Of a DNA stretch of 64,000 bases, positions 1 through 64,000 are shown piece after piece. The stretch covers positions 1,433,501 through 1,497,500 of the forward strand of contig NW_027506898.1 in the NCBI RefSeq assembly GCF_052324685.1. Reading direction: 5' to 3'. The notes under the pieces are model-generated. The model saw nothing but the letters and a program-made list of their open reading frames with translations, searched no databases and was not told where the DNA came from. Position numbers and translations under genes: made by a program. The stretch comes from Brachyhypopomus gauderio. Its lineage: Eukaryota; Chordata; Actinopteri; Gymnotiformes; Hypopomidae. Each line of letters opens with the position of its first letter. The stretch's first letter is position 1.

Positions 1-268
1 GCATCACGCAACCAAAGAAATTAGCTTTTGTGAATACTGTTTTGCTGAACACATAGCAAAACATCCTGTCCTGAGACCCTAGCATATTTGGATTTAAATG
101 ACTTCACCAATTCTAGGATAATCAGAAAGCTGTTTGCCACAAGAACAAGCATGTAAAAATTCTGAAAACAATTCATGAAATATGCTGGAATTATATAGAC
201 CGCAAGCATGTGATAGAGCTTGCATGGAGAAAAGACCTGCAAGCTGGAATCAACACTAATGAATCAAA
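1..268 (-). repeat. Relic-associated spacer, reference copy
   Basis: This spacer recurs in every unit, from 20 bp left to 247 bp right of the same point. It begins with the 5' end of the decayed relic (1..13). About 24 bp further on is an 11-base match (ctgttttgctg, 37..47) that sits 23 bp from the gene in the normal class A spacer, and aagctgg recurs near the other end. I infer it is an old, diverged tRNA flank. It has a perfect 9-bp inverted repeat, TGTTTTGCT at 38..46 and AGCAAAACA at 55..63, with an 8-base loop, and a 6-bp one (gcaagc 202..207, gcttgc 218..223). A minus-strand open frame of 73 codons (21..242) is present in all copies; I do not consider it a gene. Confidence 0.8.
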
Positions 269-269
269 A
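265..269 (-). terminator. Pol III T4 terminator after class A gene
   Basis: On the minus strand the gene ends CCTTTTGA: the discriminator T plus three more form T4. The same run follows all 48 class A genes. It is not found after class B or TTG genes, which end CCTTTCTGC (three T's). Confidence 0.7.
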
Positions 270-340
270 GGTTCCACTGAGAGTTGAACTCAGATTGCTG
301 GATTCAGAGTCCAGAGTGCTAACCATTACACCATGGAACC
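269..340 (-). tRNA. tRNA-Gln-CTG: tRNA-Gln (CTG), class A reference
   Basis: Transfer RNA that decodes CAG as glutamine in cytosolic translation. Reading right to left it folds as acceptor GGTTCCA/TGGAACC, a four-pair D stem, anticodon stem CTGGA/TCCAG with loop CTCTGAA (anticodon CTG), and T arm CTGAG-TTCAACT-CTCAG, with discriminator T and no encoded CCA. The A box is at 318..333 and the B box (GAGTTCAACTC) at 281..291, both intact. It differs from class B by the paired change C50-G64 to U50-A64 and by A57 for G57, so the T stem stays fully paired. The discriminator T begins a run of four T's, a minimal RNA polymerase III terminator. There is no intron. Confidence 0.98.
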
Positions 341-569
341 TAAAGGATAAGTTCTGATTCTTCTGTTTTGCTGGGTTCACAGACCAAGTTATGCTCAAAG
401 TGACTTGTCTTGAGAGGATGCAAGTTGCAACAACTACAGACAAGGACTTCCAGCGAACAAGATATTTAGTTGAGGTATTCGATTTGGTCAACTGAAAGAC
501 ACTTTCTGTTTACAGTAGTGTTCAACAATGAAAGCTGGTACAATCCCAGATAAAGAGCATGTAGCAGAA

Positions 570-641
570 AGGTTCCACCGAGAGTCGAACTCGGATCACT
601 GGATTCAAAGTCCAGAGTGCTGACCATTACACCATGGAACC
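570..641 (-). tRNA. tRNA-Gln-TTG: tRNA-Gln (TTG), reference
   Basis: Transfer RNA decoding CAA (and CAG by wobble) as glutamine. The anticodon loop is CTTTGAA. Compared with class B it differs in four places: C for T at the D loop/stem junction (GGTCAGC), T34 for C34, and TG for CA at positions 44-45. The T arm is CCGAG-TTCGACT-CTCGG, fully paired, with B box GAGTTCGACTC. It is the rightmost intact gene in its unit, hence the most upstream in the direction of transcription. Its 3' end is followed by only three T's including the discriminator. A gcaaaag motif just right of the gene gives a TTTT run about 8 bp upstream of its 5' end. Confidence 0.98.
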
Positions 642-670
642 CACAGCAAAAGTTGTTTCTAGCAAATGAG

Positions 671-710
671 TTGCTGGATTCAGAGTCCAGAATGCTAACA
701 CCATGGAAAC
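671..710 (-). pseudogene. Truncated tRNA-Gln 5'-half fragment, form 1 reference
   Basis: Matches the 5' half of tRNA-Gln(CTG): acceptor 5' strand, D arm and the anticodon arm with CTG. Six bases of the D arm/A box are missing, and the variable loop, T arm (B box) and 3' acceptor strand are absent. It cannot fold as a tRNA and lacks the B box, so it should not be a Pol III gene by itself. Four sequence forms occur in the array. Form 1 has gagtccag and ggaaacagc; form 2 gagttcag and ggaaccaac; form 3 gagtccag and ggaaccagc; form 4 gagttcag and ggaaccagc. Confidence 0.9.
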
Positions 711-717
711 AGCAAAT

Positions 718-781
718 AGGTTTCCAACTTCTCTGCCGTTGATTTCAGAGTCTGTTGTGCTTACTACTGCATCACGCAACC
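718..781 (-). pseudogene. Decayed tRNA-Gln relic, reference copy
   Basis: A 64-bp stretch aligns weakly with a whole tRNA-Gln: aggtttcca at the 3' acceptor side, gattTcagagtc at the anticodon arm, gtgcttac at the D arm and caacc at the 5' end. Over the 36 bases from cagagtc to caacc I count 25 matches to class B. About nine bases of the T arm are missing, so there is no B box. The spacer beyond it also resembles the normal class A flank at the same distance, which supports descent from a tRNA module. One copy lies in each unit; positions are given in the unit entries. Confidence 0.6.
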
Positions 782-1036
782 AAAGAAATTAGCTTTTGTG
801 AATACTGTTTTGCTGAACACATAGCAAAACATCCTGTCCTGAGACCCTAGCATATTTGGATTTAAATGACTTCACCAATTCTAGGATAATCAGAAAGCTG
901 TTTGCCACAAGAACAAGCATGTAAAAATTCTGAAAACAATTCATGAAATATGCTGGAATTATATAGACCGCAAGCATGTGATAGAGCTTGCATGGAGAAA
1001 AGACCTGCAAGCTGGAATCAACACTAATGAATCAAA

Positions 1037-1108
1037 AGGTTCCACTGAGAGTTGAACTCAGATTGCTGGATTCAGAGTCCAGAGTGCTAACCATTACACC
1101 ATGGAACC
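1037..1108 (-). tRNA. tRNA-Gln-CTG: tRNA-Gln (CTG), class A
   Basis: Unit 2, reference sequence. From here on most class A genes have taaaag (TTTT on the minus strand) three bases upstream of the 5' end, absent in units 1, 7 and 10. Confidence 0.97.
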
Positions 1109-1336
1109 TAAAAGATAAGTTCTGATTCTTCTGTTTTGCTGGGTTCACAGACCAAGTTAAGCTCAAAGTGACTTGTCTTGAGAGGATGCAAGTTGCAACA
1201 ACTACAGACAAGGACTTCCAGCAACAAGATATTTAGTTGAGGTATTCGATTTGGTCAACTGAAAGACACTTTCAGTTTACAGTAGTCTTCAACAATGAAA
1301 GCTGGTACAATCCCAGATAAAGAGCATGTAGCAGAA

Positions 1337-1408
1337 AGGTTCCACCGAGAGTCGAACTCGGATTGCTGGATTCAGAGTCCAGAGTGCTAACCATTACACC
1401 ATGGAACC
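1337..1408 (-). tRNA. tRNA-Gln-CTG: tRNA-Gln (CTG), class B reference
   Basis: Transfer RNA decoding CAG as glutamine. Acceptor GGTTCCA/TGGAACC, anticodon loop CTCTGAA, variable loop CAAT, T arm CCGAG-TTCGACT-CTCGG, discriminator T, no intron and no CCA. A box TGGTGTAATGGTTAGC and B box GAGTTCGACTC are intact. This is the commonest class (92 copies) and the one whose number varies from unit to unit in 299-bp steps. The run after the gene is only CCTTTCTG, so no T4 terminator is present, and none occurs in the usual class B spacer before the next gene. Confidence 0.98.
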
Positions 1409-1635
1409 TACATGAGACACTTCTGAGTCTTGTTTTGCTGGGTTCACAGACCAAGTTAAGCTCAAAGTGACTTGTCATGGGAGAATGCATGTTGCAACAA
1501 CTACAGACAAGGACTTCCAGCAACAAGATAATTAGTTGAGGTATTTGATTTGGTCAACTGAAAGACACTTTCTGTTTACAGTAGTCTTCAACAATGAAAG
1601 CTGGTACAATCCCAGATAAAGAGCATGTAGCAGAA

Positions 1636-1707
1636 AGGTTCCACCGAGAGTCGAACTCGGATCACTGGATTCAAAGTCCAGAGTGCTGACCATTACACCA
1701 TGGAACC
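1636..1707 (-). tRNA. tRNA-Gln-TTG: tRNA-Gln (TTG)
   Basis: Unit 2, reference sequence. Confidence 0.97.
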
Positions 1708-1736
1708 CACAGCAAAAGTTGTTTCTAGCAAATGAG

Positions 1737-1776
1737 TTGCTGGATTCAGAGTCCAGAATGCTAACACCATGGAAAC
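1737..1776 (-). pseudogene. tRNA-Gln 5'-half fragment
   Basis: Unit 2, form 1. Confidence 0.88.
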
Positions 1777-2102
1777 AGCAAATAGGTTTCCAACTTCTCT
1801 GCCGTTGATTTCAGAGTCTGTTGTGCTTACTACTGCATCACGCAACCAAAGAAATTAGCTTTTGTGAATACTGTTTTGCTGAACACATAGCAAAACATCC
1901 TGTCCTGAGACCCTAGCATATTTGGATTTAAATGACTTCACCAATTCTAGGATAATCAGAAAGCTGTTTGCCACAAGAACAAGCATGTAAAAACTCTGAA
2001 AACAATTCATGAAATATGCTGGAATTATATAGACCGCAAGCATGTGATAGAGCTTGCATGGAGAAAAGACCTGCAAGCTGGAATCAACACTAATGAATCA
2101 AA

Positions 2103-2174
2103 AGGTTCCACTGAGAGTTGAACTCAGATTGCTGGATTCAGAGTCCAGAGTGCTAACCATTACACCATGGAACC
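2103..2174 (-). tRNA. tRNA-Gln-CTG: tRNA-Gln (CTG), class A
   Basis: Unit 3, reference sequence. Confidence 0.97.
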
Positions 2175-2402
2175 TAAAAGATAAGTTCTGATTCTTCTGT
2201 TTTGCTGGGTTCACAGACCAAGTTAAGCTCAAAGTGACTTGTCTTGAGAGGATGCAAGTTGCAACAACTACAGACAAGGACTTCCAGCAACAAGATATTT
2301 AGTTGAGGTATTCGATTTGGTCAACTGAAAGACACTTTCTGTTTACAGTAGTCTTCAACAATGAAAGCTGGTACAATCCCAGATAAAGAGCATGTAGCAG
2401 AA

Positions 2403-2474
2403 AGGTTCCACCGAGAGTCGAACTCAGATTGCTGGATTCAGAGTCCAGAGTGCTAACCATTACACCATGGAACC
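2403..2474 (-). tRNA. tRNA-Gln-CTG: tRNA-Gln (CTG), class B, U50 variant
   Basis: Unit 3, B1. T stem is CTGAG/CTCGG, giving a U50-G64 wobble: half of the paired change that separates class A from class B. Confidence 0.95.
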
Positions 2475-2701
2475 TACATGAGACACTTCTGAGTCTTGTT
2501 TTGCTGGGTTCACAGACCAAGTTAAGCTCAAAGTGACTTGTCATGGGAGAATGCATGTTGCAACAACTACAGACAAGGACTTCCAGCAACAAGATAATTA
2601 GTTGAGGTATTTGATTTGGTCAAATGAAAGACACTTTCTGTTTACACTAGTCTTCAACAACGAAAGCTGGTACAACCCCAGATAAAGAGCATGTAGCAGA
2701 A

Positions 2702-2773
2702 AGGTTCCACCGAGAGTCGAACTCGGATTGCTGGATTCAGAGTCCAGAGTGCTAACCATTACACCATGGAACC
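2702..2773 (-). tRNA. tRNA-Gln-CTG: tRNA-Gln (CTG), class B
   Basis: Unit 3, B2, reference sequence. Confidence 0.97.
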
Positions 2774-3000
2774 TACATTAGACATTTCTGAGTCTTGTTT
2801 TGCTGGGTTCACAGACCAAGTTAAGCTCAAAGTGACTTGTCATGGGAGAATGCAGGTTGCAACAACTACAGACAAGGACTTCCAGCAACAAGATAATTAG
2901 TAGAGGTATTTGATTTGGTCAACTGAAAGACACTTTCTGTTTACAGTAGTCTTCAACAATGAAAGCTGGTACAATCCCAGATAAAGAGCATGTAGCAGAA

Positions 3001-3072
3001 AGGTTCCACCGAGAGTTGAACTCGGATCACTGGATTCAAAGTCCAGAGTGCTGACCATTACACCATGGAACC
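3001..3072 (-). tRNA. tRNA-Gln-TTG: tRNA-Gln (TTG), A57 variant
   Basis: Unit 3. T loop is TTCAACT instead of TTCGACT (G57A); purine 57 and the B box consensus are kept. Confidence 0.96.
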
Positions 3073-3101
3073 CACAGCAAAAGTTGTTTCTAGCAAATGA
3101 G

Positions 3102-3141
3102 TTGCTGGATTCAGAGTCCAGAATGCTAACACCATGGAAAC
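3102..3141 (-). pseudogene. tRNA-Gln 5'-half fragment
   Basis: Unit 3, form 1. Confidence 0.88.
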
Positions 3142-3467
3142 AGCAAATAGGTTTCCAACTTCTCTGCCGTTGATTTCAGAGTCTGTTGTGCTTACTACTG
3201 CATCACGCAACCAAAGAAATTAGCTTTTGTGAATACTGTTTTGCTGAACACATAGCAAAACATCCTGTCCTGAGACCCTAGCATATTTGGATTTAAATGA
3301 CTTCACCAATTCTAGGATAATCAGAAAGCTGTTTGCCACAAGAACAAGCATGTAAAAATTCTGAAAACAATTCATGAAATATGCTGGAATTATATAGACC
3401 GCAAGCATGTGATAGAGCTTGCATGGAGAAAAGACCTGCAAGCTGGAATCAACACTAATGAATCAAA

Positions 3468-3539
3468 AGGTTCCACTGAGAGTTGAACTCAGATTGCTGG
3501 ATTCAGAGTCCAGAGTGCTAACCATTACACCATGGAACC
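3468..3539 (-). tRNA. tRNA-Gln-CTG: tRNA-Gln (CTG), class A
   Basis: Unit 4, reference sequence. Confidence 0.97.
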
Positions 3540-3767
3540 TAAAAGATAAGTTCTGATTCTTCTGTTTTGCTGGGTTCACAGACCAAGTTAAGCTCAAAGT
3601 GACTTGTCTTGAGAGGATGCAAGTTGCAACAACTACAGACAAGGACTTCCAGCAACAAGATATTTAGTTGAGGTATTCGATTTGGTCAACTGAAAGACAC
3701 TTTCTGTTTACAGTAGTCTTCAACAATGAAAGCTGGTACAATCCCAGATAAAGAGCATGTAGCAGAA

Positions 3768-3839
3768 AGGTTCCACCGAGAGTCGAACTCGGATTGCTGG
3801 ATTCAGAGTCCAGAGTGCTAACCATTACACCATGGAACC
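3768..3839 (-). tRNA. tRNA-Gln-CTG: tRNA-Gln (CTG), class B
   Basis: Unit 4, B1, reference sequence. Confidence 0.97.
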
Positions 3840-4066
3840 TACATGAGACACTTCTGAGTCTTGTTTTGCTGGGTTCACAGACCAAGTTAAGCTCAAAGTG
3901 ACTTGTCATGGGAGAATGCATGTTGCAACAACTACAGACAAGGACTTCCAGCAACAAGATAATTAGTTGAGGTATTTGATTTGGTCAACTGAAAGACACT
4001 TTCTGTTTACAGTAGTCTTCAACAATGAAAGCTGGTACAATCCCAGATAAAGAGCATGTAGCAGAA

Positions 4067-4138
4067 AGGTTCCACCGAGAGTCGAACTCGGATCACTGGA
4101 TTCAAAGTCCAGAGTGCTGACCATTACACCATGGAACC
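4067..4138 (-). tRNA. tRNA-Gln-TTG: tRNA-Gln (TTG)
   Basis: Unit 4, reference sequence. Confidence 0.97.
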
Positions 4139-4167
4139 CACAGCAAAAGTTGTTTCTAGCAAATGAG

Positions 4168-4207
4168 TTGCTGGATTCAGAGTCCAGAATGCTAACACCA
4201 TGGAAAC
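4168..4207 (-). pseudogene. tRNA-Gln 5'-half fragment
   Basis: Unit 4, form 1. Confidence 0.88.
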
Positions 4208-4533
4208 AGCAAATAGGTTTCCAACTTCTCTGCCGTTGATTTCAGAGTCTGTTGTGCTTACTACTGCATCACGCAACCAAAGAAATTAGCTTTTGTGAAT
4301 ACTGTTTTGCTGAACACATAGCAAAACATCCTGTCCTGAGACCCTAGCATATTTGGATTTAAATGACTTCACCAATTCTAGGATAATCAGAAAGCTGTTT
4401 GCCACAAGAACAAGCATGTAAAAACTCTGAAAACAATTCATGAAATATGCTGGAATTATATAGACCGCAAGCATGTGATAGAGCTTGCATGGAGAAAAGA
4501 CCTGCAAGCTGGAATCAACACTAATGAATCAAA

Positions 4534-4605
4534 AGGTTCCACTGAGAGTTGAACTCAGATTGCTGGATTCAGAGTCCAGAGTGCTAACCATTACACCATG
4601 GAACC
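4534..4605 (-). tRNA. tRNA-Gln-CTG: tRNA-Gln (CTG), class A
   Basis: Unit 5, reference sequence. Confidence 0.97.
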
Positions 4606-4833
4606 TAAAAGATAAGTTCTGATTCTTCTGTTTTGCTGGGTTCACAGACCAAGTTAAGCTCAAAGTGACTTGTCTTGAGAGGATGCAAGTTGCAACAACT
4701 ACAGACAAGGACTTCCAGCAACAAGATATTTAGTTGAGGTATTCGATTTGGTCAACTGAAAGACACTTTCTGTTTACAGTAGTCTTCAACAATGAAAGCT
4801 GGTACAATCCCAGATAAAGAGCATGTAGCAGAA

Positions 4834-4905
4834 AGGTTCCACCGAGAGTCGAACTCAGATTGCTGGATTCAGAGTCCAGAGTGCTAACCATTACACCATG
4901 GAACC
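4834..4905 (-). tRNA. tRNA-Gln-CTG: tRNA-Gln (CTG), class B, U50 variant
   Basis: Unit 5, B1, same U50-G64 wobble as 2403..2474. Confidence 0.95.
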
Positions 4906-5132
4906 TACATGAGACACTTCTGAGTCTTGTTTTGCTGGGTTCACAGACCAAGTTAAGCTCAAAGTGACTTGTCATGGGAGAATGCATGTTGCAACAACTA
5001 CAGACAAGGACTTCCAGCAACAAGATAATTAGTTGAGGTATTTGATTTGGTCAAATGAAAGACACTTTCTGTTTACACTAGTCTTCAACAACGAAAGCTG
5101 GTACAACCCCAGATAAAGAGCATGTAGCAGAA

Positions 5133-5204
5133 AGGTTCCACCGAGAGTCGAACTCGGATTGCTGGATTCAGAGTCCAGAGTGCTAACCATTACACCATGG
5201 AACC
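5133..5204 (-). tRNA. tRNA-Gln-CTG: tRNA-Gln (CTG), class B
   Basis: Unit 5, B2, reference sequence. Confidence 0.97.
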
Positions 5205-5431
5205 TACATTAGACATTTCTGAGTCTTGTTTTGCTGGGTTCACAGACCAAGTTAAGCTCAAAGTGACTTGTCATGGGAGAATGCAGGTTGCAACAACTAC
5301 AGACAAGGACTTCCAGCAACAAGATAATTAGTAGAGGTATTTGATTTGGTCAACTGAAAGACACTTTCTGTTTACAGTAGTCTTCAACAATGAAAGCTGG
5401 TACAATCCCAGATAAAGAGCATGTAGCAGAA

Positions 5432-5503
5432 AGGTTCCACCGAGAGTTGAACTCGGATCACTGGATTCAAAGTCCAGAGTGCTGACCATTACACCATGGA
5501 ACC
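5432..5503 (-). tRNA. tRNA-Gln-TTG: tRNA-Gln (TTG), A57 variant
   Basis: Unit 5, G57A as in unit 3. Confidence 0.96.
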
Positions 5504-5532
5504 CACAGCAAAAGTTGTTTCTAGCAAATGAG

Positions 5533-5572
5533 TTGCTGGATTCAGAGTCCAGAATGCTAACACCATGGAAAC
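5533..5572 (-). pseudogene. tRNA-Gln 5'-half fragment
   Basis: Unit 5, form 1. Confidence 0.88.
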
Positions 5573-5898
5573 AGCAAATAGGTTTCCAACTTCTCTGCCG
5601 TTGATTTCAGAGTCTGTTGTGCTTACTACTGCATCACGCAACCAAAGAAATTAGCTTTTGTGAATACTGTTTTGCTGAACACATAGCAAAACATCCTGTC
5701 CTGAGACCCTAGCATATTTGGATTTAAATGACTTCACCAATTCTAGGATAATCAGAAAGCTGTTTGCCACAAGAACAAGCATGTAAAAATTCTGAAAACA
5801 ATTCATGAAATATGCTGGAATTATATAGACCGCAAGCATGTGATAGAGCTTGCATGGAGAAAAGACCTGCAAGCTGGAATCAACACTAATGAATCAAA

Positions 5899-5970
5899 AG
5901 GTTCCACTGAGAGTTGAACTCAGATTGCTGGATTCAGAGTCCAGAGTGCTAACCATTACACCATGGAACC
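5899..5970 (-). tRNA. tRNA-Gln-CTG: tRNA-Gln (CTG), class A
   Basis: Unit 6, reference sequence. Confidence 0.97.
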
Positions 5971-6198
5971 TAAAAGATAAGTTCTGATTCTTCTGTTTTG
6001 CTGGGTTCACAGACCAAGTTAAGCTCAAAGTGACTTGTCTTGAGAGGATGCAAGTTGCAACAACTACAGACAAGGACTTCCAGCAACAAGATATTTAGTT
6101 GAGGTATTCGATTTGGTCAACTGAAAGACACTTTCTGTTTACAGTAGTCTTCAACAATGAAAGCTGGTACAATCCCAGATAAAGAGCATGTAGCAGAA

Positions 6199-6270
6199 AG
6201 GTTCCACCGAGAGTCGAACTCGGATTGCTGGATTCAGAGTCCAGAGTGCTAACCATTACACCATGGAACC
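6199..6270 (-). tRNA. tRNA-Gln-CTG: tRNA-Gln (CTG), class B
   Basis: Unit 6, B1, reference sequence. Confidence 0.97.
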
Positions 6271-6497
6271 TACATGAGACACTTCTGAGTCTTGTTTTGC
6301 TGGGTTCACAGACCAAGTTAAGCTCAAAGTGACTTGTCATGGGAGAATGCATGTTGCAACAACTACAGACAAGGACTTCCAGCAACAAGATAATTAGTTG
6401 AGGTATTTGATTTGGTCAACTGAAAGACACTTTCTGTTTACAGTAGTCTTCAACAATGAAAGCTGGTACAATCCCAGATAAAGAGCATGTAGCAGAA

Positions 6498-6569
6498 AGG
6501 TTCCACCGAGAGTCGAACTCGGATCACTGGATTCAAAGTCCAGAGTGCTGACCATTACACCATGGAACC
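6498..6569 (-). tRNA. tRNA-Gln-TTG: tRNA-Gln (TTG)
   Basis: Unit 6, reference sequence. Confidence 0.97.
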
Positions 6570-6598
6570 CACAGCAAAAGTTGTTTCTAGCAAATGAG

Positions 6599-6638
6599 TT
6601 GCTGGATTCAGAGTCCAGAATGCTAACACCATGGAAAC
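6599..6638 (-). pseudogene. tRNA-Gln 5'-half fragment
   Basis: Unit 6, form 1. Confidence 0.88.
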
Positions 6639-6964
6639 AGCAAATAGGTTTCCAACTTCTCTGCCGTTGATTTCAGAGCCTGTTGTGCTTACTACTGCAT
6701 CACGCAACCAAAGAAATTAGCTTTTGTGAATACTGTTTTGCTGAACACATAGCAAAACATCCTGTCCTGAGACCCTAGCATATTTGGATTTAAATGACTT
6801 CACCAATTCTAGGATAATCAGAAAGCTGTTTGCCACAAGAACAAGCATGTAAAAATTCTGAAAACAATTCATGAAATATGCTGGAATTATATAGACCGCA
6901 AGCATGTGATAGAGCTTGCATGGAGAAAAGACCTGCAAGCTGGAATCAACACTAATGAATCAAA

Positions 6965-7036
6965 AGGTTCCACTGAGAGTTGAACTCAGATTGCTGGATT
7001 CAGAGTCCAGAGTGCTAACCATTACACCATGGAACC
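6965..7036 (-). tRNA. tRNA-Gln-CTG: tRNA-Gln (CTG), class A
   Basis: Unit 7, reference sequence. Confidence 0.97.
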
Positions 7037-7265
7037 TAAAGGATAAGTTCTGATTCTTCTGTTTTGCTGGGTTCACAGACCAAGTTATGCTCAAAGTGAC
7101 TTGTCTTGAGAGGATGCAAGTTGCAACAACTACAGACAAGGACTTCCAGCGAACAAGATATTTAGTTGAGGTATTCGATTTGGTCAACTGAAAGACACTT
7201 TCTGTTTACAGTAGTGTTCAACAATGAAAGCTGGTACAATCCCAGATAAAGAGCATGTAGCAGAA

Positions 7266-7337
7266 AGGTTCCACCGAGAGTCGAACTCGGATCACTGGAT
7301 TCAAAGTCCAGAGTGCTGACCATTACACCATGGAACC
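7266..7337 (-). tRNA. tRNA-Gln-TTG: tRNA-Gln (TTG)
   Basis: Unit 7, reference sequence. Confidence 0.97.
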
Positions 7338-7366
7338 CACAGCAAAAGTTGTTTCTAGCAAATGAG

Positions 7367-7406
7367 TTGCTGGATTCAGAGTCCAGAATGCTAACACCAT
7401 GGAAAC
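7367..7406 (-). pseudogene. tRNA-Gln 5'-half fragment
   Basis: Unit 7, form 1. Confidence 0.88.
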
Positions 7407-7732
7407 AGCAAATAGGTTTCCAACTTCTCTGCCGTTGATTTCAGAGTCTGTTGTGCTTACTACTGCATCACGCAACCAAAGAAATTAGCTTTTGTGAATA
7501 CTGTTTTGCTGAACACATAGCAAAACATCCTGTCCTGAGACCCTAGCATATTTGGATTTAAATGACTTCACCAATTCTAGGATAATCAGAAAGCTGTTTG
7601 CCACAAGAACAAGCATGTAAAAATTCTGAAAACAATTCATGAAATATGCTGGAATTATATAGACCGCAAGCATGTGATAGAGCTTGCATGGAGAAAAGAC
7701 CTGCAAGCTGGAATCAACACTAATGAATCAAA

Positions 7733-7804
7733 AGGTTCCACTGAGAGTTGAACTCAGATTGCTGGATTCAGAGTCCAGAGTGCTAACCATTACACCATGG
7801 AACC
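7733..7804 (-). tRNA. tRNA-Gln-CTG: tRNA-Gln (CTG), class A
   Basis: Unit 8, reference sequence. Confidence 0.97.
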
Positions 7805-8032
7805 TAAAAGATAAGTTCTGATTCTTCTGTTTTGCTGGGTTCACAGACCAAGTTAAGCTCAAAGTGACTTGTCTTGAGAGGATGCAAGTTGCAACAACTA
7901 CAGACAAGGACTTCCAGCAACAAGATATTTAGTTGAGGTATTCGATTTGGTCAACTGAAAGACACTTTCAGTTTACAGTAGTCTTCAACAATGAAAGCTG
8001 GTACAATCCCAGATAAAGAGCATGTAGCAGAA

Positions 8033-8104
8033 AGGTTCCACCGAGAGTCGAACTCGGATTGCTGGATTCAGAGTCCAGAGTGCTAACCATTACACCATGG
8101 AACC
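8033..8104 (-). tRNA. tRNA-Gln-CTG: tRNA-Gln (CTG), class B
   Basis: Unit 8, B1, reference sequence. Confidence 0.97.
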
Positions 8105-8331
8105 TACATGAGACACTTCTGAGTCTTGTTTTGCTGGGTTCACAGACCAAGTTAAGCTCAAAGTGACTTGTCATGGGAGAATGCATGTTGCAACAACTAC
8201 AGACAAGGACTTCCAGCAACAAGATAATTAGTTGAGGTATTTGATTTGGTCAACTGAAAGACACTTTCTGTTTACAGTAGTCTTCAACAATGAAAGCTGG
8301 TACAATCCCAGATAAAGAGCATGTAGCAGAA

Positions 8332-8403
8332 AGGTTCCACCGAGAGTCGAACTCGGATCACTGGATTCAAAGTCCAGAGTGCTGACCATTACACCATGGA
8401 ACC
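8332..8403 (-). tRNA. tRNA-Gln-TTG: tRNA-Gln (TTG)
   Basis: Unit 8, reference sequence. Confidence 0.97.
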
Positions 8404-8432
8404 CACAGCAAAAGTTGTTTCTAGCAAATGAG

Positions 8433-8472
8433 TTGCTGGATTCAGAGTCCAGAATGCTAACACCATGGAAAC
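8433..8472 (-). pseudogene. tRNA-Gln 5'-half fragment
   Basis: Unit 8, form 1. Confidence 0.88.
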
Positions 8473-8798
8473 AGCAAATAGGTTTCCAACTTCTCTGCCG
8501 TTGATTTCAGAGTCTGTTGTGCTTACTACTGCATCACGCAACCAAAGAAATTAGCTTTTGTGAATACTGTTTTGCTGAACACATAGCAAAACATCCTGTC
8601 CTGAGACCCTAGCATATTTGGATTTAAATGACTTCACCAATTCTAGGATAATCAGAAAGCTGTTTGCCACAAGAACAAGCATGTAAAAACTCTGAAAACA
8701 ATTCATGAAATATGCTGGAATTATATAGACCGCAAGCATGTGATAGAGCTTGCATGGAGAAAAGACCTGCAAGCTGGAATCAACACTAATGAATCAAA

Positions 8799-8870
8799 AG
8801 GTTCCACTGAGAGTTGAACTCAGATTGCTGGATTCAGAGTCCAGAGTGCTAACCATTACACCATGGAACC
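8799..8870 (-). tRNA. tRNA-Gln-CTG: tRNA-Gln (CTG), class A
   Basis: Unit 9, reference sequence. Confidence 0.97.
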
Positions 8871-9098
8871 TAAAAGATAAGTTCTGATTCTTCTGTTTTG
8901 CTGGGTTCACAGACCAAGTTAAGCTCAAAGTGACTTGTCTTGAGAGGATGCAAGTTGCAACAACTACAGACAAGGACTTCCAGCAACAAGATATTTAGTT
9001 GAGGTATTCGATTTGGTCAACTGAAAGACACTTTCTGTTTACAGTAGTCTTCAACAATGAAAGCTGGTACAATCCCAGATAAAGAGCATGTAGCAGAA

Positions 9099-9170
9099 AG
9101 GTTCCACCGAGAGTCGAACTCAGATTGCTGGATTCAGAGTCCAGAGTGCTAACCATTACACCATGGAACC
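9099..9170 (-). tRNA. tRNA-Gln-CTG: tRNA-Gln (CTG), class B, U50 variant
   Basis: Unit 9, B1, U50-G64 wobble as in units 3 and 5. Confidence 0.95.
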
Positions 9171-9397
9171 TACATGAGACACTTCTGAGTCTTGTTTTGC
9201 TGGGTTCACAGACCAAGTTAAGCTCAAAGTGACTTGTCATGGGAGAATGCATGTTGCAACAACTACAGACAAGGACTTCCAGCAACAAGATAATTAGTTG
9301 AGGTATTTGATTTGGTCAAATGAAAGACACTTTCTGTTTACACTAGTCTTCAACAACGAAAGCTGGTACAACCCCAGATAAAGAGCATGTAGCAGAA

Positions 9398-9469
9398 AGG
9401 TTCCACGGAGAGTCGAACTCGGATTGCTGGATTCAGAGTCCAGAGTGCTAACCATTACACCATGGAACC
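9398..9469 (-). tRNA. tRNA-Gln-CTG: tRNA-Gln (CTG), class B, C64 variant
   Basis: Unit 9, B2. T stem 3' strand is CTCCG, so C50-C64 cannot pair. Found only here; function may be reduced. Confidence 0.88.
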
Positions 9470-9696
9470 TACATTAGACATTTCTGAGTCTTGTTTTGCT
9501 GGGTTCACAGACCAAGTTAAGCTCAAAGTGACTTGTCATGGGAGAATGCAGGTTGCAACAACTACAGACAAGGACTTCCAGCAACAAGATAATTAGTAGA
9601 GGTATTTGATTTGGTCAACTGAAAGACACTTTCTGTTTACAGTAGTCTTCAACAATGAAAGCTGGTACAATCCCAGATAAAGAGCATGTAGCAGAA

Positions 9697-9768
9697 AGGT
9701 TCCACCGAGAGTCGAACTCGGATCACTGGATTCAAAGTCCAGAGTGCTGACCATTACACCATGGAACC
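9697..9768 (-). tRNA. tRNA-Gln-TTG: tRNA-Gln (TTG)
   Basis: Unit 9, reference sequence. Confidence 0.97.
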
Positions 9769-9797
9769 CACAGCAAAAGTTGTTTCTAGCAAATGAG

Positions 9798-9837
9798 TTG
9801 CTGGATTCAGAGTCCAGAATGCTAACACCATGGAAAC
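9798..9837 (-). pseudogene. tRNA-Gln 5'-half fragment
   Basis: Unit 9, form 1. Confidence 0.88.
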
Positions 9838-10163
9838 AGCAAATAGGTTTCCAACTTCTCTGCCGTTGATTTCAGAGTCTGTTGTGCTTACTACTGCATC
9901 ACGCAACCAAAGAAATTAGCTTTTGTGAATACTGTTTTGCTGAACACATAGCAAAACATCCTGTCCTGAGACCCTAGCATATTTGGATTTAAATGACTTC
10001 ACCAATTCTAGGATAATCAGAAAGCTGTTTGCCACAAGAACAAGCATGTAAAAATTCTGAAAACAATTCATGAAATATGCTGGAATTATATAGACCGCAA
10101 GCATGTGATAGAGCTTGCATGGAGAAAAGACCTGCAAGCTGGAATCAACACTAATGAATCAAA

Positions 10164-10235
10164 AGGTTCCACTGAGAGTTGAACTCAGATTGCTGGATTC
10201 AGAGTCCAGAGTGCTAACCATTACACCATGGAACC
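10164..10235 (-). tRNA. tRNA-Gln-CTG: tRNA-Gln (CTG), class A
   Basis: Unit 10, reference sequence. Confidence 0.97.
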
Positions 10236-10464
10236 TAAAGGATAAGTTCTGATTCTTCTGTTTTGCTGGGTTCACAGACCAAGTTATGCTCAAAGTGACT
10301 TGTCTTGAGAGGATGCAAGTTGCAACAACTACAGACAAGGACTTCCAGCGAACAAGATATTTAGTTGAGGTATTCGATTTGGTCAACTGAAAGACACTTT
10401 CTGTTTACAGTAGTGTTCAACAATGAAAGCTGGTACAATCCCAGATAAAGAGCATGTAGCAGAA

Positions 10465-10536
10465 AGGTTCCACCGAGAGTCGAACTCGGATCACTGGATT
10501 CAAAGTCCAGAGTGCTGACCATTACACCATGGAACC
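10465..10536 (-). tRNA. tRNA-Gln-TTG: tRNA-Gln (TTG)
   Basis: Unit 10, reference sequence. Confidence 0.97.
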
Positions 10537-10565
10537 CACAGCAAAAGTTGTTTCTAGCAAATGAG

Positions 10566-10605
10566 TTGCTGGATTCAGAGTCCAGAATGCTAACACCATG
10601 GAAAC
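10566..10605 (-). pseudogene. tRNA-Gln 5'-half fragment
   Basis: Unit 10, form 1. Confidence 0.88.
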
Positions 10606-10931
10606 AGCAAATAGGTTTCCAACTTCTCTGCCGTTGATTTCAGAGTCTGTTGTGCTTACTACTGCATCACGCAACCAAAGAAATTAGCTTTTGTGAATAC
10701 TGTTTTGCTGAACACATAGCAAAACATCCTGTCCTGAGACCCTAGCATATTTGGATTTAAATGACTTCACCAATTCTAGGATAATCAGAAAGCTGTTTGC
10801 CACAAGAACAAGCATGTAAAAATTCTGAAAACAATTCATGAAATATGCTGGAATTATATAGACCGCAAGCATGTGATAGAGCTTGCATGGAGAAAAGACC
10901 TGCAAGCTGGAATCAACACTAATGAATCAAA

Positions 10932-11003
10932 AGGTTCCACTGAGAGTTGAACTCAGATTGCTGGATTCAGAGTCCAGAGTGCTAACCATTACACCATGGA
11001 ACC
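10932..11003 (-). tRNA. tRNA-Gln-CTG: tRNA-Gln (CTG), class A
   Basis: Unit 11, reference sequence. Confidence 0.97.
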
Positions 11004-11231
11004 TAAAAGATAAGTTCTGATTCTTCTGTTTTGCTGGGTTCACAGACCAAGTTAAGCTCAAAGTGACTTGTCTTGAGAGGATGCAAGTTGCAACAACTAC
11101 AGACAAGGACTTCCAGCAACAAGATATTTAGTTGAGGTATTCGATTTGGTCAACTGAAAGACACTTTCTGTTTACACTAGTCTTCAACAACGAAAGCTGG
11201 TACAATCCCAGATAAAGAGCATGTAGCAGAA

Positions 11232-11303
11232 AGGTTCCACCGAGAGTCGAACTCAGATTGCTGGATTCAGAGTCCAGAGTGCTAACCATTACACCATGGA
11301 ACC
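11232..11303 (-). tRNA. tRNA-Gln-CTG: tRNA-Gln (CTG), class B, U50 variant
   Basis: Unit 11, B1, U50-G64 wobble. Confidence 0.95.
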
Positions 11304-11530
11304 TACTTTAGACACTTCTGAGTCTTGTTTTGCTCGGTTCACAGACCAAGTTAAGCTCAAAGTGACTTGTCATGGGAGAATGCAGGTTGCAACAACTACA
11401 GACAAGGACTTCCAGCAACAAGATAATTAGTAGAGGTATTTGATTTGGTCAACTGAAAGACACTTTCTGTTTACAGTAGTCTTCAACAATGAAAGCTGGT
11501 ACAATCCCAGATAAAGAGCATGTAGCAGAA

Positions 11531-11602
11531 AGGTTCCACCGAGAGTCGAACTCGGATCACTGGATTCAAAGTCCAGAGTGCTGACCATTACACCATGGAA
11601 CC
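11531..11602 (-). tRNA. tRNA-Gln-TTG: tRNA-Gln (TTG)
   Basis: Unit 11, reference sequence. Confidence 0.97.
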
Positions 11603-11631
11603 CACAGCAAAAGTTGTTTCTAGCAAATGAG

Positions 11632-11671
11632 TTGCTGGATTCAGAGTCCAGAATGCTAACACCATGGAAAC
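11632..11671 (-). pseudogene. tRNA-Gln 5'-half fragment
   Basis: Unit 11, form 1. Confidence 0.88.
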
Positions 11672-11997
11672 AGCAAATAGGTTTCCAACTTCTCTGCCGT
11701 TGATTTCAGAGTCTGTTGTGCTTACTACTGCATCACGCAACCAAAGAAATTAGCTTTTGTGAATACTGTTTTGCTGAACACATAGCAAAACATCCTGTCC
11801 TGAGACCCTAGCATATTTGGATTTAAATGACTTCACCAATTCTAGGATAATCAGAAAGCTGTTTGCCACAAGAACAAGCATGTAAAAATTCTGAAAACAA
11901 TTCATGAAATATGCTGGAATTATAAAGACCGCAAGCATGTGATAGAGCTTGCATGGAGAAAAGACCTGCAAGCTGGAATCAACACTAATGAATCAAA

Positions 11998-12069
11998 AGG
12001 TTCCACTGAGAGTTGAACTCAGATTGCTGGATTCAGAGTCCAGAGTGCTAACCATTACACCATGGAACC
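11998..12069 (-). tRNA. tRNA-Gln-CTG: tRNA-Gln (CTG), class A
   Basis: Unit 12, reference sequence. Confidence 0.97.
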
Positions 12070-12297
12070 TAAAAGATAAGTTCTGATTCTTCTGTTTTGC
12101 TGGGTTCACAGACCAAGTTAAGCTCAAAGTGACTTGTCTTGAGAGGATGCAAGTTGCAACAACTACAGACAAGGACTTCCAGCAACAAGATATTTAGTTG
12201 AGGTATTCGATTTGGTCAACTGAAAGACACTTTCTGTTTACAGTAGTCTTCAACAATGAAAGCTGGTACAATCCCAGATAAAGAGCATGTAGCAGAA

Positions 12298-12369
12298 AGG
12301 TTCCACCGAGAGTCGAACTCGGATTGCTGGATTCAGAGTCCAGAGTGCTAACCATTACACCATGGAACC
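12298..12369 (-). tRNA. tRNA-Gln-CTG: tRNA-Gln (CTG), class B
   Basis: Unit 12, B1, reference sequence. Confidence 0.97.
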
Positions 12370-12596
12370 TACATGAGACACTTCTGAGTCTTGTTTTGCT
12401 GGGTTCACAGACCAAGTTAAGCTCAAAGTGACTTGTCATGGGAGAATGCATGTTGCAACAACTACAGACAAGGACTTCCAGCAACAAGATAATTAGTTGA
12501 GGTATTTGATTTGGTCAACTGAAAGACACTTTCTGTTTACAGTAGTCTTCAACAATGAAAGCTGGTACAATCCCAGATAAAGAGCATGTAGCAGAA

Positions 12597-12668
12597 AGGT
12601 TCCACCGAGAGTCGAACTCGGATCACTGGATTCAAAGTCCAGAGTGCTGACCATTACACCATGGAACC
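12597..12668 (-). tRNA. tRNA-Gln-TTG: tRNA-Gln (TTG)
   Basis: Unit 12, reference sequence. Confidence 0.97.
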
Positions 12669-12697
12669 CACAGCAAAAGTTGTTTCTAGCAAATGAG

Positions 12698-12737
12698 TTG
12701 CTGGATTCAGAGTCCAGAATGCTAACACCATGGAAAC
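12698..12737 (-). pseudogene. tRNA-Gln 5'-half fragment
   Basis: Unit 12, form 1. Confidence 0.88.
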
Positions 12738-13063
12738 AGCAAATAGGTTTCCAACTTCTCTGCCGTTGATTTCAGAGTCTGTTGTGCTTACTACTGCATC
12801 ACGCAACCAAAGAAATTAGCTTTTGTGAATACTGTTTTGCTGAACACATAGCAAAACATCCTGTCCTGAGACCCTAGCATATTTGGATTTAAATGACTTC
12901 ACCAATTCTAGGATAATCAGAAAGCTGTTTGCCACAAGAACAAGCATGTAAAAATTCTGAAAACAATTCATGAAATATGCTGGAATTATATAGACCGCAA
13001 GCATGTGATAGAGCTTGCATGGAGAAAAGACCTGCAAGCTGGAATCAACACTAATGAATCAAA

Positions 13064-13135
13064 AGGTTCCACTGAGAGTTGAACTCAGATTGCTGGATTT
13101 AGAGTCCAGAGTGCTAACCATTACACCATGGAACC
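13064..13135 (-). tRNA. tRNA-Sup-CTA: tRNA with CTA anticodon (amber type), class A body
   Basis: A class A tRNA-Gln with one change, G36A, so the anticodon loop is CTCTAAA and the anticodon CTA, complementary to UAG. The rest of the body, including acceptor, D arm, T stem CTGAG/CTCAG, A and B boxes and T4 terminator, equals the class A reference. If transcribed and charged it would read amber stop codons, most likely inserting glutamine; the same G36A change in bacterial tRNA-Gln makes a classic amber suppressor. It may equally be a drifting copy tolerated among many. Expression cannot be judged from the sequence. Confidence 0.92.
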
Positions 13136-13363
13136 TAAAAGATAAGTTCTGATTCTTCTGTTTTGCTGGGTTCACAGACCAAGTTAAGCTCAAAGTGACT
13201 TGTCTTGAGAGGATGCAAGTTGCAACAACTACAGACAAGGACTTCCAGCAACAAGATATTTAGTTGAGGTATTCGATTTGGTCAACTGAAAGACACTTTC
13301 TGTTTACAGTAGTCTTCAACAATGAAAGCTGGTACAATCCCAGATAAAGAGCATGTAGCAGAA

Positions 13364-13435
13364 AGGTTCCACCGAGAGTGGAACTCGGATTGCTGGATTC
13401 AGAGTCCAGAGTGCTAACCATTACACCATGGAACC
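13364..13435 (-). tRNA. tRNA-Gln-CTG: tRNA-Gln (CTG), class B, C57 variant
   Basis: Unit 13, B1. T loop TTCCACT: G57C replaces a near-invariant purine inside the B box, which may weaken TFIIIC binding and D/T loop contact. Confidence 0.88.
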
Positions 13436-13662
13436 TACATGAGACACTTCTGAGTCTTGTTTTGCTGGGTTCACAGACCAAGTTAAGCTCAAAGTGACTT
13501 GTCATGGGAGAATGCATGTTGCAACAACTACAGACAAGGACTTCCAGCAACAAGATAATTAGTTGAGGTATTTGATTTGGTCAACTGAAAGACACTTTCT
13601 GTTTACACTAGTCTTCAACAACGAAAGCTGGTACAACCCCAGATAAAGAGCATGTAGCAGAA

Positions 13663-13734
13663 AGGTTCCACCGAGAGTCGAACTCGGATCACTGGATTCA
13701 AAGTCCAGAGTGCTGACCATTACACCATGGAACC
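13663..13734 (-). tRNA. tRNA-Gln-TTG: tRNA-Gln (TTG)
   Basis: Unit 13, reference sequence. Confidence 0.97.
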
Positions 13735-13763
13735 CACAGCAAAAGTTGTTTCTAGCAAATGAG

Positions 13764-13803
13764 TTGCTGGATTCAGAGTCCAGAATGCTAACACCATGGA
13801 AAC
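13764..13803 (-). pseudogene. tRNA-Gln 5'-half fragment
   Basis: Unit 13, form 1. Confidence 0.88.
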
Positions 13804-14129
13804 AGCAAATAGGTTTCCAACTTCTCTGCCGTTGATTTCAGAGTCTGTTGTGCTTACTACTGCATCACGCAACCAAAGAAATTAGCTTTTGTGAATACTG
13901 TTTTGCTGAACACATAGCAAAACATCCTGTCCTGAGACCCTAGCATATTTGGATTTAAATGACTTCACCAATTCTAGGATAATCAGAAAGCTGTTTGCCA
14001 CAAGAACAAGCATGTAAAAATTCTGAAAACAATTCATGAAATATGCTGGAATTATATAGACCGCAAGCATGTGATAGAGCTTGCATGGAGAAAAGACCTG
14101 CAAGCTGGAATCAACACTAATGAATCAAA

Positions 14130-14201
14130 AGGTTCCACTGAGAGTTGAACTCAGATTGCTGGATTCAGAGTCCAGAGTGCTAACCATTACACCATGGAAC
14201 C
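14130..14201 (-). tRNA. tRNA-Gln-CTG: tRNA-Gln (CTG), class A
   Basis: Unit 14, reference sequence. Confidence 0.97.
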
Positions 14202-14429
14202 TAAAAGATAAGTTCTGATTCTTCTGTTTTGCTGGGTTCACAGACCAAGTTAAGCTCAAAGTGACTTGTCTTGAGAGGATGCAAGTTGCAACAACTACAG
14301 ACAAGGACTTCCAGCAACAAGATATTTAGTTGAGGTATTCGATTTGGTCAACTGAAAGACACTTTCTGTTTACAGTAGTCTTCAACAATGAAAGCTGGTA
14401 CAATCCCAGATAAAGAGCATGTAGCAGAA

Positions 14430-14501
14430 AGGTTCCACCGAGAGTCGAACTCGGATTGCTGGATTCAGAGTCCAGAGTGCTAACCATTACACCATGGAAC
14501 C
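14430..14501 (-). tRNA. tRNA-Gln-CTG: tRNA-Gln (CTG), class B
   Basis: Unit 14, B1, reference sequence. Confidence 0.97.
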
Positions 14502-14728
14502 TACATTAGACATTTCTGAGTCTTGTTTTGCTGGGTTCACAGACCAAGTTAAGCTCAAAGTGACTTGTCATGGGAGAATGCAGGTTGCAACAACTACAGA
14601 CAAGGACTTCCAGCAACAAGATAATTAGTAGAGGTATTTGATTTGGTCAACTGAAAGACACTTTCTGTTTACAGTAGTCTTCAACAATGAAAGCTGGTAC
14701 AATCCCAGATAAAGAGCATGTAGCAGAA

Positions 14729-14800
14729 AGGTTCCACCGAGAGTCGAACTCGGATTGCTGGATTCAGAGTCCAGAGTGCTAACCATTACACCATGGAACC
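14729..14800 (-). tRNA. tRNA-Gln-CTG: tRNA-Gln (CTG), class B
   Basis: Unit 14, B2, reference sequence. Confidence 0.97.
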
Positions 14801-15027
14801 TACATGAGACACTTCTGAGTCTTGTTTTGCTGGGTTCACAGACCAAGTTAAGCTCAAAGTGACTTGTCATGGGAGAATGCATGTTGCAACAACTACAGAC
14901 AAGGACTTCCAGCAACAAGATAATTAGTTGAGGTATTTGATTTGGTCAACTGAAAGACACTTTCTGTTTACACTAGTCTTCAACAACGAAAGCTGGTACA
15001 ACCCCAGATAAAGAGCATGTAGCAGAA

Positions 15028-15099
15028 AGGTTCCACCGAGAGTCGAACTCGGATTGCTGGATTCAGAGTCCAGAGTGCTAACCATTACACCATGGAACC
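15028..15099 (-). tRNA. tRNA-Gln-CTG: tRNA-Gln (CTG), class B
   Basis: Unit 14, B3, reference sequence. Confidence 0.97.
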
Positions 15100-15326
15100 T
15101 ACATTAGACATTTCTGAGTCTTGTTTTGCTGGGTTCACAGACCAAGTTAAGCTCAAAGTGACTTGTCATGGGAGAATGCAGGTTGCAACAACTACAGACA
15201 AGGACTTCCAGCAACAAGATAATTAGTAGAGGTATTTGATTTGGTCAACTGAAAGACACTTTCTGTTTACAGTAGTCTTCAACAATGAAAGCTGGTACAA
15301 TCCCAGATAAAGAGCATGTAGCAGAA

Positions 15327-15398
15327 AGGTTCCACCGAGAGTCGAACTCGGATTGCTGGATTCAGAGTCCAGAGTGCTAACCATTACACCATGGAACC
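15327..15398 (-). tRNA. tRNA-Gln-CTG: tRNA-Gln (CTG), class B
   Basis: Unit 14, B4, reference sequence. Confidence 0.97.
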
Positions 15399-15625
15399 TA
15401 CATTAGACATTTCTGAGTCTTGTTTTGCTGGGTTCACAGACCAAGTTAAGCTCAAAGTGACTTGTCATGGGAGAATGCAGGTTGCAACAACTACAGACAA
15501 GGACTTCCAGCAACAAGATAATTAGTAGAGGTATTTGATTTGGTCAACTGAAAGACACTTTCTGTTTACAGTAGTCTTCAACAATGAAAGCTGGTACAAT
15601 CCCAGATAAAGAGCATGTAGCAGAA

Positions 15626-15697
15626 AGGTTCCACCGAGAGTCGAACTCGGATTGCTGGATTCAGAGTCCAGAGTGCTAACCATTACACCATGGAACC
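15626..15697 (-). tRNA. tRNA-Gln-CTG: tRNA-Gln (CTG), class B
   Basis: Unit 14, B5, reference sequence. Confidence 0.97.
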
Positions 15698-15924
15698 TAC
15701 ATGAGACACTTCTGAGTCTTGTTTTGCTGGGTTCACAGACCAAGTTAAGCTCAAAGTGACTTGTCATGGGAGAATGCATGTTGCAACAACTACAGACAAG
15801 GACTTCCAGCAACAAGATAATTAGTTGAGGTATTTGATTTGGTCAACTGAAAGACACTTTCTGTTTACACTAGTCTTCAACAACGAAAGCTGGTACAACC
15901 CCAGATAAAGAGCATGTAGCAGAA

Positions 15925-15996
15925 AGGTTCCACCGAGAGTCGAACTCGGATTGCTGGATTCAGAGTCCAGAGTGCTAACCATTACACCATGGAACC
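15925..15996 (-). tRNA. tRNA-Gln-CTG: tRNA-Gln (CTG), class B
   Basis: Unit 14, B6, reference sequence. Confidence 0.97.
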
Positions 15997-16223
15997 TACA
16001 TTAGACATTTCTGAGTCTTGTTTTGCTGGGTTCACAGACCAAGTTAAGCTCAAAGTGACTTGTCATGGGAGAATGCAGGTTGCAACAACTACAGACAAGG
16101 ACTTCCAGCAACAAGATAATTAGTAGAGGTATTTGATTTGGTCAACTGAAAGACACTTTCTGTTTACAGTAGTCTTCAACAATGAAAGCTGGTACAATCC
16201 CAGATAAAGAGCATGTAGCAGAA

Positions 16224-16295
16224 AGGTTCCACCGAGAGTCGAACTCGGATTGCTGGATTCAGAGTCCAGAGTGCTAACCATTACACCATGGAACC
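16224..16295 (-). tRNA. tRNA-Gln-CTG: tRNA-Gln (CTG), class B
   Basis: Unit 14, B7, reference sequence. Confidence 0.97.
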
Positions 16296-16522
16296 TACAT
16301 GAGACACTTCTGAGTCTTGTTTTGCTGGGTTCACAGACCAAGTTAAGCTCAAAGTGACTTGTCATGGGAGAATGCAGGTTGCAACAACTACAGACAAGGA
16401 CTTCCAGCAACAAGATAATTAGTAGAGGTATTTGATTTGGTCAACTGAAAGACACTTTCTGTTTACAGTAGTCTTCAACAATGAAAGCTGGTACAATCCC
16501 AGATAAAGAGCATGTAGCAGAA

Positions 16523-16594
16523 AGGTTCCACCGAGAGTCGAACTCGGATCACTGGATTCAAAGTCCAGAGTGCTGACCATTACACCATGGAACC
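16523..16594 (-). tRNA. tRNA-Gln-TTG: tRNA-Gln (TTG)
   Basis: Unit 14, reference sequence. Confidence 0.97.
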
Positions 16595-16623
16595 CACAGC
16601 AAAAGTTGTTTCTAGCAAATGAG

Positions 16624-16663
16624 TTGCTGGATTCAGAGTTCAGAATGCTAACACCATGGAACC
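16624..16663 (-). pseudogene. tRNA-Gln 5'-half fragment
   Basis: Unit 14, form 2 (first appearance). Confidence 0.88.
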
Positions 16664-16989
16664 AACAAATAGGTTTCCAACTTCTCTGCCGTTGATTTCA
16701 GAGTCTGTTGTGCTTACTACTGCATCACGCAACCAAAGAAATTAGCTTTTGTGAATACTGTTTTGCTGAACACATAGCAAAACATCCTGTCCTGAGACCC
16801 TAGCATATTTGGATTTAAATGACTTCACCAATTCTAGGATAATCAGAAAGCTGTTTGCCACAAGAACAAGCATGTAAAAATTCTGAAAACAATTCATGAA
16901 ATATGCTGGAATTATATAGACCGCAAGCATGTGATAGAGCTTGCATGGAGAAAAGACCTGCAAGCTGGAATCAACACTAATGAATCAAA

Positions 16990-17061
16990 AGGTTCCACTG
17001 AGAGTTGAACTCAGATTGCTGGATTCAGAGTCCAGAGTGCTAACCATTACACCATGGAACC
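16990..17061 (-). tRNA. tRNA-Gln-CTG: tRNA-Gln (CTG), class A
   Basis: Unit 15, reference sequence. Confidence 0.97.
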
Positions 17062-17289
17062 TAAAAGATAAGTTCTGATTCTTCTGTTTTGCTGGGTTCA
17101 CAGACCAAGTTAAGCTCAAAGTGACTTGTCTTGAGAGGATGCAAGTTGCAACAACTACAGACAAGGACTTCCAGCAACAAGATATTTAGTTGAGGTATTC
17201 GATTTGGTCAACTGAAAGACACTTTCTGTTTACAGTAGTCTTCAACAATGAAAGCTGGTACAATCCCAGATAAAGAGCATGTAGCAGAA

Positions 17290-17361
17290 AGGTTCCACCG
17301 AGAGTCGAACTCGGATTGCTGGATTCAGAGTCCAGAGTGCTAACCATTACACCATGGAACC
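17290..17361 (-). tRNA. tRNA-Gln-CTG: tRNA-Gln (CTG), class B
   Basis: Unit 15, B1, reference sequence. Confidence 0.97.
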
Positions 17362-17588
17362 TACATGAGACACTTCTGAGTCTTGTTTTGCTGGGTTCAC
17401 AGACCAAGTTAAGCTCAAAGTGACTTGTCATGGGAGAATGCATGTTGCAACAACTACAGACAAGGACTTCCAGCAACAAGATAATTAGTTGAGGTATTTG
17501 ATTTGGTCAACTGAAAGACACTTTCTGTTTACAGTAGTCTTCAACAATGAAAGCTGGTACAATCCCAGATAAAGAGCATGTAGCAGAA

Positions 17589-17660
17589 AGGTTCCACCGA
17601 GAGTCGAACTCGGATTGCTGGATTCAGAGTCCAGAGTGCTAACCATTACACCATGGAACC
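17589..17660 (-). tRNA. tRNA-Gln-CTG: tRNA-Gln (CTG), class B
   Basis: Unit 15, B2, reference sequence. Confidence 0.97.
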
Positions 17661-17887
17661 TACATGAGACACTTCTGAGTCTTGTTTTGCTGGGTTCACA
17701 GACCAAGTTAAGCTCAAAGTGACTTGTCATGGGAGAATGCAGGTTGCAACAACTACAGACAAGGACTTCCAGCAACAAGATAATTAGTAGAGGTATTTGA
17801 TTTGGTCAACTGAAAGACACTTTCTGTTTACAGTAGTCTTCAACAATGAAAGCTGGTACAATCCCAGATAAAGAGCATGTAGCAGAA

Positions 17888-17959
17888 AGGTTCCACCGAG
17901 AGTCGAACTCGGATCACTGGATTCAAAGTCCAGAGTGCTGACCATTACACCATGGAACC
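17888..17959 (-). tRNA. tRNA-Gln-TTG: tRNA-Gln (TTG)
   Basis: Unit 15, reference sequence. Confidence 0.97.
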
Positions 17960-17988
17960 CACAGCAAAAGTTGTTTCTAGCAAATGAG

Positions 17989-18028
17989 TTGCTGGATTCA
18001 GAGTTCAGAATGCTAACACCATGGAACC
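17989..18028 (-). pseudogene. tRNA-Gln 5'-half fragment
   Basis: Unit 15, form 2. Confidence 0.88.
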
Positions 18029-18354
18029 AACAAATAGGTTTCCAACTTCTCTGCCGTTGATTTCAGAGTCTGTTGTGCTTACTACTGCATCACGCAACCA
18101 AAGAAATTAGCTTTTGTGAATACTGTTTTGCTGAACACATAGCAAAACATCCTGTCCTGAGACCCTAGCATATTTGGATTTAAATGACTTCACCAATTCT
18201 AGGATAATCAGAAAGCTGTTTGCCACAAGAACAAGCATGTAAAAATTCTGAAAACAATTCATGAAATATGCTGGAATTATATAGACCGCAAGCATGTGAT
18301 AGAGCTTGCATGGAGAAAAGACCTGCAAGCTGGAATCAACACTAATGAATCAAA

Positions 18355-18426
18355 AGGTTCCACTGAGAGTTGAACTCAGATTGCTGGATTCAGAGTCCAG
18401 AGTGCTAACCATTACACCATGGAACC
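18355..18426 (-). tRNA. tRNA-Gln-CTG: tRNA-Gln (CTG), class A
   Basis: Unit 16, reference sequence. Confidence 0.97.
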
Positions 18427-18654
18427 TAAAAGATAAGTTCTGATTCTTCTGTTTTGCTGGGTTCACAGACCAAGTTAAGCTCAAAGTGACTTGTCTTGAG
18501 AGGATGCAAGTTGCAACAACTACAGACAAGGACTTCCAGCAACAAGATATTTAGTTGAGGTATTCGATTTGGTCAACTGAAAGACACTTTCTGTTTACAG
18601 TAGTCTTCAACAATGAAAGCTGGTACAATCCCAGATAAAGAGCATGTAGCAGAA

Positions 18655-18726
18655 AGGTTCCACCGAGAGTCGAACTCGGATTGCTGGATTCAGAGTCCAG
18701 AGTGCTAACCATTACACCATGGAACC
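18655..18726 (-). tRNA. tRNA-Gln-CTG: tRNA-Gln (CTG), class B
   Basis: Unit 16, B1, reference sequence. Confidence 0.97.
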
Positions 18727-18953
18727 TACATGAGACACTTCTGAGTCTTGTTTTGCTGGGTTCACAGACCAAGTTAAGCTCAAAGTGACTTGTCATGGGA
18801 GAATGCATGTTGCAACAACTACAGACAAGGACTTCCAGCAACAAGATAATTAGTTGAGGTATTTGATTTGGTCAACTGAAAGACACTTTCTGTTTACAGT
18901 AGTCTTCAACAATGAAAGCTGGTACAATCCCAGATAAAGAGCATGTAGCAGAA

Positions 18954-19025
18954 AGGTTCCACCGAGAGTCGAACTCGGATCACTGGATTCAAAGTCCAGA
19001 GTGCTGACCATTACACCATGGAACC
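18954..19025 (-). tRNA. tRNA-Gln-TTG: tRNA-Gln (TTG)
   Basis: Unit 16, reference sequence. Confidence 0.97.
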
Positions 19026-19054
19026 CACAGCAAAAGTTGTTTCTAGCAAATGAG

Positions 19055-19094
19055 TTGCTGGATTCAGAGTTCAGAATGCTAACACCATGGAACC
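19055..19094 (-). pseudogene. tRNA-Gln 5'-half fragment
   Basis: Unit 16, form 2. Confidence 0.88.
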
Positions 19095-19420
19095 AACAAA
19101 TAGGTTTCCAACTTCTCTGCCGTTGATTTCAGAGTCTGTTGTGCTTACTACTGCATCACGCAACCAAAGAAATTAGCTTTTGTGAATACTGTTTTGCTGA
19201 ACACATAGCAAAACATCCTGTCCTGAGACCCTAGCATATTTGGATTTAAATGACTTCACCAATTCTAGGATAATCAGAAAGCTGTTTGCCACAAGAACAA
19301 GCATGTAAAAATTCTGAAAACAATTCATGAAATATGCTGGAATTATATAGACCGCAAGCATGTGATAGAGCTTGCATGGAGAAAAGACCTGCAAGCTGGA
19401 ATCAACACTAATGAATCAAA

Positions 19421-19492
19421 AGGTTCCACTGAGAGTTGAACTCAGATTGCTGGATTCAGAGTCCAGAGTGCTAACCATTACACCATGGAACC
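19421..19492 (-). tRNA. tRNA-Gln-CTG: tRNA-Gln (CTG), class A
   Basis: Unit 17, reference sequence. Confidence 0.97.
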
Positions 19493-19720
19493 TAAAAGAT
19501 AAGTTCTGATTCTTCTGTTTTGCTGGGTTCACAGACCAAGTTAAGCTCAAAGTGACTTGTCTTGAGAGGATGCAAGTTGCAACAACTACAGACAAGGACT
19601 TCCAGCAACAAGATATTTAGTTGAGGTATTCGATTTGGTCAACTGAAAGACACTTTCTGTTTACAGTAGTCTTCAACAATGAAAGCTGGTACAATCCCAG
19701 ATAAAGAGCATGTAGCAGAA

Positions 19721-19792
19721 AGGTTCCACCGAGAGTCGAACTCGGATTGCTGGATTCAGAGTCCAGAGTGCTAACCATTACACCATGGAACC
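19721..19792 (-). tRNA. tRNA-Gln-CTG: tRNA-Gln (CTG), class B
   Basis: Unit 17, B1, reference sequence. Confidence 0.97.
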
Positions 19793-20019
19793 TACATGAG
19801 ACACTTCTGAGTCTTGTTTTGCTGGGTTCACAGACCAAGTTAAGCTCAAAGTGACTTGTCATGGGAGAATGCATGTTGCAACAACTACAGACAAGGACTT
19901 CCAGCAACAAGATAATTAGTTGAGGTATTTGATTTGGTCAACTGAAAGACACTTTCTGTTTACAGTAGTCTTCAACAATGAAAGCTGGTACAATCCCAGA
20001 TAAAGAGCATGTAGCAGAA

Positions 20020-20091
20020 AGGTTCCACCGAGAGTCGAACTCGGATCACTGGATTCAAAGTCCAGAGTGCTGACCATTACACCATGGAACC
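20020..20091 (-). tRNA. tRNA-Gln-TTG: tRNA-Gln (TTG)
   Basis: Unit 17, reference sequence. Confidence 0.97.
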
Positions 20092-20120
20092 CACAGCAAA
20101 AGTTGTTTCTAGCAAATGAG

Positions 20121-20160
20121 TTGCTGGATTCAGAGTCCAGAATGCTAACACCATGGAAAC
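20121..20160 (-). pseudogene. tRNA-Gln 5'-half fragment
   Basis: Unit 17, form 1. Confidence 0.88.
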
Positions 20161-20486
20161 AGCAAATAGGTTTCCAACTTCTCTGCCGTTGATTTCAGAG
20201 TCTGTTGTGCTTACTACTGCATCACGCAACCAAAGAAATTAGCTTTTGTGAATACTGTTTTGCTGAACACATAGCAAAACATCCTGTCCTGAGACCCTAG
20301 CATATTTGGATTTAAATGACTTCACCAATTCTAGGATAATCAGAAAGCTGTTTGCCACAAGAACAAGCATGTAAAAATTCTGAAAACAATTCATGAAATA
20401 TGCTGGAATTATATAGACCGCAAGCATGTGATAGAGCTTGCATGGAGAAAAGACCTGCAAGCTGGAATCAACACTAATGAATCAAA

Positions 20487-20558
20487 AGGTTCCACTGAGA
20501 GTTGAACTCAGATTGCTGGATTTAGAGTCCAGAGTGCTAACCATTACACCATGGAACC
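20487..20558 (-). tRNA. tRNA-Sup-CTA: tRNA with CTA anticodon (amber type), class A body
   Basis: Unit 18. Same sequence as 13064..13135: only G36A, all stems paired, T4 terminator present. Confidence 0.92.
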
Positions 20559-20786
20559 TAAAAGATAAGTTCTGATTCTTCTGTTTTGCTGGGTTCACAG
20601 ACCAAGTTAAGCTCAAAGTGACTTGTCTTGAGAGGATGCAAGTTGCAACAACTACAGACAAGGACTTCCAGCAACAAGATATTTAGTTGAGGTATTCGAT
20701 TTGGTCAACTGAAAGACACTTTCTGTTTACAGTAGTCTTCAACAATGAAAGCTGGTACAATCCCAGATAAAGAGCATGTAGCAGAA

Positions 20787-20858
20787 AGGTTCCACCGAGA
20801 GTGGAACTCGGATTGCTGGATTCAGAGTCCAGAGTGCTAACCATTACACCATGGAACC
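20787..20858 (-). tRNA. tRNA-Gln-CTG: tRNA-Gln (CTG), class B, C57 variant
   Basis: Unit 18, B1, same G57C as 13364..13435. Confidence 0.88.
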
Positions 20859-21085
20859 TACATGAGACACTTCTGAGTCTTGTTTTGCTGGGTTCACAGA
20901 CCAAGTTAAGCTCAAAGTGACTTGTCATGGGAGAATGCATGTTGCAACAACTACAGACAAGGACTTCCAGCAACAAGATAATTAGTTGAGGTATTTGATT
21001 TGGTCAACTGAAAGACACTTTCTGTTTACACTAGTCTTCAACAACGAAAGCTGGTACAACCCCAGATAAAGAGCATGTAGCAGAA

Positions 21086-21157
21086 AGGTTCCACCGAGAG
21101 TCGAACTCGGATCACTGGATTCAAAGTCCAGAGTGCTGACCATTACACCATGGAACC
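21086..21157 (-). tRNA. tRNA-Gln-TTG: tRNA-Gln (TTG)
   Basis: Unit 18, reference sequence. Confidence 0.97.
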
Positions 21158-21186
21158 CACAGCAAAAGTTGTTTCTAGCAAATGAG

Positions 21187-21226
21187 TTGCTGGATTCAGA
21201 GTCCAGAATGCTAACACCATGGAAAC
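21187..21226 (-). pseudogene. tRNA-Gln 5'-half fragment
   Basis: Unit 18, form 1. Confidence 0.88.
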
Positions 21227-21552
21227 AGCAAATAGGTTTCCAACTTCTCTGCCGTTGATTTCAGAGTCTGTTGTGCTTACTACTGCATCACGCAACCAAA
21301 GAAATTAGCTTTTGTGAATACTGTTTTGCTGAACACATAGCAAAACATCCTGTCCTGAGACCCTAGCATATTTGGATTTAAATGACTTCACCAATTCTAG
21401 GATAATCAGAAAGCTGTTTGCCACAAGAACAAGCATGTAAAAATTCTGAAAACAATTCATGAAATATGCTGGAATTATATAGACCGCAAGCATGTGATAG
21501 AGCTTGCATGGAGAAAAGACCTGCAAGCTGGAATCAACACTAATGAATCAAA

Positions 21553-21624
21553 AGGTTCCACTGAGAGTTGAACTCAGATTGCTGGATTCAGAGTCCAGAG
21601 TGCTAACCATTACACCATGGAACC
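21553..21624 (-). tRNA. tRNA-Gln-CTG: tRNA-Gln (CTG), class A
   Basis: Unit 19, reference sequence. Confidence 0.97.
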
Positions 21625-21852
21625 TAAAAGATAAGTTCTGATTCTTCTGTTTTGCTGGGTTCACAGACCAAGTTAAGCTCAAAGTGACTTGTCTTGAGAG
21701 GATGCAAGTTGCAACAACTACAGACAAGGACTTCCAGCAACAAGATATTTAGTTGAGGTATTCGATTTGGTCAACTGAAAGACACTTTCTGTTTACAGTA
21801 GTCTTCAACAATGAAAGCTGGTACAATCCCAGATAAAGAGCATGTAGCAGAA

Positions 21853-21924
21853 AGGTTCCACCGAGAGTCGAACTCGGATTGCTGGATTCAGAGTCCAGAG
21901 TGCTAACCATTACACCATGGAACC
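21853..21924 (-). tRNA. tRNA-Gln-CTG: tRNA-Gln (CTG), class B
   Basis: Unit 19, B1, reference sequence. Confidence 0.97.
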
Positions 21925-22151
21925 TACATTAGACATTTCTGAGTCTTGTTTTGCTGGGTTCACAGACCAAGTTAAGCTCAAAGTGACTTGTCATGGGAGA
22001 ATGCAGGTTGCAACAACTACAGACAAGGACTTCCAGCAACAAGATAATTAGTAGAGGTATTTGATTTGGTCAACTGAAAGACACTTTCTGTTTACAGTAG
22101 TCTTCAACAATGAAAGCTGGTACAATCCCAGATAAAGAGCATGTAGCAGAA

Positions 22152-22223
22152 AGGTTCCACCGAGAGTCGAACTCGGATTGCTGGATTCAGAGTCCAGAGT
22201 GCTAACCATTACACCATGGAACC
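22152..22223 (-). tRNA. tRNA-Gln-CTG: tRNA-Gln (CTG), class B
   Basis: Unit 19, B2, reference sequence. Confidence 0.97.
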
Positions 22224-22450
22224 TACATGAGACACTTCTGAGTCTTGTTTTGCTGGGTTCACAGACCAAGTTAAGCTCAAAGTGACTTGTCATGGGAGAA
22301 TGCATGTTGCAACAACTACAGACAAGGACTTCCAGCAACAAGATAATTAGTTGAGGTATTTGATTTGGTCAACTGAAAGACACTTTCTGTTTACACTAGT
22401 CTTCAACAACGAAAGCTGGTACAACCCCAGATAAAGAGCATGTAGCAGAA

Positions 22451-22522
22451 AGGTTCCACCGAGAGTCGAACTCGGATTGCTGGATTCAGAGTCCAGAGTG
22501 CTAACCATTACACCATGGAACC
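22451..22522 (-). tRNA. tRNA-Gln-CTG: tRNA-Gln (CTG), class B
   Basis: Unit 19, B3, reference sequence; its flank has cattaggcat, a mark shared with units 24 and 28. Confidence 0.97.
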
Positions 22523-22749
22523 TACATTAGGCATTTCTGAGTCTTGTTTTGCTGGGTTCACAGACCAAGTTAAGCTCAAAGTGACTTGTCATGGGAGAAT
22601 GCAGGTTGCAACAACTACAGACAAGGACTTCCAGCAACAAGATAATTAGTTGAGGTATTTGATTTGGTCAACTGAAAGACACTTTCTGTTTACAGTAGTC
22701 TTCAACAATGAAAGCTGGTACAATCCCAGATAAAGAGCATGTAGCAGAA

Positions 22750-22821
22750 AGGTTCCACCGAGAGTCGAACTCGGATTGCTGGATTCAGAGTCCAGAGTGC
22801 TAACCATTACACCATGGAACC
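22750..22821 (-). tRNA. tRNA-Gln-CTG: tRNA-Gln (CTG), class B
   Basis: Unit 19, B4, reference sequence. Confidence 0.97.
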
Positions 22822-23048
22822 TACATGAGACACTTCTGAGTCTTGTTTTGCTGGGTTCACAGACCAAGTTAAGCTCAAAGTGACTTGTCATGGGAGAATG
22901 CAGGTTGCAACAACTACAGACAAGGACTTCCAGCAACAAGATAATTAGTAGAGGTATTTGATTTGGTCAACTGAAAGACACTTTCTGTTTACAGTAGTCT
23001 TCAACAATGAAAGCTGGTACAATCCCAGATAAAGAGCATGTAGCAGAA

Positions 23049-23120
23049 AGGTTCCACCGAGAGTCGAACTCGGATCACTGGATTCAAAGTCCAGAGTGCT
23101 GACCATTACACCATGGAACC
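23049..23120 (-). tRNA. tRNA-Gln-TTG: tRNA-Gln (TTG)
   Basis: Unit 19, reference sequence. Confidence 0.97.
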
Positions 23121-23149
23121 CACAGCAAAAGTTGTTTCTAGCAAATGAG

Positions 23150-23189
23150 TTGCTGGATTCAGAGTTCAGAATGCTAACACCATGGAACC
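23150..23189 (-). pseudogene. tRNA-Gln 5'-half fragment
   Basis: Unit 19, form 2. Confidence 0.88.
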
Positions 23190-23515
23190 AACAAATAGGT
23201 TTCCAACTTCTCTGCCGTTGATTTCAGAGTCTGTTGTGCTTACTACTGCATCACGCAACCAAAGAAATTAGCTTTTGTGAATACTGTTTTGCTGAACACA
23301 TAGCAAAACATCCTGTCCTGAGACCCTAGCATATTTGGATTTAAATGACTTCACCAATTCTAGGATAATCAGAAAGCTGTTTGCCACAAGAACAAGCATG
23401 TAAAAATTCTGAAAACAATTCATGAAATATGCTGGAATTATATAGACCGCAAGCATGTGATAGAGCTTGCATGGAGAAAAGACCTGCAAGCTGGAATCAA
23501 CACTAATGAATCAAA

Positions 23516-23587
23516 AGGTTCCACTGAGAGTTGAACTCAGATTGCTGGATTCAGAGTCCAGAGTGCTAACCATTACACCATGGAACC
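23516..23587 (-). tRNA. tRNA-Gln-CTG: tRNA-Gln (CTG), class A
   Basis: Unit 20, reference sequence. Confidence 0.97.
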
Positions 23588-23815
23588 TAAAAGATAAGTT
23601 CTGATTCTTCTGTTTTGCTGGGTTCACAGACCAAGTTAAGCTCAAAGTGACTTGTCTTGAGAGGATGCAAGTTGCAACAACTACAGACAAGGACTTCCAG
23701 CAACAAGATATTTAGTTGAGGTATTCGATTTGGTCAACTGAAAGACACTTTCTGTTTACAGTAGTCTTCAACAATGAAAGCTGGTACAATCCCAGATAAA
23801 GAGCATGTAGCAGAA

Positions 23816-23887
23816 AGGTTCCACCGAGAGTCGAACTCGGATTGCTGGATTCAGAGTCCAGAGTGCTAACCATTACACCATGGAACC
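23816..23887 (-). tRNA. tRNA-Gln-CTG: tRNA-Gln (CTG), class B
   Basis: Unit 20, B1, reference sequence. Confidence 0.97.
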
Positions 23888-24114
23888 TACATTAGACATT
23901 TCTGAGTCTTGTTTTGCTGGGTTCACATACCAAGTTAAGCTCAAAGTGACTTGTCATGGGAGAATGCATGTTGCAACAACTACAGACAAGGACTTCCAGC
24001 AACAAGATAATTAGATGAGGTATTTGATTTGGTCAACTGAAAGACACTTTCTGTTTACACTAGTCTTTAACAACGAAAGCTGGTACAACCCCAGATAAAG
24101 AGCATGTAGCAGAA

Positions 24115-24186
24115 AGGTTCCACCGAGAGTCGAACTCGGATTGCTGGATTCAGAGTCCAGAGTGCTAACCATTACACCATGGAACC
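24115..24186 (-). tRNA. tRNA-Gln-CTG: tRNA-Gln (CTG), class B
   Basis: Unit 20, B2, reference sequence. Confidence 0.97.
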
Positions 24187-24413
24187 TACATTAGACATTT
24201 CTGAGTCTTGTTTTGCTGGGTTCACAGACCAAGTTAAGCTCAAAGTGACTTGTCATGGGAGAATGCAGGTTGCAACAACTACAGACAAGGACTTCCAGCA
24301 ACAAGATAATTAGTAGAGGTATTTGATTTGGTCAACTGAAAGACACTTTCTGTTTACAGTAGTCTTCAACAATGAAAGCTGGTACAATCCCAGATAAAGA
24401 GCATGTAGCAGAA

Positions 24414-24485
24414 AGGTTCCACCGAGAGTCGAACTCGGATCACTGGATTCAAAGTCCAGAGTGCTGACCATTACACCATGGAACC
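24414..24485 (-). tRNA. tRNA-Gln-TTG: tRNA-Gln (TTG)
   Basis: Unit 20, reference sequence. Confidence 0.97.
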
Positions 24486-24514
24486 CACAGCAAAAGTTGT
24501 TTCTAGCAAATGAG

Positions 24515-24554
24515 TTGCTGGATTCAGAGTTCAGAATGCTAACACCATGGAACC
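24515..24554 (-). pseudogene. tRNA-Gln 5'-half fragment
   Basis: Unit 20, form 2. Confidence 0.88.
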
Positions 24555-24880
24555 AACAAATAGGTTTCCAACTTCTCTGCCGTTGATTTCAGAGTCTGTT
24601 GTGCTTACTACTGCATCACGCAACCAAAGAAATTAGCTTTTGTGAATACTGTTTTGCTGAACACATAGCAAAACATCCTGTCCTGAGACCCTAGCATATT
24701 TGGATTTAAATGACTTCACCAATTCTAGGATAATCAGAAAGCTGTTTGCCACAAGAACAAGCATGTAAAAATTCTGAAAACAATTCATGAAATATGCTGG
24801 AATTATATAGACCGCAAGCATGTGATAGAGCTTGCATGGAGAAAAGACCTGCAAGCTGGAATCAACACTAATGAATCAAA

Positions 24881-24952
24881 AGGTTCCACTGAGAGTTGAA
24901 CTCAGATTGCTGGATTCAGAGTCCAGAGTGCTAACCATTACACCATGGAACC
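24881..24952 (-). tRNA. tRNA-Gln-CTG: tRNA-Gln (CTG), class A
   Basis: Unit 21, reference sequence. Confidence 0.97.
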
Positions 24953-25180
24953 TAAAAGATAAGTTCTGATTCTTCTGTTTTGCTGGGTTCACAGACCAAG
25001 TTAAGCTCAAAGTGACTTGTCTTGAGAGGATGCAAGTTGCAACAACTACAGACAAGGACTTCCAGCAACAAGATATTTAGTTGAGGTATTCGATTTGGTC
25101 AACTGAAAGACACTTTCTGTTTACAGTAGTCTTCAACAATGAAAGCTGGTACAATCCCAGATAAAGAGCATGTAGCAGAA

Positions 25181-25252
25181 AGGTTCCACCGAGAGTCGAA
25201 CTCGGATTGCTGGATTCAGAGTCCAGAGTGCTAACCATTACACCATAGAACC
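25181..25252 (-). tRNA. tRNA-Gln-CTG: tRNA-Gln (CTG), class B, U6 variant
   Basis: Unit 21, B1. Acceptor 5' strand GGTTCTA: C6T gives a U6-G67 wobble. Confidence 0.93.
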
Positions 25253-25479
25253 TACATTAGACATTTCTGAGTCTTGTTTTTCTGGGTTCACATACCAAGT
25301 TAAGCTCAAAGTGACTTGTCATGGGAGAATGCAGGTTGCAACAACTACAGACAAGGACTTCCAGCAACAAGATAATTAGTAGAGGTATTTGATTTGGTCA
25401 ACTGAAAGACACTTTCTGTTTACAGTAGTCTTCAACAATGAAAGCTGGTACAATCCCAGATAAAGAGCATGTAGCAGAA

Positions 25480-25551
25480 AGGTTCCACCGAGAGTCGAAC
25501 TCGGATCACTGGATTCAAAGTCCAGAGTGCTGACCATTACACCATGGAACC
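25480..25551 (-). tRNA. tRNA-Gln-TTG: tRNA-Gln (TTG)
   Basis: Unit 21, reference sequence. Confidence 0.97.
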
Positions 25552-25580
25552 CACAGCAAAAGTTGTTTCTAGCAAATGAG

Positions 25581-25620
25581 TTGCTGGATTCAGAGTCCAG
25601 AATGCTAACACCATGGAAAC
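25581..25620 (-). pseudogene. tRNA-Gln 5'-half fragment
   Basis: Unit 21, form 1. Confidence 0.88.
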
Positions 25621-25946
25621 AGCAAATAGGTTTCCAACTTCTCTGCCGTTGATTTCAGAGTCTGTTGTGCTTACTACTGCATCACGCAACCAAAGAAATT
25701 AGCTTTTGTGAATACTGTTTTGCTGAACACATAGCAAAACATCCTGTCCTGAGACCCTAGCATATTTGGATTTAAATGACTTCACCAATTCTAGGATAAT
25801 CAGAAAGCTGTTTGCCACAAGAACAAGCATGTAAAAATTCTGAAAACAATTCATGAAATATGCTGGAATTATATAGACCGCAAGCATGTGATAGAGCTTG
25901 CATGGAGAAAAGACCTGCAAGCTGGAATCAACACTAATGAATCAAA

Positions 25947-26018
25947 AGGTTCCACTGAGAGTTGAACTCAGATTGCTGGATTCAGAGTCCAGAGTGCTAA
26001 CCATTACACCATGGAACC
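25947..26018 (-). tRNA. tRNA-Gln-CTG: tRNA-Gln (CTG), class A
   Basis: Unit 22, reference sequence. Confidence 0.97.
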
Positions 26019-26246
26019 TAAAAGATAAGTTCTGATTCTTCTGTTTTGCTGGGTTCACAGACCAAGTTAAGCTCAAAGTGACTTGTCTTGAGAGGATGCA
26101 AGTTGCAACAACTACAGACAAGGACTTCCAGCAACAAGATATTTAGTTGAGGTATTCGATTTGGTCAACTGAAATACACTTTCTGTTTACAGTAGTCTTC
26201 AACAATGAAAGCTGGTACAATCCCAGATAAAGAGCATGTAGCAGAA

Positions 26247-26318
26247 AGGTTCCACCGAGAGTCGAACTCGGATTGCTGGATTCAGAGTCCAGAGTGCTAA
26301 CCATTACACCATGGAACC
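26247..26318 (-). tRNA. tRNA-Gln-CTG: tRNA-Gln (CTG), class B
   Basis: Unit 22, B1, reference sequence. Confidence 0.97.
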
Positions 26319-26545
26319 TACATTAGACATTTCTGAGTCTTGTTTTGCTGGGTTCACAGACCAAGTTAAGCTCAAAGTGACTTGTCATGGGAGAATGCAT
26401 GTTGCAACAACTACAGACAAGGACTTCCAGCAACAAGATAATTAGTTGAGGTATTTGATTTGGTCAACTGAAAGACACTTTCTGTTTACAGTAGTCTTCA
26501 ACAATGAAAGCTGGTACAATCCCAGATAAAGAGCATGTAGCAGAA

Positions 26546-26617
26546 AGGTTCCACCGAGAGTCGAACTCGGATTGCTGGATTCAGAGTCCAGAGTGCTAAC
26601 CATTACACCATGGAACC
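26546..26617 (-). tRNA. tRNA-Gln-CTG: tRNA-Gln (CTG), class B
   Basis: Unit 22, B2, reference sequence. Confidence 0.97.
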
Positions 26618-26844
26618 TACATGAGACACTTCTGAGTCTTGTTTTGCTGGGTTCACAGACCAAGTTAAGCTCAAAGTGACTTGTCATGGGAGAATGCATG
26701 TTGCAACAACTACAGACAAGGACTTCCAGCAACAAGATAATTAGTTGAGGTATTTGATTTGGTCAACTGAAAGACACTTTCTGTTTACACTAGTCTTCAA
26801 CAACGAAAGCTGGTACAACCCCAGATAAAGAGCATGTAGCAGAA

Positions 26845-26916
26845 AGGTTCCACCGAGAGTCGAACTCGGATTGCTGGATTCAGAGTCCAGAGTGCTAACC
26901 ATTACACCATGGAACC
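26845..26916 (-). tRNA. tRNA-Gln-CTG: tRNA-Gln (CTG), class B
   Basis: Unit 22, B3, reference sequence. Confidence 0.97.
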
Positions 26917-27143
26917 TACATTAGACATTTCTGAGTCTTGTTTTGCTGGGTTCACAGACCAAGTTAAGCTCAAAGTGACTTGTCATGGGAGAATGCAGGT
27001 TGCAACAACTACAGACAAGGACTTCCAGCAACAAGATAATTAGTAGAGGTATTTGATTTGGTCAACTGAAAGACACTTTCTGTTTACAGTAGTCTTCAAC
27101 AATGAAAGCTGGTACAATCCCAGATAAAGAGCATGTAGCAGAA

Positions 27144-27215
27144 AGGTTCCACCGAGAGTCGAACTCGGATTGCTGGATTCAGAGTCCAGAGTGCTAACCA
27201 TTACACCATGGAACC
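27144..27215 (-). tRNA. tRNA-Gln-CTG: tRNA-Gln (CTG), class B
   Basis: Unit 22, B4, reference sequence. Confidence 0.97.
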
Positions 27216-27442
27216 TACATGAGACACTTCTGAGTCTTGTTTTGCTGGGTTCACAGACCAAGTTAAGCTCAAAGTGACTTGTCATGGGAGAATGCATGTT
27301 GCAACAACTACAGACAAGGACTTCCAGCAACAAGATAATTAGTTGAGGTATTTGATTTGGTCAACTGAAAGACACTTTCTGTTTACACTAGTCTTCAACA
27401 ACGAAAGCTGGTACAACCCCAGATAAAGAGCATGTAGCAGAA

Positions 27443-27514
27443 AGGTTCCACCGAGAGTCGAACTCGGATTGCTGGATTCAGAGTCCAGAGTGCTAACCAT
27501 TACACCATGGAACC
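27443..27514 (-). tRNA. tRNA-Gln-CTG: tRNA-Gln (CTG), class B
   Basis: Unit 22, B5, reference sequence. Confidence 0.97.
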
Positions 27515-27741
27515 TACATTAGACATTTCTGAGTCTTGTTTTGCTGGGTTCACAGACCAAGTTAAGCTCAAAGTGACTTGTCATGGGAGAATGCAGGTTG
27601 CAACAACTACAGACAAGGACTTCCAGCAACAAGATAATTAGTAGAGGTATTTGATTTGGTCAACTGAAAGACACTTTCTGTTTACAGTAGTCTTCAACAA
27701 TGAAAGCTGGTACAATCCCAGATAAAGAGCATGTAGCAGAA

Positions 27742-27813
27742 AGGTTCCACCAAGAGTCGAACTCGGATTGCTGGATTCAGAGTCCAGAGTGCTAACCATT
27801 ACACCATGGAACC
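27742..27813 (-). tRNA. tRNA-Gln-CTG: tRNA-Gln (CTG), class B, U63 variant
   Basis: Unit 22, B6. T stem 3' strand CTTGG, giving a G51-U63 wobble. Shared only with 33501..33572. Confidence 0.94.
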
Positions 27814-28040
27814 TACATGAGACACTTCTGAGTCTTGTTTTGCTGGGTTCACAGACCAAGTTAAGCTCAAAGTGACTTGTCATGGGAGAATGCATGTTGC
27901 AACAACTACAGACAATGACTTCCAGCAACAAGATAATTAGTTGAGGTATTTGATTTGGTCAACTGAAAGACACTTTCTGTTTACAGTAGTCTTCAACAAT
28001 GAAAGCTGGTACAATCCCAGATAAAGAGCATGTAGCAGAA

Positions 28041-28112
28041 AGGTTCCACCGAGAGTCGAACTCGGATCACTGGATTCAAAGTCCAGAGTGCTGACCATTA
28101 CACCATGGAACC
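28041..28112 (-). tRNA. tRNA-Gln-TTG: tRNA-Gln (TTG)
   Basis: Unit 22, reference sequence. Confidence 0.97.
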
Positions 28113-28141
28113 CACAGCAAAAGTTGTTTCTAGCAAATGAG

Positions 28142-28181
28142 TTGCTGGATTCAGAGTCCAGAATGCTAACACCATGGAAAC
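28142..28181 (-). pseudogene. tRNA-Gln 5'-half fragment
   Basis: Unit 22, form 1. Confidence 0.88.
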
Positions 28182-28507
28182 AGCAAATAGGTTTCCAACT
28201 TCTCTGCCGTTGATTTCAGAGTCTGTTGTGCTTACTACTGCATCACGCAACCAAAGAAATTAGCTTTTGTGAATACTGTTTTGCTGAACACATAGCAAAA
28301 CATCCTGTCCTGAGACCCTAGCATATTTGGATTTAAATGACTTCACCAATTCTAGGATAATCAGAAAGCTGTTTGCCACAAGAACAAGCATGTAAAAATT
28401 CTGAAAACAATTCATGAAATATGCTGGAATTATATAGACCGCAAGCATGTGATAGAGCTTGCATGGAGAAAAGACCTGCAAGCTGGAATCAACACTAATG
28501 AATCAAA

Positions 28508-28579
28508 AGGTTCCACTGAGAGTTGAACTCTGATTGCTGGATTTAGAGTCCAGAGTGCTAACCATTACACCATGGAACC
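28508..28579 (-). tRNA. tRNA-Sup-CTA: tRNA with CTA anticodon (amber type), A50 variant
   Basis: Unit 23. Class A body with G36A (anticodon CTA) and also U50A, so the T stem is CAGAG/CTCAG with an A50-A64 mismatch. B box bases are unchanged. The mismatch may lower stability, and this group looks more decayed than the two CTA copies in units 13 and 18. Confidence 0.88.
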
Positions 28580-28807
28580 TAAAAGATAAGTTCTGATTCT
28601 TCTGTTTTGCTGGGTTCACAGACCAAGTTAAGCTCAAAGTGACTTGTCATGGGAGAATGCAGGTTGCAACAACTACAGACAAGGACTTCCAGCAACAAGA
28701 TAATTAGTTGAGGTATTTGATTTGGTCAACTGAAAGACACTTTCTGTTTACACTAGTCTTCAACAACGAAAGCTGGTACAACCCCAGATAAAGAGCATGT
28801 AGCAGAA

Positions 28808-28879
28808 AGGTTCCACCGAGAGTCGAACTCGGATTGCTGGATTCAGAGTCCAGAGTGCTAACCATTACACCATGGAACC
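28808..28879 (-). tRNA. tRNA-Gln-CTG: tRNA-Gln (CTG), class B
   Basis: Unit 23, B1, reference sequence. Confidence 0.97.
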
Positions 28880-29106
28880 TACGTTAGACACTTCTGAGTC
28901 TTGTTTTGCTCGGTTCACAGACCAAGTTAAGCTCAAAGTGACTTGTCATGGGAGAATGCAGGTTGCAACAACTACAGACAAGGACTTCCAGCAACAAGAT
29001 AATTAGTTGAGGTATTTGATTTGGTCAACTGAAAGACACTTTCTGTTTACAGTAGTCTTCAACAATGAAAGCTGGTACAATCCCAGATAAAGAGCATGTA
29101 GCAGAA

Positions 29107-29178
29107 AGGTTCCACCGAGAGTCGAACTCGGATCACTGGATTCAAAGTCCAGAGTGCTGACCATTACACCATGGAACC
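29107..29178 (-). tRNA. tRNA-Gln-TTG: tRNA-Gln (TTG)
   Basis: Unit 23, reference sequence; upstream flank gcaacag lacks the usual TTTT. Confidence 0.97.
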
Positions 29179-29207
29179 CACAGCAACAGTTGTTTCTAGC
29201 AAATGAG

Positions 29208-29247
29208 TTGCTGGATTCAGAGTCCAGAATGCTAACACCATGGAACC
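29208..29247 (-). pseudogene. tRNA-Gln 5'-half fragment
   Basis: Unit 23, form 3 (first appearance). Confidence 0.88.
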
Positions 29248-29573
29248 AGCAAATAGGTTTCCAACTTCTCTGCCATTGATTTCAGAGTCTGTTGTGCTTA
29301 CTACTGCATCACGCAACCAAAGAAATTAGCTTTTGTGAATACTGTTTTGCTGAACACATAGCAAAACATCCTGTCCTGAGACCCTAGCATATTTGGATTT
29401 AAATGAATTCACCAATTCTAGGATAATCAGAAAGCTGTTTGCCACAAGAACAAGCATGTAAAAATTCTGAAAACAATTCATGAAATATGCTGGAATTATA
29501 AAGACCGCAAGCATGTGATAGAGCTTGCATGGAGAAAAGACCTGCAAGCTGGAATCAACACTAATGAATCAAA

Positions 29574-29645
29574 AGGTTCCACTGAGAGTTGAACTCAGAT
29601 TGCTGGATTCAGAGTGCAGAGTGCTAACCATTACACCATGGAACC
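29574..29645 (-). tRNA. tRNA-Gln-CTG: tRNA-Gln (CTG), class A, C30 variant
   Basis: Unit 24. Anticodon stem CTGCA/TCCAG: G30C leaves a C30-C40 mismatch, likely harmful. Shared with units 28, 34 and 37. Confidence 0.88.
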
Positions 29646-29873
29646 TAAAAGATAAGTTCTGATTCTTCTGTTTTGCTGGGTTCACAGACCAAGTTAAGCT
29701 CAAAGTGACTTGTCTTGAGAGGATGCAAGTTGCAACAACTACAGACAAGGACTTCCAGCAACAAGATATTTAGTTGAGGTATTCGATTTGGTCAACTGAA
29801 AGACACTTTCTGTTTACAGTAGTCTTCAACAATGAAAGCTGGTACAATCCCAGATAAAGAGCATGTAGCAGAA

Positions 29874-29945
29874 AGGTTCCACCGAGAGTCGAACTCGGAT
29901 TGCTGGATTCAGAGTCCAGAGTGCTAACCATTACACCATGGAACC
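29874..29945 (-). tRNA. tRNA-Gln-CTG: tRNA-Gln (CTG), class B
   Basis: Unit 24, B1, reference sequence. Confidence 0.97.
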
Positions 29946-30172
29946 TACATGAGACGCTTCTGAGTCTTGTTTTGCTGGGTTCACAGACCAAGTTAAGCTC
30001 AAAGTGACTTGTCATGGGAGAATGCATGTTGCAACAACTACAGACAAGGACTTCCAGCAACAAGATAATTAGTTGAGGTATTTGATTTGGTCAACTGAAA
30101 GACACTTTCTGTTTACACTAGTCTTCAACAACGAAAGCTGGTACAACCCCAGATAAAGAGCATGTAGCAGAA

Positions 30173-30244
30173 AGGTTCCACCGAGAGTCGAACTCGGATT
30201 GCTGGATTCAGAGTCCAGAGTGCTAACCATTACACCATGGAACC
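30173..30244 (-). tRNA. tRNA-Gln-CTG: tRNA-Gln (CTG), class B
   Basis: Unit 24, B2, reference sequence. Confidence 0.97.
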
Positions 30245-30471
30245 TACATTAGGCATTTCTGAGTCTTGTTTTGCTGGGTTCACAGACCAAGTTAAGCTCA
30301 AAGTGACTTGTCATGGGAGAATGCAGGTTGCAACAACTACAGACAAGGACTTCCAGCAACAAGATAATTAGTTGAGGTATTTGATTTGGTCAACTGAAAG
30401 ACACTTTCTGTTTACAGTAGTCTTCAACAATGAAAGCTGGTACAATCCCAGATAAAGAGCATGTAGCAGAA

Positions 30472-30543
30472 AGGTTCCACCGAGAGTCGAACTCGGATTG
30501 CTGGATTCAGAGTCCAGAGTGCTAACCATTACACCATGGAACC
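30472..30543 (-). tRNA. tRNA-Gln-CTG: tRNA-Gln (CTG), class B
   Basis: Unit 24, B3, reference sequence. Confidence 0.97.
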
Positions 30544-30770
30544 TACATGAGACACTTCTGAGTCTTGTTTTGCTGGGTTCACAGACCAAGTTAAGCTCAA
30601 AGTGACTTGTCATGGGAGAATGCAGGTTGCAACAACTACAGACAAGGACTTCCAGCAACAAGATAATTAGTAGAGGTATTTGATTTGGTCAACTGAAAGA
30701 CACTTTCTGTTTACAGTAGTCTTCAACAATGAAAGCTGGTACAATCCCAGATAAAGAGCATGTAGCAGAA

Positions 30771-30842
30771 AGGTTCCACCGAGAGTCGAACTCGGATCAC
30801 TGGATTCAAAGTCCAGAGTGCTGACCATTACACCATGGAACC
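30771..30842 (-). tRNA. tRNA-Gln-TTG: tRNA-Gln (TTG)
   Basis: Unit 24, reference sequence. Confidence 0.97.
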
Positions 30843-30871
30843 CACAGCAAAAGTTGTTTCTAGCAAATGAG

Positions 30872-30911
30872 TTGCTGGATTCAGAGTTCAGAATGCTAAC
30901 ACCATGGAACC
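30872..30911 (-). pseudogene. tRNA-Gln 5'-half fragment
   Basis: Unit 24, form 2. Confidence 0.88.
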
Positions 30912-31237
30912 AACAAATAGGTTTCCAACTTCTCTGCCGTTGATTTCAGAGTCTGTTGTGCTTACTACTGCATCACGCAACCAAAGAAATTAGCTTTTGT
31001 GAATACTGTTTTGCTGAACACATAGCAAAACATCCTGTCCTGAGACCCTAGCATATTTGGATTTAAATGACTTCACCAATTCTAGGATAATCAGAAAGCT
31101 GTTTGCCACAAGAACAAGCATGTAAAAATTCTGAAAACAATTCATGAAATATGCTGAAATTATATAGACCGCAAGCATGTGATAGAGCTTGCATGGAGAA
31201 AAGACCTGCAAGCTGGAATCAACACTAATGAATCAAA

Positions 31238-31309
31238 AGGTTCCACTGAGAGTTGAACTCAGATTGCTGGATTCAGAGTCCAGAGTGCTAACCATTACAC
31301 CATGGAACC
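31238..31309 (-). tRNA. tRNA-Gln-CTG: tRNA-Gln (CTG), class A
   Basis: Unit 25, reference sequence. Confidence 0.97.
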
Positions 31310-31537
31310 TAAAAGATAAGTTCTGATTCTTCTGTTTTGCTGGGTTCACAGACCAAGTTAAGCTCAAAGTGACTTGTCTTGAGAGGATGCAAGTTGCAAC
31401 AACTACAGACAAGGACTTCCAGCAACAAGATATTTAGTTGAGGTATTCGATTTGGTCAACTGAAAGACACTTTCTGTTTACAGTAGTCTTCAACAATGAA
31501 AGCTGGTACAATCCCAGATAAAGAGCATGTAGCAGAA

Positions 31538-31609
31538 AGGTTCCACCGAGAGTCGAACTCGGATTGCTGGATTCAGAGTCCAGAGTGCTAACCATTACAC
31601 CATGGAACC
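31538..31609 (-). tRNA. tRNA-Gln-CTG: tRNA-Gln (CTG), class B
   Basis: Unit 25, B1, reference sequence. Confidence 0.97.
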
Positions 31610-31836
31610 TACATTAGACATTTCTGAGTCTTGTTTTGCTGGGTTCACATACCAAGTTAAGCTCAAAGTGACTTGTCATGGGAGAATGCATGTTGCAACA
31701 ACTACAGACAAGGACTTCCAGCAACAAGATAATTAGATGAGGTATTTGATTTGGTCAACTGAAAGACACTTTCTGTTTACACTAGTCTTTAACAACGAAA
31801 GCTGGTACAACCCCAGATAAAGAGCATGTAGCAGAA

Positions 31837-31908
31837 AGGTTCCACCGAGAGTCGAACTCGGATTGCTGGATTCAGAGTCCAGAGTGCTAACCATTACACC
31901 ATGGAACC
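31837..31908 (-). tRNA. tRNA-Gln-CTG: tRNA-Gln (CTG), class B
   Basis: Unit 25, B2, reference sequence. Confidence 0.97.
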
Positions 31909-32135
31909 TACATTAGACATTTCTGAGTCTTGTTTTGCTGGGTTCACAGACCAAGTTAAGCTCAAAGTGACTTGTCATGGGAGAATGCAGGTTGCAACAA
32001 CTACAGACAAGGACTTCCAGCAACAAGATAATTAGTAGAGGTATTTGATTTGGTCAACTGAAAGACACTTTCTGTTTACAGTAGTCTTCAACAATGAAAG
32101 CTGGTACAATCCCAGATAAAGAGCATGTAGCAGAA

Positions 32136-32207
32136 AGGTTCCACCGAGAGTCGAACTCGGATCACTGGATTCAAAGTCCAGAGTGCTGACCATTACACCA
32201 TGGAACC
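32136..32207 (-). tRNA. tRNA-Gln-TTG: tRNA-Gln (TTG)
   Basis: Unit 25, reference sequence. Confidence 0.97.
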
Positions 32208-32236
32208 CACAGCAAAAGTTGTTTCTAGCAAATGAG

Positions 32237-32276
32237 TTGCTGGATTCAGAGTTCAGAATGCTAACACCATGGAACC
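32237..32276 (-). pseudogene. tRNA-Gln 5'-half fragment
   Basis: Unit 25, form 2. Confidence 0.88.
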
Positions 32277-32602
32277 AACAAATAGGTTTCCAACTTCTCT
32301 GCCGTTGATTTCAGAGTCTGTTGTGCTTACTACTGCATCACGCAACCAAAGAAATTAGCTTTTGTGAATACTGTTTTGCTGAACACATAGCAAAACATCC
32401 TGTCCTGAGACCCTAGCATATTTGGATTTAAATGACTTCACCAATTCTAGGATAATCAGAAAGCTGTTTGCCACAAGAACAAGCATGTAAAAATTCTGAA
32501 AACAATTCATGAAATATGCTGGAATTATATAGACCGCAAGCATGTGATAGAGCTTGCATGGAGAAAAGACCTGCAAGCTGGAATCAACACTAATGAATCA
32601 AA

Positions 32603-32674
32603 AGGTTCCACTGAGAGTTGAACTCAGATTGCTGGATTCAGAGTCCAGAGTGCTAACCATTACACCATGGAACC
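32603..32674 (-). tRNA. tRNA-Gln-CTG: tRNA-Gln (CTG), class A
   Basis: Unit 26, reference sequence. Confidence 0.97.
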
Positions 32675-32902
32675 TAAAAGATAAGTTCTGATTCTTCTGT
32701 TTTGCTGGGTTCACAGACCAAGTTAAGCTCAAAGTGACTTGTCTTGAGAGGATGCAAGTTGCAACAACTACAGACAAGGACTTCCAGCAACAAGATATTT
32801 AGTTGAGGTATTCGATTTGGTCAACTGAAAGACACTTTCTGTTTACAGTAGTCTTCAACAATGAAAGCTGGTACAATCCCAGATAAAGAGCATGTAGCAG
32901 AA

Positions 32903-32974
32903 AGGTTCCACCGAGAGTCGAACTCGGATTGCTGGATTCAGAGTCCAGAGTGCTAACCATTACACCATGGAACC
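32903..32974 (-). tRNA. tRNA-Gln-CTG: tRNA-Gln (CTG), class B
   Basis: Unit 26, B1, reference sequence. Confidence 0.97.
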
Positions 32975-33201
32975 TACATGAGACACTTCTGAGTCTTGTT
33001 TTGCTGGGTTCACAGACCAAGTTAAGCTCAAAGTGACTTGTCATGGGAGAATGCATGTTGCAACAACTACAGACAAGGACTTCCAGCAACAAGATAATTA
33101 GTTGAGGTATTTGATTTGGTCAACTGAAAGACACTTTCTGTTTACACTAGTCTTCAACAACGAAAGCTGGTACAACCCCAGATAAAGAGCATGTAGCAGA
33201 A

Positions 33202-33273
33202 AGGTTCCACCGAGAGTCGAACTCGGATTGCTGGATTCAGAGTCCAGAGTGCTAACCATTACACCATGGAACC
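33202..33273 (-). tRNA. tRNA-Gln-CTG: tRNA-Gln (CTG), class B
   Basis: Unit 26, B2, reference sequence. Confidence 0.97.
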
Positions 33274-33500
33274 TACATTAGACATTTCTGAGTCTTGTTT
33301 TGCTGGGTTCACAGACCAAGTTAAGCTCAAAGTGACTTGTCATGGGAGAATGCAGGTTGCAACAACTACAGACAAGGACTTCCAGCAACAAGATAATTAG
33401 TAGAGGTATTTGATTTGGTCAACTGAAAGACACTTTCTGTTTACAGTAGTCTTCAACAATGAAAGCTGGTACAATCCCAGATAAAGAGCATGTAGCAGAA

Positions 33501-33572
33501 AGGTTCCACCAAGAGTCGAACTCGGATTGCTGGATTCAGAGTCCAGAGTGCTAACCATTACACCATGGAACC
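33501..33572 (-). tRNA. tRNA-Gln-CTG: tRNA-Gln (CTG), class B, U63 variant
   Basis: Unit 26, B3, G51-U63 wobble as in 27742..27813. Confidence 0.94.
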
Positions 33573-33799
33573 TACATGAGACACTTCTGAGTCTTGTTTT
33601 GCTGGGTTCACAGACCAAGTTAAGCTCAAAGTGACTTGTCATGGGAGAATGCATGTTGCAACAACTACAGACAATGACTTCCAGCAACAAGATAATTAGT
33701 TGAGGTATTTGATTTGGTCAACTGAAAGACACTTTCTGTTTACAGTAGTCTTCAACAATGAAAGCTGGTACAATCCCAGATAAAGAGCATGTAGCAGAA

Positions 33800-33871
33800 A
33801 GGTTCCACCGAGAGTCGAACTCGGATCACTGGATTCAAAGTCCAGAGTGCTGACCATTACACCATGGAACC
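33800..33871 (-). tRNA. tRNA-Gln-TTG: tRNA-Gln (TTG)
   Basis: Unit 26, reference sequence. Confidence 0.97.
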
Positions 33872-33900
33872 CACAGCAAAAGTTGTTTCTAGCAAATGAG

Positions 33901-33940
33901 TTGCTGGATTCAGAGTCCAGAATGCTAACACCATGGAAAC
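33901..33940 (-). pseudogene. tRNA-Gln 5'-half fragment
   Basis: Unit 26, form 1. Confidence 0.88.
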
Positions 33941-34266
33941 AGCAAATAGGTTTCCAACTTCTCTGCCGTTGATTTCAGAGTCTGTTGTGCTTACTACTGC
34001 ATCACGCAACCAAAGAAATTAGCTTTTGTGAATACTGTTTTGCTGAACACATAGCAAAACATCCTGTCCTGAGACCCTAGCATATTTGGATTTAAATGAC
34101 TTCACCAATTCTAGGATAATCAGAAAGCTGTTTGCCACAAGAACAAGCATGTAAAAATTCTGAAAACAATTCATGAAATATGCTGGAATTATATAGACCG
34201 CAAGCATGTGATAGAGCTTGCATGGAGAAAAGACCTGCAAGCTGGAATCAACACTAATGAATCAAA

Positions 34267-34338
34267 AGGTTCCACTGAGAGTTGAACTCTGATTGCTGGA
34301 TTTAGAGTCCAGAGTGCTAACCATTACACCATGGAACC
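34267..34338 (-). tRNA. tRNA-Sup-CTA: tRNA with CTA anticodon (amber type), A50 variant
   Basis: Unit 27, same bases as 28508..28579 (G36A with A50-A64 mismatch). Confidence 0.88.
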
Positions 34339-34566
34339 TAAAAGATAAGTTCTGATTCTTCTGTTTTGCTGGGTTCACAGACCAAGTTAAGCTCAAAGTG
34401 ACTTGTCATGGGAGAATGCAGGTTGCAACAACTACAGACAAGGACTTCCAGCAACAAGATAATTAGTTGAGGTATTTGATTTGGTCAACTGAAAGACACT
34501 TTCTGTTTACACTAGTCTTCAACAACGAAAGCTGGTACAACCCCAGATAAAGAGCATGTAGCAGAA

Positions 34567-34638
34567 AGGTTCCACCGAGAGTCGAACTCGGATTGCTGGA
34601 TTCAGAGTCCAGAGTGCTAACCATTACACCATGGAACC
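34567..34638 (-). tRNA. tRNA-Gln-CTG: tRNA-Gln (CTG), class B
   Basis: Unit 27, B1, reference sequence. Confidence 0.97.
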
Positions 34639-34865
34639 TACGTTAGACACTTCTGAGTCTTGTTTTGCTCGGTTCACAGACCAAGTTAAGCTCAAAGTGA
34701 CTTGTCATGGGAGAATGCAGGTTGCAACAACTACAGACAAGGACTTCCAGCAACAAGATAATTAGTTGAGGTATTTGATTTGGTCAACTGAAAGACACTT
34801 TCTGTTTACAGTAGTCTTCAACAATGAAAGCTGGTACAATCCCAGATAAAGAGCATGTAGCAGAA

Positions 34866-34937
34866 AGGTTCCACCGAGAGTCGAACTCGGATCACTGGAT
34901 TCAAAGTCCAGAGTGCTGACCATTACACCATGGAACC
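34866..34937 (-). tRNA. tRNA-Gln-TTG: tRNA-Gln (TTG)
   Basis: Unit 27, reference sequence; gcaacag upstream flank. Confidence 0.97.
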
Positions 34938-34966
34938 CACAGCAACAGTTGTTTCTAGCAAATGAG

Positions 34967-35006
34967 TTGCTGGATTCAGAGTCCAGAATGCTAACACCAT
35001 GGAACC
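34967..35006 (-). pseudogene. tRNA-Gln 5'-half fragment
   Basis: Unit 27, form 3. Confidence 0.88.
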
Positions 35007-35332
35007 AGCAAATAGGTTTCCAACTTCTCTGCCATTGATTTCAGAGTCTGTTGTGCTTACTACTGCATCACGCAACCAAAGAAATTAGCTTTTGTGAATA
35101 CTGTTTTGCTGAACACATAGCAAAACATCCTGTCCTGAGACCCTAGCATATTTGGATTTAAATGAATTCACCAATTCTAGGATAATCAGAAAGCTGTTTG
35201 CCACAAGAACAAGCATGTAAAAATTCTGAAAACAATTCATGAAATATGCTGGAATTATAAAGACCGCAAGCATGTGATAGAGCTTGCATGGAGAAAAGAC
35301 CTGCAAGCTGGAATCAACACTAATGAATCAAA

Positions 35333-35404
35333 AGGTTCCACTGAGAGTTGAACTCAGATTGCTGGATTCAGAGTGCAGAGTGCTAACCATTACACCATGG
35401 AACC
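35333..35404 (-). tRNA. tRNA-Gln-CTG: tRNA-Gln (CTG), class A, C30 variant
   Basis: Unit 28, C30-C40 mismatch as in unit 24. Confidence 0.88.
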
Positions 35405-35632
35405 TAAAAGATAAGTTCTGATTCTTCTGTTTTGCTGGGTTCACAGACCAAGTTAAGCTCAAAGTGACTTGTCTTGAGAGGATGCAAGTTGCAACAACTA
35501 CAGACAAGGACTTCCAGCAACAAGATATTTAGTTGAGGTATTCGATTTGGTCAACTGAAAGACACTTTCTGTTTACAGTAGTCTTCAACAATGAAAGCTG
35601 GTACAATCCCAGATAAAGAGCATGTAGCAGAA

Positions 35633-35704
35633 AGGTTCCACCGAGAGTCGAACTCGGATTGCTGGATTCAGAGTCCAGAGTGCTAACCATTACACCATGG
35701 AACC
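35633..35704 (-). tRNA. tRNA-Gln-CTG: tRNA-Gln (CTG), class B
   Basis: Unit 28, B1, reference sequence. Confidence 0.97.
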
Positions 35705-35931
35705 TACATGAGACGCTTCTGAGTCTTGTTTTGCTGGGTTCACAGACCAAGTTAAGCTCAAAGTGACTTGTCATGGGAGAATGCATGTTGCAACAACTAC
35801 AGACAAGGACTTCCAGCAACAAGATAATTAGTTGAGGTATTTGATTTGGTCAACTGAAAGACACTTTCTGTTTACACTAGTCTTCAACAACGAAAGCTGG
35901 TACAACCCCAGATAAAGAGCATGTAGCAGAA

Positions 35932-36003
35932 AGGTTCCACCGAGAGTCGAACTCGGATTGCTGGATTCAGAGTCCAGAGTGCTAACCATTACACCATGGA
36001 ACC
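35932..36003 (-). tRNA. tRNA-Gln-CTG: tRNA-Gln (CTG), class B
   Basis: Unit 28, B2, reference sequence. Confidence 0.97.
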
Positions 36004-36230
36004 TACATTAGGCATTTCTGAGTCTTGTTTTGCTGGGTTCACAGACCAAGTTAAGCTCAAAGTGACTTGTCATGGGAGAATGCAGGTTGCAACAACTACA
36101 GACAAGGACTTCCAGCAACAAGATAATTAGTTGAGGTATTTGATTTGGTCAACTGAAAGACACTTTCTGTTTACAGTAGTCTTCAACAATGAAAGCTGGT
36201 ACAATCCCAGATAAAGAGCATGTAGCAGAA

Positions 36231-36302
36231 AGGTTCCACCGAGAGTCGAACTCGGATTGCTGGATTCAGAGTCCAGAGTGCTAACCATTACACCATGGAA
36301 CC
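36231..36302 (-). tRNA. tRNA-Gln-CTG: tRNA-Gln (CTG), class B
   Basis: Unit 28, B3, reference sequence. Confidence 0.97.
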
Positions 36303-36529
36303 TACATGAGACACTTCTGAGTCTTGTTTTGCTGGGTTCACAGACCAAGTTAAGCTCAAAGTGACTTGTCATGGGAGAATGCAGGTTGCAACAACTACAG
36401 ACAAGGACTTCCAGCAACAAGATAATTAGTAGAGGTATTTGATTTGGTCAACTGAAAGACACTTTCTGTTTACAGTAGTCTTCAACAATGAAAGCTGGTA
36501 CAATCCCAGATAAAGAGCATGTAGCAGAA

Positions 36530-36601
36530 AGGTTCCACCGAGAGTCGAACTCGGATCACTGGATTCAAAGTCCAGAGTGCTGACCATTACACCATGGAAC
36601 C
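36530..36601 (-). tRNA. tRNA-Gln-TTG: tRNA-Gln (TTG)
   Basis: Unit 28, reference sequence. Confidence 0.97.
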
Positions 36602-36630
36602 CACAGCAAAAGTTGTTTCTAGCAAATGAG

Positions 36631-36670
36631 TTGCTGGATTCAGAGTTCAGAATGCTAACACCATGGAACC
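36631..36670 (-). pseudogene. tRNA-Gln 5'-half fragment
   Basis: Unit 28, form 2. Confidence 0.88.
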
Positions 36671-36996
36671 AACAAATAGGTTTCCAACTTCTCTGCCGTT
36701 GATTTCAGAGTCTGTTGTGCTTACTACTGCATCACGCAACCAAAGAAATTAGCTTTTGTGAATACTGTTTTGCTGAACACATAGCAAAACATCCTGTCCT
36801 GAGACCCTAGCATATTTGGATTTAAATGACTTCACCAATTCTAGGATAATCAGAAAGCTGTTTGCCACAAGAACAAGCATGTAAAAATTCTGAAAACAAT
36901 TCATGAAATATGCTGGAATTATATAGACCGCAAGCATGTGATAGAGCTTGCATGGAGAAAAGACCTGCAAGCTGGAATCAACACTAATGAATCAAA

Positions 36997-37068
36997 AGGT
37001 TCCACTGAGAGTTGAACTCAGATTGCTGGATTCAGAGTCCAGAGTGCTAACCATTACACCATGGAACC
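36997..37068 (-). tRNA. tRNA-Gln-CTG: tRNA-Gln (CTG), class A
   Basis: Unit 29, reference sequence. Confidence 0.97.
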
Positions 37069-37296
37069 TAAAAGATAAGTTCTGATTCTTCTGTTTTGCT
37101 GGGTTCACAGACCAAGTTAAGCTCAAAGTGACTTGTCTTGAGAGGATGCAAGTTGCAACAACTACAGACAAGGACTTCCAGCAACAAGATATTTAGTTGA
37201 GGTATTCGATTTGGTCAACTGAAAGACACTTTCTGTTTACAGTAGTCTTCAACAATGAAAGCTGGTACAATCCCAGATAAAGAGCATGTAGCAGAA

Positions 37297-37368
37297 AGGT
37301 TCCACCGAGAGTCGAACTCGGATTGCTGGATTCAGAGTCCAGAGTGCTAACCATTACACCATGGAACC
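37297..37368 (-). tRNA. tRNA-Gln-CTG: tRNA-Gln (CTG), class B
   Basis: Unit 29, B1, reference sequence. Confidence 0.97.
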
Positions 37369-37595
37369 TACATTAGACATTTCTGAGTCTTGTTTTGCTG
37401 GGTTCACATACCAAGTTAAGCTCAAAGTGACTTGTCATGGGAGAATGCATGTTGCAACAACTACAGACAAGGACTTCCAGCAACAAGATAATTAGATGAG
37501 GTATTTGATTTGGTCAACTGAAAGACACTTTCTGTTTACACTAGTCTTTAACAACGAAAGCTGGTACAACCCCAGATAAAGAGCATGTAGCAGAA

Positions 37596-37667
37596 AGGTT
37601 CCACCGAGAGTCGAACTCGGATTGCTGGATTCAGAGTCCAGAGTGCTAACCATTACACCATGGAACC
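37596..37667 (-). tRNA. tRNA-Gln-CTG: tRNA-Gln (CTG), class B
   Basis: Unit 29, B2, reference sequence. Confidence 0.97.
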
Positions 37668-37894
37668 TACATTAGACATTTCTGAGTCTTGTTTTGCTGG
37701 GTTCACAGACCAAGTTAAGCTCAAAGTGACTTGTCATGGGAGAATGCAGGTTGCAACAACTACAGACAAGGACTTCCAGCAACAAGATAATTAGTAGAGG
37801 TATTTGATTTGGTCAACTGAAAGACACTTTCTGTTTACAGTAGTCTTCAACAATGAAAGCTGGTACAATCCCAGATAAAGAGCATGTAGCAGAA

Positions 37895-37966
37895 AGGTTC
37901 CACCGAGAGTCGAACTCGGATCACTGGATTCAAAGTCCAGAGTGCTGACCATTACACCATGGAACC
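37895..37966 (-). tRNA. tRNA-Gln-TTG: tRNA-Gln (TTG)
   Basis: Unit 29, reference sequence. Confidence 0.97.
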
Positions 37967-37995
37967 CACAGCAAAAGTTGTTTCTAGCAAATGAG

Positions 37996-38035
37996 TTGCT
38001 GGATTCAGAGTTCAGAATGCTAACACCATGGAACC
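37996..38035 (-). pseudogene. tRNA-Gln 5'-half fragment
   Basis: Unit 29, form 2. Confidence 0.88.
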
Positions 38036-38361
38036 AACAAATAGGTTTCCAACTTCTCTGCCGTTGATTTCAGAGTCTGTTGTGCTTACTACTGCATCAC
38101 GCAACCAAAGAAATTAGCTTTTGTGAATACTGTTTTGCTGAACACATAGCAAAACATCCTGTCCTGAGACCCTAGCATATTTGGATTTAAATGACTTCAC
38201 CAATTCTAGGATAATCAGAAAGCTGTTTGCCACAAGAACAAGCATGTAAAAATTCTGAAAACAATTCATGAAATATGCTGGAATTATATAGACCGCAAGC
38301 ATGTGATAGAGCTTGCATGGAGAAAAGACCTGCAAGCTGGAATCAACACTAATGAATCAAA

Positions 38362-38433
38362 AGGTTCCACTGAGAGTTGAACTCAGATTGCTGGATTCAG
38401 AGTCCAGAGTGCTAACCATTACACCATGGAACC
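38362..38433 (-). tRNA. tRNA-Gln-CTG: tRNA-Gln (CTG), class A
   Basis: Unit 30, reference sequence. Confidence 0.97.
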
Positions 38434-38661
38434 TAAAAGATAAGTTCTGATTCTTCTGTTTTGCTGGGTTCACAGACCAAGTTAAGCTCAAAGTGACTTG
38501 TCTTGAGAGGATGCAAGTTGCAACAACTACAGACAAGGACTTCCAGCAACAAGATATTTAGTTGAGGTATTCGATTTGGTCAACTGAAAGACACTTTCTG
38601 TTTACAGTAGTCTTCAACAATGAAAGCTGGTACAATCCCAGATAAAGAGCATGTAGCAGAA

Positions 38662-38733
38662 AGGTTCCACCGAGAGTCGAACTCGGATTGCTGGATTCAG
38701 AGTCCAGAGTGCTAACCATTACACCATGGAACC
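38662..38733 (-). tRNA. tRNA-Gln-CTG: tRNA-Gln (CTG), class B
   Basis: Unit 30, B1, reference sequence. Confidence 0.97.
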
Positions 38734-38960
38734 TACATTAGACATTTCTGAGTCTTGTTTTTCTGGGTTCACATACCAAGTTAAGCTCAAAGTGACTTGT
38801 CATGGGAGAATGCAGGTTGCAACAACTACAGACAAGGACTTCCAGCAACAAGATAATTAGTAGAGGTATTTGATTTGGTCAACTGAAAGACACTTTCTGT
38901 TTACAGTAGTCTTCAACAATGAAAGCTGGTACAATCCCAGATAAAGAGCATGTAGCAGAA

Positions 38961-39032
38961 AGGTTCCACCGAGAGTCGAACTCGGATCACTGGATTCAAA
39001 GTCCAGAGTGCTGACCATTACACCATGGAACC
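38961..39032 (-). tRNA. tRNA-Gln-TTG: tRNA-Gln (TTG)
   Basis: Unit 30, reference sequence. Confidence 0.97.
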
Positions 39033-39061
39033 CACAGCAAAAGTTGTTTCTAGCAAATGAG

Positions 39062-39101
39062 TTGCTGGATTCAGAGTCCAGAATGCTAACACCATGGAAA
39101 C
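39062..39101 (-). pseudogene. tRNA-Gln 5'-half fragment
   Basis: Unit 30, form 1. Confidence 0.88.
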
Positions 39102-39427
39102 AGCAAATAGGTTTCCAACTTCTCTGCCGTTGATTTCAGAGTCTGTTGTGCTTACTACTGCATCACGCAACCAAAGAAATTAGCTTTTGTGAATACTGTT
39201 TTGCTGAACACATAGCAAAACATCCTGTCCTGAGACCCTAGCATATTTGGATTTAAATGACTTCACCAATTCTAGGATAATCAGAAAGCTGTTTGCCACA
39301 AGAACAAGCATGTAAAAATTCTGAAAACAATTCATGAAATATGCTGGAATTATATAGACCGCAAGCATGTGATAGAGCTTGCATGGAGAAAAGACCTGCA
39401 AGCTGGAATCAACACTAATGAATCAAA

Positions 39428-39499
39428 AGGTTCCACTGAGAGTTGAACTCAGATTGCTGGATTCAGAGTCCAGAGTGCTAACCATTACACCATGGAACC
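39428..39499 (-). tRNA. tRNA-Gln-CTG: tRNA-Gln (CTG), class A
   Basis: Unit 31, reference sequence. Confidence 0.97.
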
Positions 39500-39727
39500 T
39501 AAAAGATAAGTTCTGATTCTTCTGTTTTGCTGGGTTCACAGACCAAGTTAAGCTCAAAGTGACTTGTCTTGAGAGGATGCAAGTTGCAACAACTACAGAC
39601 AAGGACTTCCAGCAACAAGATATTTAGTTGAGGTATTCGATTTGGTCAACTGAAATACACTTTCTGTTTACAGTAGTCTTCAACAATGAAAGCTGGTACA
39701 ATCCCAGATAAAGAGCATGTAGCAGAA

Positions 39728-39799
39728 AGGTTCCACCGAGAGTCGAACTCGGATTGCTGGATTCAGAGTCCAGAGTGCTAACCATTACACCATGGAACC
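39728..39799 (-). tRNA. tRNA-Gln-CTG: tRNA-Gln (CTG), class B
   Basis: Unit 31, B1, reference sequence. Confidence 0.97.
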
Positions 39800-40026
39800 T
39801 ACATTAGACATTTCTGAGTCTTGTTTTTCTGGGTTCACATACCAAGTTAAGCTCAAAGTGACTTGTCATGGGAGAATGCAGGTTGCAACAACTACAGACA
39901 AGGACTTCCAGCAACAAGATAATTAGTAGAGGTATTTGATTTGGTCAACTGAAAGACACTTTCTGTTTACAGTAGTCTTCAACAATGAAAGCTGGTACAA
40001 TCCCAGATAAAGAGCATGTAGCAGAA

Positions 40027-40098
40027 AGGTTCCACCGAGAGTCGAACTCGGATCACTGGATTCAAAGTCCAGAGTGCTGACCATTACACCATGGAACC
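40027..40098 (-). tRNA. tRNA-Gln-TTG: tRNA-Gln (TTG)
   Basis: Unit 31, reference sequence. Confidence 0.97.
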
Positions 40099-40127
40099 CA
40101 CAGCAAAAGTTGTTTCTAGCAAATGAG

Positions 40128-40167
40128 TTGCTGGATTCAGAGTCCAGAATGCTAACACCATGGAAAC
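40128..40167 (-). pseudogene. tRNA-Gln 5'-half fragment
   Basis: Unit 31, form 1. Confidence 0.88.
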
Positions 40168-40493
40168 AGCAAATAGGTTTCCAACTTCTCTGCCGTTGAT
40201 TTCAGAGTCTGTTGTGCTTACTACTGCATCACGCAACCAAAGAAATTAGCTTTTGTGAATACTGTTTTGCTGAACACATAGCAAAACATCCTGTCCTGAG
40301 ACCCTAGCATATTTGGATTTAAATGACTTCACCAATTCTAGGATAATCAGAAAGCTGTTTGCCACAAGAACAAGCATGTAAAAATTCTGAAAACAATTCA
40401 TGAAATATGCTGGAATTATATAGACCGCAAGCATGTGATAGAGCTTGCATGGAGAAAAGACCTGCAAGCTGGAATCAACACTAATGAATCAAA

Positions 40494-40565
40494 AGGTTCC
40501 ACTGAGAGTTGAACTCAGATTGCTGGATTCAGAGTCCAGAGTGCTAACCATTACACCATGGAACC
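40494..40565 (-). tRNA. tRNA-Gln-CTG: tRNA-Gln (CTG), class A
   Basis: Unit 32, reference sequence. Confidence 0.97.
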
Positions 40566-40793
40566 TAAAAGATAAGTTCTGATTCTTCTGTTTTGCTGGG
40601 TTCACAGACCAAGTTAAGCTCAAAGTGACTTGTCTTGAGAGGATGCAAGTTGCAACAACTACAGACAAGGACTTCCAGCAACAAGATATTTAGTTGAGGT
40701 ATTCGATTTGGTCAACTGAAATACACTTTCTGTTTACAGTAGTCTTCAACAATGAAAGCTGGTACAATCCCAGATAAAGAGCATGTAGCAGAA

Positions 40794-40865
40794 AGGTTCC
40801 ACCGAGAGTCGAACTCGGATTGCTGGATTCAGAGTCCAGAGTGCTAACCATTACACCATGGAACC
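40794..40865 (-). tRNA. tRNA-Gln-CTG: tRNA-Gln (CTG), class B
   Basis: Unit 32, B1, reference sequence. Confidence 0.97.
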
Positions 40866-41092
40866 TACATTAGACATTTCTGAGTCTTGTTTTGCTGGGT
40901 TCACAGACCAAGTTAAGCTCAAAGTGACTTGTCATGGGAGAATGCATGTTGCAACAACTACAGACAAGGACTTCCAGCAACAAGATAATTAGTTGAGGTA
41001 TTTGATTTGGTCAACTGAAAGACACTTTCTGTTTACAGTAGTCTTCAACAATGAAAGCTGGTACAATCCCAGATAAAGAGCATGTAGCAGAA

Positions 41093-41164
41093 AGGTTCCA
41101 CCGAGAGTCGAACTCGGATTGCTGGATTCAGAGTCCAGAGTGCTAACCATTACACCATGGAACC
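41093..41164 (-). tRNA. tRNA-Gln-CTG: tRNA-Gln (CTG), class B
   Basis: Unit 32, B2, reference sequence. Confidence 0.97.
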
Positions 41165-41391
41165 TACATGAGACACTTCTGAGTCTTGTTTTGCTGGGTT
41201 CACAGACCAAGTTAAGCTCAAAGTGACTTGTCATGGGAGAATGCATGTTGCAACAACTACAGACAAGGACTTCCAGCAACAAGATAATTAGTTGAGGTAT
41301 TTGATTTGGTCAACTGAAAGACACTTTCTGTTTACACTAGTCTTCAACAACGAAAGCTGGTACAACCCCAGATAAAGAGCATGTAGCAGAA

Positions 41392-41463
41392 AGGTTCCAC
41401 CGAGAGTCGAACTCGGATTGCTGGATTCAGAGTCCAGAGTGCTAACCATTACACCATGGAACC
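41392..41463 (-). tRNA. tRNA-Gln-CTG: tRNA-Gln (CTG), class B
   Basis: Unit 32, B3, reference sequence. Confidence 0.97.
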
Positions 41464-41690
41464 TACATTAGACATTTCTGAGTCTTGTTTTGCTGGGTTC
41501 ACAGACCAAGTTAAGCTCAAAGTGACTTGTCATGGGAGAATGCAGGTTGCAACAACTACAGACAAGGACTTCCAGCAACAAGATAATTAGTAGAGGTATT
41601 TGATTTGGTCAACTGAAAGACACTTTCTGTTTACAGTAGTCTTCAACAATGAAAGCTGGTACAATCCCAGATAAAGAGCATGTAGCAGAA

Positions 41691-41762
41691 AGGTTCCACC
41701 GAGAGTCGAACTCGGATTGCTGGATTCAGAGTCCAGAGTGCTAACCATTACACCATGGAACC
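41691..41762 (-). tRNA. tRNA-Gln-CTG: tRNA-Gln (CTG), class B
   Basis: Unit 32, B4, reference sequence. Confidence 0.97.
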
Positions 41763-41989
41763 TACATGAGACACTTCTGAGTCTTGTTTTGCTGGGTTCA
41801 CAGACCAAGTTAAGCTCAAAGTGACTTGTCATGGGAGAATGCATGTTGCAACAACTACAGACAAGGACTTCCAGCAACAAGATAATTAGTTGAGGTATTT
41901 GATTTGGTCAACTGAAAGACACTTTCTGTTTACACTAGTCTTCAACAACGAAAGCTGGTACAACCCCAGATAAAGAGCATGTAGCAGAA

Positions 41990-42061
41990 AGGTTCCACCG
42001 AGAGTCGAACTCGGATTGCTGGATTCAGAGTCCAGAGTGCTAACCATTACACCATGGAACC
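41990..42061 (-). tRNA. tRNA-Gln-CTG: tRNA-Gln (CTG), class B
   Basis: Unit 32, B5, reference sequence. Confidence 0.97.
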
Positions 42062-42288
42062 TACATTAGACATTTCTGAGTCTTGTTTTGCTGGGTTCAC
42101 AGACCAAGTTAAGCTCAAAGTGACTTGTCATGGGAGAATGCAGGTTGCAACAACTACAGACAAGGACTTCCAGCAACAAGATAATTAGTAGAGGTATTTG
42201 ATTTGGTCAACTGAAAGACACTTTCTGTTTACAGTAGTCTTCAACAATGAAAGCTGGTACAATCCCAGATAAAGAGCATGTAGCAGAA

Positions 42289-42360
42289 AGGTTCCACCGA
42301 GAGTCGAACTCGGATCACTGGATTCAAAGTCCAGAGTGCTGACCATTACACCATGGAACC
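42289..42360 (-). tRNA. tRNA-Gln-TTG: tRNA-Gln (TTG)
   Basis: Unit 32, reference sequence. Confidence 0.97.
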
Positions 42361-42389
42361 CACAGCAAAAGTTGTTTCTAGCAAATGAG

Positions 42390-42429
42390 TTGCTGGATTC
42401 AGAGTCCAGAATGCTAACACCATGGAAAC
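42390..42429 (-). pseudogene. tRNA-Gln 5'-half fragment
   Basis: Unit 32, form 1. Confidence 0.88.
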
Positions 42430-42755
42430 AGCAAATAGGTTTCCAACTTCTCTGCCGTTGATTTCAGAGTCTGTTGTGCTTACTACTGCATCACGCAACC
42501 AAAGAAATTAGCTTTTGTGAATACTGTTTTGCTGAACACATAGCAAAACATCCTGTCCTGAGACCCTAGCATATTTGGATTTAAATGACTTCACCAATTC
42601 TAGGATAATCAGAAAGCTGTTTGCCACAAGAACAAGCATGTAAAAATTCTGAAAACAATTCATGAAATATGCTGGAATTATATAGACCGCAAGCATGTGA
42701 TAGAGCTTGCATGGAGAAAAGACCTGCAAGCTGGAATCAACACTAATGAATCAAA

Positions 42756-42827
42756 AGGTTCCACTGAGAGTTGAACTCTGATTGCTGGATTTAGAGTCCA
42801 GAGTGCTAACCATTACACCATGGAACC
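42756..42827 (-). tRNA. tRNA-Sup-CTA: tRNA with CTA anticodon (amber type), A50 variant
   Basis: Unit 33, same bases as 28508..28579. Confidence 0.88.
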
Positions 42828-43055
42828 TAAAAGATAAGTTCTGATTCTTCTGTTTTGCTGGGTTCACAGACCAAGTTAAGCTCAAAGTGACTTGTCTTGA
42901 GAGGATGCAAGTTGCAACAACTACAGACAAGGACTTCCAGCAACAAGATATTTAGTTGAGGTATTCGATTTGGTCAACTGAAAGACACTTTCTGTTTACA
43001 GTAGTCTTCAACAATGAAAGCTGGTACAATCCCAGATAAAGAGCATGTAGCAGAA

Positions 43056-43127
43056 AGGTTCCACCGAGAGTCGAACTCGGATTGCTGGATTCAGAGTCCA
43101 GAGTGCTAACCATTACACCATGGAACC
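43056..43127 (-). tRNA. tRNA-Gln-CTG: tRNA-Gln (CTG), class B
   Basis: Unit 33, B1, reference sequence. Confidence 0.97.
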
Positions 43128-43354
43128 TACATGAGACACTTCTGAGTCTTGTTTTGCTGGGTTCACAGACCAAGTTAAGCTCAAAGTGACTTGTCATGGG
43201 AGAATGCATGTTGCAACAACTACAGACAAGGACTTCCAGCAACAAGATAATTAGTTGAGGTATTTGATTTGGTCAACTGAAAGACACTTTCTGTTTACAC
43301 TAGTCTTCAACAACGAAAGCTGGTACAACCCCAGATAAAGAGCATGTAGCAGAA

Positions 43355-43426
43355 AGGTTCCACCGAGAGTCGAACTCGGATTGCTGGATTCAGAGTCCAG
43401 AGTGCTAACCATTACACCATGGAACC
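43355..43426 (-). tRNA. tRNA-Gln-CTG: tRNA-Gln (CTG), class B
   Basis: Unit 33, B2, reference sequence. Confidence 0.97.
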
Positions 43427-43653
43427 TACGTTAGACACTTCTGAGTCTTGTTTTGCTCGGTTCACAGACCAAGTTAAGCTCAAAGTGACTTGTCATGGGA
43501 GAATGCAGGTTGCAACAACTACAGACAAGGACTTCCAGCAACAAGATAATTAGTTGAGGTATTTGATTTGGTCAACTGAAAGACACTTTCTGTTTACAGT
43601 AGTCTTCAACAATGAAAGCTGGTACAATCCCAGATAAAGAGCATGTAGCAGAA

Positions 43654-43725
43654 AGGTTCCACCGAGAGTCGAACTCGGATCACTGGATTCAAAGTCCAGA
43701 GTGCTGACCATTACACCATGGAACC
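43654..43725 (-). tRNA. tRNA-Gln-TTG: tRNA-Gln (TTG)
   Basis: Unit 33, reference sequence; gcaacag upstream flank. Confidence 0.97.
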
Positions 43726-43754
43726 CACAGCAACAGTTGTTTCTAGCAAATGAG

Positions 43755-43794
43755 TTGCTGGATTCAGAGTCCAGAATGCTAACACCATGGAACC
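43755..43794 (-). pseudogene. tRNA-Gln 5'-half fragment
   Basis: Unit 33, form 3. Confidence 0.88.
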
Positions 43795-44120
43795 AGCAAA
43801 TAGGTTTCCAACTTCTCTGCCATTGATTTCAGAGTCTGTTGTGCTTACTACTGCATCACGCAACCAAAGAAATTAGCTTTTGTGAATACTGTTTTGCTGA
43901 ACACATAGCAAAACATCCTGTCCTGAGACCCTAGCATATTTGGATTTAAATGAATTCACCAATTCTAGGATAATCAGAAAGCTGTTTGCCACAAGAACAA
44001 GCATGTAAAAATTCTGAAAACAATTCATGAAATATGCTGGAATTATAAAGACCGCAAGCATGTGATAGAGCTTGCATGGAGAAAAGACCTGCAAGCTGGA
44101 ATCAACACTAATGAATCAAA

Positions 44121-44192
44121 AGGTTCCACTGAGAGTTGAACTCAGATTGCTGGATTCAGAGTGCAGAGTGCTAACCATTACACCATGGAACC
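44121..44192 (-). tRNA. tRNA-Gln-CTG: tRNA-Gln (CTG), class A, C30 variant
   Basis: Unit 34, C30-C40 mismatch. Confidence 0.88.
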
Positions 44193-44420
44193 TAAAAGAT
44201 AAGTTCTGATTCTTCTGTTTTGCTGGGTTCACAGACCAAGTTAAGCTCAAAGTGACTTGTCTTGAGAGGATGCAAGTTGCAACAACTACAGACAAGGACT
44301 TCCAGCAACAAGATATTTAGTTGAGGTATTCGATTTGGTCAACTGAAAGACACTTTCTGTTTACAGTAGTCTTCAACAATGAAAGCTGGTACAATCCCAG
44401 ATAAAGAGCATGTAGCAGAA

Positions 44421-44492
44421 AGGTTCCACCGAGAGTCGAACTCGGATTGCTGGATTCAGAGTCCAGAGTGCTAACCATTACACCATGGAACC
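44421..44492 (-). tRNA. tRNA-Gln-CTG: tRNA-Gln (CTG), class B
   Basis: Unit 34, B1, reference body but with the class A upstream flank, so TTTT lies just upstream of its 5' end. Confidence 0.97.
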
Positions 44493-44720
44493 TAAAAGAT
44501 AAGTTCTGATTCTTCTGTTTTGCTGGGTTCACAGACCAAGTTAAGCTCAAAGTGACTTGTCTTGAGAGGATGCAAGTTGCAACAACTACAGACAAGGACT
44601 TCCAGCAACAAGATATTTAGTTGAGGTATTCGATTTGGTCAACTGAAAGACACTTTCTGTTTACAGTAGTCTTCAACAATGAAAGCTGGTACAATCCCAG
44701 ATAAAGAGCATGTAGCAGAA

Positions 44721-44792
44721 AGGTTCCACCGAGAGTCGAACTCGGATTGCTGGATTCAGAGTCCAGAGTGCTAACCATTACACCATGGAACC
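44721..44792 (-). tRNA. tRNA-Gln-CTG: tRNA-Gln (CTG), class B
   Basis: Unit 34, B2, reference sequence. Confidence 0.97.
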
Positions 44793-45019
44793 TACATTAG
44801 ACATTTCTGAGTCTTGTTTTTCTGGGTTCACATACCAAGTTAAGCTCAAAGTGACTTGTCATGGGAGAATGCAGGTTGCAACAACTACAGACAAGGACTT
44901 CCAGCAACAAGATAATTAGTAGAGGTATTTGATTTGGTCAACTGAAAGACACTTTCTGTTTACAGTAGTCTTCAACAATGAAAGCTGGTACAATCCCAGA
45001 TAAAGAGCATGTAGCAGAA

Positions 45020-45091
45020 AGGTTCCACCGAGAGTCGAACTCGGATCACTGGATTCAAAGTCCAGAGTGCTGACCATTACACCATGGAACC
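45020..45091 (-). tRNA. tRNA-Gln-TTG: tRNA-Gln (TTG)
   Basis: Unit 34, reference sequence. Confidence 0.97.
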
Positions 45092-45120
45092 CACAGCAAA
45101 AGTTGTTTCTAGCAAATGAG

Positions 45121-45160
45121 TTGCTGGATTCAGAGTCCAGAATGCTAACACCATGGAAAC
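45121..45160 (-). pseudogene. tRNA-Gln 5'-half fragment
   Basis: Unit 34, form 1. Confidence 0.88.
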
Positions 45161-45486
45161 AGCAAATAGGTTTCCAACTTCTCTGCCGTTGATTTCAGAG
45201 TCTGTTGTGCTTACTACTGCATCACGCAACCAAAGAAATTAGCTTTTGTGAATACTGTTTTGCTGAACACATAGCAAAACATCCTGTCCTGAGACCCTAG
45301 CATATTTGGATTTAAATGACTTCACCAATTCTAGGATAATCAGAAAGCTGTTTGCCACAAGAACAAGCATGTAAAAATTCTGAAAACAATTCATGAAATA
45401 TGCTGGAATTATATAGACCGCAAGCATGTGATAGAGCTTGCATGGAGAAAAGACCTGCAAGCTGGAATCAACACTAATGAATCAAA

Positions 45487-45558
45487 AGGTTCCACTGAGA
45501 GTTGAACTCAGATTGCTGGATTCAGAGTCCAGAGTGCTAACCATTACACCATGGAACC
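45487..45558 (-). tRNA. tRNA-Gln-CTG: tRNA-Gln (CTG), class A
   Basis: Unit 35, reference sequence. Confidence 0.97.
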
Positions 45559-45786
45559 TAAAAGATAAGTTCTGATTCTTCTGTTTTGCTGGGTTCACAG
45601 ACCAAGTTAAGCTCAAAGTGACTTGTCTTGAGAGGATGCAAGTTGCAACAACTACAGACAAGGACTTCCAGCAACAAGATATTTAGTTGAGGTATTCGAT
45701 TTGGTCAACTGAAATACACTTTCTGTTTACAGTAGTCTTCAACAATGAAAGCTGGTACAATCCCAGATAAAGAGCATGTAGCAGAA

Positions 45787-45858
45787 AGGTTCCACCGAGA
45801 GTCGAACTCGGATTGCTGGATTCAGAGTCCAGAGTGCTAACCATTACACCATGGAACC
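45787..45858 (-). tRNA. tRNA-Gln-CTG: tRNA-Gln (CTG), class B
   Basis: Unit 35, B1, reference sequence. Confidence 0.97.
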
Positions 45859-46085
45859 TACATTAGACATTTCTGAGTCTTGTTTTGCTGGGTTCACAGA
45901 CCAAGTTAAGCTCAAAGTGACTTGTCATGGGAGAATGCATGTTGCAACAACTACAGACAAGGACTTCCAGCAACAAGATAATTAGTTGAGGTATTTGATT
46001 TGGTCAACTGAAAGACACTTTCTGTTTACAGTAGTCTTCAACAATGAAAGCTGGTACAATCCCAGATAAAGAGCATGTAGCAGAA

Positions 46086-46157
46086 AGGTTCCACCGAGAG
46101 TCGAACTCGGATTGCTGGATTCAGAGTCCAGAGTGCTAACCATTACACCATGGAACC
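46086..46157 (-). tRNA. tRNA-Gln-CTG: tRNA-Gln (CTG), class B
   Basis: Unit 35, B2, reference sequence. Confidence 0.97.
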
Positions 46158-46384
46158 TACATGAGACACTTCTGAGTCTTGTTTTGCTGGGTTCACAGAC
46201 CAAGTTAAGCTCAAAGTGACTTGTCATGGGAGAATGCATGTTGCAACAACTACAGACAAGGACTTCCAGCAACAAGATAATTAGTTGAGGTATTTGATTT
46301 GGTCAACTGAAAGACACTTTCTGTTTACACTAGTCTTCAACAACGAAAGCTGGTACAACCCCAGATAAAGAGCATGTAGCAGAA

Positions 46385-46456
46385 AGGTTCCACCGAGAGT
46401 CGAACTCGGATTGCTGGATTCAGAGTCCAGAGTGCTAACCATTACACCATGGAACC
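46385..46456 (-). tRNA. tRNA-Gln-CTG: tRNA-Gln (CTG), class B
   Basis: Unit 35, B3, reference sequence. Confidence 0.97.
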
Positions 46457-46683
46457 TACATTAGACATTTCTGAGTCTTGTTTTGCTGGGTTCACAGACC
46501 AAGTTAAGCTCAAAGTGACTTGTCATGGGAGAATGCAGGTTGCAACAACTACAGACAAGGACTTCCAGCAACAAGATAATTAGTAGAGGTATTTGATTTG
46601 GTCAACTGAAAGACACTTTCTGTTTACAGTAGTCTTCAACAATGAAAGCTGGTACAATCCCAGATAAAGAGCATGTAGCAGAA

Positions 46684-46755
46684 AGGTTCCACCGAGAGTC
46701 GAACTCGGATTGCTGGATTCAGAGTCCAGAGTGCTAACCATTACACCATGGAACC
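46684..46755 (-). tRNA. tRNA-Gln-CTG: tRNA-Gln (CTG), class B
   Basis: Unit 35, B4, reference sequence. Confidence 0.97.
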
Positions 46756-46982
46756 TACATGAGACACTTCTGAGTCTTGTTTTGCTGGGTTCACAGACCA
46801 AGTTAAGCTCAAAGTGACTTGTCATGGGAGAATGCATGTTGCAACAACTACAGACAAGGACTTCCAGCAACAAGATAATTAGTTGAGGTATTTGATTTGG
46901 TCAACTGAAAGACACTTTCTGTTTACACTAGTCTTCAACAACGAAAGCTGGTACAACCCCAGATAAAGAGCATGTAGCAGAA

Positions 46983-47054
46983 AGGTTCCACCGAGAGTCG
47001 AACTCGGATTGCTGGATTCAGAGTCCAGAGTGCTAACCATTACACCATGGAACC
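46983..47054 (-). tRNA. tRNA-Gln-CTG: tRNA-Gln (CTG), class B
   Basis: Unit 35, B5, reference sequence. Confidence 0.97.
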
Positions 47055-47281
47055 TACATTAGACATTTCTGAGTCTTGTTTTGCTGGGTTCACAGACCAA
47101 GTTAAGCTCAAAGTGACTTGTCATGGGAGAATGCAGGTTGCAACAACTACAGACAAGGACTTCCAGCAACAAGATAATTAGTAGAGGTATTTGATTTGGT
47201 CAACTGAAAGACACTTTCTGTTTACAGTAGTCTTCAACAATGAAAGCTGGTACAATCCCAGATAAAGAGCATGTAGCAGAA

Positions 47282-47353
47282 AGGTTCCACCGAGAGTCGA
47301 ACTCGGATCACTGGATTCAAAGTCCAGAGTGCTGACCATTACACCATGGAACC
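47282..47353 (-). tRNA. tRNA-Gln-TTG: tRNA-Gln (TTG)
   Basis: Unit 35, reference sequence. Confidence 0.97.
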
Positions 47354-47382
47354 CACAGCAAAAGTTGTTTCTAGCAAATGAG

Positions 47383-47422
47383 TTGCTGGATTCAGAGTCC
47401 AGAATGCTAACACCATGGAAAC
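47383..47422 (-). pseudogene. tRNA-Gln 5'-half fragment
   Basis: Unit 35, form 1. Confidence 0.88.
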
Positions 47423-47748
47423 AGCAAATAGGTTTCCAACTTCTCTGCCGTTGATTTCAGAGTCTGTTGTGCTTACTACTGCATCACGCAACCAAAGAAA
47501 TTAGCTTTTGTGAATACTGTTTTGCTGAACACATAGCAAAACATCCTGTCCTGAGACCCTAGCATATTTGGATTTAAATGACTTCACCAATTCTAGGATA
47601 ATCAGAAAGCTGTTTGCCACAAGAACAAGCATGTAAAAATTCTGAAAACAATTCATGAAATATGCTGGAATTATATAGACCGCAAGCATGTGATAGAGCT
47701 TGCATGGAGAAAAGACCTGCAAGCTGGAATCAACACTAATGAATCAAA

Positions 47749-47820
47749 AGGTTCCACTGAGAGTTGAACTCTGATTGCTGGATTTAGAGTCCAGAGTGCT
47801 AACCATTACACCATGGAACC
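47749..47820 (-). tRNA. tRNA-Sup-CTA: tRNA with CTA anticodon (amber type), A50 variant
   Basis: Unit 36, same bases as 28508..28579. Confidence 0.88.
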
Positions 47821-48048
47821 TAAAAGATAAGTTCTGATTCTTCTGTTTTGCTGGGTTCACAGACCAAGTTAAGCTCAAAGTGACTTGTCTTGAGAGGATG
47901 CAAGTTGCAACAACTACAGACAAGGACTTCCAGCAACAAGATATTTAGTTGAGGTATTCGATTTGGTCAACTGAAAGACACTTTCTGTTTACAGTAGTCT
48001 TCAACAATGAAAGCTGGTACAATCCCAGATAAAGAGCATGTAGCAGAA

Positions 48049-48120
48049 AGGTTCCACCGAGAGTCGAACTCGGATTGCTGGATTCAGAGTCCAGAGTGCT
48101 AACCATTACACCATGGAACC
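48049..48120 (-). tRNA. tRNA-Gln-CTG: tRNA-Gln (CTG), class B
   Basis: Unit 36, B1, reference sequence. Confidence 0.97.
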
Positions 48121-48347
48121 TACATGAGACACTTCTGAGTCTTGTTTTGCTGGGTTCACAGACCAAGTTAAGCTCAAAGTGACTTGTCATGGGAGAATGC
48201 ATGTTGCAACAACTACAGACAAGGACTTCCAGCAACAAGATAATTAGTTGAGGTATTTGATTTGGTCAACTGAAAGACACTTTCTGTTTACACTAGTCTT
48301 CAACAACGAAAGCTGGTACAACCCCAGATAAAGAGCATGTAGCAGAA

Positions 48348-48419
48348 AGGTTCCACCGAGAGTCGAACTCGGATTGCTGGATTCAGAGTCCAGAGTGCTA
48401 ACCATTACACCATGGAACC
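48348..48419 (-). tRNA. tRNA-Gln-CTG: tRNA-Gln (CTG), class B
   Basis: Unit 36, B2, reference sequence. Confidence 0.97.
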
Positions 48420-48646
48420 TACGTTAGACACTTCTGAGTCTTGTTTTGCTCGGTTCACAGACCAAGTTAAGCTCAAAGTGACTTGTCATGGGAGAATGCA
48501 GGTTGCAACAACTACAGACAAGGACTTCCAGCAACAAGATAATTAGTTGAGGTATTTGATTTGGTCAACTGAAAGACACTTTCTGTTTACAGTAGTCTTC
48601 AACAATGAAAGCTGGTACAATCCCAGATAAAGAGCATGTAGCAGAA

Positions 48647-48718
48647 AGGTTCCACCGAGAGTCGAACTCGGATCACTGGATTCAAAGTCCAGAGTGCTGA
48701 CCATTACACCATGGAACC
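48647..48718 (-). tRNA. tRNA-Gln-TTG: tRNA-Gln (TTG)
   Basis: Unit 36, reference sequence; gcaacag upstream flank. Confidence 0.97.
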
Positions 48719-48747
48719 CACAGCAACAGTTGTTTCTAGCAAATGAG

Positions 48748-48787
48748 TTGCTGGATTCAGAGTCCAGAATGCTAACACCATGGAACC
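48748..48787 (-). pseudogene. tRNA-Gln 5'-half fragment
   Basis: Unit 36, form 3. Confidence 0.88.
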
Positions 48788-49113
48788 AGCAAATAGGTTT
48801 CCAACTTCTCTGCCATTGATTTCAGAGTCTGTTGTGCTTACTACTGCATCACGCAACCAAAGAAATTAGCTTTTGTGAATACTGTTTTGCTGAACACATA
48901 GCAAAACATCCTGTCCTGAGACCCTAGCATATTTGGATTTAAATGAATTCACCAATTCTAGGATAATCAGAAAGCTGTTTGCCACAAGAACAAGCATGTA
49001 AAAATTCTGAAAACAATTCATGAAATATGCTGGAATTATAAAGACCGCAAGCATGTGATAGAGCTTGCATGGAGAAAAGACCTGCAAGCTGGAATCAACA
49101 CTAATGAATCAAA

Positions 49114-49185
49114 AGGTTCCACTGAGAGTTGAACTCAGATTGCTGGATTCAGAGTGCAGAGTGCTAACCATTACACCATGGAACC
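49114..49185 (-). tRNA. tRNA-Gln-CTG: tRNA-Gln (CTG), class A, C30 variant
   Basis: Unit 37, C30-C40 mismatch. Confidence 0.88.
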
Positions 49186-49413
49186 TAAAAGATAAGTTCT
49201 GATTCTTCTGTTTTGCTGGGTTCACAGACCAAGTTAAGCTCAAAGTGACTTGTCTTGAGAGGATGCAAGTTGCAACAACTACAGACAAGGACTTCCAGCA
49301 ACAAGATATTTAGTTGAGGTATTCGATTTGGTCAACTGAAAGACACTTTCTGTTTACAGTAGTCTTCAACAATGAAAGCTGGTACAATCCCAGATAAAGA
49401 GCATGTAGCAGAA

Positions 49414-49485
49414 AGGTTCCACCGAGAGTCGAACTCGGATTGCTGGATTCAGAGTCCAGAGTGCTAACCATTACACCATGGAACC
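49414..49485 (-). tRNA. tRNA-Gln-CTG: tRNA-Gln (CTG), class B
   Basis: Unit 37, B1, reference sequence. Confidence 0.97.
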
Positions 49486-49712
49486 TACATGAGACGCTTC
49501 TGAGTCTTGTTTTGCTGGGTTCACAGACCAAGTTAAGCTCAAAGTGACTTGTCATGGGAGAATGCATGTTGCAACAACTACAGACAAGGACTTCCAGCAA
49601 CAAGATAATTAGTTGAGGTATTTGATTTGGTCAACTGAAAGACACTTTCTGTTTACACTAGTCTTCAACAACGAAAGCTGGTACAACCCCAGATAAAGAG
49701 CATGTAGCAGAA

Positions 49713-49784
49713 AGGTTCCACCGAGAGTCGAACTCGGATTGCTGGATTCAGAGTCCAGAGTGCTAACCATTACACCATGGAACC
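49713..49784 (-). tRNA. tRNA-Gln-CTG: tRNA-Gln (CTG), class B
   Basis: Unit 37, B2, reference sequence. Confidence 0.97.
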
Positions 49785-50011
49785 TACATTAGACATTTCT
49801 GAGTCTTGTTTTGCTGGGTTCACAGACCAAGTTAAGCTCAAAGTGACTTGTCATGGGAGAATGCAGGTTGCAACAACTACAGACAAGGACTTCCAGCAAC
49901 AAGGTAATTAGTGGAGGTATTTGATTTGGTCAACTGAAAGACACTTTCTGTTTACAGTAGTCTTCAACAATGAAAGCTGGTACAATCCCAGATAAAGAGC
50001 ATGTAGCAGAA

Positions 50012-50083
50012 AGGTTCCACCGAGAGTCGAACTCGGATCACTGGATTCAAAGTCCAGAGTGCTGACCATTACACCATGGAACC
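50012..50083 (-). tRNA. tRNA-Gln-TTG: tRNA-Gln (TTG)
   Basis: Unit 37, reference sequence. Confidence 0.97.
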
Positions 50084-50112
50084 CACAGCAAAAGTTGTTT
50101 CTAGCAAATGAG

Positions 50113-50152
50113 TTGCTGGATTCAGAGTCCAGAATGCTAACACCATGGAAAC
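50113..50152 (-). pseudogene. tRNA-Gln 5'-half fragment
   Basis: Unit 37, form 1. Confidence 0.88.
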
Positions 50153-50478
50153 AGCAAATAGGTTTCCAACTTCTCTGCCGTTGATTTCAGAGTCTGTTGT
50201 GCTTACTACTGCATCACGCAACCAAAGAAATTAGCTTTTGTGAATACTGTTTTGCTGAACACATAGCAAAACATCCTGTCCTGAGACCCTAGCATATTTG
50301 GATTTAAATGACTTCACCAATTCTAGGATAATCAGAAAGCTGTTTGCCACAAGAACAAGCATGTAAAAATTCTGAAAACAATTCATGAAATATGCTGGAA
50401 TTATAAAGACCGCAAGCATGTGATAGAGCTTGCATGGAGAAAAGACCTGCAAGCTGGAATCAACACTAATGAATCAAA

Positions 50479-50550
50479 ACGTTCCACTGAGAGTTGAACT
50501 CAGATTGCTGGATTCAGAGTCCAGAGTGCTAACCATTACACCATGGAACC
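50479..50550 (-). tRNA. tRNA-Gln-CTG: tRNA-Gln (CTG), class A, G72 variant
   Basis: Unit 38. The 3' acceptor strand ends GGAACG: C72G opposes G1, breaking the terminal acceptor pair recognised in tRNA-Gln charging and RNase P/Z processing. T4 is kept. Confidence 0.85.
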
Positions 50551-50778
50551 TAAAAGATAAGTTCTGATTCTTCTGTTTTGCTGGGTTCACAGAACAAGTT
50601 AAGCTCAAAGTGACTTGTCTTGAGAGGATGCAAGTTGCAACAACTACAGACAAGGACTTCCAGCAACAAGATGTTTAGTTGAGGTATTCGATTTGGTCAA
50701 CTGAAAGACACTTTCTGTTTACACTAGTCTTCAACAACAAAAGCTGGTACAACCCCTGATAAAGAGCATGTAGCAGAA

Positions 50779-50850
50779 AGGTTCCACCGAGAGTCGAACT
50801 TGGATTGCTGGATTCAGAGTCCAGCGTGCTAACCATTACACCATGGAACC
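50779..50850 (-). tRNA. tRNA-Gln-CTG: tRNA-Gln (CTG), class B, A51/G26 variant
   Basis: Unit 38, B1. T stem CCAAG/CTCGG has an A51-C63 mismatch, and position 26 is G instead of T. A TTTT run (acaaaagctgg on the plus strand) follows about 40 bp downstream. Confidence 0.86.
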
Positions 50851-51077
50851 CACGTTAGACACTTCTGAGTCTTGTTTTGCTGGGTTCACAGACCAAGTTA
50901 AGCTCAAAGTGACTTGTCATGGGAGAATGCATGTTGCAACAACTACAGACAAGGACTTCCAGCAACAAGATAATTAGTTGAGGTATTTGATTTGGTCAAC
51001 TGAAAGACACTTTCTGTTTACAGTAGTCTTCAACAACGAAAGCTGGTACAACCCCAGATAAAGAGCATGTAGCAGAA

Positions 51078-51149
51078 AGGTTCCACCGAGAGTCGAACTC
51101 GGATTGCTGGATTCAGAGTCCAGAGTGCTAACCATTACACCATGGAACC
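51078..51149 (-). tRNA. tRNA-Gln-CTG: tRNA-Gln (CTG), class B
   Basis: Unit 38, B2, reference sequence. Confidence 0.97.
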
Positions 51150-51376
51150 TACTTTAGACACTTCTGAGTCTTGTTTTGCTCGGTTCACAGACCAAGTTAA
51201 GCTCAAAGTGACTTGTCATGGGAGAATGCAGGTTGCAACAACTACAGACAAGGACTTCCAGCAACAAGATAATTAGTTGAGGTATTTGATTTGGTCAACT
51301 GAAAGACACTTTCTGTTTACAGTAGTCTTCAACAATGAAAGCTGGTACAATCCCAGATAAAGAGCATGTAGCAGAA

Positions 51377-51448
51377 AGGTTCCACCGAGAGTCGAACTCG
51401 GATCACTGGATTCAAAGTCCAGAGTGCTGACCATTACACCATGGAACC
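51377..51448 (-). tRNA. tRNA-Gln-TTG: tRNA-Gln (TTG)
   Basis: Unit 38, reference sequence. Confidence 0.97.
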
Positions 51449-51477
51449 CACAGCAAAAGTTGTTTCTAGCAAATGAG

Positions 51478-51517
51478 TTGCTGGATTCAGAGTTCAGAAT
51501 GCTAACACCATGGAACC
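51478..51517 (-). pseudogene. tRNA-Gln 5'-half fragment
   Basis: Unit 38, form 4 (first appearance). Confidence 0.88.
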
Positions 51518-51843
51518 AGCAAATAGGTTTCCAACTTCTCTGCCGTTGATTTCAGAGTCTGTTGTGCTTACTACTGCATCACGCAACCAAAGAAATTAGC
51601 TTTTGTGAATACTGTTTTGCTGAACACATAGCAAAACATCCTGTCCTGAGACCCTAGCATATTTGGATTTAAATGACTTCACCAATTCTAGGATAATCAG
51701 AAAGCTGTTTGCCACAAGAACAAGCATGTAAAAATTCTGAAAACAATTCATGAAATATGCTGGAATTATAAAGACCGCAAGCATGTGATAGAGCTTGCAT
51801 GGAGAAAAGACCTGCAAGCTGGAATCAACACTAATGAATCAAA

Positions 51844-51915
51844 ACGTTCCACTGAGAGTTGAACTCAGATTGCTGGATTCAGAGTCCAGAGTGCTAACCA
51901 TTACACCATGGAACC
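51844..51915 (-). tRNA. tRNA-Gln-CTG: tRNA-Gln (CTG), class A, G72 variant
   Basis: Unit 39, broken G1-G72 pair as in unit 38. Confidence 0.85.
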
Positions 51916-52143
51916 TAAAAGATAAGTTCTGATTCTTCTGTTTTGCTGGGTTCACAGAACAAGTTAAGCTCAAAGTGACTTGTCTTGAGAGGATGCAAGT
52001 TGCAACAACTACAGACAAGGACTTCCAGCAACAAGATGTTTAGTTGAGGTATTCGATTTGGTCAACTGAAAGACACTTTCTGTTTACACTAGTCTTCAAC
52101 AACAAAAGCTGGTACAACCCCTGATAAAGAGCATGTAGCAGAA

Positions 52144-52214
52144 AGGTTCACCGAGAGTCGAACTTGGATTGCTGGATTCAGAGTCCAGCGTGCTAACCAT
52201 TACACCATGGAACC
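52144..52214 (-). pseudogene. tRNA-Gln (CTG), class B, 71 nt, probably broken
   Basis: Unit 39, B1. One base is missing from the 3' acceptor strand (TGAACC for TGGAACC), so the seven-pair acceptor stem cannot form properly. It also has the A51-C63 mismatch and G26 seen in 50779..50850, so the deletion arose after the two units shared an ancestor. Anticodon arm and both promoter boxes remain; it could be transcribed but is unlikely to be a working tRNA. Confidence 0.85.
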
Positions 52215-52441
52215 TACGTTAGACACTTCTGAGTCTTGTTTTGCTGGGTTCACAGACCAAGTTAAGCTCAAAGTGACTTGTCATGGGAGAATGCATGTTG
52301 CAACAACTACAGACAAGGACTTCCAGCAACAAGATAATTAGTTGAGGTATTTGATTTGGTCAACTGAAAGACACTTTCTGTTTACAGTAGTCTTCAACAA
52401 TGAAAGCTGGTACAATCCCAGATAAAGAGTATGTAGTAGAA

Positions 52442-52513
52442 AGGTTCCACCGAGAGTCGAACTCGGATCACAGGATTCAAAGTCCAGAGTGCTGACCATT
52501 ACACCATGGAACC
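52442..52513 (-). tRNA. tRNA-Gln-TTG: tRNA-Gln (TTG), U42 variant
   Basis: Unit 39. Anticodon stem 3' strand TCCTG: A42T gives a U28-U42 mismatch. Confidence 0.88.
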
Positions 52514-52542
52514 CACGGCAAAAGTTGTTTCTAGCAAATGAG

Positions 52543-52582
52543 TTGCTGGATTCAGAGTCCAGAATGCTAACACCATGGAACC
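52543..52582 (-). pseudogene. tRNA-Gln 5'-half fragment
   Basis: Unit 39, form 3. Confidence 0.88.
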
Positions 52583-52908
52583 AGCAAATAGGTTTCCAAC
52601 TTCTCTGCCGTTGATTTCAGAGTCTGTTGTGCTTACTACTGCATCACGCAACCAAAGAAATTAGCTTTTGTGAATACTGTTTTGCTGAACACATAGCAAA
52701 ACATCCTGTCCTGAGACCCTAGCATATTTGGATTTAAATGACTTCACCAATTCTAGGATAATCAGAAAGCTGTTTGCCACAAGAACAAGCATGTAAAAAT
52801 TCTGAAAACAATTCATGAAATATGCTGGAATTATAAAGACCGCAAGCATGTGATAGAGCTTGCATGGAGAAAAGACCTGCAAGCTGGAATCAACACTAAT
52901 GAATCAAA

Positions 52909-52980
52909 AGGTTCCACTGAGAGTTGAACTCAGATTGCTGGATTCAGAGTCCAGAGTGCTAACCATTACACCATGGAACC
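52909..52980 (-). tRNA. tRNA-Gln-CTG: tRNA-Gln (CTG), class A
   Basis: Unit 40, reference sequence. Confidence 0.97.
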
Positions 52981-53208
52981 TAAAAGATAAGTTCTGATTC
53001 TTCTGTTTTGCTGGGTTCACAGACCAAGTTAAGCTCAAAGTGACTTGTCTTGAGAGGATGCAAGTTGCAACAACTACAGACAAGGACTTCCAGCAACAAG
53101 ATTTTTAGTTGAGGTATTCGATTTGGTCAACTGAAAGACACTTTCTGTTTACAGTAGTCTTCAACAATGAAAGCTGGTACAATCCCAGATAAAGAGCATG
53201 TAGCAGAA

Positions 53209-53280
53209 AGGTTCCACCGAGAGTCGAACTCAGATTGCTGGATTCAGAGTCCAGAGTGCTAACCATTACACCATGGAACC
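53209..53280 (-). tRNA. tRNA-Gln-CTG: tRNA-Gln (CTG), class B, U50 variant
   Basis: Unit 40, B1, U50-G64 wobble. Confidence 0.95.
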
Positions 53281-53507
53281 TACGTTAGACACTTCTGAGT
53301 CTTGTTTTGCTCGGTTCACAGACCAAGTTAAGCTCAAAGTGACTTGTCATGGGAGAATGCATGTTGCAACAACTACAGACAAGGACTTCCAGCAACAAGA
53401 TAATTAGTTGAGGTATTTGATTTGGTCAACTGAAAGACACTTTCTGTTTACACTAGTCTTCAACAACAAAAGCTGGTACAACCCCAGATAAAGAGCATGT
53501 AGCAGAA

Positions 53508-53579
53508 AGGTTCCACCGAGAGTCGAACTCGGATTGCTGGATTCAGAGTCCAGAGTGCTAACCATTACACCATGGAACC
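53508..53579 (-). tRNA. tRNA-Gln-CTG: tRNA-Gln (CTG), class B
   Basis: Unit 40, B2, reference sequence; a TTTT run (acaaaagc) lies in its downstream spacer. Confidence 0.97.
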
Positions 53580-53806
53580 TACATTAGACATTTCTGAGTC
53601 TTGTTTTGCTGGGTTCACAGACCAAGTTAAGCTCAAAGTGACTTGTCATGGGAGAATGCAGGTTGCAACAACTACAGACAAGGACTTCCAGCAACAAGAT
53701 AATTAGTTGAGGTATTTGATTTGGTCAACTGAAAGACACTTTCTGTTTACAGTAGTCTTCAACAATGAAAGCTGGTACAATCCCAGATAAAGAGCATGTA
53801 GCAGAA

Positions 53807-53878
53807 AGGTTCCACCGAGAGTCGAACTCGGATCACTGGATTCAAAGTCCAGAGTGCTGACCATTACACCATGGAACC
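53807..53878 (-). tRNA. tRNA-Gln-TTG: tRNA-Gln (TTG)
   Basis: Unit 40, reference sequence. Confidence 0.97.
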
Positions 53879-53907
53879 CACAGCAAAAGTTGTTTCTAGC
53901 AAATGAG

Positions 53908-53947
53908 TTGCTGGATTCAGAGTCCAGAATGCTAACACCATGGAAAC
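53908..53947 (-). pseudogene. tRNA-Gln 5'-half fragment
   Basis: Unit 40, form 1. Confidence 0.88.
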
Positions 53948-54273
53948 AGCAAATAGGTTTCCAACTTCTCTGCCGTTGATTTCAGAGTCTGTTGTGCTTA
54001 CTACTGCATCACGTAACCAAAGAAATTAGCTTTTGTGAATACTGTTTTGCTGAACACATAGCAAAACATCCTGTCCTGAGACCCTAGCATATTTGGATTT
54101 AAATGACTTCACCAATTCTAGGATAATCAGAAAGCTGTTTGCCACAAGAACAAGCATGTAAAAATTCTGAAAACAATTCATGAAATATGCTGGAATTATA
54201 TAGACCGCAAGCATGTGATAGAGCTTGCATGGAGAAAAGACCTGCAAGCTGGAATCAACACTAATGAATCAAA

Positions 54274-54345
54274 AGGTTCCACTGAGAGTTGAACTCAGAT
54301 TGCTGGATTCAGAGTCCAGAGTGCTAACCATTACACCATGGAACC
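54274..54345 (-). tRNA. tRNA-Gln-CTG: tRNA-Gln (CTG), class A
   Basis: Unit 41, reference sequence. Confidence 0.97.
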
Positions 54346-54573
54346 TAAAAGATAAGTTCTGATTCTTCTGTTTTGCTGGGTTCACAGACCAAGTTAAGCT
54401 CAAAGTGACTTGTCTTGAGAGGATGCAAGTTGCAACAACTACAGACAAGGACTTCCAGCAACAAGATATTTAGTTGAGGTATTCGATTTGGTCAACTGAA
54501 AGACACTTTCTGTTTACAGTAGTCTTCAACAATGAAAGCTGGTACAATCCCAGATAAAGAGCATGTAGCAGAA

Positions 54574-54645
54574 AGGTTCCACCGAGAGTCGAACTCGGAT
54601 TGCTGGATTCAGAGTCCAGAGTGCTAACCATTACACCATGGAACC
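54574..54645 (-). tRNA. tRNA-Gln-CTG: tRNA-Gln (CTG), class B
   Basis: Unit 41, B1, reference sequence. Confidence 0.97.
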
Positions 54646-54872
54646 TACATGAGACGCTTCTGAGTCTTGTTTTGCTGGGTTCACAGACCAAGTTAAGCTC
54701 AAAGTGACTTGTCATGGGAGAATGCATGTTGCAACAACTACAGACAAGGACTTCCAGCAACAAGATAATTAGTTGAGGTATTTGATTTGGTCAACTGAAA
54801 GACACTTTCTGTTTACAGTAGTCTTCAACAATGAAAGCTGGTACAACCCCAGATAAAGAGCATGTAGCAGAA

Positions 54873-54944
54873 AGGTTCCACCGAGAGTCGAACTCGGATT
54901 GCTGGATTCAGAGTCCAGAGTGCTAACCATTACACCATGGAACC
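54873..54944 (-). tRNA. tRNA-Gln-CTG: tRNA-Gln (CTG), class B
   Basis: Unit 41, B2, reference sequence. Confidence 0.97.
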
Positions 54945-55171
54945 TACATTAGACATTTCTGAGTCTTGTTTTGCTGGGTTCACAGACCAAGTTAAGCTCA
55001 AAGTGACTTGTCATGGGAGAATGCAGGTTGCAACAACTACAGACAAGGACTTCCAGCAACAAGATAATTAGTAGAGGTATTTGATTTGGTCAACTGAAAG
55101 ACACTTTCTGTTTACAGTAGTCTTCAACAATGAAAGCTGGTACAATCCCAGATAAAGAGCATGTAGCAGAA

Positions 55172-55243
55172 AGGTTCCAGCGAGAGTCGAACTCGGATCA
55201 CTGGATTCAAAGTCCAGAGTGCTGACCATTACACCATGGAACC
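55172..55243 (-). tRNA. tRNA-Gln-TTG: tRNA-Gln (TTG), C65 variant
   Basis: Unit 41. T stem 3' strand CTCGC: G65C leaves a C49-C65 mismatch. Shared with 58968..59039. Confidence 0.88.
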
Positions 55244-55272
55244 CTCAGCAAAAGTTGTTTCTAGCAAATGAG

Positions 55273-55312
55273 TTGCTGGATTCAGAGTCCAGAATGCTAA
55301 CACCATGGAAAC
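55273..55312 (-). pseudogene. tRNA-Gln 5'-half fragment
   Basis: Unit 41, form 1. Confidence 0.88.
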
Positions 55313-55638
55313 AGCAAATAGGTTTCCAACTTCTCTGCCGTTGATTTCAGAGTCTGTTGTGCTTACTACTGCATCACGCAACCAAAGAAATTAGCTTTTG
55401 TGAATACTGTTTTGCTGAACACATAGCAAAACATCCTGTCCTGAGACCCTAGCATATTTGGATTTAAATGACTTCACCAATTCTAGGATAATCAGAAAGC
55501 TGTTTGCCACAAGAACAAGCATGTAAAAATTCTGAAAACAATTCATGAAATATGCTGGAATTATATAGACCGCAAGCATGTGATAGAGCTTGCATGGAGA
55601 AAAGACCTGCAAGCTGGAATCAACACTAATGAATCAAA

Positions 55639-55710
55639 AGGTTCCACTGAGAGTTGAACTCAGATTGCTGGATTCAGAGTCCAGAGTGCTAACCATTACA
55701 CCATGGAACC
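55639..55710 (-). tRNA. tRNA-Gln-CTG: tRNA-Gln (CTG), class A
   Basis: Unit 42, reference sequence. Confidence 0.97.
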
Positions 55711-55938
55711 TAAAAGATAAGTTCTGATTCTTCTGTTTTGCTGGGTTCACAGACCAAGTTAAGCTCAAAGTGACTTGTCTTGAGAGGATGCAAGTTGCAA
55801 CAACTACAGACAAGGACTTCCAGCAACAAGATATTTAGTTGAGGTATTCGATTTGGTCAACTAAAAGACACTTTCTGTTTACAGTAGTCTTCAACAATGA
55901 AAGCTGGTACAATCCCAGATAAAGAGCATGTAGCAGAA

Positions 55939-56010
55939 AGGTTCCACCGAGAGTCGAACTCGGATTGCTGGATTCAGAGTCCAGAGTGCTAACCATTACA
56001 CCATGGAACC
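55939..56010 (-). tRNA. tRNA-Gln-CTG: tRNA-Gln (CTG), class B
   Basis: Unit 42, B1, reference sequence. Confidence 0.97.
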
Positions 56011-56237
56011 TACGTTAGACACTTCTGAGTCTTGTTTTGCTCGGTTCACAGACCAAGTTAAGCTCAAAGTGACTTGTCATGGGAGAATGCAGGTTGCAAC
56101 AACTACAGACAAGGACTTCCAGCAACAAGATAATTAGTTGAGGTATTTGATTTGGTCAACTGAAAGACACTTTCTGTTTACAGTAGTCTTCAACAATGAA
56201 AGCTGGTACAATCCCAGATAAAGAGCATGTAGCAGAA

Positions 56238-56309
56238 AGGTTCCACCGAGAGTCGAACTCGGATCACTGGATTCAAAGTCCAGAGTGCTGACCATTACAC
56301 CATGGAACC
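56238..56309 (-). tRNA. tRNA-Gln-TTG: tRNA-Gln (TTG)
   Basis: Unit 42, reference sequence. Confidence 0.97.
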
Positions 56310-56338
56310 CACAGCAAAAGTTGTTTCTAGCAAATGAG

Positions 56339-56378
56339 TTGCTGGATTCAGAGTCCAGAATGCTAACACCATGGAACC
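56339..56378 (-). pseudogene. tRNA-Gln 5'-half fragment
   Basis: Unit 42, form 3. Confidence 0.88.
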
Positions 56379-56704
56379 AGCAAATAGGTTTCCAACTTCT
56401 CTGCCATTGATTTCAGAGTCTGTTGTGCTTACTACTGCATCACGCAACCAAAGAAATTAGCTTTTGTGAATACTGTTTTGCTGAACACATAGCAAAACAT
56501 CCTGTCCTGAGACCCTAGCATATTTGGATTTAAATGACTTCACCAATTCTAGGATAATCAGAAAGCTGTTTGCCACAAGAACAAGCATGTAAAAATTCTG
56601 AAAACAATTCATGAAATATGCTGGAATTATATAGACCGCAAGCATGTGATAGAGCTTGCATGGAGAAAAGACCTGCAAGCTGGAATCAACACTAATGAAT
56701 CAAA

Positions 56705-56776
56705 AGGTTCCACTGAGAGTTGAACTCAGATTGCTGGATTCAGAGTCCAGAGTGCTAACCATTACACCATGGAACC
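56705..56776 (-). tRNA. tRNA-Gln-CTG: tRNA-Gln (CTG), class A
   Basis: Unit 43, reference sequence. Confidence 0.97.
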
Positions 56777-57004
56777 TAAAAGTTAAGTTCTGATTCTTCT
56801 GTTTTGCTGGGTTCACAGACCAAGTTAAGCTCAAAGTGACTTGTCTTGAGAGGATGCAAGTTGCAACAACTACAGACAAGGACTTCCAGCAACAAGATAT
56901 TTAGTTGAGGTATTCGATTTGGTCAACTGAAAGACACTTTCTGTTTACAGTAGTCTTCAACAATGAAAGCTGGTACAATCCCAGATAAAGAGCATGTAGC
57001 AGAA

Positions 57005-57076
57005 AGGTTCCACCGAGAGTCGAACTCGGATTGCTGGATTCAGAGTCCAGAGTGCTAACCATTACACCATGGAACC
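57005..57076 (-). tRNA. tRNA-Gln-CTG: tRNA-Gln (CTG), class B
   Basis: Unit 43, B1, reference sequence. Confidence 0.97.
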
Positions 57077-57303
57077 TACATGAGACGCTTCTGAGTCTTG
57101 TTTTGCAGGGTTCACAGACCAAGTTAAGCTCAAAGTGACTTGTCATGGGAGAATGCATGTTGCAACAACTACAGACAAGGACTTCCAGCAACAAGATAAT
57201 TAGTTGAGGTATTTGATTTGGTCAACTGAAAGACACTTTCTGTTTACACTAGTCTTCAACAACGAAAGCTGGTACAACCCCAGATAAAGAGCATGTAGCA
57301 GAA

Positions 57304-57375
57304 AGGTTCCACCGAGAGTCGAACTTGGATTGCTGGATTCAGAGTCCAGAGTGCTAACCATTACACCATAGAACC
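57304..57375 (-). tRNA. tRNA-Gln-CTG: tRNA-Gln (CTG), class B, A51/U6 variant
   Basis: Unit 43, B2. A51-C63 mismatch in the T stem and a U6-G67 wobble in the acceptor. Confidence 0.87.
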
Positions 57376-57602
57376 TACATTAGACATTTCTGAGTCTTGT
57401 TTTGCTGGGTTCACAGACCAAGTTAAGCTCAAAGTGACTTGTCATGGGAGAATGCAGGTTGCAACAACTACAGACAAGGACTTCCAGCAACAAGGTAATT
57501 AGTGGAGGTATTTGATTTGGTCAACTGAAAGACACTTTCTGTTTACAGTAGTCTTCAACAATGAAAGCTGGTACAATCCCAGATAAAGAGCATGTAGCAG
57601 AA

Positions 57603-57674
57603 AGGTTCCACCGAGAGTCGAACTCGGATCACTGGAGTCAAAGTCCAGAGTGCTGACCATTACACCATGGAACC
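57603..57674 (-). tRNA. tRNA-Gln-TTG: tRNA-Gln (TTG), C38 variant
   Basis: Unit 43. Anticodon loop CTTTGAC: A38C, private to this copy. Confidence 0.9.
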
Positions 57675-57703
57675 CACAGCAAAAGTTGTTTCTAGCAAAT
57701 GAG

Positions 57704-57743
57704 TTGCTGGATTCAGAGTTCAGAATGCTAACACCATGGAACC
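57704..57743 (-). pseudogene. tRNA-Gln 5'-half fragment
   Basis: Unit 43, form 4. Confidence 0.88.
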
Positions 57744-58069
57744 AGCAAATAGGTTTCCAACTTCTCTGCCGTTGATTTCAGAGTCTGTTGTGCTTACTAC
57801 TGCATCACGCAACCAAAGAAATTAGCTTTTGTGAATACTGTTTTGCTGAACACATAGCAAAACATCCTGTCCTGAGACCCTAGCATATTTGGATTTAAAT
57901 GACTTCACCAATTCTAGGATAATCAGAAAGCTGTTTGCCACAAGAACAAGCATGTAAAAATTCTGAAAACAATTCATGAAATATGCTGGAATTATATAGA
58001 CCGCAAGCATGTGATAGAGCTTGCATGGAGAAAAGACCTGCAAGCTGGAATCAACACTAATGAATCAAA

Positions 58070-58141
58070 AGGTTCCACTGAGAGTTGAACTCAGATTGCT
58101 GGATTCAGAGTCCAGAGTGCTAACCATTACACCATGGAACC
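58070..58141 (-). tRNA. tRNA-Gln-CTG: tRNA-Gln (CTG), class A
   Basis: Unit 44, reference sequence. Confidence 0.97.
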
Positions 58142-58369
58142 TAAAAGATAAGTTCTGATTCTTCTGTTTTGCTGGGTTCACAGACCAAGTTAAGCTCAAA
58201 GTGACTTGTCTTGAGAGGATGCAAGTTGCAACAACTACAGACAAGGACTTCCAGCAACAAGATATTTAGTTGAGGTATTCGATTTGGTCAACTGAAAGAC
58301 ACTTTCTGTTTACAGTAGTCTTCAACAATGAAAGCTGGTACAATCCCAGATAAAGAGCATGTAGCAGAA

Positions 58370-58441
58370 AGGTTCCACCGAGAGTCGAACTCGGATTGCT
58401 GGATTCAGAGTCCAGAGTGCTAACCATTACACCATGGAACC
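58370..58441 (-). tRNA. tRNA-Gln-CTG: tRNA-Gln (CTG), class B
   Basis: Unit 44, B1, reference sequence. Confidence 0.97.
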
Positions 58442-58668
58442 TACATGAGACACTTCTGAGTCTTGTTTTGCTGGGTTCACAGACCAAGTTAAGCTCAAAG
58501 TGACTTGTCATGGGAGAATGCATGTTGCAACAACTACAGACAAGGACTTCCAGCAACAAGATAATTAGTTGAGGTATTTGATTTGGTCAACTGAAAGACA
58601 CTTTCTGTTTACAGTAGTCTTCAACAACGAAAGCTGGTACAACCCCAGATAAAGAGCATGTAGCAGAA

Positions 58669-58740
58669 AGGTTCCACCGAGAATCGAACTCGGATTGCTG
58701 GATTCAGAGTCCAGAGTGCTAACCATTACACCATGGAACC
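58669..58740 (-). tRNA. tRNA-Gln-CTG: tRNA-Gln (CTG), class B, U59 variant
   Basis: Unit 44, B2. T loop TTCGATT (C59T), a harmless-looking change private to this copy. Confidence 0.95.
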
Positions 58741-58967
58741 TACATTAGACATTTCTGAGTCTTGTTTTGCTGGGTTCACAGACCAAGTTAAGCTCAAAGT
58801 GACTTGTCATGGGAGAATGCAGGTTGCAACAACTACAGACAAGGACTTCCAGCAACAAGGTAATTAGTGGAGGTATTTGATTTGGTCAACTGAAAGACAC
58901 TTTCTGTTTACAGTAGTCTTCAACAATGAAAGCTGGTACAATCCCAGATAAAGAGCATGTAGCAGAA

Positions 58968-59039
58968 AGGTTCCAGCGAGAGTCGAACTCGGATCACTGG
59001 ATTCAAAGTCCAGAGTGCTGACCATTACACCATGGAACC
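58968..59039 (-). tRNA. tRNA-Gln-TTG: tRNA-Gln (TTG), C65 variant
   Basis: Unit 44, C49-C65 mismatch as in unit 41. Confidence 0.88.
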
Positions 59040-59068
59040 CACAGCAAAAGTTGTTTCTAGCAAATGAG

Positions 59069-59108
59069 TTGCTGGATTCAGAGTCCAGAATGCTAACACC
59101 ATGGAAAC
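59069..59108 (-). pseudogene. tRNA-Gln 5'-half fragment
   Basis: Unit 44, form 1. Confidence 0.88.
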
Positions 59109-59434
59109 AGCAAATAGGTTTCCAACTTCTCTGCCGTTGATTTCAGAGTCTGTTGTGCTTACTACTGCATCACGCAACCAAAGAAATTAGCTTTTGTGAA
59201 TACTGTTTTGCTGAACACATAGCAAAACATCCTGTCCTGAGACCCTAGCATATTTGGATTTAAATGACTTCACCAATTCTAGGATAATCAGAAAGCTGTT
59301 TGCCACAAGAACAAGCATGTAAAAATTCTGAAAACAATTCATGAAATATGCTGGAATTATATAGACCGCAAGCATGTGATAGAGCTTGCATGGAGAAAAG
59401 ACCTGCAAGCTGGAATCAACACTAATGAATCAAA

Positions 59435-59506
59435 AGGTTCCACTGAGAGTTGAACTCAGATTGCTGGATTCAGAGTCCAGAGTGCTAACCATTACACCAT
59501 GGAACC
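59435..59506 (-). tRNA. tRNA-Gln-CTG: tRNA-Gln (CTG), class A
   Basis: Unit 45, reference sequence. Confidence 0.97.
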
Positions 59507-59734
59507 TAAAAGATAAGTTCTGATTCTTCTGTTTTGCTGGGTTCACAGACCAAGTTAAGCTCAAAGTGACTTGTCTTGAGAGGATGCAAGTTGCAACAAC
59601 TACAGACAAGGACTTCCAGCAACAAGATATTTAGTTGAGGTATTCGATTTGGTCAACTAAAAGACACTTTCTGTTTACAGTAGTCTTCAACAATGAAAGC
59701 TGGTACAATCCCAGATAAAGAGCATGTAGCAGAA

Positions 59735-59806
59735 AGGTTCCACCGAGAGTCGAACTCGGATTGCTGGATTCAGAGTCCAGAGTGCTAACCATTACACCAT
59801 GGAACC
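59735..59806 (-). tRNA. tRNA-Gln-CTG: tRNA-Gln (CTG), class B
   Basis: Unit 45, B1, reference sequence. Confidence 0.97.
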
Positions 59807-60033
59807 TACGTTAGACACTTCTGAGTCTTGTTTTGCTCGGTTCACAGACCAAGTTAAGCTCAAAGTGACTTGTCATGGGAGAATGCAGGTTGCAACAACT
59901 ACAGACAAGGACTTCCAGCAACAAGATAATTAGTTGAGGTATTTGATTTGGTCAACTGAAAGACACTTTCTGTTTACAGTAGTCTTCAACAATGAAAGCT
60001 GGTACAATCCCAGATAAAGAGCATGTAGCAGAA

Positions 60034-60105
60034 AGGTTCCACCGAGAGTCGAACTCGGATCACTGGATTCAAAGTCCAGAGTGCTGACCATTACACCATG
60101 GAACC
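60034..60105 (-). tRNA. tRNA-Gln-TTG: tRNA-Gln (TTG)
   Basis: Unit 45, reference sequence. Confidence 0.97.
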
Positions 60106-60134
60106 CACAGCAAAAGTTGTTTCTAGCAAATGAG

Positions 60135-60174
60135 TTGCTGGATTCAGAGTCCAGAATGCTAACACCATGGAACC
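60135..60174 (-). pseudogene. tRNA-Gln 5'-half fragment
   Basis: Unit 45, form 3. Confidence 0.88.
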
Positions 60175-60500
60175 AGCAAATAGGTTTCCAACTTCTCTGC
60201 CATTGATTTCAGAGTCTGTTGTGCTTACTACTGCATCACGCAACCAAAGAAATTAGCTTTTGTGAATACTGTTTTGCTGAACACATAGCAAAACATCCTG
60301 TCCTGAGACCCTAGCATATTTGGATTTAAATGACTTCACCAATTCTAGGATAATCAGAAAGCTGTTTGCCACAAGAACAAGCATGTAAAAATTCTGAAAA
60401 CAATTCATGAAATATGCTGGAATTATATAGACCGCAAGCATGTGATAGAGCTTGCATGGAGAAAAGACCTGCAAGCTGGAATCAACACTAATGAATCAAA

Positions 60501-60572
60501 AGGTTCCACTGAGAGTTGAACTCAGATTGCTGGATTCAGAGTCCAGAGTGCTAACCATTACACCATGGAACC
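60501..60572 (-). tRNA. tRNA-Gln-CTG: tRNA-Gln (CTG), class A
   Basis: Unit 46, reference sequence. Confidence 0.97.
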
Positions 60573-60800
60573 TAAAAGTTAAGTTCTGATTCTTCTGTTT
60601 TGCTGGGTTCACAGACCAAGTTAAGCTCAAAGTGACTTGTCTTGAGAGGATGCAAGTTGCAACAACTACAGACAAGGACTTCCAGCAACAAGATATTTAG
60701 TTGAGGTATTCGATTTGGTCAACTGAAAGACACTTTCTGTTTACAGTAGTCTTCAACAATGAAAGCTGGTACAATCCCAGATAAAGAGCATGTAGCAGAA

Positions 60801-60872
60801 AGGTTCCACCGAGAGTCGAACTCGGATTGCTGGATTCAGAGTCCAGAGTGCTAACCATTACACCATGGAACC
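60801..60872 (-). tRNA. tRNA-Gln-CTG: tRNA-Gln (CTG), class B
   Basis: Unit 46, B1, reference sequence. Confidence 0.97.
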
Positions 60873-61099
60873 TACATGAGACGCTTCTGAGTCTTGTTTT
60901 GCAGGGTTCACAGACCAAGTTAAGCTCAAAGTGACTTGTCATGGGAGAATGCATGTTGCAACAACTACAGACAAGGACTTCCAGCAACAAGATAATTAGT
61001 TGAGGTATTTGATTTGGTCAACTGAAAGACACTTTCTGTTTACACTAGTCTTCAACAACGAAAGCTGGTACAACCCCAGATAAAGAGCATGTAGCAGAA

Positions 61100-61171
61100 A
61101 GGTTCCACCGAGAGTCGAACTTGGATTGCTGGATTCAGAGTCCAGAGTGCTAACCATTACACCATGGAACC
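61100..61171 (-). tRNA. tRNA-Gln-CTG: tRNA-Gln (CTG), class B, A51 variant
   Basis: Unit 46, B2, A51-C63 mismatch; acceptor normal, unlike its counterpart in unit 43. Confidence 0.88.
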
Positions 61172-61398
61172 TACATTAGACATTTCTGAGTCTTGTTTTG
61201 CTGGGTTCACAGACCAAGTTAAGCTCAAAGTGACTTGTCTTGAGAGGATGCAAGTTGCAACAACTACAGACAAGGACTTCCAGCAACAAGATATTTAGTT
61301 GAGGTATTCGATTTGGTCAACTGAAAGACACTTTCTGTTTACAGTAGTCTTCAACAATGAAAGCTGGTACAATCCCAGATAAAGAGCATGTAGCAGAA

Positions 61399-61470
61399 AG
61401 GTTCCACCGAGAGTCGAACTCGGATCACTGGATTCAAAGTCCAGAGTGCTGACCATTACACCATGGAACC
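61399..61470 (-). tRNA. tRNA-Gln-TTG: tRNA-Gln (TTG)
   Basis: Unit 46, reference sequence. Confidence 0.97.
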
Positions 61471-61499
61471 CACAGCAAAAGTTGTTTCTAGCAAATGAG

Positions 61500-61539
61500 T
61501 TGCTGGATTCAGAGTCCAGAATGCTAACACCATGGAACC
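61500..61539 (-). pseudogene. tRNA-Gln 5'-half fragment
   Basis: Unit 46, form 3. Confidence 0.88.
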
Positions 61540-61865
61540 AGCAAATAGGTTTCCAACTTCTCTGCCATTGATTTCAGAGTCTGTTGTGCTTACTACTGCA
61601 TCACGCAACCAAAGAAATTAGCTTTTGTGAATACTGTTTTGCTGAACACATAGCAAAACATCCTGTCCTGAGACCCTAGCATATTTGGATTTAAATGACT
61701 TCACCAATTCTAGGATAATCAGAAAGCTGTTTGCCACAAGAACAAGCATGTAAAAATTCTGAAAACAATTCATGAAATATGCTGGAATTATATAGACCGC
61801 AAGCATGTGATAGAGCTTGCATGGAGAAAAGACCTGCAAGCTGGAATCAACACTAATGAATCAAA

Positions 61866-61937
61866 AGGTTCCACTGAGAGTTGAACTCAGATTGCTGGAT
61901 TCAGAGTCCAGAGTGCTAACCATTACACCATGGAACC
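61866..61937 (-). tRNA. tRNA-Gln-CTG: tRNA-Gln (CTG), class A
   Basis: Unit 47, reference sequence. Confidence 0.97.
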
Positions 61938-62165
61938 TAAAAGTTAAGTTCTGATTCTTCTGTTTTGCTGGGTTCACAGACCAAGTTAAGCTCAAAGTGA
62001 CTTGTCTTGAGAGGATGCAAGTTGCAACAACTACAGACAAGGACTTCCAGCAACAAGATATTTAGTTGAGGTATTCGATTTGGTCAACTGAAAGACACTT
62101 TCTGTTTACAGTAGTCTTCAACAATGAAAGCTGGTACAATCCCAGATAAAGAGCATGTAGCAGAA

Positions 62166-62237
62166 AGGTTCCACCGAGAGTCGAACTCGGATTGCTGGAT
62201 TCAGAGTCCAGAGTGCTAACCATTACACCATGGAACC
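62166..62237 (-). tRNA. tRNA-Gln-CTG: tRNA-Gln (CTG), class B
   Basis: Unit 47, B1, reference sequence. Confidence 0.97.
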
Positions 62238-62464
62238 TACATGAGACGCTTCTGAGTCTTGTTTTGCAGGGTTCACAGACCAAGTTAAGCTCAAAGTGAC
62301 TTGTCATGGGAGAATGCATGTTGCAACAACTACAGACAAGGACTTCCAGCAACAAGATAATTAGTTGAGGTATTTGATTTGGTCAACTGAAAGACACTTT
62401 CTGTTTACACTAGTCTTCAACAACGAAAGCTGGTACAACCCCAGATAAAGAGCATGTAGCAGAA

Positions 62465-62536
62465 AGGTTCCACCGAGAGTCGAACTTGGATTGCTGGATT
62501 CAGAGTCCAGAGTGCTAACCATTACACCATGGAACC
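62465..62536 (-). tRNA. tRNA-Gln-CTG: tRNA-Gln (CTG), class B, A51 variant
   Basis: Unit 47, B2, A51-C63 mismatch. Confidence 0.88.
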
Positions 62537-62763
62537 TACATTAGACATTTCTGAGTCTTGTTTTGCTGGGTTCACAGACCAAGTTAAGCTCAAAGTGACT
62601 TGTCATGGGAGAATGCAGGTTGCAACAACTACAGACAAGGACTTCCAGCAACAAGGTAATTAGTGGAGGTATTTGATTTGGTCAACTGAAAGACACTTTC
62701 TGTTTACAGTAGTCTTCAACAATGAAAGCTGGTACAATCCCAGATAAAGAGCATGTAGCAGAA

Positions 62764-62835
62764 AGGTTCCACCGAGAGTCGAACTCGGATCACTGGATTC
62801 AAAGTCCAGAGTGCTGACCATTACACCATGGAACC
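62764..62835 (-). tRNA. tRNA-Gln-TTG: tRNA-Gln (TTG)
   Basis: Unit 47, reference sequence. Confidence 0.97.
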
Positions 62836-62864
62836 CACAGCAAAAGTTGTTTCTAGCAAATGAG

Positions 62865-62904
62865 TTGCTGGATTCAGAGTTCAGAATGCTAACACCATGG
62901 AACC
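62865..62904 (-). pseudogene. tRNA-Gln 5'-half fragment
   Basis: Unit 47, form 4. Confidence 0.88.
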
Positions 62905-63230
62905 AGCAAATAGGTTTCCAACTTCTCTGCCGTTGATTTCAGAGTCTGTTGTGCTTACTACTGCATCACGCAACCAAAGAAATTAGCTTTTGTGAATACT
63001 GTTTTGCTGAACACATAGCAAAACATCCTGTCCTGAGACCCTAGCATATTTGGATTTAAATGACTTCACCAATTCTAGGATAATCAGAAAGCTGTTTGCC
63101 ACAAGAACAAGCATGTAAAAATTCTGAAAACAATTCATGAAATATGCTGGAATTATATAGACCGCAAGCATGTGATAGAGCTTGCATGGAGAAAAGACCT
63201 GCAAGCTGGAATCAACACTAATGAATCAAA

Positions 63231-63302
63231 AGGTTCCACTGAGAGTTGAACTCAGATTGCTGGATTCAGAGTCCAGAGTGCTAACCATTACACCATGGAA
63301 CC
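63231..63302 (-). tRNA. tRNA-Gln-CTG: tRNA-Gln (CTG), class A
   Basis: Unit 48, reference sequence. Confidence 0.97.
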
Positions 63303-63530
63303 TAAAAGATAAGTTCTGATTCTTCTGTTTTGCTGGGTTCACAGACCAAGTTAAGCTCAAAGTGACTTGTCTTGAGAGGATGCAAGTTGCAACAACTACA
63401 GACAAGGACTTCCAGCAACAAGATATTTAGTTGAGGTATTCGATTTGGTCAACTGAAAGACACTTTCTGTTTACAGTAGTCTTCAACAATGAAAGCTGGT
63501 ACAATCCCAGATAAAGAGCATGTAGCAGAA

Positions 63531-63602
63531 AGGTTCCACCGAGAGTCGAACTCGGATTGCTGGATTCAGAGTCCAGAGTGCTAACCATTACACCATGGAA
63601 CC
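63531..63602 (-). tRNA. tRNA-Gln-CTG: tRNA-Gln (CTG), class B
   Basis: Unit 48, B1, reference sequence. Confidence 0.97.
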
Positions 63603-63829
63603 TACATGAGACACTTCTGAGTCTTGTTTTGCTGGGTTCACAGACCAAGTTAAGCTCAAAGTGACTTGTCATGGGAGAATGCATGTTGCAACAACTACAG
63701 ACAAGGACTTCCAGCAACAAGATAATTAGTTGAGGTATTTGATTTGGTTAACTGAAAGACACTTTCTGTTTACACTAGTCTTCAACAACGAAAGCTGGTA
63801 CAACCCCAGATAAAGAGCATGTAGCAGAA

Positions 63830-63901
63830 AGGTTCCACCGAGAGTCGAACTTGGATTGCTGGATTCAGAGTCCAGAGTGCTAACCATTACACCATGGAAC
63901 C
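63830..63901 (-). tRNA. tRNA-Gln-CTG: tRNA-Gln (CTG), class B, A51 variant
   Basis: Unit 48, B2, A51-C63 mismatch. Last tRNA in the window. Confidence 0.88.
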
Positions 63902-64000
63902 TACATTAGACATTTCTGAGTCTTGTTTTGCTGGGTTCACAGACCAAGTTAAGCTCAAAGTGACTTGTCATGGGAGAATGCAGGTTGCAACAACTACAGA

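Follow-up and report, generated by a model that had tools for sequence, protein, structure and literature searches.

The E. coli supE, yeast SUP70 and ciliate tRNA-Gln-CUA tRNAs are glutamine-type amber suppressors that are known to work. Prediction has added further candidates: 153 suppressor tRNAs, one CTA among them, are reported for Didemnum vexillum (PMC8704543), one cluster in a zebrafish tRNA study includes tRNA-Sup-TTA (PMC11417395), and Sup-TTA is given as predicted in 21.65% of surveyed eukaryotes (PMC9858662). Zebrafish tRNA clusters are described as very large, with their genes nearly all parallel (PMC2888827). The human gene tRNA-Gln-CTG-6-1 has been prime-edited to a suppressor, and with conversion only partial, at a mean of 29%, a single-copy reporter is reported to have shown no significant readthrough (PMC12675287). 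Predicted suppressor tRNAs are no rarity among animals, and the initial annotation overstated the case in calling a set of potential suppressor genes unusual in an animal genome.

The window, a stretch of 64,000 nucleotides from Brachyhypopomus gauderio, contains 187 tRNA-Gln genes as called by ARAGORN (134 CTG, 47 TTG and 6 CTA), all on the minus strand and falling into three classes (48 A, 92 B and 47 C). It belongs to a 587-gene array of 204 kb that reaches the end of its contig (C54) and reappears at the start of another (C69, examined over 10 kb); the 216.6-kb stretch analysed contains 0 N. Genome-wide there are 1152 minus-strand core matches, 586 of them within the C54 stretch analysed; for the other 566, C69 was the only contig among the matches listed. 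The consensus bodies of the array are well formed by both Rfam scores and RNA folding, and in the window classes B and C are followed by T3 rather than T4. The CTA rows below come from ARAGORN and sequence comparison.

1..64000, minus strand: portion of the tRNA-Gln array, A(CTG)-B(CTG)n-C(TTG), with spacings of about 300/299/467 bp
13061..13064, minus strand: run of four T (T4, U73 included), a putative Pol III terminator for copy 13064
13064..13135, minus strand: class A tRNA-Gln, CTA anticodon, otherwise unchanged
20487..20558, minus strand: class A tRNA-Gln, CTA anticodon, otherwise unchanged
28508..28579, minus strand: class A tRNA-Gln, CTA anticodon and T50A (50-64 mismatch)
34267..34338, minus strand: class A tRNA-Gln, CTA anticodon and T50A
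42756..42827, minus strand: class A tRNA-Gln, CTA anticodon and T50A
47749..47820, minus strand: class A tRNA-Gln, CTA anticodon and T50A

The initial annotation had described these six CTA copies, with G36A in each, an A50-A64 mismatch in four and intact promoter boxes and T4 terminator, and our analysis agrees on every one of these points. In copies 13064 and 20487, G36A is the sole difference from the commonest class A sequence; in the remaining four it is joined by T50A, and pair 50-64 is broken. The C54 array as a whole has 17 CTA copies among its 587 genes. In all 17 the 3' flank is that of class A, TTTTGATT, a T4 run counting U73, and the CUA anticodon sits in a normal seven-base loop (CTCTAAA). 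Thirteen of the 17 are otherwise perfect class A genes with an intact cloverleaf, which makes them possible suppressors, provided that they are transcribed; in the other four one T-stem pair is mismatched and the T arm is predicted to be disturbed. Both their score and their Gln body place the CTA genes in the Rfam tRNA family (RF00005) as glutamine-type members: two copies scored 65.9 bits against 65.5 for CTG class A, and one copy with T50A still scored 58.9, the cut-off being 29. RNA folding gave CTG and CTA bodies one and the same cloverleaf at -23.2 kcal/mol, and the CTA body with T50A a disturbed T arm at -22.5 kcal/mol.

Pyrrolysine tRNAs have a 6-bp anticodon stem and a short D loop and variable loop. 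The 'tRNA-Pyl' label given by ARAGORN tracks the CTA anticodon and was rejected: these genes have a 5-bp anticodon stem and a Gln body that differs from their CTG siblings at one or two bases. Plastid-ycf2 Rfam matches on the opposite strand were weak (23.6-27.3 bits against a cut-off of 65.7) and were disregarded.

The picture in the initial annotation was incomplete, as the array also contains other odd anticodons (CCG in four genes, CTT in one and CTC in one of the 587) together with stem-breaking and T-loop alleles. CTA thus looks like one product of a general drift. Among position-36 variants of one exact core we found 19 genome-wide, all on C54 (17 CTA, one CTT and one CTC). The ochre counterpart, TTA, gave no match in a search with one exact core and was absent from the position-36 variants. 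Position-35 variants with the exact core also numbered 0, a pattern that misses the four CCG copies because they carry G30C as well, which shows its limit.

The tRNA bodies hold 52 distinct new alleles, with two odd-length genes, 1296970 (truncated) and 1485643, excluded from the per-site counts. Four fall at the three anticodon sites, where simple proportion predicts about 2.2 (52 x 3/72), so one suppressor-type allele is unsurprising. T-loop and B-box sites carry new alleles too, and many alleles break stems. CTA, with 17 copies, is the third most copied of the 52, after two with 31 and 21. Distinct alleles per site in tRNA relative to spacer came to 0.81 for class A, 1.13 for B and 1.20 for C, and Fisher tests on variable sites gave p values of 0.19, 0.68 and 0.46 respectively. 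The bodies thus vary about as much as the spacers, with the anticodon sites not spared, which shows little or no constraint on individual copies. Stem-breaking alleles were fewer than expected (17 of 52 against 46%, p 0.034), a hint of weak selection on the copies. Nothing in the array sequence supports selection for CTA.

Sixteen of the 17 CTA copies have a block of 3.8-10 kb, at least 3762 bp, in common with another CTA copy, with ungapped near-identical spans of, for example, 9579, 10042, 9614, 3762, 6005 and 5065 bp. The exception is copy 1399986, whose longest common span is 2862 bp. These blocks bear out the suggestion that the genes spread by array duplication. They rule out six independent mutations and make six separate events unnecessary, since one or two G36A mutations suffice. 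The CTA copies fall on two flanking haplotypes. The -14C marker is present in 11 (1385528-1414742), and also in six CTG copies, and is absent from the six CTA copies of the window; a distinct upstream haplotype is found in two of the 17. CTA copy 1396488 and CTG copy 1387960 have 9664 bp in common, with at most four mismatches per side, so that room must be left for conversion or recurrent mutation. Tree parsimony was uninformative, with two changes when the tRNA was included and 13 on spacers only, the spacers leaving the CTA copies ungrouped; recombination probably breaks the tree.

T50A occurs in four of the 17 CTA genes, whereas the C54 array's remaining 137 full-length class A genes all lack it. 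It is attractive to see it as a second hit that disarmed CTA, but as the four copies probably reflect one inherited event they are no proof of this.

The array spacers had a CpG observed/expected ratio of 0.149 and the array in its entirety one of 0.252. By comparison, the 12-kb left flank gave 0.535 and a 10-kb sample of an Ile/Ala array 0.53. Within the tRNA bodies, transitions had occurred at 10 of 12 CpG sites and at 17 of 96 other C/G sites. The spacer depletion suggests a footprint of germline methylation. The search outside the array turned up a single Gln gene whose T arm is canonical (TTG, on C12), although it may have missed Gln genes that are divergent or lie in stretches masked as N. 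A wholly silent array is less likely for that reason: the scarcity of Gln genes elsewhere argues for the array being used, while CpG decay argues for its methylation.

It seems probable that the CTA genes reflect tolerated anticodon drift multiplied by array turnover, and not a selected suppressor system. One or two G36A mutations in a class A gene would have been multiplied by unequal exchange or block duplication, a mechanism that we infer, in stretches of about 4-10 kb. With over a thousand copies, each would be nearly free of selection, so that anticodons, stems and T-loops drift and CTA appears as one among several anticodon products. The CTA genes would then yield little or no active suppressor tRNA: the array may be methylated and only weakly used, or their share of 1.5-3% of the Gln genes may be tolerated, and for such tolerance we count the prime-edited human gene as a precedent.

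A wrong base in a repeat that is hard to assemble is very improbable. C54 ends and C69 begins inside the array, but CTA is found in 17 copies with differing linked markers (-14C in 11, T50A in four, the upstream haplotype in two), the change is not of the homopolymer type and the stretch analysed is free of Ns. It is possible, though doubtful, that the array consists of dead or satellite-like tRNA repeats that turnover alone maintains, while other Gln genes serve translation. The scant constraint per copy, the CpG depletion, the T3 runs that follow class B and class C genes of the window and the altered T-loop bases would all fit, but the well-formed consensus bodies and the single canonical-T-arm gene found elsewhere speak against it. 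This reading overlaps with that of tolerated drift.

We regard as unlikely a low-level natural pool of amber suppressor, made by transcription of the CTA genes, chiefly in oocytes, and charging of their products with glutamine. The fold and T4 are intact in 13 of the 17 copies, the array may be the main source of Gln tRNA, and there is a parallel in zebrafish, whose maternal tRNAs are reported to derive from repeats (PMC11417395). In zebrafish csad, too, UAG is read as Gln, which its authors ascribe to probable mispairing of a CAG-reading tRNA (PMC5484112). Against such a pool stand the CpG decay, suggestive of germline methylation, the lack of any sign of selection on CTA and the presence of other misreading anticodons in the array. 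Less likely still is the more specific proposal that the array is the main tRNA-Gln source and is used in oocytes, where the 13 intact CTA genes would supply a Gln-inserting amber suppressor at about 1-3% of the Gln tRNA pool in eggs. If true, this would be a natural, heritable and copy-variable vertebrate suppressor.

The locus matters on either outcome. If the array is silent, it is a clear record of how tRNA genes, anticodon included, drift at over a thousand copies. If it is expressed, it offers a natural vertebrate amber suppressor and a gauge of how far animals tolerate stop-codon suppression, a question now posed by suppressor-tRNA therapy.

Set beside known systems, the array resembles the very large tRNA gene groupings of zebrafish and stickleback (PMC2888827), but has 587 genes in 204 kb given over to nearly one amino acid (Gln, CTG and TTG); the parts of the literature on teleost tRNA clusters that we consulted describe no comparable Gln array. 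With supE, SUP70 and the ciliate tRNAs the CTA genes have in common a CUA anticodon on tRNA-Gln, here known from sequence alone. They resemble the tRNAscan-SE 'Sup' genes of eukaryotes in that several copies of a tRNA-like body carry an anticodon complementary to a stop codon and have a predicted function; unlike those, all 17 CTA anticodons are on tRNA-Gln in one array, and drift and block copying can be traced copy by copy. As with the prime-edited human tRNA-Gln-CTG-6-1 (PMC12675287), a vertebrate tRNA-Gln-CTG gene has been turned to the suppressor type among many normal genes, but here the change is natural and present in 17 copies within an array.

The initial annotation placed six class A tRNA-Gln genes with the UAG-complementary anticodon CTA (G36A) in the window, and comparison of ARAGORN calls with the class A consensus showed both their coordinates and their base changes to be correct. 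They belong to an array whose 187 tRNA genes in the window (134 CTG, 47 TTG, 6 CTA) all lie on the minus strand. The repeat order is regular, a class A gene (CTG), usually at least one class B gene (CTG), and then a class C gene (TTG), with spacings of about 300, 299 and 467 bp; 48 genes belong to class A, 92 to class B and 47 to class C. Inspection by eye also revealed a decayed tRNA-Gln-like piece at window 12694-12740, with counterparts at the equivalent point of other 467-bp spacers; it probably represents a fossil fourth gene belonging to the repeat.

The array starts at position 1295684 of C54, the contig whose positions 1433501-1497500 form the window, and runs to the contig end at 1500095, which lies within it. 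It holds 587 tRNA genes: 404 CTG, 160 TTG, 17 CTA, 4 CCG, 1 CTT and 1 CTC. Another contig, C69, begins within a similar array on the same strand. A 33-base tRNA-Gln core, allowing up to three mismatches, matched 1152 times on the minus strand and once on the plus strand of the 796.5-Mb assembly (840 contigs), with 586 of the minus-strand matches in the C54 stretch analysed. Left of the array lies a TFIIE beta exon, whose peptide matches PDB TFIIE beta (E 1.7e-16). C54 also carries, by eye, Tc1-like remnants and, between 1338059 and 1341308, an insert of about 3 kb that interrupts a B unit; its ends resemble each other, it contains short internal repeats, and it looks like a piggyBac-type DNA transposon. 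Taken together, the exon and these elements suggest a vertebrate genome, probably that of a fish.

All 17 CTA copies of the array, including the six in the window, are class A. G36A is the only difference from the consensus in two of the window copies, while the other four also carry T50A, a 50-64 mismatch in the T stem:

Window 28508: CTA copy with T50A
Window 34267: CTA copy with T50A
Window 42756: CTA copy with T50A
Window 47749: CTA copy with T50A

The remaining 13 of the 17 have no further change. Rfam scores and folding are nearly the same for CTA and CTG genes; T50A costs 7 bits in Rfam and disturbs the predicted T arm. T50A was seen only on CTA copies, as though a second hit had weakened the suppressor, and probably represents one inherited event. 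Every CTA copy has the 3' flank TTTTGATT, a T4 run if U73 is counted. None of the 139 class B and C genes in the window (of 187 genes in all) has more than a T3 run directly after it; most commonly a T4 comes only 37-523 bases further along, or is absent from the next 600 or so. As class A genes end in T4, the CTA copies fall within the class with the best terminator. Transcripts of B and C genes might therefore be joined or read through.

For 16 of the 17 CTA copies, another CTA copy matches over an ungapped stretch of 3762-10042 bp (at most three mismatches each side), which suggests that they multiplied through copying of larger blocks. A 9664-bp span is also common to one CTA and one CTG copy, however, and this counts against a simple story of spread. 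The marker -14C is present in the 11 CTA copies left of the window and in six CTG copies, and absent from the six window CTA copies. Both a single origin with conversion and two separate origins fit.

Other anticodons have changed in tRNA-Gln bodies outside the window, giving potential missense tRNAs:

C54:1408347, 1422506, 1418540, 1419607, 1423873 and 1426305: anticodons CTT (1 copy), CTC (1) and CCG (4), with G30C as a further change in the CCG copies

Across 585 of the 587 genes we counted 67 distinct alleles off the class consensus; exchange between classes leaves 52 of them unexplained. Four of these 52 are anticodon alleles (about 2.2 expected by length), all three possible changes of base 36 occur across classes A and B, and CTA ranks third by copy number (31, 21, 17). 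Distinct alleles per site are roughly equally frequent in tRNA bodies and spacers (ratios 0.81, 1.13 and 1.20 for A, B and C). Variable sites in tRNA and spacer were as follows:

Array, class A: 13/72 vs 156/611
Array, class B: 29/72 vs 82/221
Array, class C: 14/72 vs 34/221
Window, class A: 4/72 vs 33/620
Window, class B: 8/72 vs 43/227 (p 0.15)
Window, class C: 4/72 vs 42/620

Within the window, classes B and C had a lower mean diversity in their tRNA than in their spacers (B 0.0061 vs 0.0602, C 0.0034 vs 0.0125), and stem-breaking alleles were fewer than expected (17/52 vs 46%, p 0.034), so weak selection on copies is conceivable, mainly in B and C. In class A, which bears the CTA copies, diversity was not lower in tRNA (0.0086 vs 0.0071), and the allele and diversity comparisons showed no selection.

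The lines of evidence on use of the array disagree. CpG observed/expected for the whole array is 0.252 (spacers 0.149, tRNA bodies 0.489); the left flank has 0.535, and 15 pooled 1-kb contig samples give 0.558 (single values 0.26 to 1.18). The expected transition is found at 10/12 CpG sites of the tRNA bodies and 17/96 other C/G sites (p 1e-5), or at 4/6 CpG sites when three that separate classes A and B are excluded (p 0.016). Depletion and transitions together are a compositional signature of methylation in the germline; tRNA genes can be repressed by methylation (PMC8113476). The three T-arm CpG sites differ between the A and B consensus each as CpG decay predicts, and we infer that the differences arose in that direction; the 50-64 pair goes from C-G in B to T-A in A, keeping the pairing. 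A second tRNA array differs from the Gln array in its CpG ratio (0.53 in a 10-kb sample):

C54:58001-68000 (further samples at 120 kb and 180 kb): Ile-AAT genes, Ala-AGC genes on the opposite strand, period about 769 bp

No changed anticodon was called among its 16 genes in 10 kb.

Against the methylation mark stands the scarcity of Gln genes elsewhere. The canonical tRNA-Gln T arm (at most one mismatch) was found once in the genome:

C12:4361966-4362037: isolated tRNA-Gln-TTG with canonical body, T6-A67 pair (C6-G67 in the array)

Three Gln core patterns gave no further plus-strand match genome-wide, and nothing else before C54 among the matches listed, apparently in contig order. If there are no other Gln genes, CTG decoding would fall to the array, or else to the C12 TTG gene through wobble. 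Zebrafish, where repeats are reported to give maternal tRNAs and isolated genes later ones (PMC11417395), offers a possible middle way between a silent and a used array.

The best-supported explanation of the CTA copies is anticodon drift in a huge array where single copies hardly matter. Array size would make each copy nearly dispensable, allowing anticodons to drift, and block copying would then multiply CTA. CTA genes make up 2.9% (17/587) of the C54 array, or 1.5% when the roughly 1152 genome-wide core matches are the denominator, a share that would probably be tolerated even if transcribed; tolerated human tRNA mutations reportedly include anticodon changes that make natural suppressors. 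The mostly open-access literature searched yielded no description of a tRNA-Gln array with CTA copies. Large tRNA clusters in teleosts (PMC2888827) and anticodon shifts in eukaryotes (PMC3923123) are already on record, and suppressor-type tRNA genes as such are known as predictions in many genomes: 153 are reported for Didemnum vexillum (145 TCA, 7 TTA, 1 CTA; PMC8704543), Sup-TTA for 21.65% of surveyed eukaryotes (PMC9858662), and many Sup-CTA within LTR elements of rust fungi (PMC10886601).
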